NCBI RefSeq assembly: GCF_001425745.1
Contig: NZ_LMDF01000001.1
Coordinates: 1-64,000 of the forward strand
Reading direction: 5' to 3'
Length of the DNA stretch: 64,000 bases
DNA from: Caulobacter sp. Root343
Lineage (GTDB): Bacteria; Pseudomonadota; Alphaproteobacteria; Caulobacterales; Caulobacteraceae
The position numbers and the translations under genes are program-made. Shown here piece after piece: positions 1 through 64,000 of the stretch. The first letter of the stretch is position 1; each line of letters opens with the position of its first letter. Below the pieces are notes generated by a model. It searched no databases. It was not told the DNA's origin and worked only from the letters and a program-made list of their open reading frames with translations.

Positions 1-96
1 CATCGATGTGATTGGGAACTCGTCAAGATACTATGCAAACCAGAACCGGAGATTGGGTTTTCCCCTAGTCTCTGAAGTCTGTGTTAGCGGTCAACT

Positions 97-1778
<1,682 letters not shown>

Positions 1779-1855
1779 GGGCCCGTAGCTCAGTTGGTTA
1801 GAGCGCACGCTTGATAAGCGTGAGGTCATAAGTTCAAGTCTTATCGGGCCTACCA
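1779..1855 (+). tRNA. tRNA-Ile (GAT)
   Basis: This is a 77-nt tRNA with acceptor stem GGGCCCG/CGGGCCT, D-loop AGTTGGTTAGAG, anticodon loop CTTGATAAG (anticodon GAT), T-loop GTTCAAGTC and encoded CCA. It lies in the 16S-23S spacer, the usual place for tRNA-Ile in alphaproteobacteria, and is co-transcribed with the rRNAs. Confidence 0.98.
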
Positions 1856-1921
1856 CTCTCTCCTACATGGACGCGCAACCGACCAGCTCCCCGCTGGGCA
1901 AGCAACTCACACCGAGTGTGA

Positions 1922-1997
1922 GGGGCCATAGCTCAGTTGGTAGAGCGCCTGCTTTGCAAGCAGGATGTCGTCGGTTCGAATCCGTCTGGCTCCACCA
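1922..1997 (+). tRNA. tRNA-Ala (TGC)
   Basis: This is a 76-nt tRNA with acceptor stem GGGGCCA/TGGCTCC, anticodon loop CTTTGCAAG (anticodon TGC), T-loop GGTTCGAATCC and encoded CCA. It is the second spacer tRNA of the rRNA operon. About 250 bases of spacer follow before the 23S, and the last part of that spacer forms the 23S processing stem. Confidence 0.98.
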
Positions 1998-2223
1998 TCT
2001 CTTCATCTGGAAGGCATGGTAACGCGATCGAGGAATGATCAAGTTTGCACTGGCTCTTGAGCCAGCTGCGAAATGACATTGTGAAGGCAGGGTTCCTCCG
2101 CCAACCGTAGCTCACCCCTGGGATACGGACCTGGTTTAAGGATGGACTTAAGAAGACATCATTGTCTGACTAAGGGTAGAGCTCATGCTCGAAGTCTCCT
2201 CACGAGAGTGACGAGGCTTTGAA

Positions 2224-2245
2224 ACGCATGGGTTTTGCTGAGAAC

Positions 2246-2256
<11 letters not shown>
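2224..2256 (+). other. 5' arm of the 23S rRNA processing stem
   Basis: The sequence here (GCATGGGTTTTGCTGAGAAC and onward) is complementary to about 5024-5058 downstream of the 23S (GCTTGATCGTTCTTCAGTC and on to AACCCATGC). Only a few bases mismatch. This is the long double-stranded stem bracketing pre-23S rRNA that RNase III normally cleaves. Confidence 0.75.
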
Positions 2257-5034
<2,778 letters not shown>

Positions 5035-5136
5035 TCTTCAGTCAAACCCATGCAATCGCATGGCTCTACCTCAGACACTGATGTCTTCTTCTTAAATCGC
5101 CACTCTCGAAACAGAGTGGTCGATATCCTTTTCGCT

Positions 5137-5255
5137 GACCTGGTGGCTATGCCGGGGGTTCCCCACCCGATCCCATTCCGAACTCGGTCGTTAAGTCCCC
5201 CTGGGCCAATGGTACTTCGTCTCAAGGCGCGGGAGAGTAGGTCGCCGCCAGGTCC
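5137..5255 (+). rRNA. rrf: 5S ribosomal RNA
   Basis: This 119-nt 5S rRNA starts GACCTGGTGGC and ends GCCGCCAGGTC, so its terminal helix closes perfectly. Internal landmarks CCCGATCCCATTCCGAACTC and GGGAGAGTAGGTCGCCGCC are typical. It is the third rRNA of the operon, about 100 bases after the 23S. Confidence 0.96.
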
Positions 5256-5312
5256 GCCAAAAGGATATCCTCTTCAAGTCCACTCCCTGCCAACTCAATC
5301 TCAACACCCTGA

Positions 5313-5389
<77 letters not shown>

Positions 5390-5412
5390 AGGGTTCAATC
5401 TCAACACCCTGA

Positions 5413-5489
<77 letters not shown>

Positions 5490-5520
5490 AGGTCCCATAA
5501 GGCTTAGTCCGCGTTTCGAC

Positions 5521-5550
5521 GCCCCGTCCGCTTGCGGCCGGGGCTTTTTG
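5521..5550 (+). terminator. Rho-independent terminator of the rRNA operon
   Basis: A strong G+C hairpin, GCCCCG with CGGGGC enclosing CCGC-TT-GCGG, is followed by CTTTTTG. It lies 31 bases after the second tRNA-fMet and is the natural end of the rRNA transcript. Confidence 0.9.
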
Positions 5551-5747
5551 ACACCCTGACGTGCAACCTATAGCGGCATTTTGGCAACGCTCGCCGCCTG
5601 AAGCGCGAATTTTTGTGGCTTAGGCCGTCTTGATGCCGATTTTCTCCATTCAAAGCCCATAGCGCGTAGCGCGGTTTTGCGTCATGACTTCCGTCGGAAG
5701 GACGCGGGCCGACTATCAGCCCGTCGATTGAGGTGTTTGAGGATAAT
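5551..5747 (+). promoter_or_regulatory. Promoter and 5' leader region of the cold-shock gene
   Basis: About 200 bases separate the rRNA terminator from the cold-shock gene. The stretch has several short hairpins, for example CTTCCGTCGGAAG near 5689, but no open frame. Long structured leaders are known in cold-shock mRNAs; that this one is a regulatory leader is inference. I did not find a convincing promoter. Confidence 0.35.
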
Positions 5748-6293
5748 ATGGCGAACGGTGTCGTTAAGTGGTTCAACCCGGCCAAGGGCTTTGGTTTCAT
5801 TCAGCCCGAGGACGGCGGCCAGGACGTGTTCGTCCACATCGCCGCGGTTGAACGCTCGGGCCTGGCGGGCCTGAACGAAGGTGATCAAGTCAATTACGAG
5901 CTGGAAGAAGACCGCCGCTCGGGCAAGACTTCGGCCGGTCAACTGCGTGTCACGGGCCATGGCGCTGTTCCGGCCGGCGGTGGCGCCGGCGGCGCTCGCG
6001 CTGGCGCTCGTCCCCCGCGCAGCTTCGACGGTCCGCGCGGCGGCGGTGGCGGCGGCGGCGGTTTCTCGGGCGGCACCGGGGAGTCGGGCACGGGCGTGGT
6101 GAAGTGGTTCAACACGACCAAGGGCTTCGGCTTCATCCAGCCGGACAACGGCGGCGGCGATGTGTTCGTGCACATCTCGGCCGTGGAACGCGCCGGGCTG
6201 CGCGGCCTGAACGAAGGCCAGCAAGTCGGCTATGAGCTTGAACAGGACCGCCGCTCGGGCAAGACCTCGGCCGGCAATCTGCGCATCCTCTAA
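5748..6293 (+). CDS. Two-domain cold-shock protein
   Basis: This 181-residue protein has two cold-shock domains joined by a flexible linker rich in Gly, Ala and Arg (about residues 70-110). Each domain begins GVVKWFN and holds both RNA-binding motifs, KGFGFIQP and DVFVHI. The protein would bind single-stranded nucleic acid in the cytoplasm and melt mRNA structure. Double-domain Csp proteins are characteristic of Caulobacter (CspC and CspD), but I cannot say which of the two this is. I chose ATG 5748 because GAGG lies 7 bases upstream; a frame start 15 bases earlier lacks this. The gene stands alone, with terminator-like structures on its downstream side. Confidence 0.93.
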
Positions 6294-6307
6294 GGCTGTT
6301 CGCAGCG

Positions 6308-6335
6308 AAAAGGCCGCCCGGACGGACGGCCTTTT
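6308..6335. terminator. Bidirectional rho-independent terminator
   Basis: AAAAGGCCG and CGGCCTTTT form a perfect stem with A- and T-tracts on both sides, so it can end the cold-shock transcript (+) and possibly the malic enzyme transcript (-). A second hairpin at 6350-6386 (GAGGCCCCG with CGGGGCCTC) lacks a T-tract on its 3' side in either direction. Confidence 0.85.
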
Positions 6336-6419
6336 CAGAGCTTTTTTGAGAGGCCCCGCCGACGCGGAAGTGTCGGACGGGGCCTCTTGGCATTCGAAAG
6401 CGCGGCTTAACGACGCACC

Positions 6420-8708
6420 CTAGGCGTCAGCGCGCGCCTTGTCCGAAGCCGCCTGGTTGACCGCCAGGGCGGTCAGGTTGACGATGCCACGCGCCGTGAC
6501 ACTGGGGATCAACACATGCACCGGCTTGCTCATGCCCAGCAGAATCGGGCCGACCAGCAGGGACTCGGTGGCGGCGCTGAGCAGGGTCAGGCCGATATTG
6601 GCCGCGTCCAGGGTCGGCATGACCAGCAGGTTGGCCGAGCCCTTTAGCGGGCTGTCGGCGACCATGCGGTCGCGCAAATGCTGGCTGAGGGCGGCGTCGG
6701 CGTGCATCTCGCCGTCGACTTCCAGGTCCGGCGCCTGGGCGCGCAACAGGGCCAGGGCCTCGCGCATCTTGCGGGCGGTCGGCGAGTTGCTGGCCCCGAA
6801 CGAGGAGTGCGAGAGCAGGGCGGCCTTGGGCGTCAGGCCAAAGCGACGGACGGCCTCGGCGGCCAGTTGGGTGACCTCGCAGATCTGGTCGGCGGTCGGG
6901 TCGACATTGACGTGGGTGTCGCAGAAGAACAGCGTGCCGGTCTGCAGGATCAACGTCGACATGGCGTAGACGCGGCTGACATTGTCCCGCTTGGGAATGA
7001 TCGGCAGGGCGTACTTCATGTGCTGCCACCAGTCGCCGCTGCCGCCGACCAGGGCGGCCTCGACATAGCCGGACGCCAGCAGCATCGAGGCCGCCACGGT
7101 GCGGCGACCCTGAACGCGGCGCTCGGCGGCGATCGGCGGCACGCCGCGCCGGCCGACCAGGCGCTGATAGTCGGCGACGAGCGGGCCGAACAGATCCTTG
7201 TCGGTCTGCGGATCGACGATCTCGATCGCGCCGCCGAGGTCTAGGCGCAGGCCCATCTCCGCGACCTTGGCCTTGATGACGTCGCGACGGCCGACCAGCA
7301 CCGGCCTGGCCAGGCCCTCGTCGACGACGGTCTGGACGGCGCGCAGCACGCGCTCGTCCTCGCCCTCGGCATAGGCGACCTTGACCGGCGCCTTGCGGGC
7401 CCGCTCGAACACCGGCCGCATCAGCTGGCCCGAGCGGTAGACGAACAGCTCCAGCTCGGCCTGATAGGCGTCGAAGTCGGCGATCGGCCGGGTGGCGACG
7501 CCGCTGTCCATGGCCGCGCGGGCCACGGCCGGGGCGATCTGCAGGATCAGGCGCGGGTCGAACGGCTTGGGGATGATGTATTGCGCGCCGAACACCGGCG
7601 CCGCGCCGCCATAGGCCGAGGCCACGACCTCGGACGCCTCGGCGCGGGCCAGCTCGGCGATGGCCTCGACGGCGGCGACCTTCATCGCCTCGTTGATCTC
7701 GCTGGCCCCGACGTCCAGGGCGCCTCGGAAGATGAACGGGAAGCAGAGGACGTTGTTGACCTGGTTGGGATAGTCGCTGCGGCCGGTGGCCATGATGGCG
7801 TCGGGGCGGGCGGCATAGACCAGCTCGGGCAGGATTTCCGGATCCGGATTGGCCATGGCCAGGATCAGCGGGTTCGGAGCCAGCAGCGGCAGCCACTCGG
7901 GCTTGAACACGCGCGGGGCCGAGAGGCCCAGGAAGATGTCGGCGCCCGGCAGCACTTCAGGCAGGGTGCGCGCGTCGGTCTGGCGGGCGTAGCGGGCCAT
8001 ATTGTCGGGCATGTCCGGCTCACGGCCGGCATGCACCACGCCCTTGATGTCGGTCAGGGTGACGTTCTCGACCGGCAGACCCATCGAGACCAGCAGGTCG
8101 ACGCAGGCCAGGGCGGCCGCGCCGGCGCCCGAGGTGACCAGCTTGACGTCCATCAGGGTCTTGCCTTGGACGAGCAAGGCGTTGCGGACCGCCGCCGCGC
8201 AGACGATGGCGGTGCCGTGCTGGTCGTCGTGGAAGACCGGGATGTTCATCCGCTCGCGCAGGGCGCGTTCGATGACGAAGCACTCGGGGGCCTTGATGTC
8301 CTCGAGATTGATGCCGCCGAAGGTGGGCTCCAGGGCCGCGACCACCTCGATGAAGCGGTCGGGATCCTCGGCGTCGACCTCAATGTCGAAGACGTCGATG
8401 CCGGCGAACTTCTTGAACAGGACGGCCTTGCCTTCCATCACCGGCTTGGAGGCCAGCGGGCCGATATTGCCAAGGCCCAGCACCGCGGTGCCGTTGGAGA
8501 TCACCGCCACCAGATTGCCGCGGGCGGTGTAGTCGCGCGCCAGGTCGGGGTTTTCGGCGATGGCCAGGCAGGGCGCGGCGACGCCGGGCGAATAGGCGAG
8601 GGCGAGGTCGCGCTGGGTGGCCATGCGCTTGGTGGCTTCGATCGCCAGTTTCCCGGGCCGCGGAAGACGGTGGTAGTCCAGGGCGGCTTTACGGAAATCC
8701 TCGTCCAT
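6420..8708 (-). CDS. maeB: NADP-dependent malic enzyme with phosphotransacetylase-like domain
   Basis: This 762-residue protein is of the MaeB type. The N-terminal half (about 1-430) is malic enzyme, with the N-terminal stretch [25 protein letters not shown] for dinucleotide binding, and metal and substrate residues in the EDIKAPECF region. The C-terminal 330 residues resemble phosphate acetyltransferase and are normally regulatory, binding acetyl-CoA. The reaction is malate + NADP to pyruvate + CO2 + NADPH in the cytoplasm. The length is full for the family. It reads away from the purine island with its 5' end facing it. Since purine breakdown yields glyoxylate and glycine, a link to malate is conceivable but not shown. 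Confidence 0.95.
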
Positions 8709-9037
8709 CGATCGTTCCTCTGGCGGCCTGCGCGGCGCATCTGGCTGGCTTCGTCTCAGCGCGAAGCGTCGGCGCCTTTGCTAGCGGGGTTGGCGCGGCA
8801 ATTCCAACTCTTCGCCGCCGATCGGGCGTTTTTTATTGGTAGCGGTACCAGTCGTCGACGCGGTCGGAAGCGGATTCCGGCTCTCATAAGTAATAAATCT
8901 ATTATATAATGCCTGCGCTTCGGGCGCCGCGCGCCGCCTTCCTTGGCGCTTGTCCTTCCAGCGCGGCCGTGTGGGGCAAGGCGCTGGACAGGGCGGGCGG
9001 AGCACCCGAGCATCGGTTGGCGACCAGAGGGCGGAGC
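8709..9037. promoter_or_regulatory. Divergent promoter region maeB / hiuH-xdh operon
   Basis: This 329-bp stretch has no credible gene; the short open frames across it have no family features. Most is G+C rich, but 8881-8911 is a sharp A+T island (CATAAGTAATAAATC through TATATAATG) that contains the putative purine operator at 8890-8905 and is the likely promoter for hiuH-xdhAB. The 130-base leader after it holds no obvious riboswitch. Confidence 0.5.
8890..8905 (+). promoter_or_regulatory. Putative purine-regulon operator, site 1
   Basis: GTAAT-AAATCT-ATTAT is a palindromic site with 5-bp arms and a 6-bp centre. It fits the GTAAG-N6-CTTAC pattern seen at 18732, 18920 and 30454. The adjacent sequence CATAAGTAA recurs exactly at site 2 and, on the opposite strand, at site 4. 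It overlaps the A+T-rich likely promoter of hiuH-xdhAB-xdhC-guaD. TetR-type repressors commonly bind palindromes of this size, so the TetR gene at 24371-25060 is the obvious candidate. This is inference. Confidence 0.5.
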
Positions 9038-9385
9038 ATGAGCGGATTGACGACCCATATCCTCGACCAGGCGGCCGGAAAGCCGGCGGCCGGGGTCGTG
9101 GTGCGGGTATCGCGTCGCGAGGGCTCGAACCTCGCCCCGGTGGCGGAACTCCGCACGGACGCCGACGGTCGCGCGCGGCTTGTCGCCGGCGAGGACCTGA
9201 AGGTCGGCGGCTATCGCCTGGAGTTCGCGATTGGCGAGCACTTCAAGGCGTCCGGCCTGCCGGTTACCGACCCGCCGTTCCTGGACGTCGTGGTCATCGA
9301 TTTCGCCGTGTCGAACGTCGAGCAGCATTGGCACGTGCCGCTGCTGGTCTCGCCGTACGGCTATTCCACCTACCGGGGCAGCTGA
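9038..9385 (+). CDS. hiuH: 5-hydroxyisourate hydrolase (transthyretin-like)
   Basis: This 115-residue protein is of full family length and hydrolyses 5-hydroxyisourate, the product of urate oxidation, to OHCU. The family signature is complete: N-terminal LTTHILDQAAGKPA with its conserved His, the Arg-containing central strand (YRLEFAIGEHF), and the C-terminal signature HVPLLVSPYGYSTYRGS. The start ATG 9038 follows AGAGGGCGGAG; a frame open 130 bases further upstream has no family homology. It is the first gene of hiuH-xdhA-xdhB-xdhC-guaD, and its stop TGA shares its last base with the xdhA ATG, so the two are translationally coupled. Confidence 0.95.
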   Translation: MSGLTTHILDQAAGKPAAGVVVRVSRREGSNLAPVAELRTDADGRARLVAGEDLKVGGYRLEFAIGEHFKASGLPVTDPPFLDVVVIDFAVSNVEQHWHVPLLVSPYGYSTYRGS

Positions 9386-10839
9386 TGGGCGAGACGATCA
9401 GGTTCCTGCTGGACGGCGAGGTCCATGAGGTGCGCGGGGCCAACCCGACGACGACCTTGCTCGAGCACCTGCGCGGCCCGATGCGGCGCACCGGAACCAA
9501 GGAGGGCTGCGCCGAGGGTGACTGCGGCTCGTGCACGGTGCTGGTCGGCGAGCCGGACGGCGAGGGGCCCGCGGGGCGCGTCGCCTGGCGGGCGGTCAAC
9601 AGCTGCATCCAGTTCCTGCCTATGCTGCACGGCAAGGCGTTGATGACGGTCGAGAGCCTGGCCAAAGGTGGCGCGCTGCATCCGGTGCAGCAGGCCATGG
9701 TCGACAAGCACGGCTCGCAGTGCGGCTTCTGCACGCCGGGCATCGTGATGTCGTTGTATGGCCGCGCGATCGCGGCCAAGGGCGCGGCCGCCCCGGTCGG
9801 CGAGGTGCTGGCTGGCAACCTGTGCCGCTGCACCGGCTATGGCCCGATCATCGAGGTGGCCAAGGGCGTCGCGGCCGAGCCCGCGCCGGCGGTCGACCTG
9901 TCCCCCCTCCACGACGAGACCATGCTGGACCTCAGCTTCGAGGATCCGATCCACGGCGTCACGCGCCGCTGGCTGGCGCCGCGCACGGTCGACGAGTTGG
10001 CCCAGGTCTACGAAGCCCATCCCGATGCGACGATCGTGGCCGGCGCCACCGATGTCGGCCTATGGGTCACCAAGCAGCGGCGGCCGCTGCCGATCCTGAT
10101 CAGCGTGTCCGAAGTCGCCGAACTGAAGGCGCTGGAAGAGACGGCCGAGGCCTTACGGATCGGCGCGGGCGTCCGCTATGTCGACGCCGTCGAGGCGATC
10201 TCGAAACTCTATCCCGACTTGGGCGCGATGATGCGGCGCCTGGGCTCGACCCAGGTGCGCAACAGCGGCACGATCGGCGGCAACATCGCCAACGGCTCGC
10301 CGATCGGCGACATGCCGCCGGCCCTGATCGCGGCGGGCGCGACCCTGGTCCTGCGGAAGGGGAGTGAGCGGCGCGAGATGCCGCTGGAAGACTTCTTCCT
10401 CGACTACGGCAAGCAGGATCGCCGGCCCGGCGAGTTCGTCGAGGCGGTGATCGCGCCGAAGCTCGACGCCAGCCGGATCTTCAAGGTTTTCAAACTGTCC
10501 AAGCGTTTCGACCAGGACATCTCGGCGGTCTGCGGGGCGTTTTCGCTGGCGGTGAAGGACGGCGTGGTCGCCGACGTCCGCATCGCCTTCGGCGGCATGG
10601 CCGGCACGCCCAAGCGGGCGAAGGCCTGCGAAGCGGCGCTGGTCGGCCAGCCCTGGACCGAGGCTACGGTCGAGGCCGGGATGGCGGGGCTCGATATCGA
10701 CTACAAGCCGATGAGCGACATGCGCGCCTCGGCGGCCTACCGGTCGCTGACCGCGCGGAATATGCTGCGCAAGGTGTTCCTGGAGAGCCAGGACCCGGAT
10801 GCGGAGACCCGTATCGTTCCGGAGAGCGCGCATGGCTGA
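9385..10839 (+). CDS. xdhA: Xanthine dehydrogenase small subunit (2Fe-2S and FAD)
   Basis: This 484-residue protein carries both iron-sulfur clusters and FAD of xanthine dehydrogenase. Ferredoxin-type cysteines are in GCAEGDCGSCTVL near residue 40. The second cluster uses CGFCTPGIVM and NLCRCTGYGPI near residues 115-155. The FAD domain follows, with AGATDVGLWV near 210 and GGNIANGSPIGD near 300, then the CO-dehydrogenase flavoprotein C-terminal domain. Electrons from the molybdenum subunit pass through it to NAD. It overlaps hiuH by one base and the next gene by 8 bases. Length and domain order match bacterial XdhA. Confidence 0.96.
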   Translation: MGETIRFLLDGEVHEVRGANPTTTLLEHLRGPMRRTGTKEGCAEGDCGSCTVLVGEPDGEGPAGRVAWRAVNSCIQFLPMLHGKALMTVESLAKGGALHPVQQAMVDKHGSQCGFCTPGIVMSLYGRAIAAKGAAAPVGEVLAGNLCRCTGYGPIIEVAKGVAAEPAPAVDLSPLHDETMLDLSFEDPIHGVTRRWLAPRTVDELAQVYEAHPDATIVAGATDVGLWVTKQRRPLPILISVSEVAELKALEETAEALRIGAGVRYVDAVEAISKLYPDLGAMMRRLGSTQVRNSGTIGGNIANGSPIGDMPPALIAAGATLVLRKGSERREMPLEDFFLDYGKQDRRPGEFVEAVIAPKLDASRIFKVFKLSKRFDQDISAVCGAFSLAVKDGVVADVRIAFGGMAGTPKRAKACEAALVGQPWTEATVEAGMAGLDIDYKPMSDMRASAAYRSLTARNMLRKVFLESQDPDAETRIVPESAHG

Positions 10840-13168
10840 CTCCGCCGCCACCGTCGTCGAGACCACCCCGTTCCAGGGTGTCCACGCGCCTCTGCCGCAT
10901 GACAGCGCCGTCCGCCACGTCGCGGGCTCGGCGATCTATATCGACGACATTCCCGAGCCGGTCGGCCTGCTGCACGTGCACCTGGGCATGAGCGCCCGGG
11001 CGCACGCGCGTATCACCAAGCTGGATCTCTCGGCCGTCCGCGCCGCCCCGGGCGTGGTGCTGGTGCTGACCGCCGCCGACATTCCCGGCGAGAACGACGT
11101 CAGCCCGGTAATCCACGACGACAAGCTGTTCGCTGACGGCGAGGTCTATTGCGTCGGCCAGAGCCTGTTCGCCGTCGCCGCCACCTCGATCGCCGCCGCC
11201 CGCGCCGCCGCTGGCCTGGCCGTGGTCGCGTACGAGGACCTGCCGGCCGCTGTCGACATCGCCGCCGCCCGCGACATGGACCTGAAGATCGAGACCTCGC
11301 AGCGCATGGCGCGCGGCGACGCCCAGGCCGCGCTCGCCGCCGCGCCGCGCCGGGTCCAGGGCCAGTTCGCGATCGGCGGCCAGGACCACTTCTACCTTGA
11401 GGGCCAGGTGGCCCTGGCCACGCCGGGCGAGGACGGCGACGTCCACATCTGGTCGTCGACCCAGCATCCCAGCGAAGTCCAGCACCTGGTCGCTCGCGTG
11501 CTGGATCGCCCGCACACCGCCGTCACCGTCGAGATCCGCCGCATGGGCGGGGGCTTCGGCGGCAAGGAGACGCAAGCCTCGCTATTCGCCGCCGCCGCCG
11601 CCCTGGTGGCGGTGAAGACCGGCCGCCCGGCCAAGTGCCGTCCGGATCGCGACGAGGACATGGTCATGACCGGCAAGCGGCACGACTTCGAGGCCGCCTA
11701 CGACGTCGGCTTCGACGACGACGGAAGGCTGACGGGGCTGTCCCTGGAGTTGGCCTCGCGCTGCGGGGCGACGACCGACCTGTCGCTGGCGATCAACGAT
11801 CGGGCGATGTTCCACGCCGACAACACCTACTACCTGCCGGCGGTCGAGATCATCTCGCACCGGTTCAAGACCCACACCGTCTCGAACACCGCCTTCCGGG
11901 GCTTCGGCGGACCGCAGGGCATGCTGGCCATCGAGCGGGTGATGGACGCGGTCGCCGCCGCCACCGGCCTGGACCCGCTGGAGGTGCGCCGCCGCAACCT
12001 CTATGGCGGGGAGGGGCGTAACCTGACGCCCTACCACCAGACGGTGGAGGACAATGTCGCTCCGCAGCTGATCGACGAGCTGGCGGCGTCCTGCGCCTAC
12101 GACGCGCGTCGCCGCGAGATCGAGGCGTTCAACCGCGCCAGCCCGGTGCTGAAGAAGGGCATCGCCCTGACGCCGGTGAAGTTCGGCATCTCGTTCACGA
12201 CCACCCACCTGAACCAGGCCGGCGCCCTGATCCACCTCTACGCCGACGGCTCGATCATGCTGAACCATGGCGGCACCGAGATGGGGCAGGGGCTGCACGT
12301 CAAGGTCGCCCAGATCGTCGCCCAGGCCTTCCAGGTCGACATGGCCCGGATCAAGGTGACCTCGACCGTCACCGACAAGGTGCCCAACACCTCGGCCACC
12401 GCCGCCTCGTCGGGCGCGGACCTCAACGGCATGGCGGCCCTGAACGCGGCCGAGACGATCAAGGCGCGGCTGGTGGCGTTCGCCGCCAAGAAGTGGGGCG
12501 TCGAACCGCACGAAGTGGCCTTCACCCCCGACGGCGTCCGTGTCGGCGGCGAAACCTTCGAGTTCGGCTGGTTCGCCCGACAAGCCTATCTGGCGCGGAT
12601 CTCGCTATCGGCCACCGGCTTCTACGCCACGCCCAAGATCCACTATGACCGCGCCACCCATACCGGCCGGCCGTTCTTCTACTTCGCCTATGGCGCGGCC
12701 TGCAGCGAGGTGCTGATCGACACCCTGACCGGCGAGATGAAGGTCACCCGCGCCGACATCCTGCACGACGTCGGCAAGTCGCTGAACCCGGCCATCGACC
12801 TGGGCCAGATCGAAGGGGGCTTCATCCAGGGGATGGGCTGGCTGACGACCGAGGAGCTTGTCTATGACGGGGAGGGCCGTCTGCGGACCCACGCGCCTTC
12901 GACCTACAAGATTCCGACCTGCGGCGATCGGCCGGCGCATCTGGATGTCCGGCTGTGGAAGGCGGGGCGCAATGTCGAGGCGACCGTGCACCGCTCCAAG
13001 GCCGTGGGCGAGCCGCCGCTGATGCTGGCGATCTCGGTGTACAGCGCGATCAATCACGCCGTGGCGAGTGTCGGCGACTACAAGGTTCTGCCGCGGCTCG
13101 ATGCGCCGGCGACGCCCGAGGCGATCCTGATGGCGTGCGAGGATGTGAAGGCGAGGACTCATGTTTAG
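10832..13168 (+). CDS. xdhB: Xanthine dehydrogenase molybdopterin subunit
   Basis: This 778-residue catalytic subunit oxidises hypoxanthine and xanthine to urate at the molybdenum cofactor. Visible features are the first aldehyde-oxidase/xanthine-dehydrogenase hammerhead domain (GSAIYIDDIPEP), molybdopterin-binding RRMGGGFGGKETQ near residue 235, AFRGFGGPQGM near 355, HGGTEMGQGLHVKV near 485, and the C-terminal KAVGEPPLMLA with the catalytic glutamate. ATG 10832 lies 8 bases inside xdhA. A palindromic repeat of about 115 bp separates it from xdhC. The length is typical for bacterial XdhB. Confidence 0.96.
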   Translation: MADSAATVVETTPFQGVHAPLPHDSAVRHVAGSAIYIDDIPEPVGLLHVHLGMSARAHARITKLDLSAVRAAPGVVLVLTAADIPGENDVSPVIHDDKLFADGEVYCVGQSLFAVAATSIAAARAAAGLAVVAYEDLPAAVDIAAARDMDLKIETSQRMARGDAQAALAAAPRRVQGQFAIGGQDHFYLEGQVALATPGEDGDVHIWSSTQHPSEVQHLVARVLDRPHTAVTVEIRRMGGGFGGKETQASLFAAAAALVAVKTGRPAKCRPDRDEDMVMTGKRHDFEAAYDVGFDDDGRLTGLSLELASRCGATTDLSLAINDRAMFHADNTYYLPAVEIISHRFKTHTVSNTAFRGFGGPQGMLAIERVMDAVAAATGLDPLEVRRRNLYGGEGRNLTPYHQTVEDNVAPQLIDELAASCAYDARRREIEAFNRASPVLKKGIALTPVKFGISFTTTHLNQAGALIHLYADGSIMLNHGGTEMGQGLHVKVAQIVAQAFQVDMARIKVTSTVTDKVPNTSATAASSGADLNGMAALNAAETIKARLVAFAAKKWGVEPHEVAFTPDGVRVGGETFEFGWFARQAYLARISLSATGFYATPKIHYDRATHTGRPFFYFAYGAACSEVLIDTLTGEMKVTRADILHDVGKSLNPAIDLGQIEGGFIQGMGWLTTEELVYDGEGRLRTHAPSTYKIPTCGDRPAHLDVRLWKAGRNVEATVHRSKAVGEPPLMLAISVYSAINHAVASVGDYKVLPRLDAPATPEAILMACEDVKARTHV

Positions 13169-13171
13169 TCC

Positions 13172-13283
13172 CCTCTCCCATAGGGAGAGGGAGGGGCCCG
13201 CGCCGAAGGCGTGGGAGGGTGAGGGGTCACACCGTCATCCGTCGAAACCCCTCACCCCTACCCCTCTCCCTATGGGAGAGGGA
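13172..13283. repeat. Palindromic intergenic repeat between xdhB and xdhC
   Basis: Two near-identical palindromes, CCTCTCCCATAGGGAGAGG at the left and CCTCTCCCTATGGGAGAGG at the right, flank a core containing GCGCCGAAGGCG and GAGGGTGAGGGGT. It belongs to the G+C-rich Caulobacter-style intergenic repeats that also occur at 15590, 27681, 49442 and 58329. No target-site duplication is apparent here. Its right palindrome provides the purine-rich GGGAGAGGGAG that serves as ribosome binding site for xdhC. Confidence 0.8.
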
Positions 13284-13285
13284 GC

Positions 13286-14302
13286 ATGAGGAACTGGGCT
13301 CGCGAGGCCTTGGCCAGGCTGGATGCGCATGATGAAGCGGCGCTGGTCACCGTCCTGGCCACCGAAGGCTCGGCCCCGCGCGAGGCCGGGACCAAGATGG
13401 TCGTCTGGCGCGGCGGCCAGTCCGGCACGATCGGCGGCGGCAATCTGGAGCACCGCGCCGCCGACCAGGCGCGGCGGATGCTGGAAGGCGGCCAAGTCCA
13501 CTTCGCGATCCAGGACTATCCGCTGGGTCCGCTGCTGGCCCAGTGCTGCGGCGGCCGGGTGCGGCTGTTCCTGGAGCGTTTGAACGACAACAGCCGCGAC
13601 TGGCTGACCGAGGCCGCCAAGCGGATGGACGCGGCCCAGCCGTTCGAGGTCCGCACCCGCTTCGACCCCGGCGCCCTGAGCAAGACCATCGCCCCGATCC
13701 TGGCCACCGACGCCGAGGGCCCCTCCGTCTCTCTGGCCGGCGCGTCCGCCAGCGCGCGCGGGGTCCGGCCTGACCTGGGCGACGTGTTGGTCGAGCGCGC
13801 CGACGCCCCGCGCCCGCCACTGCTGCTGTTCGGGGCCGGTCATGTCGGCCAGGCCGTCGCCAAGGCCTTCGAGCCGCTACCCTTCCGCCTGTCCTGGTAC
13901 GACAGCCGGCCGGAGACCGCCGACATCGGCGGCGTCCGCGTCGCCGAGGCGGCCGAGATGGCCGCCGCGGCCATGGGCGCCAGCTCCGACGCCTATGGCC
14001 TGGTGATGACCCATGACCATGCCCTGGACTACGCCCTGGTCTCGGCCGGCCTGGCCGGCGGCGGCTTTACATACCTCGGCGTCATCGGCTCGAAGACCAA
14101 GCGCGCCCGATTCATGAGCCGGCTGCGCGACGATGGCTTCTCGGAAGTCGTGCTGACCCGCCTGACGTGCCCCATCGGCCTGCCGCATCTGAAGAGCAAA
14201 GCGCCGGAGGTGATCGCGGTTTCGGTGGCCGCCGACCTCCTGATGCGCCAGGAAGCGGCGCGGATCCGCAACGACGAAGGCCTGACCCGTGCAAGCATTT
14301 AG
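13286..14302 (+). CDS. xdhC: Xanthine dehydrogenase accessory protein XdhC
   Basis: This 338-residue protein binds molybdenum cofactor, protects it and delivers it to the XdhB subunit. An N-terminal XdhC/CoxI domain carries SAPREAGTKMVV and GGGNLEHRAADQARR. A C-terminal Rossmann domain begins LLLFGAGHVGQAVAKAF near residue 177 and has FTYLGVIGSKTKRARF near 265, both typical of XdhC. ATG 13286 is preceded by GGGAGAGGGAG, which belongs to the palindromic repeat. Its 3' end overlaps guaD by 14 bases. Being next to xdhAB and guaD confirms the role. Confidence 0.94.
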   Translation: MRNWAREALARLDAHDEAALVTVLATEGSAPREAGTKMVVWRGGQSGTIGGGNLEHRAADQARRMLEGGQVHFAIQDYPLGPLLAQCCGGRVRLFLERLNDNSRDWLTEAAKRMDAAQPFEVRTRFDPGALSKTIAPILATDAEGPSVSLAGASASARGVRPDLGDVLVERADAPRPPLLLFGAGHVGQAVAKAFEPLPFRLSWYDSRPETADIGGVRVAEAAEMAAAAMGASSDAYGLVMTHDHALDYALVSAGLAGGGFTYLGVIGSKTKRARFMSRLRDDGFSEVVLTRLTCPIGLPHLKSKAPEVIAVSVAADLLMRQEAARIRNDEGLTRASI

Positions 14303-15572
14303 AGCGTCGATCCTCCACCTGCTGGAGGACCCGACGAGGAACGCGGAGGCGGTCGCCTTCCACGACGACGGCCTGCTGTTGGTCGAGGACGGCCGCGTGG
14401 TCGCTTGCGGCGCCTATGCCGAGCTGTCGCCGTTGCTGGGCGATGCGCCGGTCGACGACCTGACCGGCCATCTGATCACGCCGGGCTTCGTCGACACCCA
14501 TATCCACTTCCCGCAGGTCGACGTCATCGCCGCCCACGGCAAGCAGCTGCTGGACTGGCTGGAGCAGCATACTTTCCCAGCCGAAAAGGCCTTCGCCGAC
14601 CCGAAGCACGCGGCCGACACCGCGGCCTTCTTCATCGACGAGCTGCTGCGCAACGGCACCACGACGGCCCTGGTGTTCGGCTCGGTGCACAAGGTCTCGG
14701 TCGACGCCCTGTTCGCCGAAGCCTTCGACCGCGACATGCGGCTGATCGCCGGCAAGTCGCTGATGGACCGCAACGCGCCCGACGGTCTGACCGACACGGT
14801 CGAGAGCAGCCGCGCCGACATGGAGGCCCTGATCGCCGACTGGCACGGCAAGGGGCGCCTCGGCTACGCGGTCACCCCGCGCTTCGCGATCAGCTGCAGC
14901 GACGAGCAGCTGGCCATGGCCGGTGAGGTGCTGGCCGCCCATCCCGACGTCTGGATGCAGACCCATCTCTCCGAGAACCTGCACGAGATCAAGGAGACGG
15001 CCCGGCTGTTTCCCGCCGCCAAAGACTATCTGGACGTCTACGACCGTTTCGGCCTGCTGCGCGAACGCTCGGTCTTCGCCCACTGCGTCCACCTGAAGGG
15101 CGAGGCCTTCCAGCGGATGGCCGCCAAGGGCGGGGCGGCGGCCTTCTGCCCGACCTCGAACCTGTTCCTGGGCTCGGGCCTGTTCCCGCTGGAGGAGGCC
15201 TGTGCGCTGGGGGTCAAGGTCGGCATGGGCACTGATGTCGGGGCCGGCACGACCTTCTCGATCCTCCATACCCTGGGCGAGGCCTACAAGGTCGGCCAGC
15301 TGCGCGGCGACGCGCTGGACCCGTTCCACGCGCTGTACCTGGCGACCCTGGGCGGGGCGCGGGCGCTGGACCTGGACGACAAGATCGGCAACCTCGCGCC
15401 AGGCAAGGAGGCTGATTTCGTGGTGCTGGACCTGGCCGCGACCCCGCTGATGGCGCGGCGGCTGGCCGGGGCCAAGCGCCTCGAGGACCGACTGTTCGCG
15501 CTGACGGTGCTGGGGGATGACCGCGTGGTGGCGCGGACCTATTTGGCGGGCGTGGAGCGGTACAGGCGCTAA
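14289..15572 (+). CDS. guaD: Guanine deaminase
   Basis: This 427-residue protein deaminates guanine to xanthine, feeding XdhAB. It is an amidohydrolase: the metal-binding HIHFPQ motif follows TPGFVDT near residue 65, further zinc ligands are the histidines in MQTHLSE and FAHCVHL, and the catalytic aspartate is in GMGTDVGAGT near 320. The GuaD-type stretch HGKQLLDWLEQHTFPAE is present. The start is GTG 14289, inside the 3' end of xdhC. It ends the operon; a repeat element follows and the next gene is convergent. Confidence 0.95.
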   Translation: MQAFRASILHLLEDPTRNAEAVAFHDDGLLLVEDGRVVACGAYAELSPLLGDAPVDDLTGHLITPGFVDTHIHFPQVDVIAAHGKQLLDWLEQHTFPAEKAFADPKHAADTAAFFIDELLRNGTTTALVFGSVHKVSVDALFAEAFDRDMRLIAGKSLMDRNAPDGLTDTVESSRADMEALIADWHGKGRLGYAVTPRFAISCSDEQLAMAGEVLAAHPDVWMQTHLSENLHEIKETARLFPAAKDYLDVYDRFGLLRERSVFAHCVHLKGEAFQRMAAKGGAAAFCPTSNLFLGSGLFPLEEACALGVKVGMGTDVGAGTTFSILHTLGEAYKVGQLRGDALDPFHALYLATLGGARALDLDDKIGNLAPGKEADFVVLDLAATPLMARRLAGAKRLEDRLFALTVLGDDRVVARTYLAGVERYRR

Positions 15573-15589
15573 CTGGAGAACTTGCCCCG

Positions 15590-15686
15590 CCGCGCCTGCA
15601 GCACTCCTCCCCCGGAGGGGGAAGAAGATCCTTCCGCCCGCCTTTGGGGGCGGACGACCGCGAAGCGGTCAGGTGGGGGAAGCCGC
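15590..15686. repeat. Intergenic palindromic repeat between guaD and the nucleoside hydrolase gene
   Basis: The element holds two modules also found at 27681-27818. One is GCGCCTGCAGCACTCC followed by the palindrome TCCCCCGGAGGGGGA. The other is CCGCCTTTGGGGGCGG followed by GACCGCGAAGCGGTCAGGTG. The modules are in the opposite order from the 27681 copy. It lies between convergent genes and reaches the nucleoside hydrolase stop codon, so it probably also acts as a transcript-end hairpin. Confidence 0.75.
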
Positions 15687-16652
15687 TTAAGCCGCCCCCA
15701 TCGTCTCCGCGTACAGCTTCAACAACCGGTCCCCATCCACGGCCACCGTCGCCGCCTGGATCGGTTGGTCATCCCAGGCCGACGGCCCGAACAGCTCGCC
15801 CTCGACCTTCTGGCAGGTCTGGCCCAGGGCAACGCCCTCGGTCACCACCCGCACCGAGCCGCGACGCACGGTGAACAGGGTCGGGTCGATCACGAACGCC
15901 ACCGCCGCGGCGTCGTGGACGCAGCAGCCGACGATGCCGTCGCGGCCGCCGTAGAAGGCGGCGTAGGGCTTGGAGATCTCATTGAGGAACACGCCGGCGT
16001 CGCCGCCCGACGCAGCCAGGGCTTCCATGTATTGCGGGGTCATCACCACCTGGGTGGTCACATCCAGGCTGACGGCGGTGAGGTTCCAAGGCGCGGTGAA
16101 CACTTGGTCGGCGGCTTCCGGGTCGTTCCAGATATTAGCCTCGGCCACGGGCGTGACATTGCCCGGCTTGCCGGCCACGCCGAACGCGCCGCCCATGATC
16201 ACCACCGACTTCAGCAGGGTCGCGACCTCGGGATCGGCCTTCAGGGCCAGGACCAGGTTGGTCAGCGGGCCGACGGCGCACAGCACCACCTCGCCCGGAT
16301 ACTGGCGGGCCAGGTCGATGATCGCCTGGTGGGCCGGCTTGGTCTCGGGTTGGCCCGGAACCAGCCCGGTCAGCTCGACATCGCCCAGGCCGTTCTCGCC
16401 GTGCACGAAGGTCGGCGAGGGATTGCGCGGCCGGGTCAGCGGCTTGTCGGTCCCCTTGTAGACAGGGGCGGTCAGGCCGAAGCGCTGCTTCAGGTAAAGC
16501 GCATTGCGGGTCGTCGTCTCGATGTCGGAATTGCCGAAGATCGTCGTCACCGCGATCAGCTCGAGCGCGGGGCTGGCCTCGATGAACAGCAGCGCCATGG
16601 CGTCGTCGATGCCGGGATCAGTGTCGAAGATGATCTTGGTCGGAGTCGTCAT
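15687..16652 (-). CDS. Purine or ribonucleoside hydrolase (IUNH family)
   Basis: This 321-residue protein hydrolyses the N-glycosidic bond of nucleosides to free base plus ribose. The N-terminal calcium-binding signature DTDPGIDDAMAL is intact, followed by TTIFGNSDIETTTRNAL. GPLTNLVLAL lies near the middle, and the conserved metal-binding Asp and active-site His are in CVHDAAAVAF. It is the last gene of hpxX-hpxY-hpxZ-nucleoside hydrolase, starting 9 bases after the hpxZ stop. The context indicates purine nucleosides (inosine, guanosine) as substrates, but sequence alone does not separate purine from pyrimidine specificity. Confidence 0.92.
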   Translation of the reverse strand: MTTPTKIIFDTDPGIDDAMALLFIEASPALELIAVTTIFGNSDIETTTRNALYLKQRFGLTAPVYKGTDKPLTRPRNPSPTFVHGENGLGDVELTGLVPGQPETKPAHQAIIDLARQYPGEVVLCAVGPLTNLVLALKADPEVATLLKSVVIMGGAFGVAGKPGNVTPVAEANIWNDPEAADQVFTAPWNLTAVSLDVTTQVVMTPQYMEALAASGGDAGVFLNEISKPYAAFYGGRDGIVGCCVHDAAAVAFVIDPTLFTVRRGSVRVVTEGVALGQTCQKVEGELFGPSAWDDQPIQAATVAVDGDRLLKLYAETMGAA

Positions 16653-16661
16653 GGGCGGGCT

Positions 16662-17078
16662 CTAGCGCTTTTCTTCTTGTGACGCGAGGCGCTGGTCGGC
16701 CCCGCCTTGCATCAACGAAACATGGGCCGAGGCGACCTTCCAGCCGTCCTCGGTGCGGATCCAGGTCTGGCTCTGGCGGCCGATCTTGCCGGTGTCGTCG
16801 CGGCGGAACTCGACATTGGCGACGGCGAAGTCGGCGCCGAAGGTGGTGATCTGTGTCCGTAGCCGCGTGCGCGGCGGCGAGCCGCCGGCCCGACCGAGGC
16901 GGAAGGCGGCGATCTCGTCGAAGCTCCAGAGGTTCTCGGCGACACCCAGCCGCACGGTGTGCGGCGCGTTCCAGAAAGCGCCGTCCAGCGCCGCGACGTC
17001 ATTGCTCATCAGCGCCGTCTCGTAGGCGTCGACCAAGGCGGTCAGCTCCGCCAGCACATCGGGATCGTTGACGATCAT
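16662..17078 (-). CDS. hpxZ: HpxZ/AtzH-like protein (oxalurate or cyclic-amide catabolism)
   Basis: This 138-residue protein has a SnoaL/NTF2-like fold of the AtzH/HpxZ type (DUF3225). The N-terminal DVLAELTALVDAYETALMSND and the central LDGAFWNAPHTVRLGVAEN are the most characteristic stretches. In Klebsiella hpxZ sits in the oxalurate gene set of purine catabolism, and AtzH accompanies the amidase AtzE; its exact biochemical role is not settled. Its ATG overlaps the hpxY stop by 4 bases (ATGA), and hpxX-hpxY-hpxZ here match the atzG-atzE-atzH order. The symbol is by analogy. Confidence 0.82.
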   Translation of the reverse strand: MIVNDPDVLAELTALVDAYETALMSNDVAALDGAFWNAPHTVRLGVAENLWSFDEIAAFRLGRAGGSPPRTRLRTQITTFGADFAVANVEFRRDDTGKIGRQSQTWIRTEDGWKVASAHVSLMQGGADQRLASQEEKR

Positions 17079-18469
17079 AGGGCGCCTTTCGGAGGATGGG
17101 CGGTAAGGACCCCGGCGCGCTCCAGCCGCGTGGCGGCGGCGAAGGCCAGGTCCTCGCGCCAAGCCGGCGCGATGATCTGCACGCCGACCGGCAGCTGTCC
17201 CGGACGGTTCACCGGCGCGGCCAGCACCGGCAGGCCGACATAGCTGATCGGCTGGGTGAAGGCGCCGAGGTTCTTGCGCACCGAGACGGGGACCCCGTCC
17301 ATCTCCATGGTCGCTTGGCCGATCGGCGGGGCGGGACAAACCGACGAGGGGGCCAGCAGGATGTCGTAGCGCTGGAAGGCTGCCCGGACTTCGTCACGGA
17401 AGACGGTGCGAAAGCGTTGAGCCGCGCGATGCACGCCTTCCGGCAGCAGGGCCCCGGCCAGCAGGCGGTCGCGGACGGCCGGGTCATAGTCCATGGCCCG
17501 GGCGGCCAGGTCGTCGTGATGCAGCTCGCCGCCCTCGAAGGCGGTCAGGCAGAAGGCGGCCGCGCGGGCGGCTTGTGCGCCGGGGAGTTGCACGATGTCG
17601 TCGGCCTTCAGCGCCACGGCCACCCGGCCCAGGGCTTCCAGCACTTCGGGGAACGCGCCTTGCTGGAACCAGCCGCCCAGCACGCCAACCCGCAACGGCT
17701 GATTGGCCAGGACCTCGAGGCGCTCCGACAGCGGCTCGACCTCGCGCACGCAGATCGCGTCGCCTTGCGGATCCGGGCCCTGCAGCACGTCGTAGGCCAG
17801 GGCCAGGTCCTCGACCGACCGCGCGAACGGACCGACGTGGTCCAGGCTCTCGACGAAGGGGAAGACGCCCTGGCGCGACAGGCGGCCATAGGTGGGCTTC
17901 AGGCCGAAGACGCCGCACAGGCTGGCCGGGATGCGGATCGAGCCGTTGGTGTCCGAGCCCAGCGTCAGGGGCGTAAGGCCCGCCGCCACGGCCGCCGCCG
18001 ACCCGCCCGACGAGCCGCCGGCGATGCGGGTCGGATCGTGCGGATTGCGCACCGGCCCGTCGTGCGCGTTCTCGGTGACGAAGCCATAGGCGAACTCGTC
18101 CATGTTCAGCGCGCCCACCAGGATCGCCCCGGCGGCGGTCAGGCGCCGGACCAGGGTCGCATCGTGGGGCGGGGCAGCGGCCTCGCGGCGGATCTTCGAG
18201 CCGGCCAGGGTCGGCAGACCCTCGACATCGAACAGGTTCTTGACCGCGAACGGCACGCCGGCCAGCGGACCCAGGGGACGTCCGGCGGCGCGATCGGCGT
18301 CGACGGCATCGGCCGCGGCGAGGGCGCGCTCGGCGGTCACGGCGGTGAAGGCGTTGATCCCGCCGTCCAGCCGCTGGATCCGCGACAGGGTGGCCTCGGT
18401 CACCGCCCGAGCGGTGACGTGGCCGGCGCGGACCTCGCCGGCGATCTCGACGATGCTGCAGAAGCTCAC
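17075..18469 (-). CDS. hpxY: AtzE/HpxY-family amidase
   Basis: This 464-residue amidase-signature enzyme has the catalytic Ser-cisSer-Lys triad: the lysine in GVPFAVKNLFDVEG near residue 75, and the serines in RIAGGSSGGSAAAVAAGL near 150. LGSDTNGSIRIPASLCGVFG carries the nucleophile. It lies between an AtzG-like small protein (hpxX) and hpxZ, so it probably forms the amidase-small-subunit complex known for AtzE-AtzG. In this island the plausible substrate is oxalurate or a derived amide; that is inferred. It begins with GTG overlapping the hpxX stop by 4 bases. The frame is open further upstream, but that part lacks amidase features. Confidence 0.85.
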   Translation of the reverse strand: MSFCSIVEIAGEVRAGHVTARAVTEATLSRIQRLDGGINAFTAVTAERALAAADAVDADRAAGRPLGPLAGVPFAVKNLFDVEGLPTLAGSKIRREAAAPPHDATLVRRLTAAGAILVGALNMDEFAYGFVTENAHDGPVRNPHDPTRIAGGSSGGSAAAVAAGLTPLTLGSDTNGSIRIPASLCGVFGLKPTYGRLSRQGVFPFVESLDHVGPFARSVEDLALAYDVLQGPDPQGDAICVREVEPLSERLEVLANQPLRVGVLGGWFQQGAFPEVLEALGRVAVALKADDIVQLPGAQAARAAAFCLTAFEGGELHHDDLAARAMDYDPAVRDRLLAGALLPEGVHRAAQRFRTVFRDEVRAAFQRYDILLAPSSVCPAPPIGQATMEMDGVPVSVRKNLGAFTQPISYVGLPVLAAPVNRPGQLPVGVQIIAPAWREDLAFAAATRLERAGVLTAHPPKGAL

Positions 18470-18714
18470 GGTTCGAAGATCTCCGGGGCCTCGCTGGCGG
18501 CCTCGTCCAAGGGAGCCTCGCTCAAGGCGGCGACGAACAGGGTGGTCTGGCTCCGCAGCAGAGCGACGTTGTCGATGACGCCGGGCAGGGCGGCCGGCGG
18601 CAGGCTCAGCCCGCGCTCGGCCGCGCGGGCGGCGGTCCAGGGACCGATCTCGGCGTTGCCGAGTTCGAGGAAGGCCGTCGTCTCCGGGTCTATCGTCCGC
18701 GCGTCGGGCGCCAT
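18466..18714 (-). CDS. hpxX: HpxX/AtzG-like small amidase subunit (DUF4089)
   Basis: This small acidic protein of 82 residues resembles DUF4089/AtzG. Its core is LPGVIDNVALLRSQTTLFVAALSE, and the N-terminus is rich in Asp and Glu. AtzG-type proteins bind and stabilise the cognate amidase, encoded next with a 4-bp overlap. Two in-frame starts are possible. ATG 18729 (87 residues) lies two bases from the palindromic operator and lacks a Shine-Dalgarno sequence. ATG 18714 has GGAG 8 bases upstream and is preferred. It is the first gene of the four-gene minus-strand operon. Confidence 0.78.
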   Translation of the reverse strand: MAPDARTIDPETTAFLELGNAEIGPWTAARAAERGLSLPPAALPGVIDNVALLRSQTTLFVAALSEAPLDEAASEAPEIFEP

Positions 18715-18731
18715 GCGGCCAGGCTCCATAA

Positions 18732-18747
18732 GTAAGAAAAAACTTCA
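18732..18747 (-). promoter_or_regulatory. Putative purine-regulon operator, site 2
   Basis: GTAAG-AAAAAA-CTTCA on the plus strand matches the GTAAG-N6-CTTAC pattern, with its last two bases swapped. It is preceded by CATAA, giving the same CATAAGTAA string as site 1. It lies just upstream of the hpxX start, where a bound repressor would block the promoter or early elongation. Confidence 0.55.
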
Positions 18748-18919
18748 TACACCCGGGTTCGCCGGACACGCCAGCCCTGCTTGGCGAGGAACGGGTTTCC
18801 GCCCAAGCGCGCGCCATTCTCCGCGCCGATCGCCCGCCGCGCAGGCAGGCGAGGGCGATCGCGCGTTCCGATGCGCGTCACGCCTTGGGACGCGCGCCGT
18901 GCTGGCGCGTGATGCACAT

Positions 18920-18935
18920 GTAAGAAGGAACTTAC
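18920..18935 (+). promoter_or_regulatory. Putative purine-regulon operator, site 3 (perfect palindrome)
   Basis: GTAAG-AAGGAA-CTTAC is a perfect inverted repeat and defines the consensus for this family of sites. It ends 3 bases before the ATG of the formamidase gene, and its central AAGGAA is the only Shine-Dalgarno candidate for that gene. In mRNA the arms could also pair and hide the ribosome binding site. Confidence 0.65.
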
Positions 18936-18938
18936 TTG

Positions 18939-19889
18939 ATGGCGCATCACCGACTGGCTTCGGCCCCCGACACCGTCCGCTTCGGCATGTTCGACGCGGC
19001 CTTCGATCCCGTGCTGACGGTGAGCCCTGGCGACAGCGTCACCTTCGAATGCGTTTCGGGCGGGACCGAGGTGATGCCGCCACCGGGGTCGGCCTACGCC
19101 ATACCGGCCGCGCTACAGGCGATCCACGACAGCAACCCGGCGCGGATCGGCCCGCACATCCTGACTGGCCCCGTCGCCATCGCCGGCGCCGAGCCGGGCG
19201 ACACCCTGGAGGTCCGCATCGAGGCCGTCGCGCCGAACAACGACTGGGGCTATTGCGCGGTGCGGCCGCTGGCCGGCACGCTGCCGGAAGACTTCCCCGA
19301 CCGCTATGTCAGCCACATCGCCGTCGACCGGGCGCGCGGGGTCTGCAAGCCGGAGTGGGGCCCAGAACTGCCGCTGGCCCCGTTCTTCGGCACCATGGGC
19401 GTGGCCCCGCCCGCTCGGTACGGCCGTCTGTCCAGCCGCGAACCGCGCGAGCACGGCGGCAACATGGACAACAAGGAGTTGGGCGCCGGCGCGACCCTCT
19501 ACCTGCCGGTCTGGGTTCCAGGCGCGAACTTCTCGGTCGGCGACGGCCATGGGCGTCAGGGCGACGGCGAGGTCTGCGTCAACGCGCTGGAGATGGGCCT
19601 GACCGGGACCTTCACCTTCGTGCTGCACAAGGCGGGGGACGCGGGCGCCTTCGCCTGGCCCCGGGCCGAGACGCCGACCCACTACATCCTGATGGGTTTC
19701 AACGAAGACCTCGACCTGGCCATGAAGCAGGCCCTGCGCCAGACCATCGACTTCATCACCGCGCGCTCCGCCCTGACGCGCGTGCAGGCCTACCAGTTCT
19801 GCTCGCTGGCCGTGGACTTTCGGGTGACCCAGACGGTCAATGGCGAGAAGGGCGTCCACGCCTTGCTGGCGAAGGGGCTGCTGTTCTGA
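18939..19889 (+). CDS. Acetamidase/formamidase family protein
   Basis: This 316-residue protein belongs to the FmdA/AmdA family of zinc-dependent amidases that release ammonia from short amides. Family features are GDSVTFECVSGG near residue 32, the GPVAIAGAEPGDTLEV block, HGGNMDNKELGAGATLYLPV with its metal-binding His and Asp, and FSVGDGHGRQGDGEVC. The position between the purine operons and a perfect copy of the shared operator at its start tie it to purine catabolism. The substrate is unknown; formamide, oxamate or another small amide from oxalurate breakdown are possibilities. A TTG lies just before the ATG; I prefer the ATG. Confidence 0.88.
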   Translation: MAHHRLASAPDTVRFGMFDAAFDPVLTVSPGDSVTFECVSGGTEVMPPPGSAYAIPAALQAIHDSNPARIGPHILTGPVAIAGAEPGDTLEVRIEAVAPNNDWGYCAVRPLAGTLPEDFPDRYVSHIAVDRARGVCKPEWGPELPLAPFFGTMGVAPPARYGRLSSREPREHGGNMDNKELGAGATLYLPVWVPGANFSVGDGHGRQGDGEVCVNALEMGLTGTFTFVLHKAGDAGAFAWPRAETPTHYILMGFNEDLDLAMKQALRQTIDFITARSALTRVQAYQFCSLAVDFRVTQTVNGEKGVHALLAKGLLF

Positions 19890-20183
19890 GCGAGCGAACG
19901 ATCGGCGCCGGTTCGGTTGCTAGCCTCTAGCTCCACCTGTGCGCGTGGTGTCGTGGAGCTCAGAGATAACGGATTCTCGCGCGCCATGCCTTTGTCGAAA
20001 CATGTCGCCGCCACACTGAAGCCCTTGCGCCAAAAGGCTTTGATGTGCCGAAGCGGGATTGTTCCCGTCCAACGCGACCGGTTTCGTGGTTAATATTCCC
20101 CGAATGGCTGAATGCGCTACGGCGCCGCTCTTGCAACCTCTAGGTCACGCTTCGGTTGTGTCCTGTTTCGGGGGATCTGTGAG
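19890..20183 (+). other. Intergenic region before the RTX gene
   Basis: This 294-bp stretch has a hairpin at 19929-19960 (AGCTCCAC with GTGGAGCT) that may end the formamidase transcript, although no T-tract follows. An A+T-richer patch near 20088-20100 (GGTTAATATTCC) could be part of the RTX promoter. I see no gene or recognisable regulator site. Confidence 0.4.
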
Positions 20184-23100
20184 ATGGAATTGCAAGGTAC
20201 GCAAGGCGCGGACACCCTGACGGGCGGCGCGGAAAACGACACGCTGTACGGCTATGCCGGCAATGACATCCTGAAGGGCGGCGCGGGCGACGACGTCCTG
20301 GCCGGCAACGAGGGCGCCGACACCCTGCAAGGCGGCGATGGCGACGACTACCTGCTGGGCGGCCCCGGCAACGACACCCTCGACGGCGGCGCGGGCGGCG
20401 ACTGGGCGGCCTACGAGGACGCCACGGCGGCCGTGAAGGTCGATCTGAACATCACCATCGCCCAGAACACCGGCGGCGGCGGAACCGACAAGCTGATCGG
20501 CATCGAGCACGTCTACGGCTCGGCCTACAACGACACCCTGACCGGCGACGCCGACGCCAACATGATGGTCGGCGGCGAGGGCAACGACATCGTCAGCGGC
20601 GGCAAGGGCGACGACACCCTGTGGGGCTCGGCTGGCAATGACACCCTCGATGGCGGCGACGGCGACGACTATCTGGTCGGCGGCGCGGGCGACGACATCG
20701 TCAAGGGCGGCGCGGGCTGGGACTGGTCGTCCTACGAGGACGCCACGGCCGGCGTCACCGTCGACCTCAACAAGACCACCGCCCAGAACACCGGCGGCGG
20801 CGGGATCGACACCCTGAGCGGCGTCGAGCACCTGTACGGGACCAAGTTCAACGACACCCTGACCGGCGACGCCAAGGACAACTACCTGTGGGGTGACGCG
20901 GGCGACGACAAGCTCTACGGCGGCGCGGGCGATGACCACCTGTCGGGCGGCGTGGGCGTCAACATCATCGACGGCGGCGCCGGGTTCGACACGGTCGATT
21001 ACGCGTTCAGCGACGTGGGCGTAACGATCAATCTGAACATGGGCGCCCCGCCGGTGGGCGGCGGCCCACTGGTCGGCGATTGGCTGACCTCGATCGAGGC
21101 GGCGATGGGCTCGGCCTATGATGACGAGATCACGGGCAACGCAGACGAGAACTACCTATTCGGCGATGCGGGCGACGATCAATTGTACGCCGTCGGCGGC
21201 AACGACACGTTGGATGGTGGCGACGGCGATGACTATCTGGTCGGCAGCGCGAACAGCACCGGCGACCTGCTGATCGGCGGCGCGGGCAACGACTCGTTGA
21301 ATGTGGGTCCGGGCTCCGCGACCGTCATCGATGGCGGCGACGGCGACGACTGGCTGCACGTCTCGCCGCCCGTGAGCTCCGGCTTCCTGGCCATGACGAT
21401 CGACCTGCGGATCACCGGCGACCAAGAGGTTGTTTCGGGCGTCCACGTCACGATGAGCGGCGTCGAGAACGCGAGCGGCGGCGCAGGCAACGATCACCTC
21501 ATCGGCGACGCCAAGGACAACGTCCTACTCGGTGGGCGCGGCGACGATATCCTGGACGGCGGCGCGGGTTCGGACACCGTCAGCTATGCCGACGATGGCC
21601 TCCTGGGCTCGGTGATTATTGACCTCGGTAAGAGCGTCCAATCGCTGGGTGACGGTCGCGGGACCGACACTCTGATCTCGATCGAGAACGTGATCGGGAC
21701 GTCGGGCGATGACACCATCACCGGCAATGCCGCGGCGAACCATCTGCAAGGCGCAGATGGCGACGACTGGATCCTCGCCGTCGGCGGCAACGACGTGCTC
21801 GAGGGTGGCGCGGGGGCGGACTGGCTGATCGCCAGCAAGGACAACACCGCAGGCGACAAGCTGTTCGGCGGCACGGGCGACGACATCCTGTACACTATGC
21901 AGGCGGCGGTGACCCTGGACGGCGGTGACGGCAACGACATCTTCGACGTGGCGCACGTCGCGAATATGGCGGGTACGACGCTCATCGAGGGCGGCGCGGG
22001 CGTTGATACGCTCGACATGCGCGACGCCTGGGGTCCCAGCGCGAACCTGAGCATCGATCTGTCCATCAAGGGCCGCCAAGACGTTGGCCAAGGCCAGTAT
22101 CTGGACGTCAAGGGTGTGGAGAACGTCTGGGGCGGCCTAGGCAATGATCATCTGAAGGGCGACGCCGGCGACAACCTGCTGCAAGGCGGCACGGGCGACG
22201 ATATCCTGGATGGCGGCGTGGGTGTCGATATCGCCAGCTATGACGACTACAACCACTACGCAGGCGTTACGGTTGATCTCCGCAATGCCGTGCAGACCCA
22301 GCTGAACGGGCGCGGGACGGACACCTTGATCTCGATCGAGGGTGTGCGCGGCTCGGCCTACGCCGATACACTGACCGGCAACGGCCAGGACAACATTTTC
22401 ATTGGCGGCGGCGGCAACGACGTGATCGATGGCGGCGCGGGTGTCGACACGGTCAGTTACCTGAACGACGGTGAGGCGACCGGCGTCTGGATCGACCTAC
22501 AACGTACGCTACAGAATCTCGACAAGGGCGCGCACGGACAGGATCAACTGATCTCGATCGAAAACGTCCAAGGTTCGAACTTCGACGACGGGCTCTGGGG
22601 CACGACGGGGATCAACGTGCTGCGCGGCGAGGGTGGTAGCGACGCGGTGATGGGCCGAGGCGGCGCTGACATCTTGTACGGCGGCGCCGGCAACGACCTT
22701 CTCAGCACCTACGAGGCGGGGGTCAGCTCCGATGGCGCGATGATGTACGGCGGCGCCGGCAATGATGCCTTCGAGGCCGGTTCTGGCGATATCATCATGT
22801 ACGGCGACGACGGCAATGACGAGTTCCGCCTCTTCGACGTGCCTGGCGTGAAGACCATCCACGGCGGCGACGGCATGGACGCCATCTATTTCGAAGCCTA
22901 CATCGATAACCGCACGATCGACGGCGTTACGTTGGATCTGAGCAAGACCACCAAGCAGGAAATCAATCCGGGCGTCTTCGTGTTGATCGACAGCATCGAA
23001 CGCGTTGGCGGCACGCACTTCTCGGATCACCTGGTGGGTCATGATGGCGGCGTCTATTTCGACGCAGGCGCAGGCGACGACTTCGTGGCCGGCGGCGCCG

Positions 23101-23540
23101 GAAAAGACACGCTCTATGGCGGTGAAGGCACCGACATCATCATCGGCGGCAAAGGCCAGGACATGATGCGCGGCGACGCTGGCGCCGACATCTTCAAGTT
23201 CGCGTCCGGAGACTCGGTGGCGACGGATGCGCTGGGTTCGGGCGTCGACCGGATTGTCTATTTCGAAGCGAATGACAAGCTGGCCTTCGACGAGAACCTC
23301 CAGGGAGATGTCAGCTTCACCGCCTCGACGGCGACCAGCTACGCCGACGCCTTGAGCAAGGCGATGGTCCATCTGTCGAGCAGCGGAACGGCCGCCCGCT
23401 TCAGCGCCTATCAGGTCGGCAGCGACGTCTATGTGTTCGCGGGGCACACGGACGCCTCGGGCGGGCATCTGGATAACGTGGTCCAGTTGGCGGCCGTCAG
23501 CGTCGACATCGTCGGCATGTGGAGCCTCTCCGGCTTCTGA
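20184..23540 (+). CDS. RTX (hemolysin-type) calcium-binding secreted protein
   Basis: This 1118-residue acidic protein consists almost wholly of glycine- and aspartate-rich nonapeptides (GGxGxDxLx) that form calcium-binding beta-rolls. Two kinds of spacer alternate with the arrays: type A, such as AGVTVDLNKTTAQNTGGGG near residues 190-210 and 90-110, and type B, such as VVSGVHVTMSGVENASGGAG near 415. The last 115 residues lack repeats and probably hold the C-terminal type I secretion signal; there is no N-terminal signal peptide. No enzymatic domain is visible, so an adhesin, surface or matrix role is the best guess. ATG 20184 follows GGGGG and GAG. No ABC exporter genes are nearby. Confidence 0.9.
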   Translation: MELQGTQGADTLTGGAENDTLYGYAGNDILKGGAGDDVLAGNEGADTLQGGDGDDYLLGGPGNDTLDGGAGGDWAAYEDATAAVKVDLNITIAQNTGGGGTDKLIGIEHVYGSAYNDTLTGDADANMMVGGEGNDIVSGGKGDDTLWGSAGNDTLDGGDGDDYLVGGAGDDIVKGGAGWDWSSYEDATAGVTVDLNKTTAQNTGGGGIDTLSGVEHLYGTKFNDTLTGDAKDNYLWGDAGDDKLYGGAGDDHLSGGVGVNIIDGGAGFDTVDYAFSDVGVTINLNMGAPPVGGGPLVGDWLTSIEAAMGSAYDDEITGNADENYLFGDAGDDQLYAVGGNDTLDGGDGDDYLVGSANSTGDLLIGGAGNDSLNVGPGSATVIDGGDGDDWLHVSPPVSSGFLAMTIDLRITGDQEVVSGVHVTMSGVENASGGAGNDHLIGDAKDNVLLGGRGDDILDGGAGSDTVSYADDGLLGSVIIDLGKSVQSLGDGRGTDTLISIENVIGTSGDDTITGNAAANHLQGADGDDWILAVGGNDVLEGGAGADWLIASKDNTAGDKLFGGTGDDILYTMQAAVTLDGGDGNDIFDVAHVANMAGTTLIEGGAGVDTLDMRDAWGPSANLSIDLSIKGRQDVGQGQYLDVKGVENVWGGLGNDHLKGDAGDNLLQGGTGDDILDGGVGVDIASYDDYNHYAGVTVDLRNAVQTQLNGRGTDTLISIEGVRGSAYADTLTGNGQDNIFIGGGGNDVIDGGAGVDTVSYLNDGEATGVWIDLQRTLQNLDKGAHGQDQLISIENVQGSNFDDGLWGTTGINVLRGEGGSDAVMGRGGADILYGGAGNDLLSTYEAGVSSDGAMMYGGAGNDAFEAGSGDIIMYGDDGNDEFRLFDVPGVKTIHGGDGMDAIYFEAYIDNRTIDGVTLDLSKTTKQEINPGVFVLIDSIERVGGTHFSDHLVGHDGGVYFDAGAGDDFVAGGAGKDTLYGGEGTDIIIGGKGQDMMRGDAGADIFKFASGDSVATDALGSGVDRIVYFEANDKLAFDENLQGDVSFTASTATSYADALSKAMVHLSSSGTAARFSAYQVGSDVYVFAGHTDASGGHLDNVVQLAAVSVDIVGMWSLSGF

Positions 23541-23561
23541 CCTTCCGCAACCTCCGCTGCA

Positions 23562-23592
23562 TCCCTACGTTGACGCTACGTCGGCGTAGGGA
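23562..23592. terminator. Possible terminator hairpin after the RTX gene
   Basis: TCCCTACG and CGTAGGGA form an 8-bp stem around a 15-base loop, 20 bases after the RTX stop codon. No T-tract follows, so it is either a weak or rho-assisted terminator or an inverted repeat in the promoter of the next gene. Confidence 0.4.
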
Positions 23593-23650
23593 CGCGCACC
23601 GCTCCCCGCCAGGCGTCCGGCATGAGTCCGGATCACCGGAGGGAAAGCGT

Positions 23651-24367
23651 ATGAGATCAATCCTGCCCGTCGTCGCCTTGCTGGCGCTGGCCGCCTGTTC
23701 GCCGCAGCCGGCCGAGAAGAAGGCTGACGCGCCGGCCGCCGCGGCGCCGACGACGACCGCGCCCAAGCCGCCCAAGGCCGAGATCCCGGCCGGCGATTAC
23801 ACGCTGGACAAGCACCACGCCACCCTGGTGTTCCGGGTCAACCACCTAGGTTTCTCGAACTACACGGCCGCCTTCGCGGACTTCGACGCCAAGCTGCACT
23901 TCGACCAGAACAATGCCGCCGCCAGTACGCTGGAGGCGACGATCAATCCCAAGTCGCTGACCCTGCCGGCCCCGCCGGAAGGCTTCCTGACCGAGCTGAC
24001 CGGTCCGCAGTGGCTGAATGCGGCGACCTATCCGGCCATCACCTTCAAGTCGACCAAGGTCGAGACGACCGGCCCCGACACCGGCAAGGTGACGGGCGAC
24101 CTGACTCTGCACGGGGTGACCAAGCCGGTGACCCTGGATGTCACCTATAACGGCGGCTATGTCGGCCATCCGATGGACCCGCACGCCCGGATTGGCTTCT
24201 CGGCCAAGGGGACGTTCAAGCGCTCGGACTTCGGCATCGCATTCGGCGTGCCCGCGCCGGGCACGACCATGGGCGTCGGCGACGAGGTCCAGGTCGTGAT
24301 CGAGGCCGAGTTCAGCGGTCCGCCGCTGCCCACAGCGCCGGCCCCGGCCACGCCTCCGGCTCAATAA
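23651..24367 (+). CDS. YceI-family lipoprotein
   Basis: This 238-residue protein has a lipoprotein signal (VVALLALAACSPQ, lipobox Cys near residue 15), an Ala/Pro-rich linker and a YceI lipocalin-like domain from about residue 45. Typical YceI segments are GDYTLDKHHATLVFRVNHLGFSNY, FNDYDA-like DFDAKLHF, TGDLTLHGVTKPVTLDV and ARIGFSAKGTFKRSDFGI. YceI proteins bind polyisoprenoid or other long hydrophobic molecules in the periplasm; the ligand here is unknown. ATG 23651 follows GGAGGGAAAG. It sits by itself between the RTX gene and the convergent tetR gene and looks unrelated to purine breakdown. Confidence 0.9.
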   Translation: MRSILPVVALLALAACSPQPAEKKADAPAAAAPTTTAPKPPKAEIPAGDYTLDKHHATLVFRVNHLGFSNYTAAFADFDAKLHFDQNNAAASTLEATINPKSLTLPAPPEGFLTELTGPQWLNAATYPAITFKSTKVETTGPDTGKVTGDLTLHGVTKPVTLDVTYNGGYVGHPMDPHARIGFSAKGTFKRSDFGIAFGVPAPGTTMGVGDEVQVVIEAEFSGPPLPTAPAPATPPAQ

Positions 24368-24370
24368 GGC

Positions 24371-25060
24371 CTAGCGCGCGCCGCGCGTCAGATAGCCTTC
24401 GAGCAAGGCCAGGGCGTGGTCCAGCCGCGCCCTGCGCCACTCGGGCGCGGTCATGTCGGTGTCCAGGGTCGCCGACAGCGAATAGCCGTTGGCCAGGTGG
24501 AACCGGCTCATGGCGGCGATGGTCACATAGATCTGCACGGGGTCCAGGTCCGGCCCGAACAGGCCTTGGTCCTGGCCGCTCTTGATCAGCTTCTCGATCG
24601 TGCGGCGCAGCGGGAAGGCGGTCTCGGTCACCACCCGCGACTGGGCGGCGAACTTGCCGTGCTGCAGGTTCTCGTTTCGCAGCAGGCCCTCGAAGCGCGG
24701 GTTCTTCTCGAAATAGTCGAAGGTGAAGCGCTGCAGCTCCAGGAAGCCCTCGAGCGGCTTGTCGAAGTCAATCTTCAGCTCGGCCTCGCGAGCCCGCAGG
24801 TCCATGTAGGCGCTTTCGAGGACGGCCATGTACAGGCCCTTCTTGTCCCCGAAGTAGTGGTACAGCATCCGGATGTTGCACTTGGCGGCCTTGACGATCT
24901 TCTCGATCCGGGCCCCGGCGAAGCCGGCTTGAGCGAACTCCTTCAAGGCCGCGGCGAGGATCGCCTTGCGGGTGCGTTCGGCGTTGCGCTTGCGTGGCGC
25001 TCCCCCCGCGGAATCGATGGCGGTCTCGGCCTTGTTCGCGTCCAGGACGGCGTCGGTCAC
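24371..25060 (-). CDS. TetR-family regulator, probable purine catabolism repressor (RutR-like)
   Basis: This 229-residue regulator has a TetR helix-turn-helix near residues 30-75 (RKAILAAALKEFAQAGFAG, then IVKAAKCNIRMLYHYFGDKK). The C-terminal domain resembles that of RutR/YcdC, whose E. coli member senses uracil and thymine and also controls purine catabolism genes. It is the last gene of the allantoate amidohydrolase-pucG-puuE-uraD-puuD operon. GTG 25060 overlaps the puuD stop by 4 bases, like the other junctions here; an in-frame TTG 27 bases upstream is less likely. I infer that it binds the GTAAG-N6-CTTAC sites and responds to a purine intermediate. Confidence 0.88.
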   Translation of the reverse strand: MTDAVLDANKAETAIDSAGGAPRKRNAERTRKAILAAALKEFAQAGFAGARIEKIVKAAKCNIRMLYHYFGDKKGLYMAVLESAYMDLRAREAELKIDFDKPLEGFLELQRFTFDYFEKNPRFEGLLRNENLQHGKFAAQSRVVTETAFPLRRTIEKLIKSGQDQGLFGPDLDPVQIYVTIAAMSRFHLANGYSLSATLDTDMTAPEWRRARLDHALALLEGYLTRGAR

Positions 25061-26244
25061 GGAATCTTGGCCCCCTGCTTGATCCAAGCGCCCAGCTGGG
25101 CGCGTTCCTCTTCGGTCATGCCGGTCTCGTTGCCAAGGGGCATGCTGGTCGAGGCCACCGCGCGCTCGTGGATTTTCGGCGCATAGGCGCGGATATGCTC
25201 AGGCGTGTCGAAGGTCGCGCCAAGCGGCGGGGCCGAGAAGCCGGCGTGGGTCGGCGCGGCGGCGTGGCACATGACGCAGTGCTTCTGAACGATGGCCTGG
25301 GCGGTGGTGAAGGGGACCTGGCGCTCGACCTTGATCGCGTCCTTGGGCTTGGTGCTGGCCACCACCGTGGCGGCGAACACCAGCATGAAGCCGTAGAACA
25401 GGAAGTCGTGCCGGATCTGGCCCAGGTTCTTCAGCAGGAAGAACTGCCGGATCGACACCCCGCCGGCGCTGATCATCGCCAGCAGCAGCCAGCTCAGGGG
25501 ATGGCCGGTGACCAGCGGATAGTGGTTGCTGATCATGATGAAGATGACCGGCAGGGTCATATAGGTGTTGTGGACCGAGCGCTGCTTGCCCATTGCGCCC
25601 AGCCGCGGATCGACTTCGCGGCCGGCCAGCATGTCGGCGACGATCTTGCGTTGGTTGGGGATGATCACCAGGAAGACGTTGGCGACCATGGCCGTTCCGA
25701 TGATCGCGCCCACGTGGATGAAGGCGCCGCGGTCGCTGAACAGCTTGCTTAGGGCGTAGGCCGCGCCGGTGAGGGCTGCGAACCAGACGATCCCGAACCA
25801 GATCCCGTTCTTGCCCAGCGGCGAGCGGCATAGGGCCTCGTAGACCGCCAGCCCGCCGAAGATGAAGGCCAGGCCCGTGGCGATCGCCGCCGGCTGGGTG
25901 AAGGCGTGCTTGGCCGCGTCGATCAGATAGATCGGGGCCTGCCAGTAGTAGAGCACGATCAGCAGGGCGAAGCCCGACAGCCAGGTGGTGTAGGCCTCCC
26001 ATTTGAACCAGTGCAGGTGCTCGGGCATGTGCGCCGGGGCCGTCATGTACTTCTGCGAATGGTAGAAGCCGCCGCCGTGCACGGCCCACAGCTCGCCCTT
26101 GACGCCGTCCTTCTCGGGGACGGGAGGGCGCAGGTTATTGTCCAGCCAGACGAAGTAGAACGAGGCGCCGATCCAGGCGACGCCGGCGATCACGTGCAGC
26201 CACCGCAGACCCAGGTTCAGCCAGCCGGGAAGGTCGTATTCCAT
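25057..26244 (-). CDS. puuD: Membrane urate oxidase PuuD with cytochrome c domain
   Basis: This 395-residue inner-membrane protein oxidises urate to 5-hydroxyisourate and passes electrons to the respiratory chain. About eight hydrophobic segments fill residues 10-300, with the PuuD landmarks WLHVIAGVAWIGASFYFVWLD, WAVHGGGFYHSQKY and MPEHLHWFKWEAYTTW. The C-terminal domain of about 100 residues is a c-type cytochrome: CVMCH gives haem attachment and SMPLGNETGMT the axial methionine. It replaces the soluble uricase, which is absent. It lies between uraD and tetR, and HiuH and UraD process its product. Confidence 0.95.
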   Translation of the reverse strand: MEYDLPGWLNLGLRWLHVIAGVAWIGASFYFVWLDNNLRPPVPEKDGVKGELWAVHGGGFYHSQKYMTAPAHMPEHLHWFKWEAYTTWLSGFALLIVLYYWQAPIYLIDAAKHAFTQPAAIATGLAFIFGGLAVYEALCRSPLGKNGIWFGIVWFAALTGAAYALSKLFSDRGAFIHVGAIIGTAMVANVFLVIIPNQRKIVADMLAGREVDPRLGAMGKQRSVHNTYMTLPVIFIMISNHYPLVTGHPLSWLLLAMISAGGVSIRQFFLLKNLGQIRHDFLFYGFMLVFAATVVASTKPKDAIKVERQVPFTTAQAIVQKHCVMCHAAAPTHAGFSAPPLGATFDTPEHIRAYAPKIHERAVASTSMPLGNETGMTEEERAQLGAWIKQGAKIP

Positions 26245-26245
26245 C

Positions 26246-26767
26246 TTATTCGGTCACCGCGTCGAGCAGTCGAAGCTTGGAGATCAGGCCGATCTGCTGG
26301 ATCGCCTCGGCGATCTCGGCCGTCTGGTCGTTCGTTAGGCGCGCCTGCATGGCGGCCAGGATCGAAGTTTTGTCGTTCAGCCGCACGGCGATGATGAACG
26401 GGAAGCCGAAGCGCTCGGCATAGGCGGCGTTCAGGTCGTGAAAGCGGGCGAACTCCTCGGGGCTCAGTCGGTCGAGGCCGGCGCTGGCCTGTTCGGCGTT
26501 GCTCTCGGCGGTCAGCGCCTTGGCGATCGCCGCCTTGCCGGCCAGCTCCGGGTGGGCGCGGATCAGGGCCAGCTTGTCGGCGGTCGAGGCGGCGTCTAGC
26601 ACGGCCATCATCGCGCCGTGCAGGCGCTCGACGCTGGCGAACGGCCGCGCGTCCCAGGCGCGCTCGACCACCCAGGGGGAAAGCTCGAACGCGAACCCCA
26701 GGGCGGTGGTGAAGCCCGTCCGGTTCATGCTGTTGAGGCGGGCCAGGGTCAGGGGCGGGGCGCTCAT
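26246..26767 (-). CDS. uraD: OHCU decarboxylase
   Basis: This 173-residue protein decarboxylates 2-oxo-4-hydroxy-4-carboxy-5-ureidoimidazoline to (S)-allantoin. The family signature is visible in FELSPWVVERAWDARPF, in RAHPELAGKAA with the catalytic His, in GLDRLSPEEFARFHDLNAAY, and in the C-terminal FGFPFIIAVR. The length is typical. Its ATG overlaps the puuE stop by 4 bases, and its stop lies just before the puuD start. Confidence 0.95.
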   Translation of the reverse strand: MSAPPLTLARLNSMNRTGFTTALGFAFELSPWVVERAWDARPFASVERLHGAMMAVLDAASTADKLALIRAHPELAGKAAIAKALTAESNAEQASAGLDRLSPEEFARFHDLNAAYAERFGFPFIIAVRLNDKTSILAAMQARLTNDQTAEIAEAIQQIGLISKLRLLDAVTE

Positions 26768-27678
26768 GCCTTGGCCTCGTAAGGATGGGTCGCGATCCAG
26801 TGGCGAGCGATGTCGATCCGCTTGGCCACCCAGACCTTGTCGTGCTGGGTGATGTGATCCAGGAACCGCCGCAGCGCGCCGATCCGGCCGGGCTTGCCGA
26901 CCACGCGGCAGTGCAGGCCGATGCTCATCATCTTCGGCGCGGTCTCGCCTTCCAGATAGAGGGCGTCGAAGGCGTCGCGCAGATAGGTGAAGAACTGTTC
27001 GCCAGTGTTGAAGCCCTGGGCCGCCGTGAAGCGCATGTCGTTGGCTTCCAGGGTGTAGGGGACGATCAACTGGGCGCGGCCGTGCTGGTCGTCCCAGTAC
27101 GGCAGGTCGTCGGCGTAGCTGTCGGCGTCGTAGACGAAGCCGCCTTCCTGGGCGACCAGGCGCGCGGTGTTGGGGCTGGTGCGGCCTTGGTACCAGCCCA
27201 GCGGCCGCTCGCCCGTCAACCGCGTCTGGATCTCGATGGCCTGCTGGATGTGCTCCAACTCCTGCTCTTGCGTGAAGTGCTGGTAGTCGATCCAGCGATA
27301 GCCATGGCTGGCGATCTCCCAGCCCGATTTCATCATCGCCTCGACGGCGTCCGGGTGGCGCTCCATGGCCTGGGCGACGCCGAACACAGTCAGCGGCAGG
27401 CCGAACTCCTCGAACAGCCGCCGGATGCGCCAGAAGCCGGCGCGAGAGCCGTATTCGTAGAGACTCTCCATCGACATGTTGCGCATGCCCTGGATGGGCT
27501 GGGCGCCGACCATCTCGGACAGGAAGAACTCGCTGACCGGGTCGCCATGCAGGATGGAGCGCTCGGCCCCTTCCTCGTAGTTGAGGACGAACTGCACGGC
27601 CACGCGGGCGCTGTTCGGCCACTGAGCGTGCGGTGGATGCTCGCCATAGCCAATCAGGTCGCGGGGGTAGGCGCTCAT
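26764..27678 (-). CDS. puuE: Allantoinase PuuE (polysaccharide deacetylase-like)
   Basis: This 304-residue metal-independent allantoinase hydrolyses (S)-allantoin to allantoate. It has a NodB-type fold: YGEHPPHAQWPNSARVAVQF at the N-terminus, SMESLYEYGSRAGFWR near residue 75, SHGYRWIDYQ near 130, and IGLHCRVVGKPGRI near the C-terminus, all PuuE-typical. The length matches Pseudomonas PuuE. ATG 27678 lies inside an 8-bp direct repeat that flanks an inserted palindromic element, which now separates it from pucG. Confidence 0.95.
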   Translation of the reverse strand: MSAYPRDLIGYGEHPPHAQWPNSARVAVQFVLNYEEGAERSILHGDPVSEFFLSEMVGAQPIQGMRNMSMESLYEYGSRAGFWRIRRLFEEFGLPLTVFGVAQAMERHPDAVEAMMKSGWEIASHGYRWIDYQHFTQEQELEHIQQAIEIQTRLTGERPLGWYQGRTSPNTARLVAQEGGFVYDADSYADDLPYWDDQHGRAQLIVPYTLEANDMRFTAAQGFNTGEQFFTYLRDAFDALYLEGETAPKMMSIGLHCRVVGKPGRIGALRRFLDHITQHDKVWVAKRIDIARHWIATHPYEAKA

Positions 27679-27680
27679 GC

Positions 27681-27818
27681 CTTCCGCCCCCTCCGGGGGC
27701 GGACGACCGCGCGGCGCGCGGTCAGGTGGGGGCAAGTGCGGTGAGTGTTTTGGGCATTTGCCCCCTCCGCGCCTGCGGCGCTCCTCCCCCGGAGGGGGAA
27801 GAAGGTGACGATCCCCCC
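27681..27818. mobile_element. Palindromic repeat element with 8-bp target-site duplication in the pucG-puuE junction
   Basis: This 138-bp G+C-rich element is flanked on both sides by GCTCATGC (27673-27680 and 27819-27826). On the coding strand this reads GCATGAGC, the ATGA stop/start overlap itself. It contains the modules also seen at 15590 (CGCCCCCTCCGGGGGCGG, GACCGCG..CGCGGTCAGGTG, and TCCCCCGGAGGGGGA after GCGCCTGCGGCGCTCC). The direct repeat and the module content suggest a small non-autonomous mobile repeat. It creates a 49-codon frame, 27824 to 27675 on the minus strand, with ATGA overlaps to pucG upstream and puuE downstream. Confidence 0.75.
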
Positions 27819-27820
27819 GC

Positions 27821-29053
27821 TCATGCGAACACCTTCGCCGCCGCGTCGACACCAGCGCCGGCGGGGAAGCCGAAGCCTTCCCAGCGCAGCACCGCTTCCA
27901 GGGCGGCCAGGGTTTGCAGCACCGCGTGCTTGCGGGCGTTCACGCCCATGGTTCCGATGCGCCAGATCTTGCCGGCCAGGGGACCGAAGGCCGCGCCGAT
28001 CTCGATCTCGAACTCGGTGCGCATCCGCGTCTTGACCCGGTCGTAGTCGACGCCGGCGGGCGCGATCACACCGGTGACATTGGTCATCTTGTGGGCCTGG
28101 TCGCCATAGACGGTCAGGCCCAGCGCCTCGATGCCGGCGACCATCGCCGCGCCGGCCTGGGCGTGGCGGGCGAACCTCGTGTCGAGGCCTTCCTCCAGCA
28201 CGATCCGCGCGCACTCGCGGGCGGCGAACAGCATGCTGGCCGCCTCGGTGTGGTGGTTCAGGCGTTTGTCGGACCAGTAGTCCATGATCATCGCCAGGTC
28301 GAAATAGTTGGAGGCGATCCGACGGCCGTTGCCCATCGCGCCGGGTCCCGCGAGGCCCTTCTCGACATGGCGGCGGGAGAAGATGTGGTCGGCGGCGCGG
28401 TCGCTGATCGTGATCGGGGCCGAGCCCGAGGGACCGCCCATGCACTTCTGCAGGCCGGCGGTGACGATGTCGGCCTGCCACTTATCCACAGGCACGCTCA
28501 TGCCGCCCAGGGTGGCGGTGGCGTCGACATAGAGCAGGGCGTCGTGGCGGCGGCAGATCTCGCCGATGGCCTCGATCGGCTGGGCGATGGTGGTCGAGGT
28601 GTCGCCATGCACGCAGGCGACCAGGCGCGGCTTCACGCGCTTGACGGCGTCCTCGACGGCCTGCGGGTCGACGACCCGGCCCCATTCGCCCTCGACGAAG
28701 GTGACCTTGGCGTCGCAGCGCTCGGCGATCTCGGCCAGCAGCAGACCGAAGCGCCCGGCATTGACCACCACCACGTCGTCGCCGGGCGAGAGCGTCGAGA
28801 CCAGCGCCGCCTCGATCCCGGCCCGCGAGGTGCCGTCGACCACGAAGGTCCAGCGGTTGGCGGTCTGGAACACGCCGCGATACAGCGCCATGACCTCGTT
28901 CATGTAGCCGGTGAACTCGGGGTCGAACTGGCCCAGCAGCTGCACCGACATGGCCCGCAGCACGCGCGGGTGCACGTTAATCGGGCCCGGGCCCATCAGC
29001 AGGCGGGCGGGGTGGTCGAGTTCCTTGAAGGTGTCGATGGCGTCTTGGGTCAT
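27821..29053 (-). CDS. pucG: (S)-ureidoglycine-glyoxylate aminotransferase (PucG-like)
   Basis: This 410-residue PLP-dependent class V aminotransferase has an N-terminus (LLMGPGPINVHPRVLRAM) typical of the alanine-glyoxylate/PucG group. VVDGTSRAGIEAALVS lies near residue 70, the PLP-binding aspartate is in LLYVDATATLGGM, and the Schiff-base lysine is in TAGLQKCMGGPSGSAP near 200. PucG-type enzymes convert ureidoglycine and glyoxylate to oxalurate and glycine. Allantoate amidohydrolase is encoded just upstream with a 4-bp ATGA overlap, which supports this over a serine- or alanine-specific role. Confidence 0.9.
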   Translation of the reverse strand: MTQDAIDTFKELDHPARLLMGPGPINVHPRVLRAMSVQLLGQFDPEFTGYMNEVMALYRGVFQTANRWTFVVDGTSRAGIEAALVSTLSPGDDVVVVNAGRFGLLLAEIAERCDAKVTFVEGEWGRVVDPQAVEDAVKRVKPRLVACVHGDTSTTIAQPIEAIGEICRRHDALLYVDATATLGGMSVPVDKWQADIVTAGLQKCMGGPSGSAPITISDRAADHIFSRRHVEKGLAGPGAMGNGRRIASNYFDLAMIMDYWSDKRLNHHTEAASMLFAARECARIVLEEGLDTRFARHAQAGAAMVAGIEALGLTVYGDQAHKMTNVTGVIAPAGVDYDRVKTRMRTEFEIEIGAAFGPLAGKIWRIGTMGVNARKHAVLQTLAALEAVLRWEGFGFPAGAGVDAAAKVFA

Positions 29054-30297
29054 GCGCGTTCGCGTCGTTCTAGCTTGTCGATGAAATGGAGCATGGCCTG
29101 AGCCGCCAAGGCGCAGTCGGCCTCGGTGACGGCCTCGGCCGGGTTGTGGCTGATCCCGCCTTCGCAGCGGATGAACAGCATGGCCACCGGGCACAGCCGC
29201 GCCATCACCATGGCGTCGTGGCCGGCGCCCGAGGGCAGGCGTCGGGCCGGCAGCGAGAGATCGGCCAGGGCCTCGCCCAGCAGGTCCATCAGCGATGGAT
29301 CGCAGGGGCTTTCGGCCAGGGCCTGCATCAGCTGGATCTGCGCCTTCAGGCCGCGTGCGCCGACGATGGCGTGGATCTCGACACAGACCGCGTCGGCGGC
29401 GGCGTCGCGGGTCGCGGAGGTCTCGGCGCGGATGTCCATCGAGAACTCGACCGCGCCGGGAATGACATTGAACGCGCCGGGCAGGGCGGTCACCCGGCCG
29501 ACGGTGCCGACCAGGCCGTCCTTTCCGGCGCGACAGATCCGCTCCAGGGCCAGGATGCATTCGGCGGCGGCGGGCCCCGGATCCTCGCGCAGGTTCATTG
29601 GCGTGGTGCCCGCATGGCCGGCGGTTCCCTCGATGCGGACCATAAGCCGCTTCTGGGCGGCGATGGCGGTAACCACGCCCAGCGCCAGGCCCTCGGCCTC
29701 CAGCACCGGGCCCTGCTCGATATGCGCCTCGAGGAAGGCCAGGACGTCCTCGGGCCTCCGCGCGGCCGAGGCGATGCCGACCGGGTCTCCGCCGAAAGCG
29801 GTCAAGGCCTCGGCTACGGTGATCCCCTCGGCGTCCTTCATGTCCAGGGCGGTGGTGTCCAGCACGCCGGCGATGGCGCGGCTGCAGCTCATCGAGGCGG
29901 GGAAGCGCGAGCCCTCCTCGTCGCCGAACGCCACGGCCTCGATGGCGAAGGGCAGGCGGCGGCCGGCGGCGTTCAGGGCCTCGACCACGTCGATCCCCAG
30001 CATGATGCCCAGCGGCCCGTCATAACGCCCGCCGTTGCGGACGCTGTCGATGTGCGAGCCGATGATCAGAGCCTTGGCCCCGGGGGCCTCGCCCTCGTAG
30101 CGGCCGATCAGGTTGGCGGCGGCGTCGCGGCGGACGCTCATGCCTGCGCCCTTCATCCAGTCGGTCAGGGTGGTCAGGGCGGCTTCGTGGGCGGGCGTCA
30201 GGAACCGGCGCGTCAGCTGGCCCTCGATCTCGCTATAGGGCGCCACGCCCAGCAGGTCGCAGCGCGCCTTGGCCCTTACCCCGATGTCGATCGTCAC
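29050..30297 (-). CDS. Allantoate amidohydrolase (M20 family)
   Basis: This 415-residue binuclear metallopeptidase-like hydrolase would convert allantoate to ureidoglycine, CO2 and ammonia. Visible features are IGSHIDSVRNGGRYDGPLG with the metal His and Asp near residue 80, FGDEEGSRFPASMSCSRA with the catalytic Glu pair near 125, HIEQGPVLE near 195, and the dimerisation lid GTAGHAGTTPMNLREDP near 220. These fit the AllC/HyuC subfamily; N-carbamoyl-amino-acid hydrolase is the alternative, and the operon argues for allantoate. I chose GTG 30297, with GAAGG 5 bases upstream. It is the first gene of the minus-strand purine operon. Confidence 0.9.
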   Translation of the reverse strand: MTIDIGVRAKARCDLLGVAPYSEIEGQLTRRFLTPAHEAALTTLTDWMKGAGMSVRRDAAANLIGRYEGEAPGAKALIIGSHIDSVRNGGRYDGPLGIMLGIDVVEALNAAGRRLPFAIEAVAFGDEEGSRFPASMSCSRAIAGVLDTTALDMKDAEGITVAEALTAFGGDPVGIASAARRPEDVLAFLEAHIEQGPVLEAEGLALGVVTAIAAQKRLMVRIEGTAGHAGTTPMNLREDPGPAAAECILALERICRAGKDGLVGTVGRVTALPGAFNVIPGAVEFSMDIRAETSATRDAAADAVCVEIHAIVGARGLKAQIQLMQALAESPCDPSLMDLLGEALADLSLPARRLPSGAGHDAMVMARLCPVAMLFIRCEGGISHNPAEAVTEADCALAAQAMLHFIDKLERRERA

Positions 30298-30586
30298 GCT
30301 CACCTTCGATTCGACCCCCGCATCGTTCGATCGCCGAGACTCCAGGCCTAGCAGGAGAGACCTGAAAGCCTTGCCCGGCAACCGTCCCCGCGCTTCAATG
30401 GCGCGCGGGCGCCTCGACAAGCGCCATCCGCGAGCGGCGGCGCCTAAGCCTAAGTCATAAACTACTTACTTATGCGGAGCGAGGGGCGTCTGTTCCAAGG
30501 CGACGGGGGCGGGCGGGACCCTGAAACCCTCTTCTCCCGGGCTCCGCGATACGGCAGTTTCGCCGACCAAGGGGGCGCGATCGGAA
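30298..30586. promoter_or_regulatory. Divergent promoter region of the allantoate operon and a secreted-protein gene
   Basis: This 289-bp region holds the putative purine operator at 30454-30469 within an A+T-richer patch, followed on the minus strand by a leader of about 155 bases before the allantoate amidohydrolase start. The remaining sequence is featureless to me. Confidence 0.5.
30454..30469 (-). promoter_or_regulatory. Putative purine-regulon operator, site 4
   Basis: GTCAT-AAACTA-CTTAC fits the same spacing as sites 1-3, with one arm perfect and the other degenerate. On the minus strand the flanking string is CATAAGTAAGTAG, sharing CATAAGTAA with sites 1 and 2. It lies upstream of the allantoate amidohydrolase operon. 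Confidence 0.5.
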
Positions 30587-30976
30587 ATGACGATGACGCC
30601 TGTATTCCGTGGCCTGATCCTCGCCACGCTGATGGCCGTTCCCGGCCTCGCCACCGCCGCATCCGGCGCGACGACGCTGCCGGCTGAGATCTCGATCCCG
30701 GCAAAGCTGACCCTGCTGCCGTTGAAGGGCGCGGTCGGGCGCGAGAACCCGTTCTATCGCGGGTATCGCCCGATCTTCGTCTTCGCCGGCTCCAAGGCCG
30801 AGGTGGCGTGCGCGATCGATCTGTCGGGCGGCGAGGAACGGGTCGTGCCGGGCCAGACCGTCGACGTTCTGCTGCACTGCGCCGAGGCGGCGACGGTCGA
30901 CGCGACCGCTCCGACGTTCATCTTCCTTGAAGGCGGCCGCAAGGTGGGCGAGGGCGAGCTCAAGCTCGCGCGCTGA
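30587..30976 (+). CDS. Small secreted protein of unknown function
   Basis: This 129-residue protein has a clear signal peptide (GLILATLMAVPGLATAASG, cleavage near residue 25). The mature part of about 100 residues is rich in beta-type segments, has two cysteines (VACAID and LLHCAEA) that could form a disulfide, and resembles an elongation-factor or translocation-type beta-sandwich (PLKGAVGRENPFYRGYRPIFVF). I do not recognise a family. ATG 30587 lies downstream of AAATG-rich sequence without a strong ribosome site; the second ATG at 30593 is equally possible. It is divergent from the purine operon across operator site 4. Confidence 0.75.
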   Translation: MTMTPVFRGLILATLMAVPGLATAASGATTLPAEISIPAKLTLLPLKGAVGRENPFYRGYRPIFVFAGSKAEVACAIDLSGGEERVVPGQTVDVLLHCAEAATVDATAPTFIFLEGGRKVGEGELKLAR

Positions 30977-30982
30977 GCCGCC

Positions 30983-32407
30983 CTACGCGCCCAGCCAAGC
31001 CTCCAGGTCCTTCAGCGCGCGCAGGCTCATCAGCCGCTTCTTGGCGCGGCCGCGCTCCTTCAGCGGGATCTTCTTGCCTTCCTCGTCGACTTTGGGGGTC
31101 TCGAGCGGCGGCAGCAGGCCGTAGTTGATGTTCATCGGCTGGAAGGAGCCGCCTTGGCCGCCCTCCAGGTGGCCGCCGGTGATGTGCTCGACCAGGGCCC
31201 CGAGCGCGGTGGTCCCGGGCGGCGCCTCGATCGGCGCGCCCTTGCGGTCGGCGGCGGCGAAGCGGCCGGTCAGCAGGCCCATGGCGGCGCTCTCGACATA
31301 GCCTTCGACCCCGGTGACCTGGCCGGCGAAGCGCAGGCGCGGCTGGACCTTCATCCGCAGCGACTTGTCCAGCAGCTTGGGTGAATTGATGAAGGTGTTG
31401 CGGTGCAGGCCGCCCAGCCGGGCGAACTGGGCGTTCTCCAGGCCCGGGATCATCCGGAAGGTCTCGGCCTGAACGCCGTGCTTCAGCTTGGTCTGGAAGC
31501 CGACCATGTTCCACAAGGTGGCCAGGGCGTTGTCCTGGCGCAGCTGGACGATGGCGTAGGCTTTTACCAGCGGGTCACGCGGATTGGTCAGGCCCACCGG
31601 CTTCATCGGGCCGTGGCGCAGGGTTTCGCGACCGCGCTCGGCCATCACCTCGATCGGCAGGCAGCCGTCGAAATAGGGGACGTTCTCCCACTCCTTGAAC
31701 TCGGACTTGGGGCCGGCCAGCAGGGCGTCGATGAAGGCCTCGTACTGGTCCTTGTTCATCGGACAGTTGATGTAGGCCGCCGCGTCGCCGCCCGGGCCTT
31801 CCTTGTCGTAGCGCGACTGGCGCCAGGCGACGTCCATGTTGATCGAGTCGAAGTGGATGATCGGCGCGATGGCGTCGAAGAAGCTGAGCTGACCCTCGCC
31901 GGTCAGCTCCAGGATCGCCTCGGCCAGGGCCGGCGAGGTGAGGGGGCCGGTGGCGACGATGACGTTGTCCCATCCATTTGTCTCATTGGCCTCGGGCGGC
32001 AGGCCGGCGATCTCGCCCCGCTCGATCGTGACCAGCGGGTGCGCCTCCAGCCGGCGGGTGACCTCGGCCGAGAAGCGGTCGCGGTCGACGGCCAGGGCGC
32101 CGCCCGCCGGCACCTGGTGCTGGTCGGCGGCCGACATGATCAGGCTGTCGCAGCGGCGCATCTCGGCGTGCAGCAGGCCGACGGCGTTGAACTGCCAGTC
32201 GTCCGAGCGGAACGAGTTGGAGCAGACCATCTCGGCCAGGCCGTCGGTCTGGTGGGCGTCGGTGGTGACTTTGCCCGAGGCGTCGTCGCGCCGCATTTCA
32301 TGAAGGACGACAGGCACGCCGCTCTGGGCGATCTGCCAGGCGGCCTCTGAGCCGGCCAGGCCGCCGCCGATGACATGGACGGGCTGATAGTTCGAATGCG
32401 TGGTCAT
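30983..32407 (-). CDS. trmFO: tRNA (uracil-54-C5)-methyltransferase, folate/FAD-dependent
   Basis: This 474-residue protein makes ribothymidine at position 54 of tRNA using methylene-tetrahydrofolate and FADH2. The FAD-binding motif [16 protein letters not shown] lies at residues 12-27. TrmFO signatures [14 protein letters not shown] near 58 and [16 protein letters not shown] near 205 carry conserved cysteines, and [17 protein letters not shown] near 345 completes the GidA-related fold. The C-terminus has a lysine-rich tail. It ends 7 bases from the convergent secreted-protein gene. Confidence 0.95.
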
Positions 32408-32502
32408 GGGGCGCCCTATACCCTCGGCTGTCGTTCGGCGAAACCTGGTGTAGGCTCTCTGATGGGCCGGGCCCTTCGCGCCTGGTGATCCTGGGAGGGG
32501 AC

Positions 32503-33438
32503 ATGGCGAGGTTTTCCGTGACCGAGGCGGCGACGGCCGGCTTCGGCGTGATCGGTCGCAAGCCTTTGGCGGTGGTGGGCTGGGCGGTCGCCCTGGCCTT
32601 GGCGCTGATGGTCCCGGCCGTCCTGTGCTTCCTGACCCTGGGTCCGGAGTTCCAGAAACTGGTCCAGCTGGCCATGACCCAGCGCGGCGGCGACCCCAGC
32701 CCCGAGGCGATGCAGCAGATGATGCAGGCGCAGTCGGGCATGACCGCCGTGAACATGCTGTTCTGGCTGTGGTCCTCTTTCGTTAAGGCGGTGTTCTGCG
32801 CGGCGGTGTTCCGCGCCGTGCTGACGCCCGGCCAGTCGGCCTGGGCCTATCTGCGGATCGGCTCGCGCGAGATGTGGCTGACCCTGCTGCTGCTGGTCGA
32901 GCAGGTGCTGGCGATGATCGCCATCTTCGTGCTCGTGCTGCTGGTGGTGGTGCTGACCGCCATCGTCGCGGTCGGCGGCGGGGAGAGCGGCCACATGGCG
33001 GCGATCGCCACGGGCTGCGTCGGGGCGCTGATCGCGTTCGGCGTCGTGTTCTGGGTCGCGCTGCGGCTGTCGATGGCCGCGCCGATGACCTTCGTCGACA
33101 ACCAGTTCCGACTGTTCGAGTCCTGGAGCCTGACCCGGGGCCAGGGCTGGCGGCTGCTGGGCGTGGCCGTGCTGATCGTGGTGTTCATCCTGGGCTTGGA
33201 GATCCTGGTCGGCGGGGTGGTGGTCGGCGTCGCCCTGGGGGGCGGCGCGCTGGCGGCGCTGCAAGGTCCGGGCGGATTGGAAGCCTTCATGGCCCGGCCG
33301 CCGCTCGAGCTGCTGCGCGATCTCTGGCCCTGGCTGGTGGTGTTCGGAACGGTCGCGGCGCTGTTCAGCGCCGTGGTCCACGCATTGTTCTATGCCCCCT
33401 GGGCGGTGATCCATCGGGCCTTGACCACGCGAGCGTAG
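32503..33438 (+). CDS. Polytopic membrane protein, paralogue 1 of 4
   Basis: This 311-residue protein has about six hydrophobic segments (residues 25-45, 85-105, 125-155, 165-190, 225-250, 275-300). It shares two motifs with the genes at 33570, 34335 and 36009: [11 protein letters not shown] near residue 115, and [20 protein letters not shown] followed by [11 protein letters not shown] near 185-225. The closest recognisable type is a membrane-anchoring domain of glycerophosphodiesterase-like or uncharacterised alphaproteobacterial proteins; no enzymatic domain is seen. ATG 32503 follows GGGAGGGG. It is divergent from trmFO. Confidence 0.8.
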
Positions 33439-33569
33439 CGGCCGCGTCACGGCGACCCGAAATCCGCTCACGTCGGCGCGACGCCATCGCCAGAAGCCCG
33501 CCGAGGCCATAGATTGCGCGTGACGCGACGACTCGGTGGGCGAGGGGCGTGCGAGAGGGACGTGATCGG

Positions 33570-34334
33570 ATGACGGACGGAGCGGCGGGAGTCGGCGCGA
33601 CCTTGCGCGCGGGCCTTTCCGACGTGGCGAACGCGGGGCGCGACTGTTGGGGCGCCTTGGCGTTCGCGGTCGTGCTCACCGTCGTCGCCGGGGTTCTGCC
33701 GCCGGGCGCGCGCTTCGCGGCCACGCTGCTGGCGGGCGTGATCGCCCAGGGCGCGCTGTTCCGCCGGGCCTTCGGTCGCCAGGCCGGCCTAAAAGGGCTG
33801 CGCTGGGGACGTGACGAGTGGCGGCTGCTGGCCGCGCAACTGATGATCCTGGCCTTGATGCTGCTGATCGGCGCGATCCTGATGGTGGTCGTCGGCGGCG
33901 TCGCCCTCGGCGTGGCCCGCACCGCCGCGCCCAACTTCGACGCGGGCTCCACGGCGGGCTGGAAGGCGGCCTTCGCCAGCGCCGGTCCGGCCGGCTTCGT
34001 CGTCGCCCTGGCCCCGCTGGCCAGCCTGGCGATCCTGGTCTGGCTGGGCCTTCGCCTCTCGTTGTCGGCTCCGGCCACGGTCGAGCAGTCGGGCGTGCGG
34101 GTCCTGAGCGCCTTTCCGCTGACCCGGGGCCGCGTCCCCGCGCTGTTGGTGATCGGCCTGGCCATCGCCGTGCCGGTGGCGCTGCTCAGCGCGGTGCTGA
34201 GCCTGGCACAAGGCCAGGGGCTGGCCGTGGCCGCCGTGCTGGCGGTCTGCACCTATTTCTACGCCATGCCGGCCTGGACCGGATCGCTGGCCCATTTCTA
34301 CCGCCACGGCGCGGCCTCGCAGGACCAACGCTAG
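33570..34334 (+). CDS. Polytopic membrane protein, paralogue 2 of 4
   Basis: This 254-residue membrane protein is the shortest and most divergent of the four paralogues. The corresponding motifs are LKGLRWGRDEWRLLAAQ near residue 75 and LGLRLSLSAPATVEQSG followed by LTRGRVPALL near 155-185. It has about six hydrophobic segments. ATG 33570 is preceded by GAGAGGGA; an in-frame start 21 bases upstream is weaker. Its TAG stop is directly followed by the ATG of paralogue 3, so the two are co-transcribed. Function unknown. Confidence 0.78.
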   Translation: MTDGAAGVGATLRAGLSDVANAGRDCWGALAFAVVLTVVAGVLPPGARFAATLLAGVIAQGALFRRAFGRQAGLKGLRWGRDEWRLLAAQLMILALMLLIGAILMVVVGGVALGVARTAAPNFDAGSTAGWKAAFASAGPAGFVVALAPLASLAILVWLGLRLSLSAPATVEQSGVRVLSAFPLTRGRVPALLVIGLAIAVPVALLSAVLSLAQGQGLAVAAVLAVCTYFYAMPAWTGSLAHFYRHGAASQDQR

Positions 34335-35219
34335 ATGTCTGTTCGCCCCGTCGACGCCGCCCTCGAGGGCCTCCGCACCATGCGGCGCAAGCCGCTGCCC
34401 GTGCTGGCCTGGGCGACCTTCTCGCTGGTCATGCTGCCGATCCTGGGCCTGATCGCCAAGATCGTGCTGGGCGAGGAAGGCCGCGCGGCGCTGAACGGCC
34501 GAGGCTCGTCGGCCGACCCGCGCGAGATCCTCGACCTGGTCACCCACCTGGGCGGAGTGATGGTGCTGCTGATCGCTTTGGCTCTGGTTTTGGGCTCGGT
34601 GCTGCAGGCGGCGATCATCCGCTCGGTGATCGAGCCGAAGAACGACCGTTTCGCCTATCTGCGCCTGGGCAAGGAAGAGCTGCAGTTGCTGGTCGTATCG
34701 CTGATCACCTGGGCCGCCGCCCTGGGCGTGACGGTGATCCCGTCCGGCGCGGTGGTGCTGGGCGCGGCCCTGCTGTCGGGCGCGGCGGCCGGCTGGTTCG
34801 CCACCCTGGGCGGCCTGGCCGTGATCGGCCTGTCGCTGTGGGTGGCCGTGCGCCTGTCGCTGCTGGGCCCGCACGCCTTCTCGCACCATCACATCGACAT
34901 CCGCGCCGCCTGGATCCAGACCCACGGCCAGTTCTTCCGACTGCTGGGCATGTTCGCCCTGACCTTGATCCTCAGCGCCCTGGTCTCGATCGTCGGCGCG
35001 ACGCTGTCGAGCATCGTCGGCAATGTCGTCGGCGGCGGCGTCCAGTCGACCGACGGCGGTGTGGTGGCCAGTCACCCGCGCCTGATCCTGACCTTGCTGG
35101 CCAATCTACTGCTGGCGCCGATCTTCCTGACCCTGCAGACGGTGATCCTGGTCGCGGCTCCGGCCAAGGCTTTCGCCCACCTGAACCAGGACGAGATCGA
35201 CGCGGGGCTGCACGCGTAG
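34335..35219 (+). CDS. Polytopic membrane protein, paralogue 3 of 4
   Basis: This 294-residue protein has the same topology as paralogue 1: an N-terminal helix-forming DAALEGLRTMRRKPLPVLAW, FAYLRLGKEELQLLVV near residue 110, AVRLSLLGPHAFSHHHIDIR and THGQFFRLLGMF near 175-205, and a long hydrophobic C-terminus. The histidine cluster SHHHID is unique to this copy. The gene abuts paralogue 2 with no spacer. Function unknown. Confidence 0.8.
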   Translation: MSVRPVDAALEGLRTMRRKPLPVLAWATFSLVMLPILGLIAKIVLGEEGRAALNGRGSSADPREILDLVTHLGGVMVLLIALALVLGSVLQAAIIRSVIEPKNDRFAYLRLGKEELQLLVVSLITWAAALGVTVIPSGAVVLGAALLSGAAAGWFATLGGLAVIGLSLWVAVRLSLLGPHAFSHHHIDIRAAWIQTHGQFFRLLGMFALTLILSALVSIVGATLSSIVGNVVGGGVQSTDGGVVASHPRLILTLLANLLLAPIFLTLQTVILVAAPAKAFAHLNQDEIDAGLHA

Positions 35220-35225
35220 GAGCGT

Positions 35226-35840
35226 CTACGCCCCCGCGCTGGGCCGGGCCGCCATCCGTTCGCGCCAGGCCAGGACGTGCTTGGCCTCGGAGGGTGTCGA
35301 GAGACCCGTGAAGTCGGCGAAGTCCAGGGTGGTCTGCCCGGCGATGTCGGCGATCGTATAGGTGTCGCCCACCAGGTAGGGCCGACCGTCGGCCAGTTCG
35401 CGGTCCAGCCACAGCTGGATCTTGGCGACCGCCTCGCGGTTGGACTCGCCGAACTCCTTGTGCTGCGTCAGCAGATGCGCCGTGAACGGATGAGCGTGGC
35501 GCCAGAACATGCCGACCGGCACGGTCAGGCGGAACTCGATCCGCCGGGTCCACATCTCGACCTGGGCCTGTTCCAGCGCCGTGACCCCGAACAGCGGCGG
35601 ATCGGGGTGCAGCACCTCGAAATAGCGGCAGATGGCGACGGTCTCGCTGAGCATGGTCCCGTCGTCCAGCTCCAGCACCGGCACCTGGCCCAAGCTGTTG
35701 CGCGCCAGATGCTCGGGCGACTTGTGGCCGCCCTGGCGCATGCCGATCGGGATCTCGGGAACCTCGACGCCCTTCTCGGCCAGGAAGATCCGCACCCGAC
35801 GCGGATTGGGGGCCGGCATGGCCTCGCCATAGAGTTTCAT
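35226..35840 (-). CDS. Glutathione S-transferase family protein
   Basis: This 204-residue cytosolic protein has an N-terminal thioredoxin-fold domain (KLYGEAMPAPNPRRVRIFLAEKG, GQVPVLELDDG and LSETVAICRYFE, which bind glutathione). The helical C-terminal domain contains YLVGDTYTIADIAGQTTLDF, the usual N-capping motif. The catalytic Tyr or Ser position is not conserved in an obvious way (AMPAPNPRR). The substrate is unknown. ATG 35840 follows GGAGGGAACG. It is inserted on the opposite strand between paralogues 3 and 4 of the membrane-protein array. Confidence 0.9.
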   Translation of the reverse strand: MKLYGEAMPAPNPRRVRIFLAEKGVEVPEIPIGMRQGGHKSPEHLARNSLGQVPVLELDDGTMLSETVAICRYFEVLHPDPPLFGVTALEQAQVEMWTRRIEFRLTVPVGMFWRHAHPFTAHLLTQHKEFGESNREAVAKIQLWLDRELADGRPYLVGDTYTIADIAGQTTLDFADFTGLSTPSEAKHVLAWRERMAARPSAGA

Positions 35841-36008
35841 CGTTCCCTCCCGGTTCACGGCGACGCTCGCGGCCGCCTTTCAAACGGATGTTAGAGTTAT
35901 GCCGCCCCCCGCCGCAACCCCGAACGAAAAAGCGGCGTTGCGCCCTGTCGAAGCGGCGCGAACCTTGTTAGGCCTACCGCCCTGTTCGCCATCCCGAATG
36001 AGCCTGTC

Positions 36009-36914
36009 ATGTCCAAGTTCTCCGCCTCCGACGCGGCCTTCTCCGGTTTCCGCCTGGTGCGGGAGAACCTGAAGACCGTGGCCGTCTGGGCGGCGGCGAT
36101 GACGGTGCTGTCGATCCTGTCCAACGCCCTGGCCATCCAGTTCTTCGGCCCCAAGCTGGGGGCGTTCCTCAACTACATGTCCGACAACAGCACGCCGGAT
36201 CCGGAGGAACTGGTCCGCCGCGCGTCCGACCTGGCGCCGCTGATGCTGTGGTCGCTGCCCTACAGCCTGCTGCTGAACGGGGTGATCTTCGCGGCCCTGA
36301 ACCGTCTGGTCCTGCGTCCCCACGACAGCCGTTTCGCCTATCTGCGCCTGGGCATGGACGAGGTGCGCCAAGCCGCCGTGTGGCTGCTGGTCAGCTTGGT
36401 GCTGATGGGCGTGCTGTTCCTCGGCTCGGCCGTGTCGGGTTTCCTGGGCGCGCTGGGCGGCCCGACCGGCGCGTTCCTGGCCCTGCTGTGCGGCCTCGGC
36501 TCGATCGGCGCGATGATCTATCTGGCCGTGCGCCTGTCCTTCGCCTCGGCCGTGACCTTCGACAGCGGCAAGATCACCCTGTTCCGCTCGCTGCCGGCGA
36601 CCAAGGGCTTGTTCTGGCCGCTGGTCGGCGCCTATCTGCTGGCCGGGGTGATGAGCGTGATCGTCATCCTGCTGATCTGGATGATCGTCTACGCGGCCGG
36701 CCTGATCGCCTCGGGCGACTTCGCCGCCACGGGCCGGATGATGCGCGCCGACACCAGTTCCCTGCGGGCCTATTTCACCCCCGCCGGCGTCGTCCAGGCG
36801 CTGTTCTCGGGCATATTCTCGGTGCTGACGACGCTGATCGTGTTCGGCCCCGCGCCGTCGATCTACCGCGAGCTCAAGGAGGGCGGCGACGGGACGACCG
36901 ACGGCGGCTGGTAG
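36009..36914 (+). CDS. Polytopic membrane protein, paralogue 4 of 4
   Basis: This 301-residue protein has the family features FSASDAAFSGFRLVREN at the N-terminus (compare [17 protein letters not shown] in paralogue 1), FAYLRLGMDEVRQAAV near residue 115, and AVRLSFASAVTFDSGKITLF then ATKGLFWPLVGAYLL near 175-215. There are about six hydrophobic segments. The gene is monocistronic, with a bidirectional terminator between it and uvrA. Function unknown. Confidence 0.8.
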   Translation: MSKFSASDAAFSGFRLVRENLKTVAVWAAAMTVLSILSNALAIQFFGPKLGAFLNYMSDNSTPDPEELVRRASDLAPLMLWSLPYSLLLNGVIFAALNRLVLRPHDSRFAYLRLGMDEVRQAAVWLLVSLVLMGVLFLGSAVSGFLGALGGPTGAFLALLCGLGSIGAMIYLAVRLSFASAVTFDSGKITLFRSLPATKGLFWPLVGAYLLAGVMSVIVILLIWMIVYAAGLIASGDFAATGRMMRADTSSLRAYFTPAGVVQALFSGIFSVLTTLIVFGPAPSIYRELKEGGDGTTDGGW

Positions 36915-36931
36915 GCGCCGCGATCCTCGCC

Positions 36932-36971
36932 AAACAAAGACGCCCCGGAGATTGCTCTCCGGGGCGTTTGT
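36932..36971. terminator. Bidirectional rho-independent terminator
   Basis: ACGCCCCGGAG and CTCCGGGGCGT form an 11-bp stem around ATTGCT, with AAACAAAG before and TTGTGTTT after. It ends both the membrane-protein gene (+) and uvrA (-), which are convergent. Confidence 0.88.
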
Positions 36972-36986
36972 GTTTCCAGCTGGGGC

Positions 36987-39896
<2,910 letters not shown>

Positions 39897-39974
39897 GTTT
39901 TCCGGAACGTTGGACCGCGCGATTGGTCGCGGCGCAGCGGCTATATGTAGGGCGCAAGCCGCGAATTAACACAA

Positions 39975-39989
39975 GAACAAGATGCGAAC
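39975..39989 (-). promoter_or_regulatory. LexA (SOS) box upstream of uvrA
   Basis: The plus strand reads GAAC-AAGATGC-GAAC, which on the uvrA strand is GTTC-GCATCTT-GTTC. This is an exact match to the alphaproteobacterial LexA site GTTC-N7-GTTC. The position, 79 bases before the uvrA ATG, fits promoter repression. uvrA is a known SOS gene in Caulobacter. Confidence 0.88.
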
Positions 39990-40016
39990 AAATGTCGCGC
40001 GCGTGAGGCGCTGTTT

Positions 40017-40062
40017 CTGCTGACAGCCAGTGTCAGCAGCGGCGCCCGGTGCAGGGCGCCGC
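40017..40062. repeat. Twin perfect hairpins between uvrA and a hypothetical gene
   Basis: CTGCTGACA-gccag-TGTCAGCAG (40017-40039) is followed immediately by GCGGCGCCC-ggtgca-GGGCGCCGC (40039-40062). Both have 9-bp perfect stems and share one base. No T-tract follows, so they are not ordinary terminators, and the flanking genes are divergent. They may be a repeat element or RNA structure in the leader of the gene at 40141. Confidence 0.6.
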
Positions 40063-40140
40063 TTGGCCATGTTCGCGCCTCGAAAGGGGCGCTATCGAAA
40101 CGCGTTTTGGCGCCCAAGCTTAACTTGAGGTGGCGGGCGC

Positions 40141-40812
40141 ATGGGACGGGGCGGGCGGACCCGGCGATGGATCGCCGCGTCGGGCGGGGTCTTGATCAAT
40201 GGTCTGATCCTAACGGCCCTGGTGCTGGTCGAGCAGGCGCCGCCGGTGATGGAGGAGCAGCCGGTCATCATCCTGGACCTGGAACGGCCGCAGCGGCGAA
40301 CACCATCGCGATCGCCATCGACAGCCTCGCGCGCGGCGTCGACCTTCCCGAGATCGAGCGTCGAAGCGCCAGCGCCGTCCGTCGCCGAAACCGGAGAACC
40401 CGCCGAGCCGGCGCCGGCGCCATCCGAGATCGATCCAGCCTGGCGCATCGATCGCCAGGCCCTCGACCGCCAGCGGTTGACCGAAGGCGCGCCAGCCGCG
40501 AACTGGGGACGCTATCATCGCGCCTGCATGGGCCTAAGCAGCGAACATCTGACACCCGATGAGAAGGCGCGCTGCCAAGACAGCTGGAGCGACCGGAAGG
40601 ACAGACGCCCATCGCCCAACTTCATCGGTCCGGTCGACGAAACCAAATGGGAGACGCCCGAGCCGAAGGTCCCGTCGCGCTACGACAAGGACGCCGTGCG
40701 CAAGCAGCGCTGCCGAGACTACCACCGAGGGCGGACGCCCGGCTTCAGCGAGCGCAACCTCGCCTCCACCGGCAGCCCGCCGCCCCGCCTGCGCGACGGT
40801 GGTTGCTTCTAG
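40141..40812 (+). CDS. Hypothetical protein with one N-terminal membrane segment and proline-rich region
   Basis: This 223-residue protein has a positively charged N-terminus (MGRGGRTRRW), one hydrophobic segment at about 12-32, then a stretch rich in Pro, Ser, Ala and Glu (40-100), and a basic C-terminal half with four Cys (HRACMGL, ARCQDSW, QRCRDY and the penultimate Cys). The layout recalls TonB-like or periplasmic anchored proteins, but there is no TonB C-terminal domain. I do not recognise a family. ATG 40141 follows GAGGTGG. Its stop overlaps the stop codon of the convergent gene. Confidence 0.72.
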   Translation: MGRGGRTRRWIAASGGVLINGLILTALVLVEQAPPVMEEQPVIILDLERPQRRTPSRSPSTASRAASTFPRSSVEAPAPSVAETGEPAEPAPAPSEIDPAWRIDRQALDRQRLTEGAPAANWGRYHRACMGLSSEHLTPDEKARCQDSWSDRKDRRPSPNFIGPVDETKWETPEPKVPSRYDKDAVRKQRCRDYHRGRTPGFSERNLASTGSPPPRLRDGGCF

Positions 40813-41489
40813 TCCAGCCGCGCAGCGGCCAGGATCGGACCGCCGTCCGGCGTCTGGACCAGCACCGCCGTGCGATAGGCGGGATCGGGCGACGCCGGCG
40901 GGGCGAAGCTCACAGCCGCGCCATTCCAGCCGCCCAGGCGGGTCAGCTGCCGGACGATGTCGCGATGGGGCAGGGTCTTGCCGCCGTTCTCGCCGCGCCG
41001 GATCGACACCTGCTGGACGCGGGGATCGTAGCGCACCAGCCAGACGTCGGCGGTCCCTCGCGGGGCGCGGCCGGCGGCGATCTCGATACGGCCCGAGGCG
41101 CTGGCGATGCGGGTGTCGCTGGCTGGCCGAGCGCGGCGCAGGGCGGCCTCGACCTGGCGCGGGTCCATGCCGACGAGGCTGTCGCGACCCTCGACCACCA
41201 TCTCCGGAGTGCCCAGCTGGGCGCCCAACGCCCGGGCATAGACCCTCTGCCGATCGGTATAGGCCTTGGTGGCGAAGGTGTCCTTCCAGCCCAACTGGTC
41301 CCAGTAGGTGACGCCGAAGCTGAGAGCCAGCACGTCGGGGCGGCCGGCGATGGCGTTGAGGTTGGCGTTGGCCGGCGGGCAGGACGAGCAGCCCTGGCTC
41401 TGGAACAGCTCGACCACGACCGGACGGTCGGCGGCGACAGCCGGCGCGGCGATGGACAGCAGGGCGACGGCGGCGAGCACGGGGTTCAT
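40809..41489 (-). CDS. Periplasmic thioredoxin-like protein (DUF1223)
   Basis: This 226-residue protein has a signal peptide (VLAAVALLSIAAPAVAAD, cleavage near residue 20). The DUF1223 thioredoxin-like fold is marked by VVELFQSQGCSSCPPANANL with a C-S-S-C redox motif, then VLALSFGVTYWDQLGWKDTFA and YTDRQRVYARAL. The C-terminal half is beta-rich. A role in periplasmic thiol chemistry is likely, but the partner is unknown. ATG 41489 follows CAGGAGG. Its CTA (stop on the minus strand) interlocks with the TAG of the convergent gene. Confidence 0.9.
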   Translation of the reverse strand: MNPVLAAVALLSIAAPAVAADRPVVVELFQSQGCSSCPPANANLNAIAGRPDVLALSFGVTYWDQLGWKDTFATKAYTDRQRVYARALGAQLGTPEMVVEGRDSLVGMDPRQVEAALRRARPASDTRIASASGRIEIAAGRAPRGTADVWLVRYDPRVQQVSIRRGENGGKTLPHRDIVRQLTRLGGWNGAAVSFAPPASPDPAYRTAVLVQTPDGGPILAAARLD

Positions 41490-41700
41490 GAGAAACCTCC
41501 TGAATAAGTTACTGGAGGTGAGTACGAAGCGGCGAAGGCCAAGGTTACAGCGACGGGCGATTAAAGGTGGCGATCGCGCCGGCGCCTGAGCGCCTGGCGT
41601 TCGCACTCCTTAAACCTTGTTTGGAAGCGTGATCTTCAGTCCACGCATGGTCTAACCGCGATGATCGGGCGGGGGCTCGAACCTCTGGAAGGAGCGAGCC

Positions 41701-41856
41701 ATGGCCAAGAAGGCCGCCAGCGCCAAGCAAGGCGCCAAGCTGGACGCGTTCGACGCGCTGAAGGCGAAGCAGCGCTCGATCATCATCGACATGATGGTGT
41801 TCTGCGGCGGGATCGGCTCGCTGGTCTGGGTGCTGCGCGAGATGGCGTCGACCTAA
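41701..41856 (+). CDS. 51-residue single-pass membrane protein
   Basis: This short gene encodes a basic N-terminus (MAKKAASAKQGAKLDAF) followed by a hydrophobic segment (IIIDMMVFCGGIGSLVWVL, residues 27-45) and a short acidic or polar tail. GGAAGGAG lies 7 bases before the ATG, an excellent ribosome site, and the codon use is G/C-ending like its neighbours, so I regard it as real. It probably sits in the inner membrane with the N-terminus inside. No family recognised. Confidence 0.7.
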   Translation: MAKKAASAKQGAKLDAFDALKAKQRSIIIDMMVFCGGIGSLVWVLREMAST

Positions 41857-41859
41857 ACC

Positions 41860-42324
41860 CTAGGCTCTATCGATCCGCGCGGCGTAGCAGCCCCACTTGG
41901 CGTAGTGGGCGTGCAGATAGGCGATCTGCGGATCCTCGAACAAGATCGCGATCAGGGCCTCGGCCCGAGCGCCCTCGACGATGTCGGCTGCGCGCATCAT
42001 GCCCTCTCGGTCGAAGGCCCGCAGGGACAGCAGGCGGCGGCGCAGGGCCGGCGGCATCACGTCGACCGTGGCGACCGGCTCGACGCCCTGGCGGATGAAG
42101 ATGGCGTGGCTGGCGCGGAACGGCGTCGGCGCCGGCTGGTGCTCGTAGTTGACCAGGATGAGGGTCTCGCCCGGCTGGGCGTCGTCCAGGCTGACGCGGC
42201 AGGGAAAGCCCAGCGGCGCGTCGGCGACCACCCGGCGGGCGCCGTGGGCGGCGAGCGCTTCGTCGTCCATCGCGAATAGCGGGGCGAACGGTTCGGCGGG
42301 CAGGCTGGTGACGGCGTAGGCCAT
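41860..42324 (-). CDS. DUF1203 family protein
   Basis: This 154-residue cytosolic protein matches the DUF1203 pattern: ARRVVADAPLGFPCRVSLDDAQPGETLILVNYEHQ near 30-65, then SHAIFIRQGV, and RRLLSLRAFD and AHYAKWGCYAARID near the C-terminus. The function of the family is unknown. ATG 42324 follows GAGAGGAGCC. It converges with the 51-residue gene at a 3-base gap and is divergent from the ABC-F gene. Confidence 0.88.
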   Translation of the reverse strand: MAYAVTSLPAEPFAPLFAMDDEALAAHGARRVVADAPLGFPCRVSLDDAQPGETLILVNYEHQPAPTPFRASHAIFIRQGVEPVATVDVMPPALRRRLLSLRAFDREGMMRAADIVEGARAEALIAILFEDPQIAYLHAHYAKWGCYAARIDRA

Positions 42325-42399
42325 GGACGGCTCCTCTCTGTAGGCTTCATCCTCGCGCCGCCGGAGGATCGGCGACACCCGATCCTTGCGGTCTTTGCT

Positions 42400-42423
42400 C
42401 CCCAATGGGACTCCCCATTGGGG
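42400..42423 (+). promoter_or_regulatory. Perfect hairpin in the ABC-F gene leader
   Basis: CCCCAATGGG-actc-CCCATTGGGG forms a 10-bp perfect stem with a 4-base loop, about 120 bases before the ABC-F start and 60 before a possible leader peptide. No T-tract follows. ABC-F resistance genes are often controlled by leader structures, so this is a candidate regulatory element; alternatively it is a protein-binding palindrome. Confidence 0.5.
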
Positions 42424-42486
42424 CTCAGCTTGCAGAACCGCGTTCGCGGGCGTAGAAGCCGCCCCTTTCCACCGATGGAGGCTCCC

Positions 42487-42588
42487 ATGATCAGCAAGCC
42501 GGAAGACCGTTTCGTCCTTCCCGTTTCCCTGACCGTGGGGTCGCATGTCCTTCGTCACCCTGGATTCCGTTTCCGCCGCCACGCCTGA
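42487..42588 (+). CDS. Possible 33-codon leader ORF overlapping the ABC-F gene
   Basis: An ATG with GGAG 5 bases upstream opens a 33-codon frame (MISKPEDRFVLPVSL and on) that ends at TGA 42586, inside the ABC-F coding region in another frame. The ABC-F gene's own ATG has only a weak ribosome site (GTGGGG), so translation of the leader could control it. There is no similarity to known leader peptides that I can recognise. Confidence 0.35.
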   Translation: MISKPEDRFVLPVSLTVGSHVLRHPGFRFRRHA

Positions 42589-44152
42589 CGGCCGGCTTCT
42601 CTTCGACAACCTGAACCTCGCGATCGGGGCCGAGCGCATCGGCCTGGTCGGGCGCAACGGCGTGGGCAAGTCCAGCCTGCTGGCGCTGATCGCCGGGTTG
42701 CGTCCGCCGCTGTCCGGAACCGTCACACGCTCCGGGACCGTCGCAACGCTGGAACAGACGCCGGACCTGTCGCCCGGCGCGCGGCTGGTCGACCTGCTGG
42801 GCGTGGGCGCAGACTGGAACCGTCTCGCGCGGATCGAACGCGGGGAGGGCGATGAGACCGACCTGTCCGACGCCGACTGGGAACTGCCGGCGCGGCTGGA
42901 CCAGGCCTTGGCCGACGTCGGCCTCTCTGGCCTCGAGCCCGAACGGCCGGCGACCGCGCTGTCGGGCGGCCAGGCGACCCGCGCCGGCTTGGCGCGCCTG
43001 CTGATCGCCCAGCCCGACGTGCTGCTGCTGGACGAGCCGACCAACAATCTCGACGCCGAGGCGCGGGAGACCGTCGGGCGCGTGCTGGCCCGCTGGCGCG
43101 GCGGGGCGGTGGTGGGCAGCCACGACCGGAGCCTGCTGCGCGGCATGGACCGGATCGTAGAGCTGTCGTCCCTGGGCGCGCGCTCGTACGGCGGCGGCTG
43201 GGACCTCTATGCCGAACGAAAGGCGCTGGAGGCCGAAGCGGCCCAACGCGACCTCGACCACGCCGAGCGCGAGGTCCGCCGCGTCGCCCGCGAGGTCCAG
43301 ATCGCCCGCGAGCGCAAGGACCGCCGCGACGCGGCCGGCAAGCGCTTCGCCGACCGGGGCGGGACGCCGAAGATCGTGCTGGGGATGATGGCCGAGCGGG
43401 CCGAGACCAGCGGCGCCCGCGAGGGCAGGCTCGCCGACAAGCTGGCGACCCAGGCGGCGGAGGCCAAGGCCTCGGCCGAGGCGCGCGTCGAGCGCGCCCG
43501 GACCCTGGGCTTCGAACTGCCGTCCAGCGGCCTGCCGGAGGGGCGGACGGTGCTGGCCTTCGACGAGGTCGCCTTCGCCTGGCCCGACGGGACGCCGGTG
43601 GTCGCGGGCCTGTCGTTCCGGCTCGTCGGGCCCGAGCGGGTGGCGGTCTCCGGTCCGAATGGGGCGGGCAAGACGACCTTGATCCGGCTGACGACCGGCG
43701 ACCTGTCACCGATCGCCGGCGACGTGAAGGTGTCGGTCCTCGTCGCTCTACTGGACCAGCGGGCGGCGCTGCTGAACGACGACGAGACGATCCTCGAGAA
43801 CTTCCGCCGGCTCAATCCGAACGCCAGCGTCAATGACGCCCACGCGGCCCTGGCCCGGTTCCTGTTCCGCAACGTCGCCGCCCACCAGATCGCCGGGACG
43901 CTGAGCGGCGGCGAGCGGCTGCGGGCGGCCCTGGCCTGCGTACTGTGCGCCGCCGTGCCGCCGCAGCTGCTGATCCTGGACGAGCCGACAAACCACCTGG
44001 ACCTGGCGTCGATCGAGGCCGTCGAGGCGGCGCTGTCCGGCTATGACGGGGCGCTGCTGGTGGTCAGCCACGACACGGACTTTCTCGAGGCGATCGGCAT
44101 TGAGCGGACGATCGCGCTCAAACCAGGTGACGCCGCCAGCGATCTTCGCTAA
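42545..44152 (+). CDS. ABC-F family ATP-binding protein
   Basis: This 535-residue soluble protein has two ABC domains and no membrane segments. The first has Walker A GRNGVGKSS near 38, signature LSGGQATRAGLARLL near 140 and Walker B VLLLDEPTNNLD near 160. The linker near 220-315 is charged and helical. The second has GPNGAGKTT near 370, LSGGERLRAAL near 455 and LLILDEPTNHLD near 480. ABC-F proteins act on the ribosome as translation factors or antibiotic-resistance proteins; which applies here cannot be told from sequence. The length fits the Uup/EttA/ARE-type proteins. Confidence 0.92.
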   Translation: MSFVTLDSVSAATPDGRLLFDNLNLAIGAERIGLVGRNGVGKSSLLALIAGLRPPLSGTVTRSGTVATLEQTPDLSPGARLVDLLGVGADWNRLARIERGEGDETDLSDADWELPARLDQALADVGLSGLEPERPATALSGGQATRAGLARLLIAQPDVLLLDEPTNNLDAEARETVGRVLARWRGGAVVGSHDRSLLRGMDRIVELSSLGARSYGGGWDLYAERKALEAEAAQRDLDHAEREVRRVAREVQIARERKDRRDAAGKRFADRGGTPKIVLGMMAERAETSGAREGRLADKLATQAAEAKASAEARVERARTLGFELPSSGLPEGRTVLAFDEVAFAWPDGTPVVAGLSFRLVGPERVAVSGPNGAGKTTLIRLTTGDLSPIAGDVKVSVLVALLDQRAALLNDDETILENFRRLNPNASVNDAHAALARFLFRNVAAHQIAGTLSGGERLRAALACVLCAAVPPQLLILDEPTNHLDLASIEAVEAALSGYDGALLVVSHDTDFLEAIGIERTIALKPGDAASDLR

Positions 44153-44212
44153 CTCTATGTGACCGGTAACATCGGCCTTGATCCGATGATCCGGAAACGC
44201 AGGGAAGACGAG

Positions 44213-45472
44213 ATGGACGGCGGTCGGGACCACCCGCTTCGCGTGACGCTGAGCGAACTGATGCACCTGCGGGCGCTGCCGCTGGACCGCGCCCCGGTCC
44301 GCCTGCGCCAGTGGGTGTTCCTGGTCGAGCCCGAGCAGCGGGCGGCGGAGACGGCCTTCGTCACCCTGTTCGCGCCGGGCCAGGATCCCGCCGCGGGCCG
44401 AGTCGTGGTCACGAACGAAGAGGGCGGCTGGCTGTGGGAGCGCCACCAGGAGTTCTCGACCTGGACGGGGTTCGCGTACGGACCGCTGGGCGGCGAGCTG
44501 GGTTTCGAGACCCGACCGGAGGAAAGCGCCTTCTGGCTGGACGGCGCGCCGGGCCAGGTGTTCCGGGGCGTCGAGATCTCGGTCTCGGCCCCTAGGGGAG
44601 AGCCGCCGACCGACGCGGCGTTGCGGCGTCATATCGACCTGGCGCGCTGCGTCTCGTGCGAGGTGTTCGATGGCGCCGCGCGGATCTGGACCGACTTTCG
44701 GCTGCGCGAGGGCGGGACCGGCCGCATCCATGTCCACAATATCAGCCTGGCCAATGACGAGGTCTCGCGCCTGGTCCAGACCCTGCTGGAGATCGGCAAC
44801 TACCGGAAGCTGGCCTTGATCGGCTTTCCGCCGGCCCGCGAGCTGCTGGCCTGGCTGGACGGCGCCGAAGCACGGCTCGCGGCCATCACCAGCGGCCTGG
44901 CGGCCGGCGAGGACAGCCAGAGCGTCCTCGACCACTTGCTGGCCCTCTCCGCCGAGATCGAGCTGCGGGCGGCTGACAGCCGGTTCCGGCGCGGTGCCAC
45001 GGAGTCCTACCACCGCCTGACCCTGGACCGGCTGGAGGCGCTGCGCGAACGGCGGGTGGCGGGCCACTCGACCATGAGCGAGTTCATCGCCCGGCGCCTG
45101 TTGCCGGCCATGCGCACGCGCGAGGCGGCCGACCGGCGGCTGGACGACCTGTCGCTGCGGGTGGCGCGCAGCGGCGACCTGCTGCGCACCAAACTCGGCC
45201 TGGCCCAGGACCGTCAGAACCAGGAGACCCTGCGCGGCATGGACGCCAGCCTGCAGCTGCAGACCAAGCTGCAGGGCCTGGTCGAGGGGCTATCGATCTT
45301 CGCGGTTGGCTACTACGTGCTGGGCCTGTTGGGCTATCTGCTGAAGCCCTGGCTGCACGGCTGGCCGGGCGGCGGCGAGCGGGTGCTGTCGGCCCTGGTC
45401 CCGCTGGTCCTGATCGCCGTGGCCGCCAGCCTGCATCGGCGCAAGAAGCGGCTGATCGACGAGGGACGCTAG
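44213..45472 (+). CDS. DUF3422 family membrane protein
   Basis: This 419-residue protein matches DUF3422: N-terminal HPLRVTLSELMHLRALP, WLWERHQEFSTWTGFAYG near residue 75, FRLREGGTGRIHVHNISL near 165, a helical middle with LTLDRLEALRERRVAGHSTMSEFIARRLLPAMRT near 270-310 (in segments), and two hydrophobic segments near the C-terminus (about 355-375 and 390-408). This suggests a soluble regulatory part anchored to the membrane; the function of the family is unknown. ATG 44213 follows AGGGA; the frame is open 54 bases upstream without a good ribosome site. Confidence 0.88.
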   Translation: MDGGRDHPLRVTLSELMHLRALPLDRAPVRLRQWVFLVEPEQRAAETAFVTLFAPGQDPAAGRVVVTNEEGGWLWERHQEFSTWTGFAYGPLGGELGFETRPEESAFWLDGAPGQVFRGVEISVSAPRGEPPTDAALRRHIDLARCVSCEVFDGAARIWTDFRLREGGTGRIHVHNISLANDEVSRLVQTLLEIGNYRKLALIGFPPARELLAWLDGAEARLAAITSGLAAGEDSQSVLDHLLALSAEIELRAADSRFRRGATESYHRLTLDRLEALRERRVAGHSTMSEFIARRLLPAMRTREAADRRLDDLSLRVARSGDLLRTKLGLAQDRQNQETLRGMDASLQLQTKLQGLVEGLSIFAVGYYVLGLLGYLLKPWLHGWPGGGERVLSALVPLVLIAVAASLHRRKKRLIDEGR

Positions 45473-45563
45473 CGCGGCCGTCGCCCGCGGCCTAAGGGAA
45501 CGCGCGATCACGACGAAAGACGCTCGCCTGGACCTCTCCGCCTTCATCCAAGATCGCCTGCCG

Positions 45564-46160
45564 TTGGAGCCCGTCCCGGGCGTGCCGGAGATCCGCCTGC
45601 ACCGCGCGGGACCGCGCAGCGGGCTGATGCGGCTGGCCGAGGCCGATCCGGACTTCGGCTCTCCCTATTGGGCGCGGCCGTGGGGCGGGGGCCTGGCGCT
45701 GGCGAGGCATGTCCTGGACCATCCCGGCGTCGTCGCCGGCAAGACCGTGCTGGACCTCGGCGCGGGCTCGGGCCTGGTGGCCATCGCCGCCGCCCTGGCC
45801 GGCGCCGGCGCGGTGCGGGCGGCTGACGTCGATCCCTACGCGGTGGCGGCCACGCGCCTGAACGCGGCCGCCAACGGCGTCGCGGTCGAGGCGGTGCAGG
45901 GCGACTTGACGGCGGGCGCGCCGCCGGAGGTCGCGCTGATGCTGGTGGGGGACCTGTTCTACGACGCGGACCTGGCGGCGCGGGTCACGGTCTTTCTGGA
46001 GCGCTGCGTCGCGGCCGGAATCGAGGTGCTGATCGGCGACCCCTGGCGCGCCTTCCTGCCGACCGGCCGCCTGCGGGTCGTGGCCGAATATCCGGTGGCC
46101 GACTTCGGCGACCCCGACGGCGCGGCGCGGGCCGCGGCGGTGTTCGCGCTGAAAGCCTAG
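45564..46160 (+). CDS. Class I SAM-dependent methyltransferase (ETFB-lysine/nicotinamide N-methyltransferase-like)
   Basis: This is a methyltransferase of about 198 residues from the TTG given here. SAM-binding motif I is VLDLGAGSGLVAIAAALAGA near residue 60, the acidic post-I segment RAADVDPYAVAATRLNA follows, and motif LVGDLFYDADLA stands for the DPPW/D-type motif IV. PYWARPWGGGLALARH is typical of the ETFKMT-like group that methylates lysines on proteins. The frame remains open and coding-like 57 bases further upstream, to an ATC codon with AAGGGA at the right distance, so the true start may be earlier. Confidence 0.85.
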   Translation: MEPVPGVPEIRLHRAGPRSGLMRLAEADPDFGSPYWARPWGGGLALARHVLDHPGVVAGKTVLDLGAGSGLVAIAAALAGAGAVRAADVDPYAVAATRLNAAANGVAVEAVQGDLTAGAPPEVALMLVGDLFYDADLAARVTVFLERCVAAGIEVLIGDPWRAFLPTGRLRVVAEYPVADFGDPDGAARAAAVFALKA

Positions 46161-46606
46161 GCCTTCCGGTTCAGCGTGATCGCCGCGCCGTGCTGCGGGC
46201 GGTCGTTGATCATCGCGCCGGCGCCGTAGGTGGTGGCCGGAGCGGCGCGCTGGTTGGCGATTTCCTGGGCCACGGCGTGGACCAGACCCTCGGTCACCGT
46301 CTTGGCGGCGGTCACCGCGCGCGCTTGACGGGCCAGGACCGCGTCGAAGGCCTCCGTGGCGCGCATCAGGCGCTGGCGCAGTTCGGGCCGCGCGGCTTCG
46401 ACCAGGGAAACATTGGCCCGCACCCGCATCGACTCGTGCCGGTAGACATTGGCCAGCTTGGCGGTCTCTTCGACGTACTGCGCCGCCTCGTGCGGGCGGT
46501 GGGTCTCGAAGGCGTGCGCCTCCTTGGCGATCAGGTCGGTCAGGCGTTCGGTCAGCAAGATCAGCTGGTGGACACGATCGTCGGCGTCGATGGCGGCGAT
46601 GGCCAT
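46157..46606 (-). CDS. flbY: Flagellar protein FlbY
   Basis: This 149-residue helical protein is third in the flgI-cheL-flbY operon, an arrangement I know from Caulobacter. It has long amphipathic helices (VHQLILLTERLTDLIAKEA and LRQRLMRATEAFDAVLARQ) of the FlgN-like chaperone kind and a Gly/Asn-rich tail (TYGAGAMINDRPQHGAA). It starts 4 bases after the cheL stop. It probably helps flagellar assembly in the cytoplasm; the exact function is not established. It converges with the methyltransferase gene, overlapping by 4 bases. Confidence 0.85.
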   Translation of the reverse strand: MAIAAIDADDRVHQLILLTERLTDLIAKEAHAFETHRPHEAAQYVEETAKLANVYRHESMRVRANVSLVEAARPELRQRLMRATEAFDAVLARQARAVTAAKTVTEGLVHAVAQEIANQRAAPATTYGAGAMINDRPQHGAAITLNRKA

Positions 46607-46610
46607 GGGG

Positions 46611-46946
46611 CTACTCCTTCAGACCTTGGAGTTTCAGCATTTCGCGCTGGATGGTGGAGGCCAGGCCGATGCCGCCGGCCTGGGTGACCTGTCTGGACAT
46701 GGCGTCGGTCAGCACCGACTTGAACATCGCCTCGCCCTGGCCGCCGCCGAACGGCTCGGGGGCTTTCACCCCCTCGAACATCTGCTGCATCATCACCGAC
46801 ATGAACGAGCTCTCGAAGCTCTTGGCCGTGTCGGCGATCTTGGCGCGCTTGGCCTTTTCCTCGACCGAGGCGACGGCGCTCTTGGCGGCCGCGGCGACGG
46901 TGTCGATCTTGGCGGCGACGCCGGTCAGGGCGGAGAGGGCGCTCAT
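46611..46946 (-). CDS. cheL: CheL, FlgJ-type rod-binding protein
   Basis: This 111-residue protein resembles the N-terminal rod-binding domain of FlgJ ([26 protein letters not shown], then [29 protein letters not shown]), which helps build the flagellar rod. The muramidase half of enterobacterial FlgJ is absent, as is usual in alphaproteobacteria, where the gene is called cheL in Caulobacter. ATG 46946 shares one base with the flgI stop; a GTG one codon upstream is less likely. Confidence 0.9.
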
Positions 46947-48058
46947 CACATCACCTCGATGTCGGCTTGCAGGGCGCCCGCGGCCTTCACGGCCTGCAGG
47001 ATCGAGATCATGTCGCGCGGCGTGACGCCCAGGGCGTTGAGGCCACCGACCAGGCTCTTGAGCGACGGCGAGCCGCCCAGGGTGATCAGCTTGCGGCCCT
47101 TCTCCTCATCGACGCTGACCGTCGACTGCGGGATGACCTTGGTCTGGCCTTGGCTGAACGGGGCCGGCTGGCTGACGGCCGGGGTCTCCTGGACCGAGAT
47201 CGTCAGGTTGCCCTGGGCGATCGCCACCTGGCTGATGCGGACGTCGTCGCCCATGACGATGACGCCGGCCACTTCGTCGATGACCACCTTGGCCGGGGAG
47301 TCGGGCTCGACCTCCAGGTTCTCGATGTTGGTCATGAAGCTGATCATGTCCGTGCCGGCGGGCGCGCGGGTGGCGATGATCGTCGGGTTCTGGGCCTGGG
47401 CGCAGCCGGGGAACTTGCTGTTGATGGCGTCAGCGATGCGGCGGGCGGTGGTGAAGTCCGGATTGCGCAGGGTCAGGCGCATGATGTCCATGTTGACCAT
47501 CTGGAAACCGGTCTCGCGTTCGATGACGCCGCCGCCGGCGATGCGGCCAGCGGTCGGCACGCCCTTGGTGACCGAGCTGCCCGAGGCGCCGCCGGCCGAA
47601 ACCGAACCGGTCTGCACGGTGCCTTGCGCCACGGCGTAGGTCTGGCCGTCCGCGCCTTGCAGGCTAGTGACCAGCAGGGTGCCGCCCAGCAGGCTCTTGG
47701 CGTCGCCCATGGTCGAGACGGTGACGTCGACCTTGGAGCCCGCCGCCGAGAAGGCCGGCAGGTTGGCGGTGACCATGACCGCGGCGGTGTTCTTGGTGTT
47801 CAGGTTGCCGTCGCGGACATTGACGCCCTGACGCTCCAGCATCGCCTCCAGGCTCTGCTTGGTCATCGGCGCGTTGCGCAGGCTGTCGCCCGAACCGTTC
47901 AGGCCGACGACGATGCCGTAGCCGATCAGCTGGTTCTCACGAACGCCCTCGAAGGCGACGATGTCCTTGATCCGCGACTTGGCGAACGCCGGGCCCGCGA
48001 CGAGGGCGGAGACGGCGGCGAAGGCGATCAGAACGGTGCGAAAGAATGAACGCGGCAT
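46946..48058 (-). CDS. flgI: Flagellar P-ring protein FlgI
   Basis: This 370-residue periplasmic protein assembles into the P-ring around the flagellar rod in the peptidoglycan layer. It has a signal peptide ([19 protein letters not shown], cleavage near 25) followed by the FlgI signature [37 protein letters not shown] and [22 protein letters not shown]. The C-terminus ends in [33 protein letters not shown] in segments. It is the first gene of flgI-cheL-flbY, divergent from fliX, with a sigma-54-like promoter about 40 bases upstream. Confidence 0.97.
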
Positions 48059-48097
48059 GGTGGTCCCGTGGCGGGGAGACGTCCCCGCGCCGCCCCA

Positions 48098-48113
48098 TGC
48101 CAGAAGCGGGCCA
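48098..48113 (-). promoter_or_regulatory. Sigma-54-type promoter of flgI-cheL-flbY
   Basis: On the minus strand, TGGCCC-gcttc-TGGCA matches the -24/-12 consensus TGGCAC-N5-TTGCA at 9 of 11 positions, with the required GG-N10-GC spacing. It lies 40 bases before the flgI ATG. Caulobacter late hook-basal-body genes use sigma-54 with FlbD, which supports the call; I did not locate a clear FlbD site. Confidence 0.6.
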
Positions 48114-48204
48114 GTTTCCCGAATGCCCTCAGGGCCTTGTGACTCAAGGGATTCCGGATTCGGCGGTGGTCCGACTGGCGCCGAACGGCAGAATCTGCCC
48201 GGCA

Positions 48205-48219
48205 TTAACCATACTTCAA
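48205..48219 (+). promoter_or_regulatory. CtrA-like box at the fliX promoter
   Basis: TTAA-CCATACT-TCAA matches the CtrA site TTAA-N7-TTAA with one mismatch. It lies about 70 bases before the fliX ATG, between the divergent flgI and fliX genes. Early flagellar genes of Caulobacter are CtrA-dependent, in agreement with this position. Confidence 0.6.
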
Positions 48220-48289
48220 GCGCGCGGCCCGATGATGATCGTGCGATGAGAAGAGTGACTCGCGCGCAAGAGCTTTTTGGAGCTGTCGG

Positions 48290-48724
48290 ATGAAGGTTTC
48301 CAGCACGGGGGGCGTAGGAGCGACTGGCGCGTCGCGCGCCAGGCCCACCGGCGGTTCATCGGGTTTTTCCCTGCCCTCGGTCAACGCCGCCAGCGGCGCG
48401 GCCAGTACGGCCTCGGTCGGCGGCCTCTCGGGAGTTGGCTCGGTCGACGCCCTGCTTGCCCTGCAGGAGATGGGCGCGGTCGGCAACCCCTTGGAGCGCA
48501 AGCGCCGCGCGGTGCGTCGCGCCGAACACATCCTGGACCTGCTGGGCGACGTGCGGATCGCGCTGATCGACGGCGACATCTCGCACAACACCCTGGACCG
48601 ACTATCGAAGGCCATCCGCGAGCAGCGCGACAGCACCGACGATCCCGGCCTCGAGGGGATCCTCAACGAAATCGAGACGCGGGCCGCCGTCGAGCTGGCC
48701 AAGCTGCAAGTGCGGGGTGGCTGA
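48290..48724 (+). CDS. fliX: Flagellar assembly regulator FliX
   Basis: This 144-residue protein is the Caulobacter-specific FliX, which couples early flagellar assembly to activation of sigma-54-dependent late genes through FlbD. The N-terminal 50 residues are Ser/Gly/Ala-rich and low-complexity. The C-terminal part is helical with the conserved core ALLALQEMGAVGNPLERKRR, AVRRAEHILDLLGDVRIAL and LKAIREQR-like SKAIREQRDS. Its position divergent from flgI and before dksA is the known Caulobacter arrangement. ATG 48290 is preceded by GGAGCTG. Confidence 0.9.
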   Translation: MKVSSTGGVGATGASRARPTGGSSGFSLPSVNAASGAASTASVGGLSGVGSVDALLALQEMGAVGNPLERKRRAVRRAEHILDLLGDVRIALIDGDISHNTLDRLSKAIREQRDSTDDPGLEGILNEIETRAAVELAKLQVRGG

Positions 48725-48865
48725 ACATGGCCGGGGCGGGGATCAAGAACGCTGTTCGATCCTGCCACGCTTGGCTTTCCCACGCGTTTTACATTTGTCG
48801 CCGCCGCGATCGCGGGCCTGGCGTGCGTGCCGCGCGAGCTAAACGCGCCACTCACGCGAGGTTCA

Positions 48866-48893
48866 TTGAACGCGGCTCACCTTTTGCTATAAG
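48866..48893 (+). promoter_or_regulatory. Likely housekeeping promoter of dksA
   Basis: TTGAAC, a 16-base spacer and TATAAG (in GCTATAAGC) match the Caulobacter sigma-73 pattern. The ATG of dksA lies 45 bases after the -10. Confidence 0.55.
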
Positions 48894-48937
48894 CACGCAG
48901 CCTTCGAGGGCTGAGTTCATTGGGGCGTGAGGCGTTG

Positions 48938-49366
48938 ATGCAGACGGCCACTGTTCTAGTAGAAAAATCGGACTACCGTCCTTCCGAGGACGAGCCTTTT
49001 ATGAACGACCGACAGCTTGAGTATTTCAAGAACAAGCTGCTGGCCTGGAAAGAAGAGATCCTTCGCGAATCTCGCGAGACGGTCTCCCATCTCCAGAAAG
49101 AAACCGAGAACCATGCCGATCTGGCTGATCGCGCATCCTCGGAAACCGACCGGGCTCTTGAGCTCCGTACTCGCGACCGCCAACGGAAGCTGATCTCCAA
49201 GATCGACCAGGCCCTGCGCCGCGTCGAAGACGGCTCCTACGGCTATTGCGAGGAAACGGGCGAGCCGATCGGCCTGGCCCGGCTGGACGCCCGCCCCACG
49301 GCGACGCTCAGCCTGGAAGCCCAGGAACGCCACGAGCGCCGCGAACGCGTCCACCGCGACGACTGA
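48938..49366 (+). CDS. dksA: RNA polymerase-binding transcription factor DksA
   Basis: This 142-residue secondary-channel regulator works with ppGpp. The coiled-coil region runs from MNDRQLEYFKNKLLAWKEEI to DRASSETDRALELRTRDRQRKL (given in segments), with the tip aspartates in ADLADRAS. The globular end YGYCEETGEPIGLARLDARPTATLSLEAQERH corresponds to the zinc finger, but only the first of four cysteines remains (C, T, S, A at the four positions). The protein is therefore a degenerate-finger DksA. ATG 48938 follows GTGAGGCG. The neighbour is fliX, as in Caulobacter. Confidence 0.93.
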   Translation: MQTATVLVEKSDYRPSEDEPFMNDRQLEYFKNKLLAWKEEILRESRETVSHLQKETENHADLADRASSETDRALELRTRDRQRKLISKIDQALRRVEDGSYGYCEETGEPIGLARLDARPTATLSLEAQERHERRERVHRDD

Positions 49367-49397
49367 CGCGCCTCTTTCGGCGACTGATGTGTTTTCG

Positions 49398-49430
49398 AGC
49401 GGCCCTGGGGGAAGCCCCGGGGCCGCTTTT
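49398..49430 (+). terminator. Rho-independent terminator of dksA
   Basis: AGCGGCCC and GGGCCGCT form a stem around TGGGGGAAGCCCCG, followed by TTTTG. It lies about 30 bases after the dksA stop. Confidence 0.88.
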
Positions 49431-49441
49431 GTGTTGGGCTT

Positions 49442-49583
49442 TTCTCCTCCCCCTCTGGGGGAGGGGGACCGCCGAACGGCGGTGGAGGGGCCCTGGGCGG
49501 TGTCAACGCACGACCGCTTCGCGGACCCCCTCCGTCTCGATGCGTATTCGCATCGATCCACCTCCCCCTAATGGGGAGGAGGG
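49442..49583. repeat. Intergenic palindromic repeat between dksA and the PNPOx-family gene
   Basis: The element starts with the palindrome CTCCCCCTCTGGGGGAGGG, continues ACCGCCGAACGGCGGT and GAGGGG, has an internal hairpin (GATGCGTATTCGCATC), and ends with CCTCCCCCTAATGGGGAGG. It is the same G+C-rich class as the other intergenic repeats of the window and lies between convergent genes. Confidence 0.75.
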
Positions 49584-49593
49584 AAATCTTTCC

Positions 49594-50208
49594 TCACCAC
49601 AGCGTCTTCGCCGCGCGCTCCGGCCAGGTCTGGTCGTACGTCTCGCCGCCGACCTCGCCGGCGGTGACCGCCGCTAGCATCGCGCCGGCCGTGGGCAGGG
49701 CTTTAGGATCGACTTGGCTCTCGACCTTCCAGAGGCCCGAGCGGACGATAGCGCGGGCGCACTGGAAATAGGCTTCCTCGACGGTGACGACCGTCACCGT
49801 GCGCGGCGGCTTGCCGTCGACGGCGAAGCTGTCCAGCAGGGTGGGATCGGCGCTGAGCACCGCCCGGCCGTTGACGCGGAAGGTCGTGCCCGAACCGGGG
49901 ATCAGGAACAGCAGGGCCACGCGCGGGTCGCGGACGATGTTGCGCAGGCTGTCGGTGCGGTTGTTGCCGCGCCGGTCGGGCAGCATCAGGGTGCGCGGAT
50001 CGGTGACGCGGACGAAGCCGGGTAGGTCGCCGCGCGGGCTGCAGTCCAGGCCCTCGGGACCCACCGTGGCCAGGGCCACGAACGGCGAGGCCTGGATCAG
50101 GGCCGCGTAGTGCGGCGTGATGTGATCGGTGACTTTGACGGTCGAGGCGGCGACCGGCACCGGCTGATACAGCGCCTCTAGAGCCTCGAGGGTGGTGATC
50201 TCGTGCAT
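49594..50208 (-). CDS. Pyridoxamine 5'-phosphate oxidase family protein (MSMEG_1061-type)
   Basis: This 204-residue protein has the split-barrel FMN-binding fold. ASPFVALATVGPEGLDCSPRGDLPGFV near 40-65 and DPRTLMLPDRRGNNRTDSLRNIVRDPRVALLFLIPG near 70-105 (in segments) form the flavin site, and RVNGRAVLS follows. The C-terminus VEEAYFQCARAIVRSGLW is characteristic of the FMN-dependent MSMEG_1061-type proteins. The substrate is unknown. The gene is monocistronic, between two convergent or adjacent regulatory regions. Confidence 0.9.
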   Translation of the reverse strand: MHEITTLEALEALYQPVPVAASTVKVTDHITPHYAALIQASPFVALATVGPEGLDCSPRGDLPGFVRVTDPRTLMLPDRRGNNRTDSLRNIVRDPRVALLFLIPGSGTTFRVNGRAVLSADPTLLDSFAVDGKPPRTVTVVTVEEAYFQCARAIVRSGLWKVESQVDPKALPTAGAMLAAVTAGEVGGETYDQTWPERAAKTLW

Positions 50209-50260
50209 CGCGTCCTCCCGTCGGTCACGCTTGTAGCGGCTGGGCGGGGGAGGGACAATG

Positions 50261-50623
50261 TCAGGCTGCGGACGCCCTGGCGCAGGCCTCGGCCAGGATG
50301 CGGGCCGAGATCGGCTTGTCGACGACGGGGGTCAGCCGTCCCTTCAACTGGTCGGCGTTGCCGGTGACGTAGACGACCGGAATGCGGCCCAGCTGACGCT
50401 GGATGGCCTCGACCGCCTCGACGCCGGTGCCGCCGACGATGCGGTAGTCGGCGGTGATCAGGTCAGGCGGATTGGCGAGAGCCAGGGTCAGCGCGTCGGC
50501 GGCGCTGTCGGCTATATCGAAACTCGTGAAGCCCTGTTCCGCCAGCAGAGCTTCGACCTCGAACGCGACGAGGATTTCGTCCTCGATAATCAACACGTGT
50601 CGGGCCTTCGCGTGCTCGGTCAT
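50261..50623 (-). CDS. Single-domain response regulator
   Basis: This 120-residue receiver domain has no output domain. The acidic pocket is in VLIIEDEILVAFE near residue 12, the phospho-acceptor aspartate in LITADYRIVGGTG near 56, the conserved Thr in VVYVTGNA near 84 and the Lys in PVVDKPIS near 102. It probably acts as a phosphate shuttle or sink. ATG 50623 has AGAAGG 8 bases upstream; a start 33 bases earlier is possible. No kinase gene is adjacent. The 176 bases between it and the divergent hydratase gene hold no feature I can support. Confidence 0.9.
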   Translation of the reverse strand: MTEHAKARHVLIIEDEILVAFEVEALLAEQGFTSFDIADSAADALTLALANPPDLITADYRIVGGTGVEAVEAIQRQLGRIPVVYVTGNADQLKGRLTPVVDKPISARILAEACARASAA

Positions 50624-50799
50624 CGCCGCAGCCTTCTCTCTCGTCCCAGAAGCCATTTCAATGTCGGGTCAGGCCGTCGCGCCAGTCGCGTTTTCGTGAT
50701 CAGTGTGAACGCACTGGTTGTATCGGCCGCCCTGGCTGCGTCGCGGCGGAAAGCAGGCTATGGAAGGGAAAACCGCAAGAAGCAACCGGAGCGCCCCTT

Positions 50800-51597
50800 T
50801 TGTCCCTGATCCTCACCGAGAAGCGCGGCCACGTCGCTATCCTCACCCTGAACCGACCCGAGGCGATGAACGCCCTGGGCGCGCCGGGCGACGGCGACCG
50901 GGTGGCGGCCGCGTGCGAGGCGATCAATGACGACCAGGAGATCCGCTGCGTGATCCTGACCGGCGCGGGCAAGGCCTTCTCGGCCGGCGGCGACGTCAAG
51001 GCGATGAAGGCCCGCGAGGGCGCGTTCGGCGGCAACGGCGTGGCCGTGCGCGACGGCTATCGCAAGAACATCCACCGCATCGTCCGGGCCATCTACGGCC
51101 TGGAGGTTCCGTCGATCGCGGCGGTCAATGGAGCGGCCATCGGCCTGGGCTGCGACGTGGCCTGCATGACCGACATCCGGATCGCCGCCGACACCGCGCG
51201 GTTCGGCGTCACCTTCTTGAAGCTGGGCTTGATCCCCGGCGACGGCGGGGCCTGGCTGATGCCGCGCACGATCGGCATGAGCCGGGCGGCGGAGCTGCTG
51301 TTCACCGGCGACGTCATCGACGCGGCCAAGGCCGCCGAGTGGGGCCTGATCAGCAAGGCCGTGCCGGCCGACACCCTGATGGACGAGGCCCTGGCCCTAG
51401 CGACGCGGATCGCCGCCCAGCCGCCGCACGCCCTGCGCATGGCCAAGAGCCTGCTCAAGCACGGCCAGACCGCCAGCTACGACACCCTGATGGAGATGAG
51501 CGCGGCCGCCCAGGCCATCGCCCACCACACCGAGGACCACATGGAAGGCGTCGACGCCATTCTCGAAAAGCGTCAGCCGACGTTCAAGGGCGCTTGA
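50800..51597 (+). CDS. Enoyl-CoA hydratase/isomerase family protein
   Basis: This 265-residue crotonase-fold enzyme has oxyanion-hole segments GAGKAFSAGGDVKAM near residue 60 and AVNGAAIGLGCDVACMTDIRIAADTARFG near 108-137 (in segments). The catalytic-region glycine and acidic residues are in KLGLIPGDGGAWLMPR near 147. It hydrates 2-enoyl-CoA in fatty-acid or aromatic-acid breakdown; the substrate is unknown. The start is TTG 50800 (MSLILTEKRGHVA) with GGAG 10 bases upstream. The next gene follows after 2 bases, so the pair is an operon. Confidence 0.92.
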   Translation: MSLILTEKRGHVAILTLNRPEAMNALGAPGDGDRVAAACEAINDDQEIRCVILTGAGKAFSAGGDVKAMKAREGAFGGNGVAVRDGYRKNIHRIVRAIYGLEVPSIAAVNGAAIGLGCDVACMTDIRIAADTARFGVTFLKLGLIPGDGGAWLMPRTIGMSRAAELLFTGDVIDAAKAAEWGLISKAVPADTLMDEALALATRIAAQPPHALRMAKSLLKHGQTASYDTLMEMSAAAQAIAHHTEDHMEGVDAILEKRQPTFKGA

Positions 51598-51599
51598 GC

Positions 51600-52262
51600 A
51601 TGGGCAAGGAAGCAAGCGGCGTCTGGGGCCAGCTGTCCGACGGCGAGAGCGAAGGCAAGCTGCTGTGGGAGCCGCCCAAGCTGATCTTCCGCGGCGCCTA
51701 TCGCGGCATCTACCAGGGCCACGCCCTGAAGAACGTGCGGACCGAGGGCGACGATCTGGTGCTGAGCGACGGCACGCGCTTCACGCTCGCGCCTGGCCAG
51801 GCCGAGAAGTGGGTCCACGCCATCCTCAACCCGCCCACGCGCCTGGACAAGCTGGGCGTGAAGCCCGGCATGACCGTGGTGGTCGACGGGGTCGAGGACG
51901 CCGAGTTCCTGGCCGAGCTGTCCACCCGCGTCGAGCCGGTCGCGGCCGACGAGGCCGATGGCGTCGATATCCTGTTCCTGGCCGCCGACGACCTGGCCGA
52001 CCTCGACCGGCTCGAGGACCTGATGTGGACGCTCGGCGACAAAGGCGCGATCTGGATCGTCTCGCAAAAGGGCAAGGGCGCGCCGCTGAAGGATACCGAC
52101 GTGCTGAAGGCCGCCCGCGGCTTTGGCCTGTCCGACACCAAGGTCTGCGCCTTTTCCAGAACCCACACGGCGCTGCGGTTCGTGAAGCGCAAGACGCCGA
52201 AGGCCGCGCCGCCGGCGGTCCCGGTCGTGGCGGACGAGGAGGCGTTCGACGACGAGGACTAG
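51600..52262 (+). CDS. Hypothetical protein, weakly DUF3052-like
   Basis: This 220-residue protein has a beta-rich N-terminal part (LLWEPPKLIFRGAYRGIYQG, a possible nucleotide-independent barrel) and a C-terminal domain with RLDKLGVKPGMTVVVDGVED and GAIWIVSQKGKGAPLKDTDV, which recalls DUF3052. It ends in an acidic tail (ADEEAFDDED). The tail and the lack of hydrophobic segments suggest a cytosolic protein. The ATG lies two bases after the hydratase stop. Function unknown. Confidence 0.78.
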   Translation: MGKEASGVWGQLSDGESEGKLLWEPPKLIFRGAYRGIYQGHALKNVRTEGDDLVLSDGTRFTLAPGQAEKWVHAILNPPTRLDKLGVKPGMTVVVDGVEDAEFLAELSTRVEPVAADEADGVDILFLAADDLADLDRLEDLMWTLGDKGAIWIVSQKGKGAPLKDTDVLKAARGFGLSDTKVCAFSRTHTALRFVKRKTPKAAPPAVPVVADEEAFDDED

Positions 52263-52353
52263 GGTTTAGGCCCGCGCAACCGCGTCCTTGCGAGGTTCCG
52301 CCAGCAGGCGCCGTTGCCCGGCCTTGCTCCGATAGAAGAGCAGGGTGGACTCG

Positions 52354-52551
52354 TTATTTTCGCCCAATGACGATCCACTTGCTATTGGCGGCGTCCGTGC
52401 GCCCGCTGCTGTAGGAGCGCGCGTCGTAGACGAAGATGTCGATTTCATCGGCGGAGATGTCGTTCTCCGGAAAGCCCTGCCTGATTAGGACCTGGCGCGC
52501 GGTTTCGGCCTTCACGGGATCATCGCAGACATAGACGACTTGAGCGGACAT
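52354..52551 (-). CDS. Small hypothetical protein (65 residues)
   Basis: This short acidic protein (SAQVVYVCDDPVKAETARQV near the N-terminus, then ISADEIDIFVYDAR) resembles a single beta-alpha-beta unit of the kind seen in DUF2007-like or small sensory proteins. I do not recognise the family. It starts at ATG 52551, shortly before the lipoprotein gene, which ends 11 bases upstream of it on the same strand. The 90 bases beyond its stop hold nothing that I can name. Confidence 0.6.
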   Translation of the reverse strand: MSAQVVYVCDDPVKAETARQVLIRQGFPENDISADEIDIFVYDARSYSSGRTDAANSKWIVIGRK

Positions 52552-52562
52552 CGTGGATTCCC

Positions 52563-53522
52563 TTAGTCCTGATTGGTCTGGGATGACGGAAGCGCGCCCG
52601 CGAGCAGCATGGCCGCGTGCGGGTCTTCATGGAGCAATCCGCGCAGGCCCTCGGCGGTCGTCTGGGCGGCATAGGTCGAGGACAGATCCGCGCCCTTGGC
52701 GTTGGCGGCGTCCAAGAGCGCCTTCAGCTTCTCGGTGTCCAAAGCGCCACCGGGCGCCACCGCGTTCATGATCGCCGTGGTGTTGTTCCTCTGGGCCTCC
52801 ACGGTTTCGGTGGCCGTTTTTATCGCCTTCTGTTTCTGCTCCGGGGTCAGCGCCGCGCTTAGGGCTGACTCCGTGATTTCCCGGAAGATGGCCGACGTGT
52901 CGGCCGCCAAGGCCTCGGCGGCTGGGCCGGTCGCGAAGAACTGCCGGCTTGTCAGGCCGCTGCCCTTTGTCGCCGGCGCGGCGGCCAGCGTCACGGTGTC
53001 GATCGACGCCAGCACCGAGGGATAGACATACGTCTCGGTTTTCGCGTCCTTCTTCGTCAGTGGGATGTAGGAATATTCTTTGCGCTTGTACCCGAAGGTG
53101 AAGGCGTCCGGCGTCCCGGACGCATCGACCGCGACCTTCATGCCGAGGGAGGTCGTCGTCCCGAAGAAGATCATCCTCTTGGCCGCCGGAGCGCCCTCCA
53201 GCGTCGTGGGTCCATCCGGGGCCTTGTGACTTCCCGAAGCTTTCACCGCCGCTGCTCCCGTGGCGTACAGCTGTCGCACCTTGGGGTTCAACAGGCCGCC
53301 GCCGGTCTCGATGGACGCGATGACCGGAGGCGCCGCGCCGCTGGGGAAGGACGGCGCCAGATAGCCTTCCGTGCGGTCGTAGCCGACACTGGCCGACGCG
53401 GGTTTGCCTTCGACATTTACGCCAAAGGAGGCGTTGGTGACGAAGAGCACGCTGTCGGGCTTGGCGCATCCTGAGAGGACCGAAGCGGCGGCCAGCGCCG
53501 CCATGGCGGAAATCCGTTTCAT
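52563..53522 (-). CDS. Lipoprotein of unknown function
   Basis: This 319-residue protein starts with a lipoprotein signal (AMAALAAASVLSGCAKPDS, lipobox Cys near 19). The mature part is beta-rich at first (SVLFVTNASFGVNVEGKPASASVGYDRTEGYLAPS in segments) and resembles outer-membrane or surface-type repeats such as FTFGYKRKEYSYIPL. The C-terminus is helical and Ala/Gln-rich (LTPEQKQKAIKTATETVEAQR). I know of no characterised homologue. It follows the 122-residue lipoprotein with a 4-base overlap (ATGA), so the two form an operon. Confidence 0.8.
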   Translation of the reverse strand: MKRISAMAALAAASVLSGCAKPDSVLFVTNASFGVNVEGKPASASVGYDRTEGYLAPSFPSGAAPPVIASIETGGGLLNPKVRQLYATGAAAVKASGSHKAPDGPTTLEGAPAAKRMIFFGTTTSLGMKVAVDASGTPDAFTFGYKRKEYSYIPLTKKDAKTETYVYPSVLASIDTVTLAAAPATKGSGLTSRQFFATGPAAEALAADTSAIFREITESALSAALTPEQKQKAIKTATETVEAQRNNTTAIMNAVAPGGALDTEKLKALLDAANAKGADLSSTYAAQTTAEGLRGLLHEDPHAAMLLAGALPSSQTNQD

Positions 53523-53887
53523 GGAACGCTTCCTTTCGGGTCTTGGGTCGCGGCGCACACGGCCGGAACCTGGAGGTCGACGCAGGCGTGGTCCGACACG
53601 GCGAGCAGGCGGTCGTCGCGATAGCCGAGGGTGATGCTGCCGCCGTGGATGGGATCGCGCCCGACCGCCACGCCTAGGACCGTCACGCGAGAAGCCTGGG
53701 CGGGCTTGGACTGGTCGATGGCGACATTCATGAAGCCCACCACGTGGCGGACATTGTCGCGGTCGACGTAGCTGTAGGAAACGCAGCCCGACGTTCCGCA
53801 AGCGAGCGCCAGCGCCAGCGTGGTTCGGCCGAACCAAGGCGCGGGCGTACGAAGACCATGAGCATGCAATCGCGTGGCGCGCGTCAT
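53519..53887 (-). CDS. Small lipoprotein of unknown function
   Basis: This 122-residue protein has a signal-like segment (FGRTTLALALACGTSGCVSYS, lipobox Cys near residue 35). The mature part of about 85 residues has a beta-rich YVDRDNVRHVVGFMNVAID and a pair of cysteines (DHACVD, AVCAAT). ATG 53887 follows GGGGGAC; the frame is open 15 bases upstream from a TTG. It overlaps the next lipoprotein gene by 4 bases, so the two probably work together at the outer membrane. Confidence 0.75.
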   Translation of the reverse strand: MTRATRLHAHGLRTPAPWFGRTTLALALACGTSGCVSYSYVDRDNVRHVVGFMNVAIDQSKPAQASRVTVLGVAVGRDPIHGGSITLGYRDDRLLAVSDHACVDLQVPAVCAATQDPKGSVP

Positions 53888-53929
53888 CGGCGTGTCCCCC
53901 AACCGCCAGGGCTCACAACGCCGCCCAGA

Positions 53930-53948
53930 ACGGCGAAATTCGCCGTTA
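53930..53948. terminator. Inverted repeat after the monooxygenase gene
   Basis: AACGGCGAA-a-TTCGCCGTT is a near-perfect palindrome, located 17 bases after the monooxygenase stop and before the lipoprotein operon, both on the minus strand. Without a clear T-tract it is a candidate terminator or a promoter-proximal operator of the lipoprotein operon. Confidence 0.4.
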
Positions 53949-53964
53949 ACGGGTATTGTTAAGG

Positions 53965-55431
53965 TTATGCAGCCCTGGCGTCAACTCGGGTCTTCCGCCC
54001 GAATTCCATGACCCCGTCCTCGACCTTGCCCAGGCGCAGGGCGGCCAGGTCGAGGGCGTAGTTCTGGTGCACCTTCCAGGGCTTGCGCAGGCCCTGCTTG
54101 GGGAATTGACCGATCGAGCGGGTGACATAGCCTGAGGTGAAGTCGAGCCACGGCGCGACCTCCATCTCGCCGTCGACGCGCGGCGCGCAGTAGTCGGTCC
54201 GCGTCCGGCTCATGTGGTTCAGCAGGCGGCAGACATATTCGCTGGTCAGGTCCGCCTTCAGCGTCCAGCTGGCGTTGGTGTAGCCGAACGCTGACGCCAG
54301 GTTCGGTACGTCGCTGAACATCATGCCCTTGTAGCTCATCGACTGGGACAGGTCGGCGACCTTGCCGTCGACCACGACCTCCATGCCGCTGAGAAGCTGC
54401 ATCTGCAGGCCGGTGGCGGTGACGATGATGTCGGCGTCCAGGGTCTTGCCCGACGTCAGCTGGATGCCGGACTCGGTGAAGGTCTCGATGTGGTCGGTGA
54501 CCACCGAGCTCGTCCCGGCCTTGATCGAGTCGAACAGGTCGGCGTCCGGCACCAGGCACAGGCGCTGGTCCCACGGATTGTAGCGCGGGGTGAAATGGGT
54601 CTCGACGTCGTAGTCGGGGCCCAGGTGCTGGCGCACCAGGCCCAGCAGCTGCTGCTTGATCTTCTCGGGCTTCTTGCGCGCCAGGTTGAAGAACAGCATC
54701 TGCATCAGCACGTTCTTCCAGCGGGTGATGCCGTAGGCGGTCATGGCCGGCAGCTTGGACCGCAGCCAGTTGGCCACGCCGTCCTCGGCGGGACGCGAGA
54801 CCACATAGGTCGGCGAGCGCTGCAGCATGACGACGTGGCCGGCGGTCTTGGCCATTTCCGGCACCAGGGTCACGGCCGTGGCCCCGCTGCCGATCACCAC
54901 GACCTTCTTGCCGGCATAGTCGAGGTCCTCGGGCCAATGCTGTGGGTGGACGATGCGGCCCTTGAAGCGCTCTGCGCCCGGGAAGTCGGGCGTGTAGCCG
55001 GCCGAATAGCGGTAGTAGCCGGCGCACATGTAGAGGAAGCCGCAGGTGAACGTGACGGTCTGGCCGTCATGCTCGGCCTCGACGGTCCAGGTCGCGGTCT
55101 CGGTTGACCAGCGGGCGCGCTTGACCAGATGGTTGAAGCGGATGTGGCGCTCGACGTCGTGCTCGCGGGCGGTCTCGCGGACATAGGACAGGATCGAGGG
55201 GCCGTCGGCGATGGCCTTGGCGGCCTTCCACGGCTTGAACGAATAGCCCAGGGTGTACATGTCGCTGTCGGAGCGGATACCGGGATAGCGGAACAGGTCC
55301 CAGGTGCCGCCGATCGCCGCGCGCCCTTCCAGGATCGCGTAGCTCTTGCCGGGGCAGTTGCGGGTCAGGTGATAGGCCGCGCCGATCCCCGACAGACCCG
55401 CGCCCACGATCAGTACGTCGACATGTTCCAT
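53965..55431 (-). CDS. Flavin-containing (Baeyer-Villiger type) monooxygenase
   Basis: This 488-residue FAD- and NADPH-dependent oxygenase has an FAD motif GAGLSGIGAAYHL at 11-23, GGTWDLFRYPGIRSDSDMYTLGYSF near 42-66 (in segments), the FxGxxxHxxxWP-type fingerprint region GRIVHPQHWPEDLDYAGKKVVVIGSGATA near 155-185 (in segments), and the C-terminal IIVTATGLQMQLLSG. It would oxidise a ketone, sulfide or amine with O2. The length is typical. It is divergent from the EamA transporter; a palindromic site between them suggests shared control. Confidence 0.92.
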   Translation of the reverse strand: MEHVDVLIVGAGLSGIGAAYHLTRNCPGKSYAILEGRAAIGGTWDLFRYPGIRSDSDMYTLGYSFKPWKAAKAIADGPSILSYVRETAREHDVERHIRFNHLVKRARWSTETATWTVEAEHDGQTVTFTCGFLYMCAGYYRYSAGYTPDFPGAERFKGRIVHPQHWPEDLDYAGKKVVVIGSGATAVTLVPEMAKTAGHVVMLQRSPTYVVSRPAEDGVANWLRSKLPAMTAYGITRWKNVLMQMLFFNLARKKPEKIKQQLLGLVRQHLGPDYDVETHFTPRYNPWDQRLCLVPDADLFDSIKAGTSSVVTDHIETFTESGIQLTSGKTLDADIIVTATGLQMQLLSGMEVVVDGKVADLSQSMSYKGMMFSDVPNLASAFGYTNASWTLKADLTSEYVCRLLNHMSRTRTDYCAPRVDGEMEVAPWLDFTSGYVTRSIGQFPKQGLRKPWKVHQNYALDLAALRLGKVEDGVMEFGRKTRVDARAA

Positions 55432-55481
55432 GCGCGACCAGTCCTCCCCGGCGCCCGACGGTTGACCCGGCGTAGCGGTAT

Positions 55482-55496
55482 GTGAACAGTGTTCAC
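55482..55496. promoter_or_regulatory. Palindromic operator candidate, monooxygenase/EamA intergenic region
   Basis: GTGAAC-AGT-GTTCAC is a perfect inverted repeat between the divergent monooxygenase and EamA genes, 51 bases before the monooxygenase start. Palindromes of this kind are typical of TetR-family sites. No regulator gene adjoins. Confidence 0.5.
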
Positions 55497-55604
55497 GAAC
55501 AAACGACCGTTTTGACCGAACGTCAACCGCGACGAGCCGCCCGATGCCGCGGTTTCGGCGGTTTTGATTGCGGACGGAAGAGGCGGGGGCTTAAGCGGTA
55601 TTTC

Positions 55605-56498
55605 ATGTCCCTTCGCGACTTCGGCGTCCTGGTCCTCGTCTGCCTGGTCTGGGCCAGCAACAACATCATCTCGAAGATCGTGGTCGCCCACTGGGGCGTG
55701 CCGCCGCTGTTCTACGCGGCGGTGCGCTTCTCGCTGGTCGCCCTGGCGACGCTGCCGTGGCTGCTGCCGGCCCCGAAGCCGACCTGGCGGATCGTGGTGG
55801 TGGCGCTGCTGATGGGGGCGGGCAACTTCGCCCTGCTATTCATGGGCTTCAAGACCGCCTCGCCATCGGCCGCCTCGGTGGTGATTCAGCTGGGCGTGCC
55901 GTTCACGACGCTGCTGTCGGTGCTGATGCTGGGCGAGACCATCCGCTGGCGGCGGGGCCTGGGCATGGCCCTGACCCTGGCCGGCGCGGTGACGGTGATG
56001 TGGAGCCCGCACGGCCTGGAGCTGTCGCCCGGTCTCTGGCTGATCGTCGCGGCCGCCTTCGCCGGGTCGCTGGGGGCGGTGATGATGAAGCAGGTCGAGG
56101 GCGTCAAGCCCTTACAGTTCCAAGCCTGGGTCGGCTTCTGCTCGCTCTGGCCGCTGGCGGCGATGAGCGCCGCGATCGAGCCGGGCCAGGTCGCGGCGGG
56201 GATCCACGCCGGCTGGCCGTTCGTGGCGGCGGTGGTGTTCTCGGCCCTGGTGGTTTCGGTCGTGGCCCATACGGCCTATTACGGGCTGATCCAGCGCTAC
56301 GAGGCCAACCTGATCGCTCCGCTTACCCTGCTGACGCCGCTGTTCACCATCGGCCTGGGCGTCATGGTCACCCACGACCATTTCGACCTGCGGATGGGGG
56401 TCGGCGCCGGCCTGGCCTTGACCGGCGTTCTGATCATCGCGCTTCGGCGGAATCAGGTCATGCCGTTGCTGATGTCGATCCGGAACCGCGCCCAATGA
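55605..56498 (+). CDS. EamA/DMT-family transporter
   Basis: This 297-residue inner-membrane protein has ten predicted segments arranged as two EamA repeats: VLVLVCLVWASNNIISKIVV at the N-terminus, then GMALTLAGAVTVMWSP near 125, WLIVAAAFAGSLGAVMM near 145, and LTLLTPLFTIGLGVMVTHD near 250. It would export or import a small metabolite; the substrate is unknown. ATG 55605 lacks a strong ribosome site, but the frame upstream is not membrane-like. The stop overlaps the next gene by 4 bases. Confidence 0.92.
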   Translation: MSLRDFGVLVLVCLVWASNNIISKIVVAHWGVPPLFYAAVRFSLVALATLPWLLPAPKPTWRIVVVALLMGAGNFALLFMGFKTASPSAASVVIQLGVPFTTLLSVLMLGETIRWRRGLGMALTLAGAVTVMWSPHGLELSPGLWLIVAAAFAGSLGAVMMKQVEGVKPLQFQAWVGFCSLWPLAAMSAAIEPGQVAAGIHAGWPFVAAVVFSALVVSVVAHTAYYGLIQRYEANLIAPLTLLTPLFTIGLGVMVTHDHFDLRMGVGAGLALTGVLIIALRRNQVMPLLMSIRNRAQ

Positions 56499-57223
56499 GC
56501 GTCACCATCATCGAGGCCCCGTCGCCCAATTTCGACGCCCGCAAGGCGGTCCCGGACATGGTGGTGCTCCACTATACGGGCATGGAGACGGGAGAGGCCG
56601 CCGTCGAGCGGTTGCGCGATCCGGAAGCCAAGGTCTCGGCCCACTACTGCGTCGAAGAGGACGGCCGCATCTTCCGCCTCGTGCCGGAAGAGCGCCGGGC
56701 CTGGCACGCGGGCGCCGCCTTCTGGAAGGGCGTCAAGGACATCAACTCGGCCTCGATCGGCATTGAGATCGTCAATCCCGGCCACGAGTTCGGCTACCGG
56801 CCGTTCCCCGAGGCCCAGATCGCCGCGGTGATCAACCTGTTGGCCGACGTGCGCTCGCGCTGGATGATCCCCGACAGCCGCATCCTCGGCCATTCCGACG
56901 TCGCTCCGGCCCGCAAGATCGATCCGGGCGAGCTGTTCCCGTGGAAGCGCCTGGCGCAGAGCGGTCATGGCCTGTGGATCGAGCCGGCCCCGTCGCCCGG
57001 CGCGCCGCTGGGCCAGGGCGAGGAGGGGACCGGGGTCTTCGCCCTGCAGGCGGGCCTGACGCGCCTCGGCTTCGACTGCGCCCCCACCGGCAAGTACGAC
57101 GAGTGGACCGCCACGGTCGTCTCGGCCTTCCAGCGTCACTGGCTGCAGAGCCGCTTCGATGGCATCGCCGACGGCGAGACCCGGGCGCGCCTCGTGGGCC
57201 TGCTGCGCGCGGCGGCCGACTGA
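56495..57223 (+). CDS. N-acetylmuramoyl-L-alanine amidase with peptidoglycan-binding domain
   Basis: This 242-residue protein of the AmpD/AmiD (amidase_2) type has zinc ligands in VVLHYTGM near residue 27 and in GHSDVAPARKIDPGELFPW near 133. SAHYCVEEDGRIFRLVPEERRAWHAG near 50-75 (in segments) carries the substrate-binding part. A C-terminal PG_binding_1 domain (GVFALQAGLTRLGFD and VVSAFQRHW) follows. There is no signal peptide, so it may work in the cytoplasm on anhydro-muropeptides or be exported otherwise. The 4-base overlap couples it to the transporter gene, and its stop overlaps the next ATG. Confidence 0.93.
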   Translation: MSVTIIEAPSPNFDARKAVPDMVVLHYTGMETGEAAVERLRDPEAKVSAHYCVEEDGRIFRLVPEERRAWHAGAAFWKGVKDINSASIGIEIVNPGHEFGYRPFPEAQIAAVINLLADVRSRWMIPDSRILGHSDVAPARKIDPGELFPWKRLAQSGHGLWIEPAPSPGAPLGQGEEGTGVFALQAGLTRLGFDCAPTGKYDEWTATVVSAFQRHWLQSRFDGIADGETRARLVGLLRAAAD

Positions 57224-57825
57224 TGCACCCGGCCCAGGCCTTTCGGGTCGAGGACCGCGCGACCCTGCGGGATTTCATCAGCGCCCACCCGTTCGTGACC
57301 CTGGCCGCCAGCGTCGGCGGCCGGCCGATCCTGGCCCAGGCGCCGGTGGTGATCCGCGACCTGGACGGCGAGCTGGCCCTGGACTTCCACCTGTCGCGCG
57401 GCAACGCCTTGACGCCGCACCTGGTGCGAGGCTTCCGCGCCGTGATGCTGGCGACCGGCCCCGACGCCTATGTCAGCCCCGGCTGGTACGAAAGCGCCGA
57501 CCAGGTCCCGACCTGGAACTACCTGTCGGTCGAAGCCGAGGGTTCGGTCGCGCCGCTGGACGAGGCGGAGCTGGTCGCCCTGCTGGACGACCTCTCGGCC
57601 CAGGAGGAGGCGCGTCTCCTTCCGAAGAAGCCCTGGACCCGTGGCAAGATGAGCGACGGCCGTTTCGAGGCCATGCTGCGCGGGATCGCCGGCGGGCGGC
57701 TGTTCGTCGAACGGCTGGAGGGGACGTTCAAGCTCTCGCAGAACAAGAGCGACGCCGATCGGCTGGGCGCGGTGAAAGGGCTGGGGGATCATCCGATTGC
57801 GGGGATGATGCAAAACCTCCCTTAA
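57223..57825 (+). CDS. FMN-binding PaiB-like protein
   Basis: This 200-residue split-barrel protein is of the PaiB (FMN-binding negative transcriptional regulator) type: FISAHPFVTLAASVGGRPILAQAPVVI near 20-45 (in segments), LALDFHLSRGNALTPHL near 50, YVSPGWYESADQVPTWNY near 85 and KLSQNKSDADR near the C-terminus, all close to the family pattern. PaiB represses sporulation and protease genes in Bacillus; the function in proteobacteria is unknown. The ATG overlaps the amidase stop by one base, and a strong hairpin lies downstream. Confidence 0.92.
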   Translation: MHPAQAFRVEDRATLRDFISAHPFVTLAASVGGRPILAQAPVVIRDLDGELALDFHLSRGNALTPHLVRGFRAVMLATGPDAYVSPGWYESADQVPTWNYLSVEAEGSVAPLDEAELVALLDDLSAQEEARLLPKKPWTRGKMSDGRFEAMLRGIAGGRLFVERLEGTFKLSQNKSDADRLGAVKGLGDHPIAGMMQNLP

Positions 57826-57864
57826 ATCCGACCTCCCCGGAAAGGCCGGGGAGATCGGATGTTT
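57826..57864 (+). terminator. Terminator after the EamA-amidase-PaiB operon
   Basis: A stem of 15 base positions, ATCCGACCTCCCCGG with CCGGGGAGATCGGAT (one mismatch, loop AAAGG), starts immediately after the TAA stop and is followed by GTTTATT. Confidence 0.75.
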
Positions 57865-57865
57865 A

Positions 57866-57901
57866 TTGACGTTTCAACAGCGGGTTGTTGACGTTTCAAC
57901 A
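57866..57901 (+). repeat. Paired 14-bp direct repeats before rnpB
   Basis: TTGACGTTTCAACA occurs twice, at 57866-57879 and 57888-57901, with a period of 22 bases. Each copy, with its preceding base in the second, contains an imperfect palindrome (GTTGA/TCAAC arms). The second copy starts with TTGACG, a good -35 element; a -10 at the expected distance would be near 57911, 13 bases before the rnpB 5' end. They are probably promoter or operator sequence. Confidence 0.5.
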
Positions 57902-57923
57902 TCACCCCTTCAAACACCGTCCC

Positions 57924-58323
57924 GGACCAGATGGTCGGGCGGTCGCGGTCTTCGCAAGAAGGTCGAGGAAAGTCCGGGCTCCACGGTGACAAGGCGGTGG
58001 GTAACGCCCACCGGGAGTGATCCCAGGGATAGCGCCACAGAAAGCAAACCTCCTCCCTACGGGGCGGGAAGGGTGAAAGGGTGGGGTAAGAGCCCACCGC
58101 GGACCTGGCGACAGGGACGGCATGGCAAGCCCCGCCTGGAGCAAGACCGAATAGGGACCCCGCGCCGGCCTAGCGTCGGATAGGCCGTCACTGGCCGAGA
58201 GGGTCCGGGTAGGTCGCGAGAGCCGTCCAGCAATGGCCGGCCAAGAGGAATGATCGTCGCCGTCTCGCCCTTCTTCGGATCGGGAGAGGCGGAACAGAAC
58301 CCGGCTTACAGACTGTCTGGTCT
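57924..58323 (+). ncRNA. rnpB: RNase P RNA (class A)
   Basis: This is the RNA subunit of RNase P, which matures tRNA 5' ends. Signature sequences are all present: GAGGAAAGTCCGGGCTCC near 57964 (CR-I), CAGGGATAGCGCCACAGAAA near 58023, AGGAATGATCGTCGCC near 58246, and the 3' GAACAGAACCCGGCTTACAG near 58291. The terminal helix pairs GGACCAGA at 57924 with TCTGGTCT at the 3' end. The length of about 400 nt fits alphaproteobacterial class A RNA. The ends are accurate to a few bases. Confidence 0.96.
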
Positions 58324-58328
58324 CTCTA

Positions 58329-58446
58329 GCTCCTCCCCCGCGATGCGGGGGAGGTGGCCCAGAGGGCCGGAGGGGGCAAGCTGGGCATGGGCCGCATTAG
58401 CTCCCTCAGTCGCTCCGTGACAGCTCCCCCGCATCACGGGGGAGCA
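58329..58446. repeat. Intergenic palindromic repeat downstream of rnpB
   Basis: CTCCTCCCCCGCGATGCGGGGGAG at the left and CTCCCCCGCATCACGGGGGAG at the right (each given here by its palindrome, 58331-58352 and 58422-58442 approximately) flank a core with GGCCCAGAGGGCC and GGAGGGGGC. It is the same class of Caulobacter-style repeat as the other four copies. It separates rnpB from the mraZ leader. Confidence 0.75.
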
Positions 58447-58682
58447 TCTTACTTTCCCACACCCAATGACGCCAACCGCCGCTCCGCTCGGGCTCCATTC
58501 AATCAGTTCTGTGTATGTTCTGTGGATTAACTATCACGCCCAGTGAAGAAGGGGTGCGACACCTTTGAAATCTCGATGAAACGGGCTTTGGTGTCATTGT
58601 CTCCCAGTTCATCCCATGTTAACCCAATTTGCGTCGGGGCGGGCTTAGCCGACCGACGTGGGTCTGGCGGGGTTCGGCTTTC
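58447..58682 (+). promoter_or_regulatory. Promoter and leader of the mraZ division-cell wall operon
   Basis: This region of about 236 bases has an A+T-richer part (58490-58625) likely to contain the promoter. TGGGT-ctggc-GGGGT at 58659-58673, just before the GTG, resembles two MraZ boxes (TGGGN repeats with 5-base spacing; the second begins with G). A palindrome AAGGGGTG-cga-CACCTTT lies near 58549. I found no perfect CtrA site, although two TTAAC half-sites are present. Confidence 0.4.
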
Positions 58683-59150
58683 GTGTTTCTCTCGACGTTC
58701 GAGAAACAGCTCGACAGCAAGCGGCGCATCGTTGTGCCGCAGGAATTCCGCGCGGCGGTCTCCGGCCTGTTCGACGGGATCTTCTGCTTCCCCGCGATCG
58801 AGGCCGATTGTCTGGAAGCTGGCGGAAAAGCCTTGTTCGACCGTTATTTGGACGTGATCGAGGAGCTGCCGTTCGGCGATCCGACGCGCTCGGCCCTGGA
58901 GGTCAGCATCCTGGGCGGCATGGCCAAGCTGTCGTTTGATACAGCTGGTCGCATTACGCTTCCCGACCAGCTGTGCGAAATGTGCGGTCTCACGGATTGG
59001 GTGACCGTCGTCGGTATGGGTGAGCGTTTTCAGATCTGGTCGCGCGAGGCCTTTCAGGCCCATCGCGCGGCGCAACGTGACCTGGCCCGGGAAGGCCTGG
59101 CGGCTCTGCGCACCCAGCAGCGCGCAGCCAAGCTGGGGAGCGCGTCGTGA
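58683..59150 (+). CDS. mraZ: Transcriptional regulator MraZ
   Basis: This 155-residue protein has two SpoVT/AbrB-like domains. [22 protein letters not shown] is the first DNA-binding strand pair, and [22 protein letters not shown] near residue 90 the second. MraZ regulates its own division and cell-wall operon. The start is GTG 58683, matching the family N-terminus; an in-frame ATG 54 bases upstream adds residues not expected in MraZ. Its stop overlaps the rsmH GTG by 4 bases, the first of a run of overlapping junctions. Confidence 0.94.
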
Positions 59151-60082
59151 GCGAAGCGCCGCACGTCTCGGTCCTGCTGGACGAAGTGGTCCAGGCCCTG
59201 GGCGCCAAGCCGGGCGAGACGATCATCGACGGAACCTTCGGCGCGGGCGGCTATACCCGCGCGATCCTGGCGACCGGCGCGACCGTCGTGGGTTTCGACC
59301 GCGATCCCACCGTTCAGCGCTTCGCCGAGGGTCTGCCGGCGGACCGCTTCCGCCTGATCCAGGACCGCTTCTCCCAGATGGCCGAGCACTTCGAGCCGCG
59401 GTCGGTCGACGGCGTGGTGCTGGATATCGGCGTGTCGTCCATGCAGCTGGACGAGGCCGAGCGCGGTTTCTCGTTCATGCGCGACGGCCCGCTGGACATG
59501 CGGATGAGCGACACCGGCCCGACCGCCGCCGACCTGGTCAACGAGCTGGACCACACCGAGCTGGCCCGCATCCTCTACGTCTATGGCGAGGAGCATGCCT
59601 CTCGCCGCATCGCCAGCTTCATCGTCAGGCGCCGCGAGGAGCGCAAGTTCGAGCGCACCCTGGACCTGGCTCACGTGATCGAGCGCGCGCTCGGCGGTCG
59701 CAAGGGCGCCAAGGTCCACCCGGCCACGCGCTCGTTCCAGGGGCTGCGCATCGCGGTCAATGACGAGCTGGGCGAGCTGGAGGCCGGCCTCGCCGCGGCC
59801 GAGCGCATCCTGAAGCCGGGCGGTCGTCTCGCAGTGGTCACGTTCCACTCGTTGGAAGACCGTATCGTCAAGAATTACCTGGCCGAGCGGGCCGGGCGCA
59901 CGCCGGGCGGCTCGCGCCACCTGCCGCAAGCGCCCGCCGGCGCGCCCGCCAGCTTCCAGCTGATCGCCAACAAGGCCATCGCCCCGGGCGAGGCCGAGCT
60001 GGCCGTCAATCCCCGCGCGCGCTCGTCGAAGCTGCGCGCCGCCGTGCGCACCGAGGCGCCGGTCTGGGAGGCCGCGGCATGA
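59147..60082 (+). CDS. rsmH: 16S rRNA (cytosine-1402-N4)-methyltransferase
   Basis: This 311-residue methyltransferase (formerly MraW) modifies C1402 of 16S r[16 protein letters not shown] at the N-terminus, [16 protein letters not shown] (SAM-binding) near residue 27, [20 protein letters not shown] near 91, and the C-terminal [15 protein letters not shown] near 230 are all family signatures. It starts with GTG overlapping mraZ and overlaps ftsL by 4 bases. The length is full. Confidence 0.97.
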
Positions 60083-60534
60083 GCGTCGCCGGCGTCTTCA
60101 ACCGCCGCGTCCGTGGCTTCCGGGTCGTCGAGGTCGTGGGCCTTTGCATACTGATCAGCCTGGTCACCAGCGTCTATCTGGCCAAGACCTTCGCCGGCAG
60201 CGAGCGCCAGGAGATCGGCCGCATCGAGCAGGAGATCCAGGACGAGGCCGTCCGCAAGCGCCTGCTGGAGGCCGAGGTCGCCCACCTGGAGCAGCCGCGT
60301 CGCATCGAGCAGTTGGCGCAGATGATGCAGCTGAAGCCGATCGCGCCGGACCACGAGATCACCGAGGACGCGCTGATCGACGTCGCCCGTCGCCGTGAAC
60401 TGCCGCGCGCTCCGGTCGCCGCCGTCCCGGTCGCGCCCGAGGCCCTGGCCACCGACGCGCCCGAGGCCCTGCCGGACGACGCTTCGGTCCCTCCGCCTCC
60501 GCCCCCTCCACCGCCGCAAGGGGGGCTGGAATGA
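60079..60534 (+). CDS. ftsL: Cell division protein FtsL
   Basis: This 151-residue bitopic division protein has a short cytoplasmic N-terminus, one membrane segment ([20 protein letters not shown], about 17-36), a periplasmic coiled coil ([20 protein letters not shown] and [21 protein letters not shown] in part) and a C-terminal tail rich in Pro and Ala ending in a run of nine prolines. FtsL works with FtsB and FtsQ to activate septal FtsI/FtsW. It lies between rsmH and ftsI with 4-base overlaps on both sides, which fixes the identity. Confidence 0.93.
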
Positions 60535-62303
60535 GCCTCTCGAACCTGGGTCCGAACGGCTTCCAGCCCGCCGCCTGGCGCTGGCTGATCGAGCGGGTCT
60601 GGCGGCTGGAGCACGCGTTCGAGCGCTCGCGCGCCGCCGCCAAGCCCGAAGACGACACCCGCATCCGCATCTTCCTGGTGATGGCCTTCTTCAGCCTGTG
60701 CTTCGTCGGCGTGGCGCTGGGGGCGGGGTGGGCGGCGCTGTTCTCCCACGCGGGGCAGGGCACGGGCTATGCCCAGGGCGCGGACGGCGCGCGCGGCGAC
60801 GTGGTCGACCGCAACGGCAAGCTGCTGGCCGTCGACCTGGCCCACTACGCCCTCTACATCGACCCGCGCGAGGTCTGGGACGGCAAGGAAACCCGCGTGG
60901 CGCTGGGCAAGGCCCTGCCGCAGGTGCCGGGCAAGCGCCTGGACAAGGCCGTGTTCGGCGACCACCGCGCCTTCGTGCTGGGCGGCCTGACCCCCGATGA
61001 AAAGGACGCGATCTTCAACCTCGGCCTGCCCGGCGTGTCGTTCGAGGAGCAGGAGCGACGCATGTATCCGCTGGGCGCGACGGCCGCGCACCTGATCGGC
61101 TTCGTCGACAGCGGCGGCAAGGGCCTGGCCGGCGCCGAACGCGCCCTGGACGATCCGATCCGCAAGGCCGCCGGCCTGGACGGCGGCGCGCCGACCCAGC
61201 TGTCGATCGACGTGCGCGTGCAGGCCGCTCTCGAGGACGAGCTGCGCAAGGCCGCCCAGGAGTTCACCCCGAAGGGCGCCGTGGGCCTGGTCACCAACGT
61301 CCACACCGGCGAGATCCTGGGCCTGGCCAGCTATCCCGACTACGACGCCAACAAGGCCGGCGACGCGACCGACGACCAGCGCCTGAACCGCGCCGCCGCC
61401 GCGGTCTACGAGATGGGCTCGACCTTCAAGGCCTTCACCGTGGCCATTGGCCTGGACACGGGCGTCGCTACCGCCTCCTCGACCTTCGATGCGCGCGAGC
61501 CGTTCAAGCTGGGCTACCGCACCATTCACGACTATCACGCGGCCAAGGCGATCCTGACCCTGGTCGAGGTGTTCAAGCACTCGTCGAACATCGGCACGGC
61601 CATGCTGGCCGAGCGGATCGGCGGCGAGCGCCTCAGCCAGTACTTCACCAATCTGGGCCTGACCAAGCCGGCCAAGGTCGAGCTGCCGGAGTCGGCGCGG
61701 CCCCTGACCCCGCGCAAGTGGGACCAGGACGCGGTGGCCTCCACCTCGTTCGGCCACGGCATGAACATCAGCCCGCTGGCCCTGGCCCAGGCGATGAACG
61801 CCATCGTGAACGGCGGCGAGCTGCTGCCCCTGACCATCAAGAAGATGCCGCCGGGCGTGCGTCCCGAAGGAAAGCAGGTGCTCTCGGAGAACACCTCGAT
61901 GGAGATGCTGAAGATCATGCGCGCCAACGTCGTGCCCGGCGAGGGCGGCAGCGGCGGCAAGGCCGACGTGCCCGGCCTTTCGGTCGGCGGCAAGACCGGC
62001 ACCGGCGAGAAGTACGACCCCTCGATCCGCGGCTACAACCACCAGCGCCAGGTTTCGTCGTTCGCGGCGGTGTTCCCGACCGACGGCGCGCTGGAGGCCG
62101 ATCGCTACTTCGTGCTGATCCTGCTGGACGAGCCGCACGGCACGGCCAAGACCTTCGGCTTCTCGACCGGCGGCTGGGTCGCCGCGCCGGCCGCGGGCCG
62201 GGTGATCGAACGCATCGCGCCCTTCCTGGGCGTTCAACGCAAGACCGAGCTGGTGACCATCGCCAGCCCATCCAAGCCGGCTGCTCCGGAGGCGGGACTA
62301 TGA
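60531..62303 (+). CDS. ftsI: Septal peptidoglycan transpeptidase FtsI (PBP3)
   Basis: This 590-residue class B penicillin-binding protein is anchored by one N-terminal membrane segment (IFLVMAFFSLCFVGVALGAGW, about 46-66). The pedestal domain contains RGDVVDRNGKLLAVDL. The transpeptidase has the active-site serine in YEMGSTFKAFTV near residue 295, the SxN motif in FKHSSNIGTAM near 350, and KTG in VGGKTGTGEKY near 490. It cross-links septal peptidoglycan in the periplasm. It overlaps ftsL and murE by 4 bases each. Confidence 0.97.
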   Translation: MSLSNLGPNGFQPAAWRWLIERVWRLEHAFERSRAAAKPEDDTRIRIFLVMAFFSLCFVGVALGAGWAALFSHAGQGTGYAQGADGARGDVVDRNGKLLAVDLAHYALYIDPREVWDGKETRVALGKALPQVPGKRLDKAVFGDHRAFVLGGLTPDEKDAIFNLGLPGVSFEEQERRMYPLGATAAHLIGFVDSGGKGLAGAERALDDPIRKAAGLDGGAPTQLSIDVRVQAALEDELRKAAQEFTPKGAVGLVTNVHTGEILGLASYPDYDANKAGDATDDQRLNRAAAAVYEMGSTFKAFTVAIGLDTGVATASSTFDAREPFKLGYRTIHDYHAAKAILTLVEVFKHSSNIGTAMLAERIGGERLSQYFTNLGLTKPAKVELPESARPLTPRKWDQDAVASTSFGHGMNISPLALAQAMNAIVNGGELLPLTIKKMPPGVRPEGKQVLSENTSMEMLKIMRANVVPGEGGSGGKADVPGLSVGGKTGTGEKYDPSIRGYNHQRQVSSFAAVFPTDGALEADRYFVLILLDEPHGTAKTFGFSTGGWVAAPAAGRVIERIAPFLGVQRKTELVTIASPSKPAAPEAGL

Positions 62304-63760
62304 CCAGGCGTCTGTCGGAACTGTTCAACCGTCCGTTCGCCAGCGACCCGCTGATCGCCGGCGTCACCGCCGACAGCCGCAAGGTCACGGCTGGCTGGCT
62401 GTTCGCCGCCCTGCCGGGCACCAAGGTCGACGGCCGCGACTTCGCGCCGGGCGCGGTGTCCAAGGGCGCCGCCGCCGTCCTGGCCCCCGAGGACGGGCTG
62501 GAGGGCCTGGGCGTGCCGGTGGTCCGTTCCGAGGACGCCCGCCGCGCCTACGCCCTGGCCTCGGCCGCCTTCTGGGGCAAGCAGCCCGCCATGTGCGTGG
62601 CCGTCACCGGCACCAACGGCAAGACCTCGGTCGCCGGCTTCGCTCGCCAGATCTTCGCCCGCCTGGGTCACAAGGCCGCCAGCATGGGCACCCTGGGTGT
62701 GGTGGTCAGCGAAGCCGGCCAGCCCGACCAGCAGCTGACCCCGCCCGGCCTGACTACGCCGGACGCCGGCGACGTGGCCGAGATGGTCGCGCGCCTCGCC
62801 GAGATGGGCGTCACTCACCTGGCCCTGGAGGCCAGCTCGCACGGCGTCGACCAGCGCCGCGTCGACGGGGTCAAGTTGCACGCCGCCGGCTTCACCAACT
62901 TCACCCAGGACCACCTCGACTATCACGGCTCGATGGAGGCCTATCGCGCGGCCAAGCTGCGCCTGTTCGACACCCTGACGCCGACCGGCGGCACGGCGGT
63001 GCTGAACGCCGACAGCGAGGCCTTCCCGAACTTCGCCGCCGCCGCCGTCACTTCGGGCCAGAGCGTGTTCTCGGTGGGCGAGGACGGCCAGGGCCTGCGC
63101 CTGGTCACCCGCACCCCGACGCCGGAAGGCCAGCGCCTGCTGATCGAGGCACAAGGCGTCGCCTACGACATTGGCCTGCCGCTGGCCGGGGCCTTCCAGG
63201 CCTCGAACGTGCTGGTCGCGGCCGGCCTGTGCATCGCCGCCGGCGAGGACGTCGCCAAGGTGCTGAAGGCGCTGGAGACCCTGGAAGGCGCGGCCGGCCG
63301 TCTGCAGCGCGTCGGCCGTGGCCAACGCGGCGGCGAGGCCTATGTCGACTACGCCCATACGCCCGACGGGCTGGAGACGGTGCTGGAAGCCCTGCGCCCG
63401 CACACGGCCGGCAAGCTGATCGCCGTGTTCGGGGCCGGCGGCGACCGCGATCGCGGCAAGCGTCCCCTGATGGGCGCCATCGCCGCGCGCCTGGCGGACG
63501 TCGCCATCGTCACCGACGACAATCCGCGCTCGGAGGATCCCGCCTCGATCCGCGCCGCCATCCTGGACGCCGCGCCCGGCGCGCGCGAGATCGGCGACCG
63601 TCGCGCCGCCATCCGCGCCGGCGTCGAGCTGCTGCGCGAGGGCGACGTCCTCGTGATCGCCGGCAAGGGCCACGAGCAGGGCCAGGTCGTCGCCGGCGTC
63701 GTCCACCCGTTCGACGACGTGGCCGAGACCCTCGAAGCGTTGGAGGGCGTGGATGCCTGA
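62300..63760 (+). CDS. murE: UDP-MurNAc-tripeptide synthetase (meso-diaminopimelate ligase)
   Basis: This 486-residue Mur ligase adds meso-diaminopimelate to UDP-MurNAc-L-Ala-D-Glu in the cytoplasm. The substrate-binding domain has VTADSRKVTAGWLFAALPG near residue 22. The ATP site is AVTGTNGKTSVAGF near 98. LEASSHGVDQRRVDGV near 175 and TNFTQDHLDYHGSM near 200 belong to the central domain. The DNPR motif in VTDDNPRSEDP near 410 specifies diaminopimelate rather than lysine. It overlaps the ftsI stop by 4 bases and murF by 8. Confidence 0.97.
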   Translation: MTRRLSELFNRPFASDPLIAGVTADSRKVTAGWLFAALPGTKVDGRDFAPGAVSKGAAAVLAPEDGLEGLGVPVVRSEDARRAYALASAAFWGKQPAMCVAVTGTNGKTSVAGFARQIFARLGHKAASMGTLGVVVSEAGQPDQQLTPPGLTTPDAGDVAEMVARLAEMGVTHLALEASSHGVDQRRVDGVKLHAAGFTNFTQDHLDYHGSMEAYRAAKLRLFDTLTPTGGTAVLNADSEAFPNFAAAAVTSGQSVFSVGEDGQGLRLVTRTPTPEGQRLLIEAQGVAYDIGLPLAGAFQASNVLVAAGLCIAAGEDVAKVLKALETLEGAAGRLQRVGRGQRGGEAYVDYAHTPDGLETVLEALRPHTAGKLIAVFGAGGDRDRGKRPLMGAIAARLADVAIVTDDNPRSEDPASIRAAILDAAPGAREIGDRRAAIRAGVELLREGDVLVIAGKGHEQGQVVAGVVHPFDDVAETLEALEGVDA

Positions 63761-64000
63761 AGCGCTGTGGACCGCTGACGAGATCGCGAAAGCCGTTGGC
63801 GGCGAGGTCGCCGGCGACTTCACCGTGACAGGCGTCTCGATCGACACCCGCTCGGTGGAGCCGGGCGACCTGTTCGTGCCGCTGGTCGGCGCGCGCGACG
63901 GGCATGAGTTCGTGCCGCAGGCCGTGGCGAGCGGCGCGACCGGCGTTCTGGCCGCCAAGGCTGTCGACGCTCCGGCCGTGATGGTCGCGGACACCTTCAA
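63753..64000 (+). CDS. murF: UDP-MurNAc-pentapeptide synthetase MurF, partial (window end)
   Basis: Only the first 82 codons or so are in the window. ALWTADEIAKAVGGEV at the N-terminus, TGVSIDTRSVEPGDLFVPLVG near residue 25 and HEFVPQAVASGATGVLA near 50 match the substrate-binding domain of MurF. The gene adds D-Ala-D-Ala to the murE product. It overlaps murE by 8 bases and runs off the end of the window, so it is not truncated biologically as far as can be seen. Confidence 0.95.
   Translation, partial: MPEALWTADEIAKAVGGEVAGDFTVTGVSIDTRSVEPGDLFVPLVGARDGHEFVPQAVASGATGVLAAKAVDAPAVMVADTF

Follow-up and report, generated by a model that had tools for sequence, protein, structure and literature searches.

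The question raised by this locus is whether the genes for purine breakdown in Caulobacter sp. Root343 answer to one regulator and, if so, which protein this is and how far its control reaches. The window, by which we mean the whole stretch of DNA that was analysed (64,000 nucleotides), starts with 5.5 kb of rRNA and tRNA genes. Further in lies a purine island, whose gene identities we confirmed with family models (NCBIfam and Pfam). A sequence-only reading of the window had proposed that a 16-bp palindrome, GTAAG-N6-CTTAC or a close variant, stands before every transcription unit of this island. All four of the 16-mers it named are present where it placed them and with the letters it gave. 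However, the sites of relatives show that the word is longer than this, a 20-bp symmetric AAGTAAG-N6-CTTACTT, and we call the four 20-bp candidate operators S1 to S4.

The first purine unit is on the plus strand and begins with hiuH, which encodes hydroxyisourate hydrolase. Its open frame begins at 8909, but the start is probably at 9038 (gene 9038-9385) because the family match begins there, and this puts S1 (8888-8907, plus strand, 4 mismatches; AAGTAATAAATCTATTATAT) about 130 bp upstream of the gene. A TATAAT-like word, read by eye at 8905-8910, overlaps the right end of S1. Behind hiuH on the same strand are xdhA (9385-10839), xdhB (10799-13168), xdhC (13286-14302) and guaD (14289-15572), each of which scores above the cut-off of its NCBIfam equivalog.

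The second unit runs on the minus strand. It contains a nucleoside hydrolase gene (15687-16652) and hpxZ (16662-17078), both identified with family models, then hpxY, an AtzE-type amidase gene that extends from 17075 and whose family match begins near 18460, and an 82-aa frame (18466-18714) at the position of hpxX. This frame had no Pfam match at E 0.001, so the name hpxX comes from its position only. S2 (18730-18749, minus strand, 3 mismatches) lies about 16 bp upstream of where this frame starts. Next to it is S3 (18918-18937, plus strand, 1 mismatch), with the ATG of an fmdA-like gene (18939-19889, plus strand) 2 bp past its last base. The product belongs to the acetamidase/formamidase family (Pfam FmdA_AmdA) and scores under the NCBI formamidase cut-off.

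The fourth unit, the allantoate operon (25057-30420, minus strand), holds genes for an M20 amidohydrolase (29050 to about 30315, with the start placed by eye) and a class-V aminotransferase (27821 to about 29020), followed by puuE (26764-27678), uraD (26246-26767) and puuD (25057-26244), a urate oxidase gene with a cytochrome c domain. S4 (30452-30471, minus strand, 2 mismatches) is about 140 bp before the M20 gene. A TetR-family regulator gene (24371-25087, minus strand) overlaps puuD and is, as had been noticed from the letters, the last gene of the operon.

The proposal that every transcription unit has a site holds for these four purine units, but not for two other genes inside the island, an RTX-repeat gene (20112-23540) and a yceI gene (23519-24367), which have none. 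The RTX frame is 1142 aa long and has 16 matches to RTX calcium-binding repeats and no other Pfam domain. This place looks like a variable insertion spot because the size of the gap differs among relatives, from less than 100 bp in one (L062) to about 6 kb in another (L066).

Within the window, the loose form of the motif is not above chance. GTAAG-N6-CTTAC with up to 3 mismatches has 70 matches, against 75 +/- 9 expected from shuffles, so on their own the four sites do not reach significance and we rejected the window alone as a source of it. There are two perfect matches to GTAAG-N6-CTTAC in the window, one of which (2990) is inside the 23S rRNA gene. We also built a sequence model of the word from the four window sites and the sites of relatives. 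Its matches in the window at E below 0.1 are just the places of S1 to S4; it ranks sites well, with crude E-values. Since the model contains S1 to S4, the weight of the argument rests on conservation and on co-occurrence with tetR.

Conservation of the sites and co-occurrence with tetR

In 44 loci around relatives of the TetR protein, the number of matches with up to 3 mismatches, overlaps included, was 90, compared with 6.8 after base shuffling, and they are mostly at the same genes. The counts for S1 to S4 given next cover loci whose upstream DNA was present. The S4 site occurs in 26/26 relatives' loci of the allantoate operon, and the S1 site in all 30 of the hiuH loci tested, own genome included; these were the best 30, and hiuH is present in 45 of the 61 genomes of the genus. 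The S3 site was found in 20 of 22 relatives, the two without it being L064 and L087. These three counts allow up to 4 mismatches. At the hpxX position, where up to 3 mismatches were allowed, 15 of the 21 loci of relatives that contain hpxY have the S2 site.

The sites also stand out from the DNA on either side of them. After collapsing promoters that were more than 90% identical, identity over the 14 core columns was 0.99 for S4 (flanks 0.33/0.62), 0.97 for S1 (0.36/0.62) and 0.88 for S3 (0.39/0.58). We left S2 out of this comparison because a search based on hpxY can pick S3 instead. Conservation at orthologous promoters had been set as a test of the palindrome, and it held at the allantoate operon, hiuH, fmdA and hpxX. 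Nine of these loci have an extra site, either between hpxZ and the nucleoside hydrolase gene or behind hpxZ at the end of the contig. In L074, the sole annotated locus with such an extra site, the gene behind it encodes a TonB-dependent receptor.

The lack of enrichment of the loose motif in the window is what one would see if the four palindromes were a chance similarity in AT-rich promoter stretches. Set against this are the 90 matches over a shuffled 6.8, the conservation just described and the dependence on tetR, and we give chance next to no probability.

The TetR protein itself has clear domain matches, with 44.0 bits for PF00440 TetR_N (cut-off 24) and 109.8 bits for PF17938 TetR_C_29 (cut-off 26.2). 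We rejected the label RutR for it, as it scores 45.8 bits against a cut-off of 368 for TIGR03613 and 39.9 against 230 for NF011584; the earlier suspicion that this regulator is distinct from RutR was correct. Among the island proteins scanned with family models there was no second regulator. The named records closest to this TetR come mostly from Caulobacter.

Across the 61 genomes of the genus, 39 have an orthologue of this TetR, and all 39 have matches to the sequence model at E <= 1. A 40th TetR match (G178) is 34% identical and was not counted as an orthologue. In the 22 genomes without an orthologue, there is a single weak match in one genome (G169, E 0.88). The association has a Fisher p of 2e-15 with phylogeny ignored, the split of 39/39 against 1/22 probably reflects one or a few phylogenetic events, and the model behind these counts includes sites from tetR-bearing genomes. 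A cleaner control is given by these genes in TetR-less genomes, where most have no site; for the hiuH regions the count there was 0/8 at up to 4 mismatches. The co-occurrence of motif and gene backs the earlier choice of this TetR as the regulator. In one Caulobacteraceae MAG, two contigs (L094 and L095) each have a tetR of this clade, with identities of 67 and 63%, close to hpx-type genes and palindromes.

Sites elsewhere in the genome

A strict symmetric form of the word, AGTMAK-N6-MTKACT, which we picked after the sites were seen, occurs exactly at just 3 places in 5.36 Mb. These are S4, a site 47 bp before a gene for a NupC-type nucleoside transporter and a site 18 bp before a gene for a 2OG-Fe(II) oxygenase (L180:12070-13020, on own-genome contig 8, from 229069). 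Frequent random occurrence of the word, which would have counted against it, is thus not what the genome has in the strict form. With up to 2 mismatches there are 210 matches genome-wide against 369 in the reversed control, so the weak matches carry no meaning; those such as C1:247883, C6:673027, C8:198933, C10:112105 and C11:138039 were not counted as members of the regulon.

The oxygenase site is strictly conserved. It is present in all 30 loci tested, own genome included (26 at 2 mismatches and 4 at 3), has a core identity of 0.93 against 0.57/0.33 in the flanks, and is 3-22 bp before the start in 29 of the 30. In the TetR-less genomes it was found in 0/20 at up to 3 mismatches, these being 20 of the 21 among them that have the gene. 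Of the solved structures, 3oox comes nearest to the oxygenase (E 3e-197); it was deposited just as a putative 2OG-Fe(II) oxygenase, and behind it come an ethylene/succinate-forming enzyme and thymine dioxygenase. The protein with this operator is likely a nucleobase oxygenase. The nupC site is limited to a lineage, with 15/30 loci having it 46-50 bp before the start, and it is missing in part of the genus. In TetR-less genomes, 2/21 have a match at up to 4 mismatches, which is near the shuffled rate (9/200 shuffles).

The oxygenase sites also bear on the idea that the palindromes work in the mRNA, as hairpins or in ribosome binding, instead of as DNA operators. S3 and the sites of several oxygenase genes read GTAAG-AAGGAA-CTTAC, so that their loop has AAGGA a few bases upstream of the ATG. 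But other oxygenase sites have GGCCCG loops in the same place, S1 and S4 stand 130-150 bp upstream, and the half-site letters are common to unrelated genes and missing where tetR is missing. We regard a role in the mRNA as highly improbable, and treat the palindromes as DNA sites in what follows.

When the sequence model was run on the own genome (E <= 10), it returned just S4, which is its top-scoring site in the genome, S1, S3 and one more site, 107 bp upstream of a TonB-dependent receptor gene on contig 8 (L180:1709-4171); S2 was below reach at E 10. Homologues of the contig 8 stretch that also have the site are present in eight genomes including the own one, in which the gene is annotated. 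A second TonB-dependent receptor gene, on contig 5 (L184:4061-6448), has a candidate site 40 bp before it. Both receptors are candidates for outer-membrane uptake of purines or nucleosides. An AMP nucleosidase gene is preceded by a site in four relatives with homologous stretches (the gene is annotated in L169). These scattered genes likely serve the same purine diet as the island. The original idea of a purine-island regulon is supported as a regulon, but its bounds were too narrow.

We made one side observation at these promoters. The word AGGCGCC is exactly 6 bp behind S4 (30439-30445, minus strand) in the window and in 25 of 26 relatives (L061-L093), and in several genomes it touches the nupC operator. 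It may be a promoter mark or the site of a second factor.

The wider TetR clade

More distant relatives of the protein also have the palindrome beside them in a number of cases. In a Sphingomonadaceae locus (TetR about 54% identical), it precedes paired genes for a nucleoside hydrolase and an adenosine deaminase, and this stretch also contains tetR and a purine cluster. In two Hyphomicrobiales loci (L097 and L098; TetR 44-46% identical), a palindrome with one mismatch is directly before tetR and is shared with a divergent transporter operon, which in L098 is of the PnrA/Bmp nucleoside-binding type. The recognition helix AKCNIRMLYHYF is the same in 16 aligned TetR proteins, save one residue in L096. 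The sameness of the helix is partly selected, because the search seeds include KCNIRMLY, while the palindrome beside the helix was not selected.

Other loci are without the site. L324 has a TetR that is 59% identical and purine genes on the same 19 kb, and no site was found there at up to 4 mismatches. At up to 3 mismatches, none was found in L100 or in ten family-level TetR loci (L051-L060, 1.5 kb on each side). Six wider regions around more distant TetRs gave a site in 3/6. We rejected membership in the same regulon for the relatives that are 33-36% identical (L054-L058 and L060), as they have no palindrome nearby and their helix differs.

Class-wide, 56 of 385 genomes have a TetR relative at E <= 1e-25. 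Among the best 30 of the clade loci, leaving out the window's own, 19 have an NKRM or NKRL helix. AGTAA-N8-TTACT is near tetR at up to 1 mismatch in 13 of these 19, and in all 13 the left half-site is followed by C. None was found near tetR in six more distant relatives with an SKRMIYYYF helix. Five class-level loci with CNIRM, CNMRM or CNTRM have it in just two cases (L299 and L300); in these, one side has G and the other has C, and the sites of L099 and L101 have C on one side as well.

It could be argued that another transcription factor, which happens to share the distribution of this TetR in Caulobacter, uses the palindrome. Phylogeny is a confounder of the link between tetR and the motif inside the genus, and L324 has the TetR and the purine genes and no site. 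However, in L097 and L098 of the Hyphomicrobiales a tetR of this clade has the palindrome immediately upstream, and the NKRM/NKRL sister subclade has AGTAA-N8-TTACT nearby in most loci, where the SKRMIYYYF relatives lack it. We consider a different factor improbable and take TetR as the protein that very likely reads the word.

The purine role seems narrower than the half-site. In L099 and L101-L104, the TetR is 39-43% identical, and about 6 kb ahead of its gene is an xdh-like pair or fusion that has palindromes at its head; L102, the annotated one, has a fused molybdenum hydroxylase and then a TRAP transporter. Ten neighbour proteins scanned in the wider clade included no recognised purine enzyme, one amidase and three transporter binding proteins. 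Since these neighbours are mostly non-purine, the half-site seems to be a property of the TetR clade and the purine role that of the branch to which the protein of the window belongs. With somewhat less than even confidence, we propose a broader picture in which this TetR would be the type member of a widespread, uncharacterised alphaproteobacterial clade whose members read AGTAA half-sites at a spacing of eight bases, where the base after the half-site tracks the helix (mostly G/T for CNIRM and C for NKRM; exceptions exist). In Caulobacter it would have become a global regulator of purine nutrition, the 3oox-type oxygenase would oxidize nucleobases (perhaps purines) and one or two TonB receptors would take up purines or nucleosides.

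Proposed control of purine use and known systems

The sites, their conservation, their co-occurrence with tetR and their position at the genes are observed. From them we infer that the TetR protein (24371-25087) physically binds AAGTAAG-N6-CTTACTT and represses a genome-wide purine regulon and its own gene, and that a metabolite of the purine pathway releases it; we hold this to be very likely. A TetR dimer would sit on the palindrome, on top of the promoters or a little downstream of them, and block hiuH-xdhABC-guaD, hpxXYZ-nucleoside hydrolase, fmdA and the allantoate operon. At S4 it would also repress its own gene, a negative feedback. It would act as well on nupC, on the 2OG oxygenase that resembles thymine dioxygenase and, probably, on one or two of the TonB-dependent receptors. 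A compound of the pathway, perhaps urate, xanthine, hypoxanthine, allantoin or similar to judge by the genes present, would free the DNA, and uptake and breakdown would come on together. The purine pathway as a whole probably hangs on this one switch.

TetR proteins are mostly repressors, which speaks against a reading in which this TetR mainly activates, or answers a ligand from outside the purine pathway such as a signalling nucleotide. In addition, only 2-22 bp separate S3 and 29 of the 30 oxygenase sites from the start codon downstream, and an activator could scarcely function there. The range of distances from site to start, from 2 to about 180 bp, counts in favour of this reading. On the side of another ligand, XdhR of Streptomyces, a TetR-family regulator of xdh, answers ppGpp and not hypoxanthine, according to PMC6627660. 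We think this reading unlikely, and prefer repression lifted by a purine-pathway compound.

With this finding, an uncharacterised TetR in a major model genus gains a DNA target and a likely role, and the purine route, all the way from uptake to allantoate, is predicted to be under joint control. The finding hints at substrates for orphan genes, namely the 3oox-type oxygenase, two TonB receptors and NupC. The pattern of helix and half-site across the clade is a natural data set for the study of changes in TetR specificity.

It is already known that TetR proteins control xanthine dehydrogenase (XdhR) and pyrimidine use (RutR); to our knowledge few TetR regulons for purine breakdown have been described, XdhR being one. 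Our literature search did not find a paper on the palindrome or on a purine TetR regulator of Caulobacter. HucR and PecS (MarR family) and the purine regulators of Klebsiella and Bacillus (HpxR and HpxS, PucR, AllR) turn purine breakdown on when purines are present; they do the same task with other protein families and operators. RutR, a TetR regulator of pyrimidine utilisation, likewise has a nucleobase-catabolism regulon and is distant kin in the DNA-binding part. It differs in that the Caulobacter protein is below the RutR equivalog cut-offs and has TetR_C_29 as its C-terminal domain. The operator probably differs too, the one of RutR before rut and pyrimidine genes being TTGACC..GGTCAA and the word at the promoters here AAGTAAG-N6-CTTACTT. 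Another close case is XdhR, which belongs to the TetR family and controls xanthine dehydrogenase genes in Streptomyces coelicolor and Agrobacterium fabrum, according to PMC6627660. Both regulators are TetR-type, and the xdh operon is a predicted target here too (S1). XdhR is known for xdhABC, antibiotic regulators and ppGpp, whereas the predicted targets of the Caulobacter TetR extend from nucleoside uptake to allantoate.
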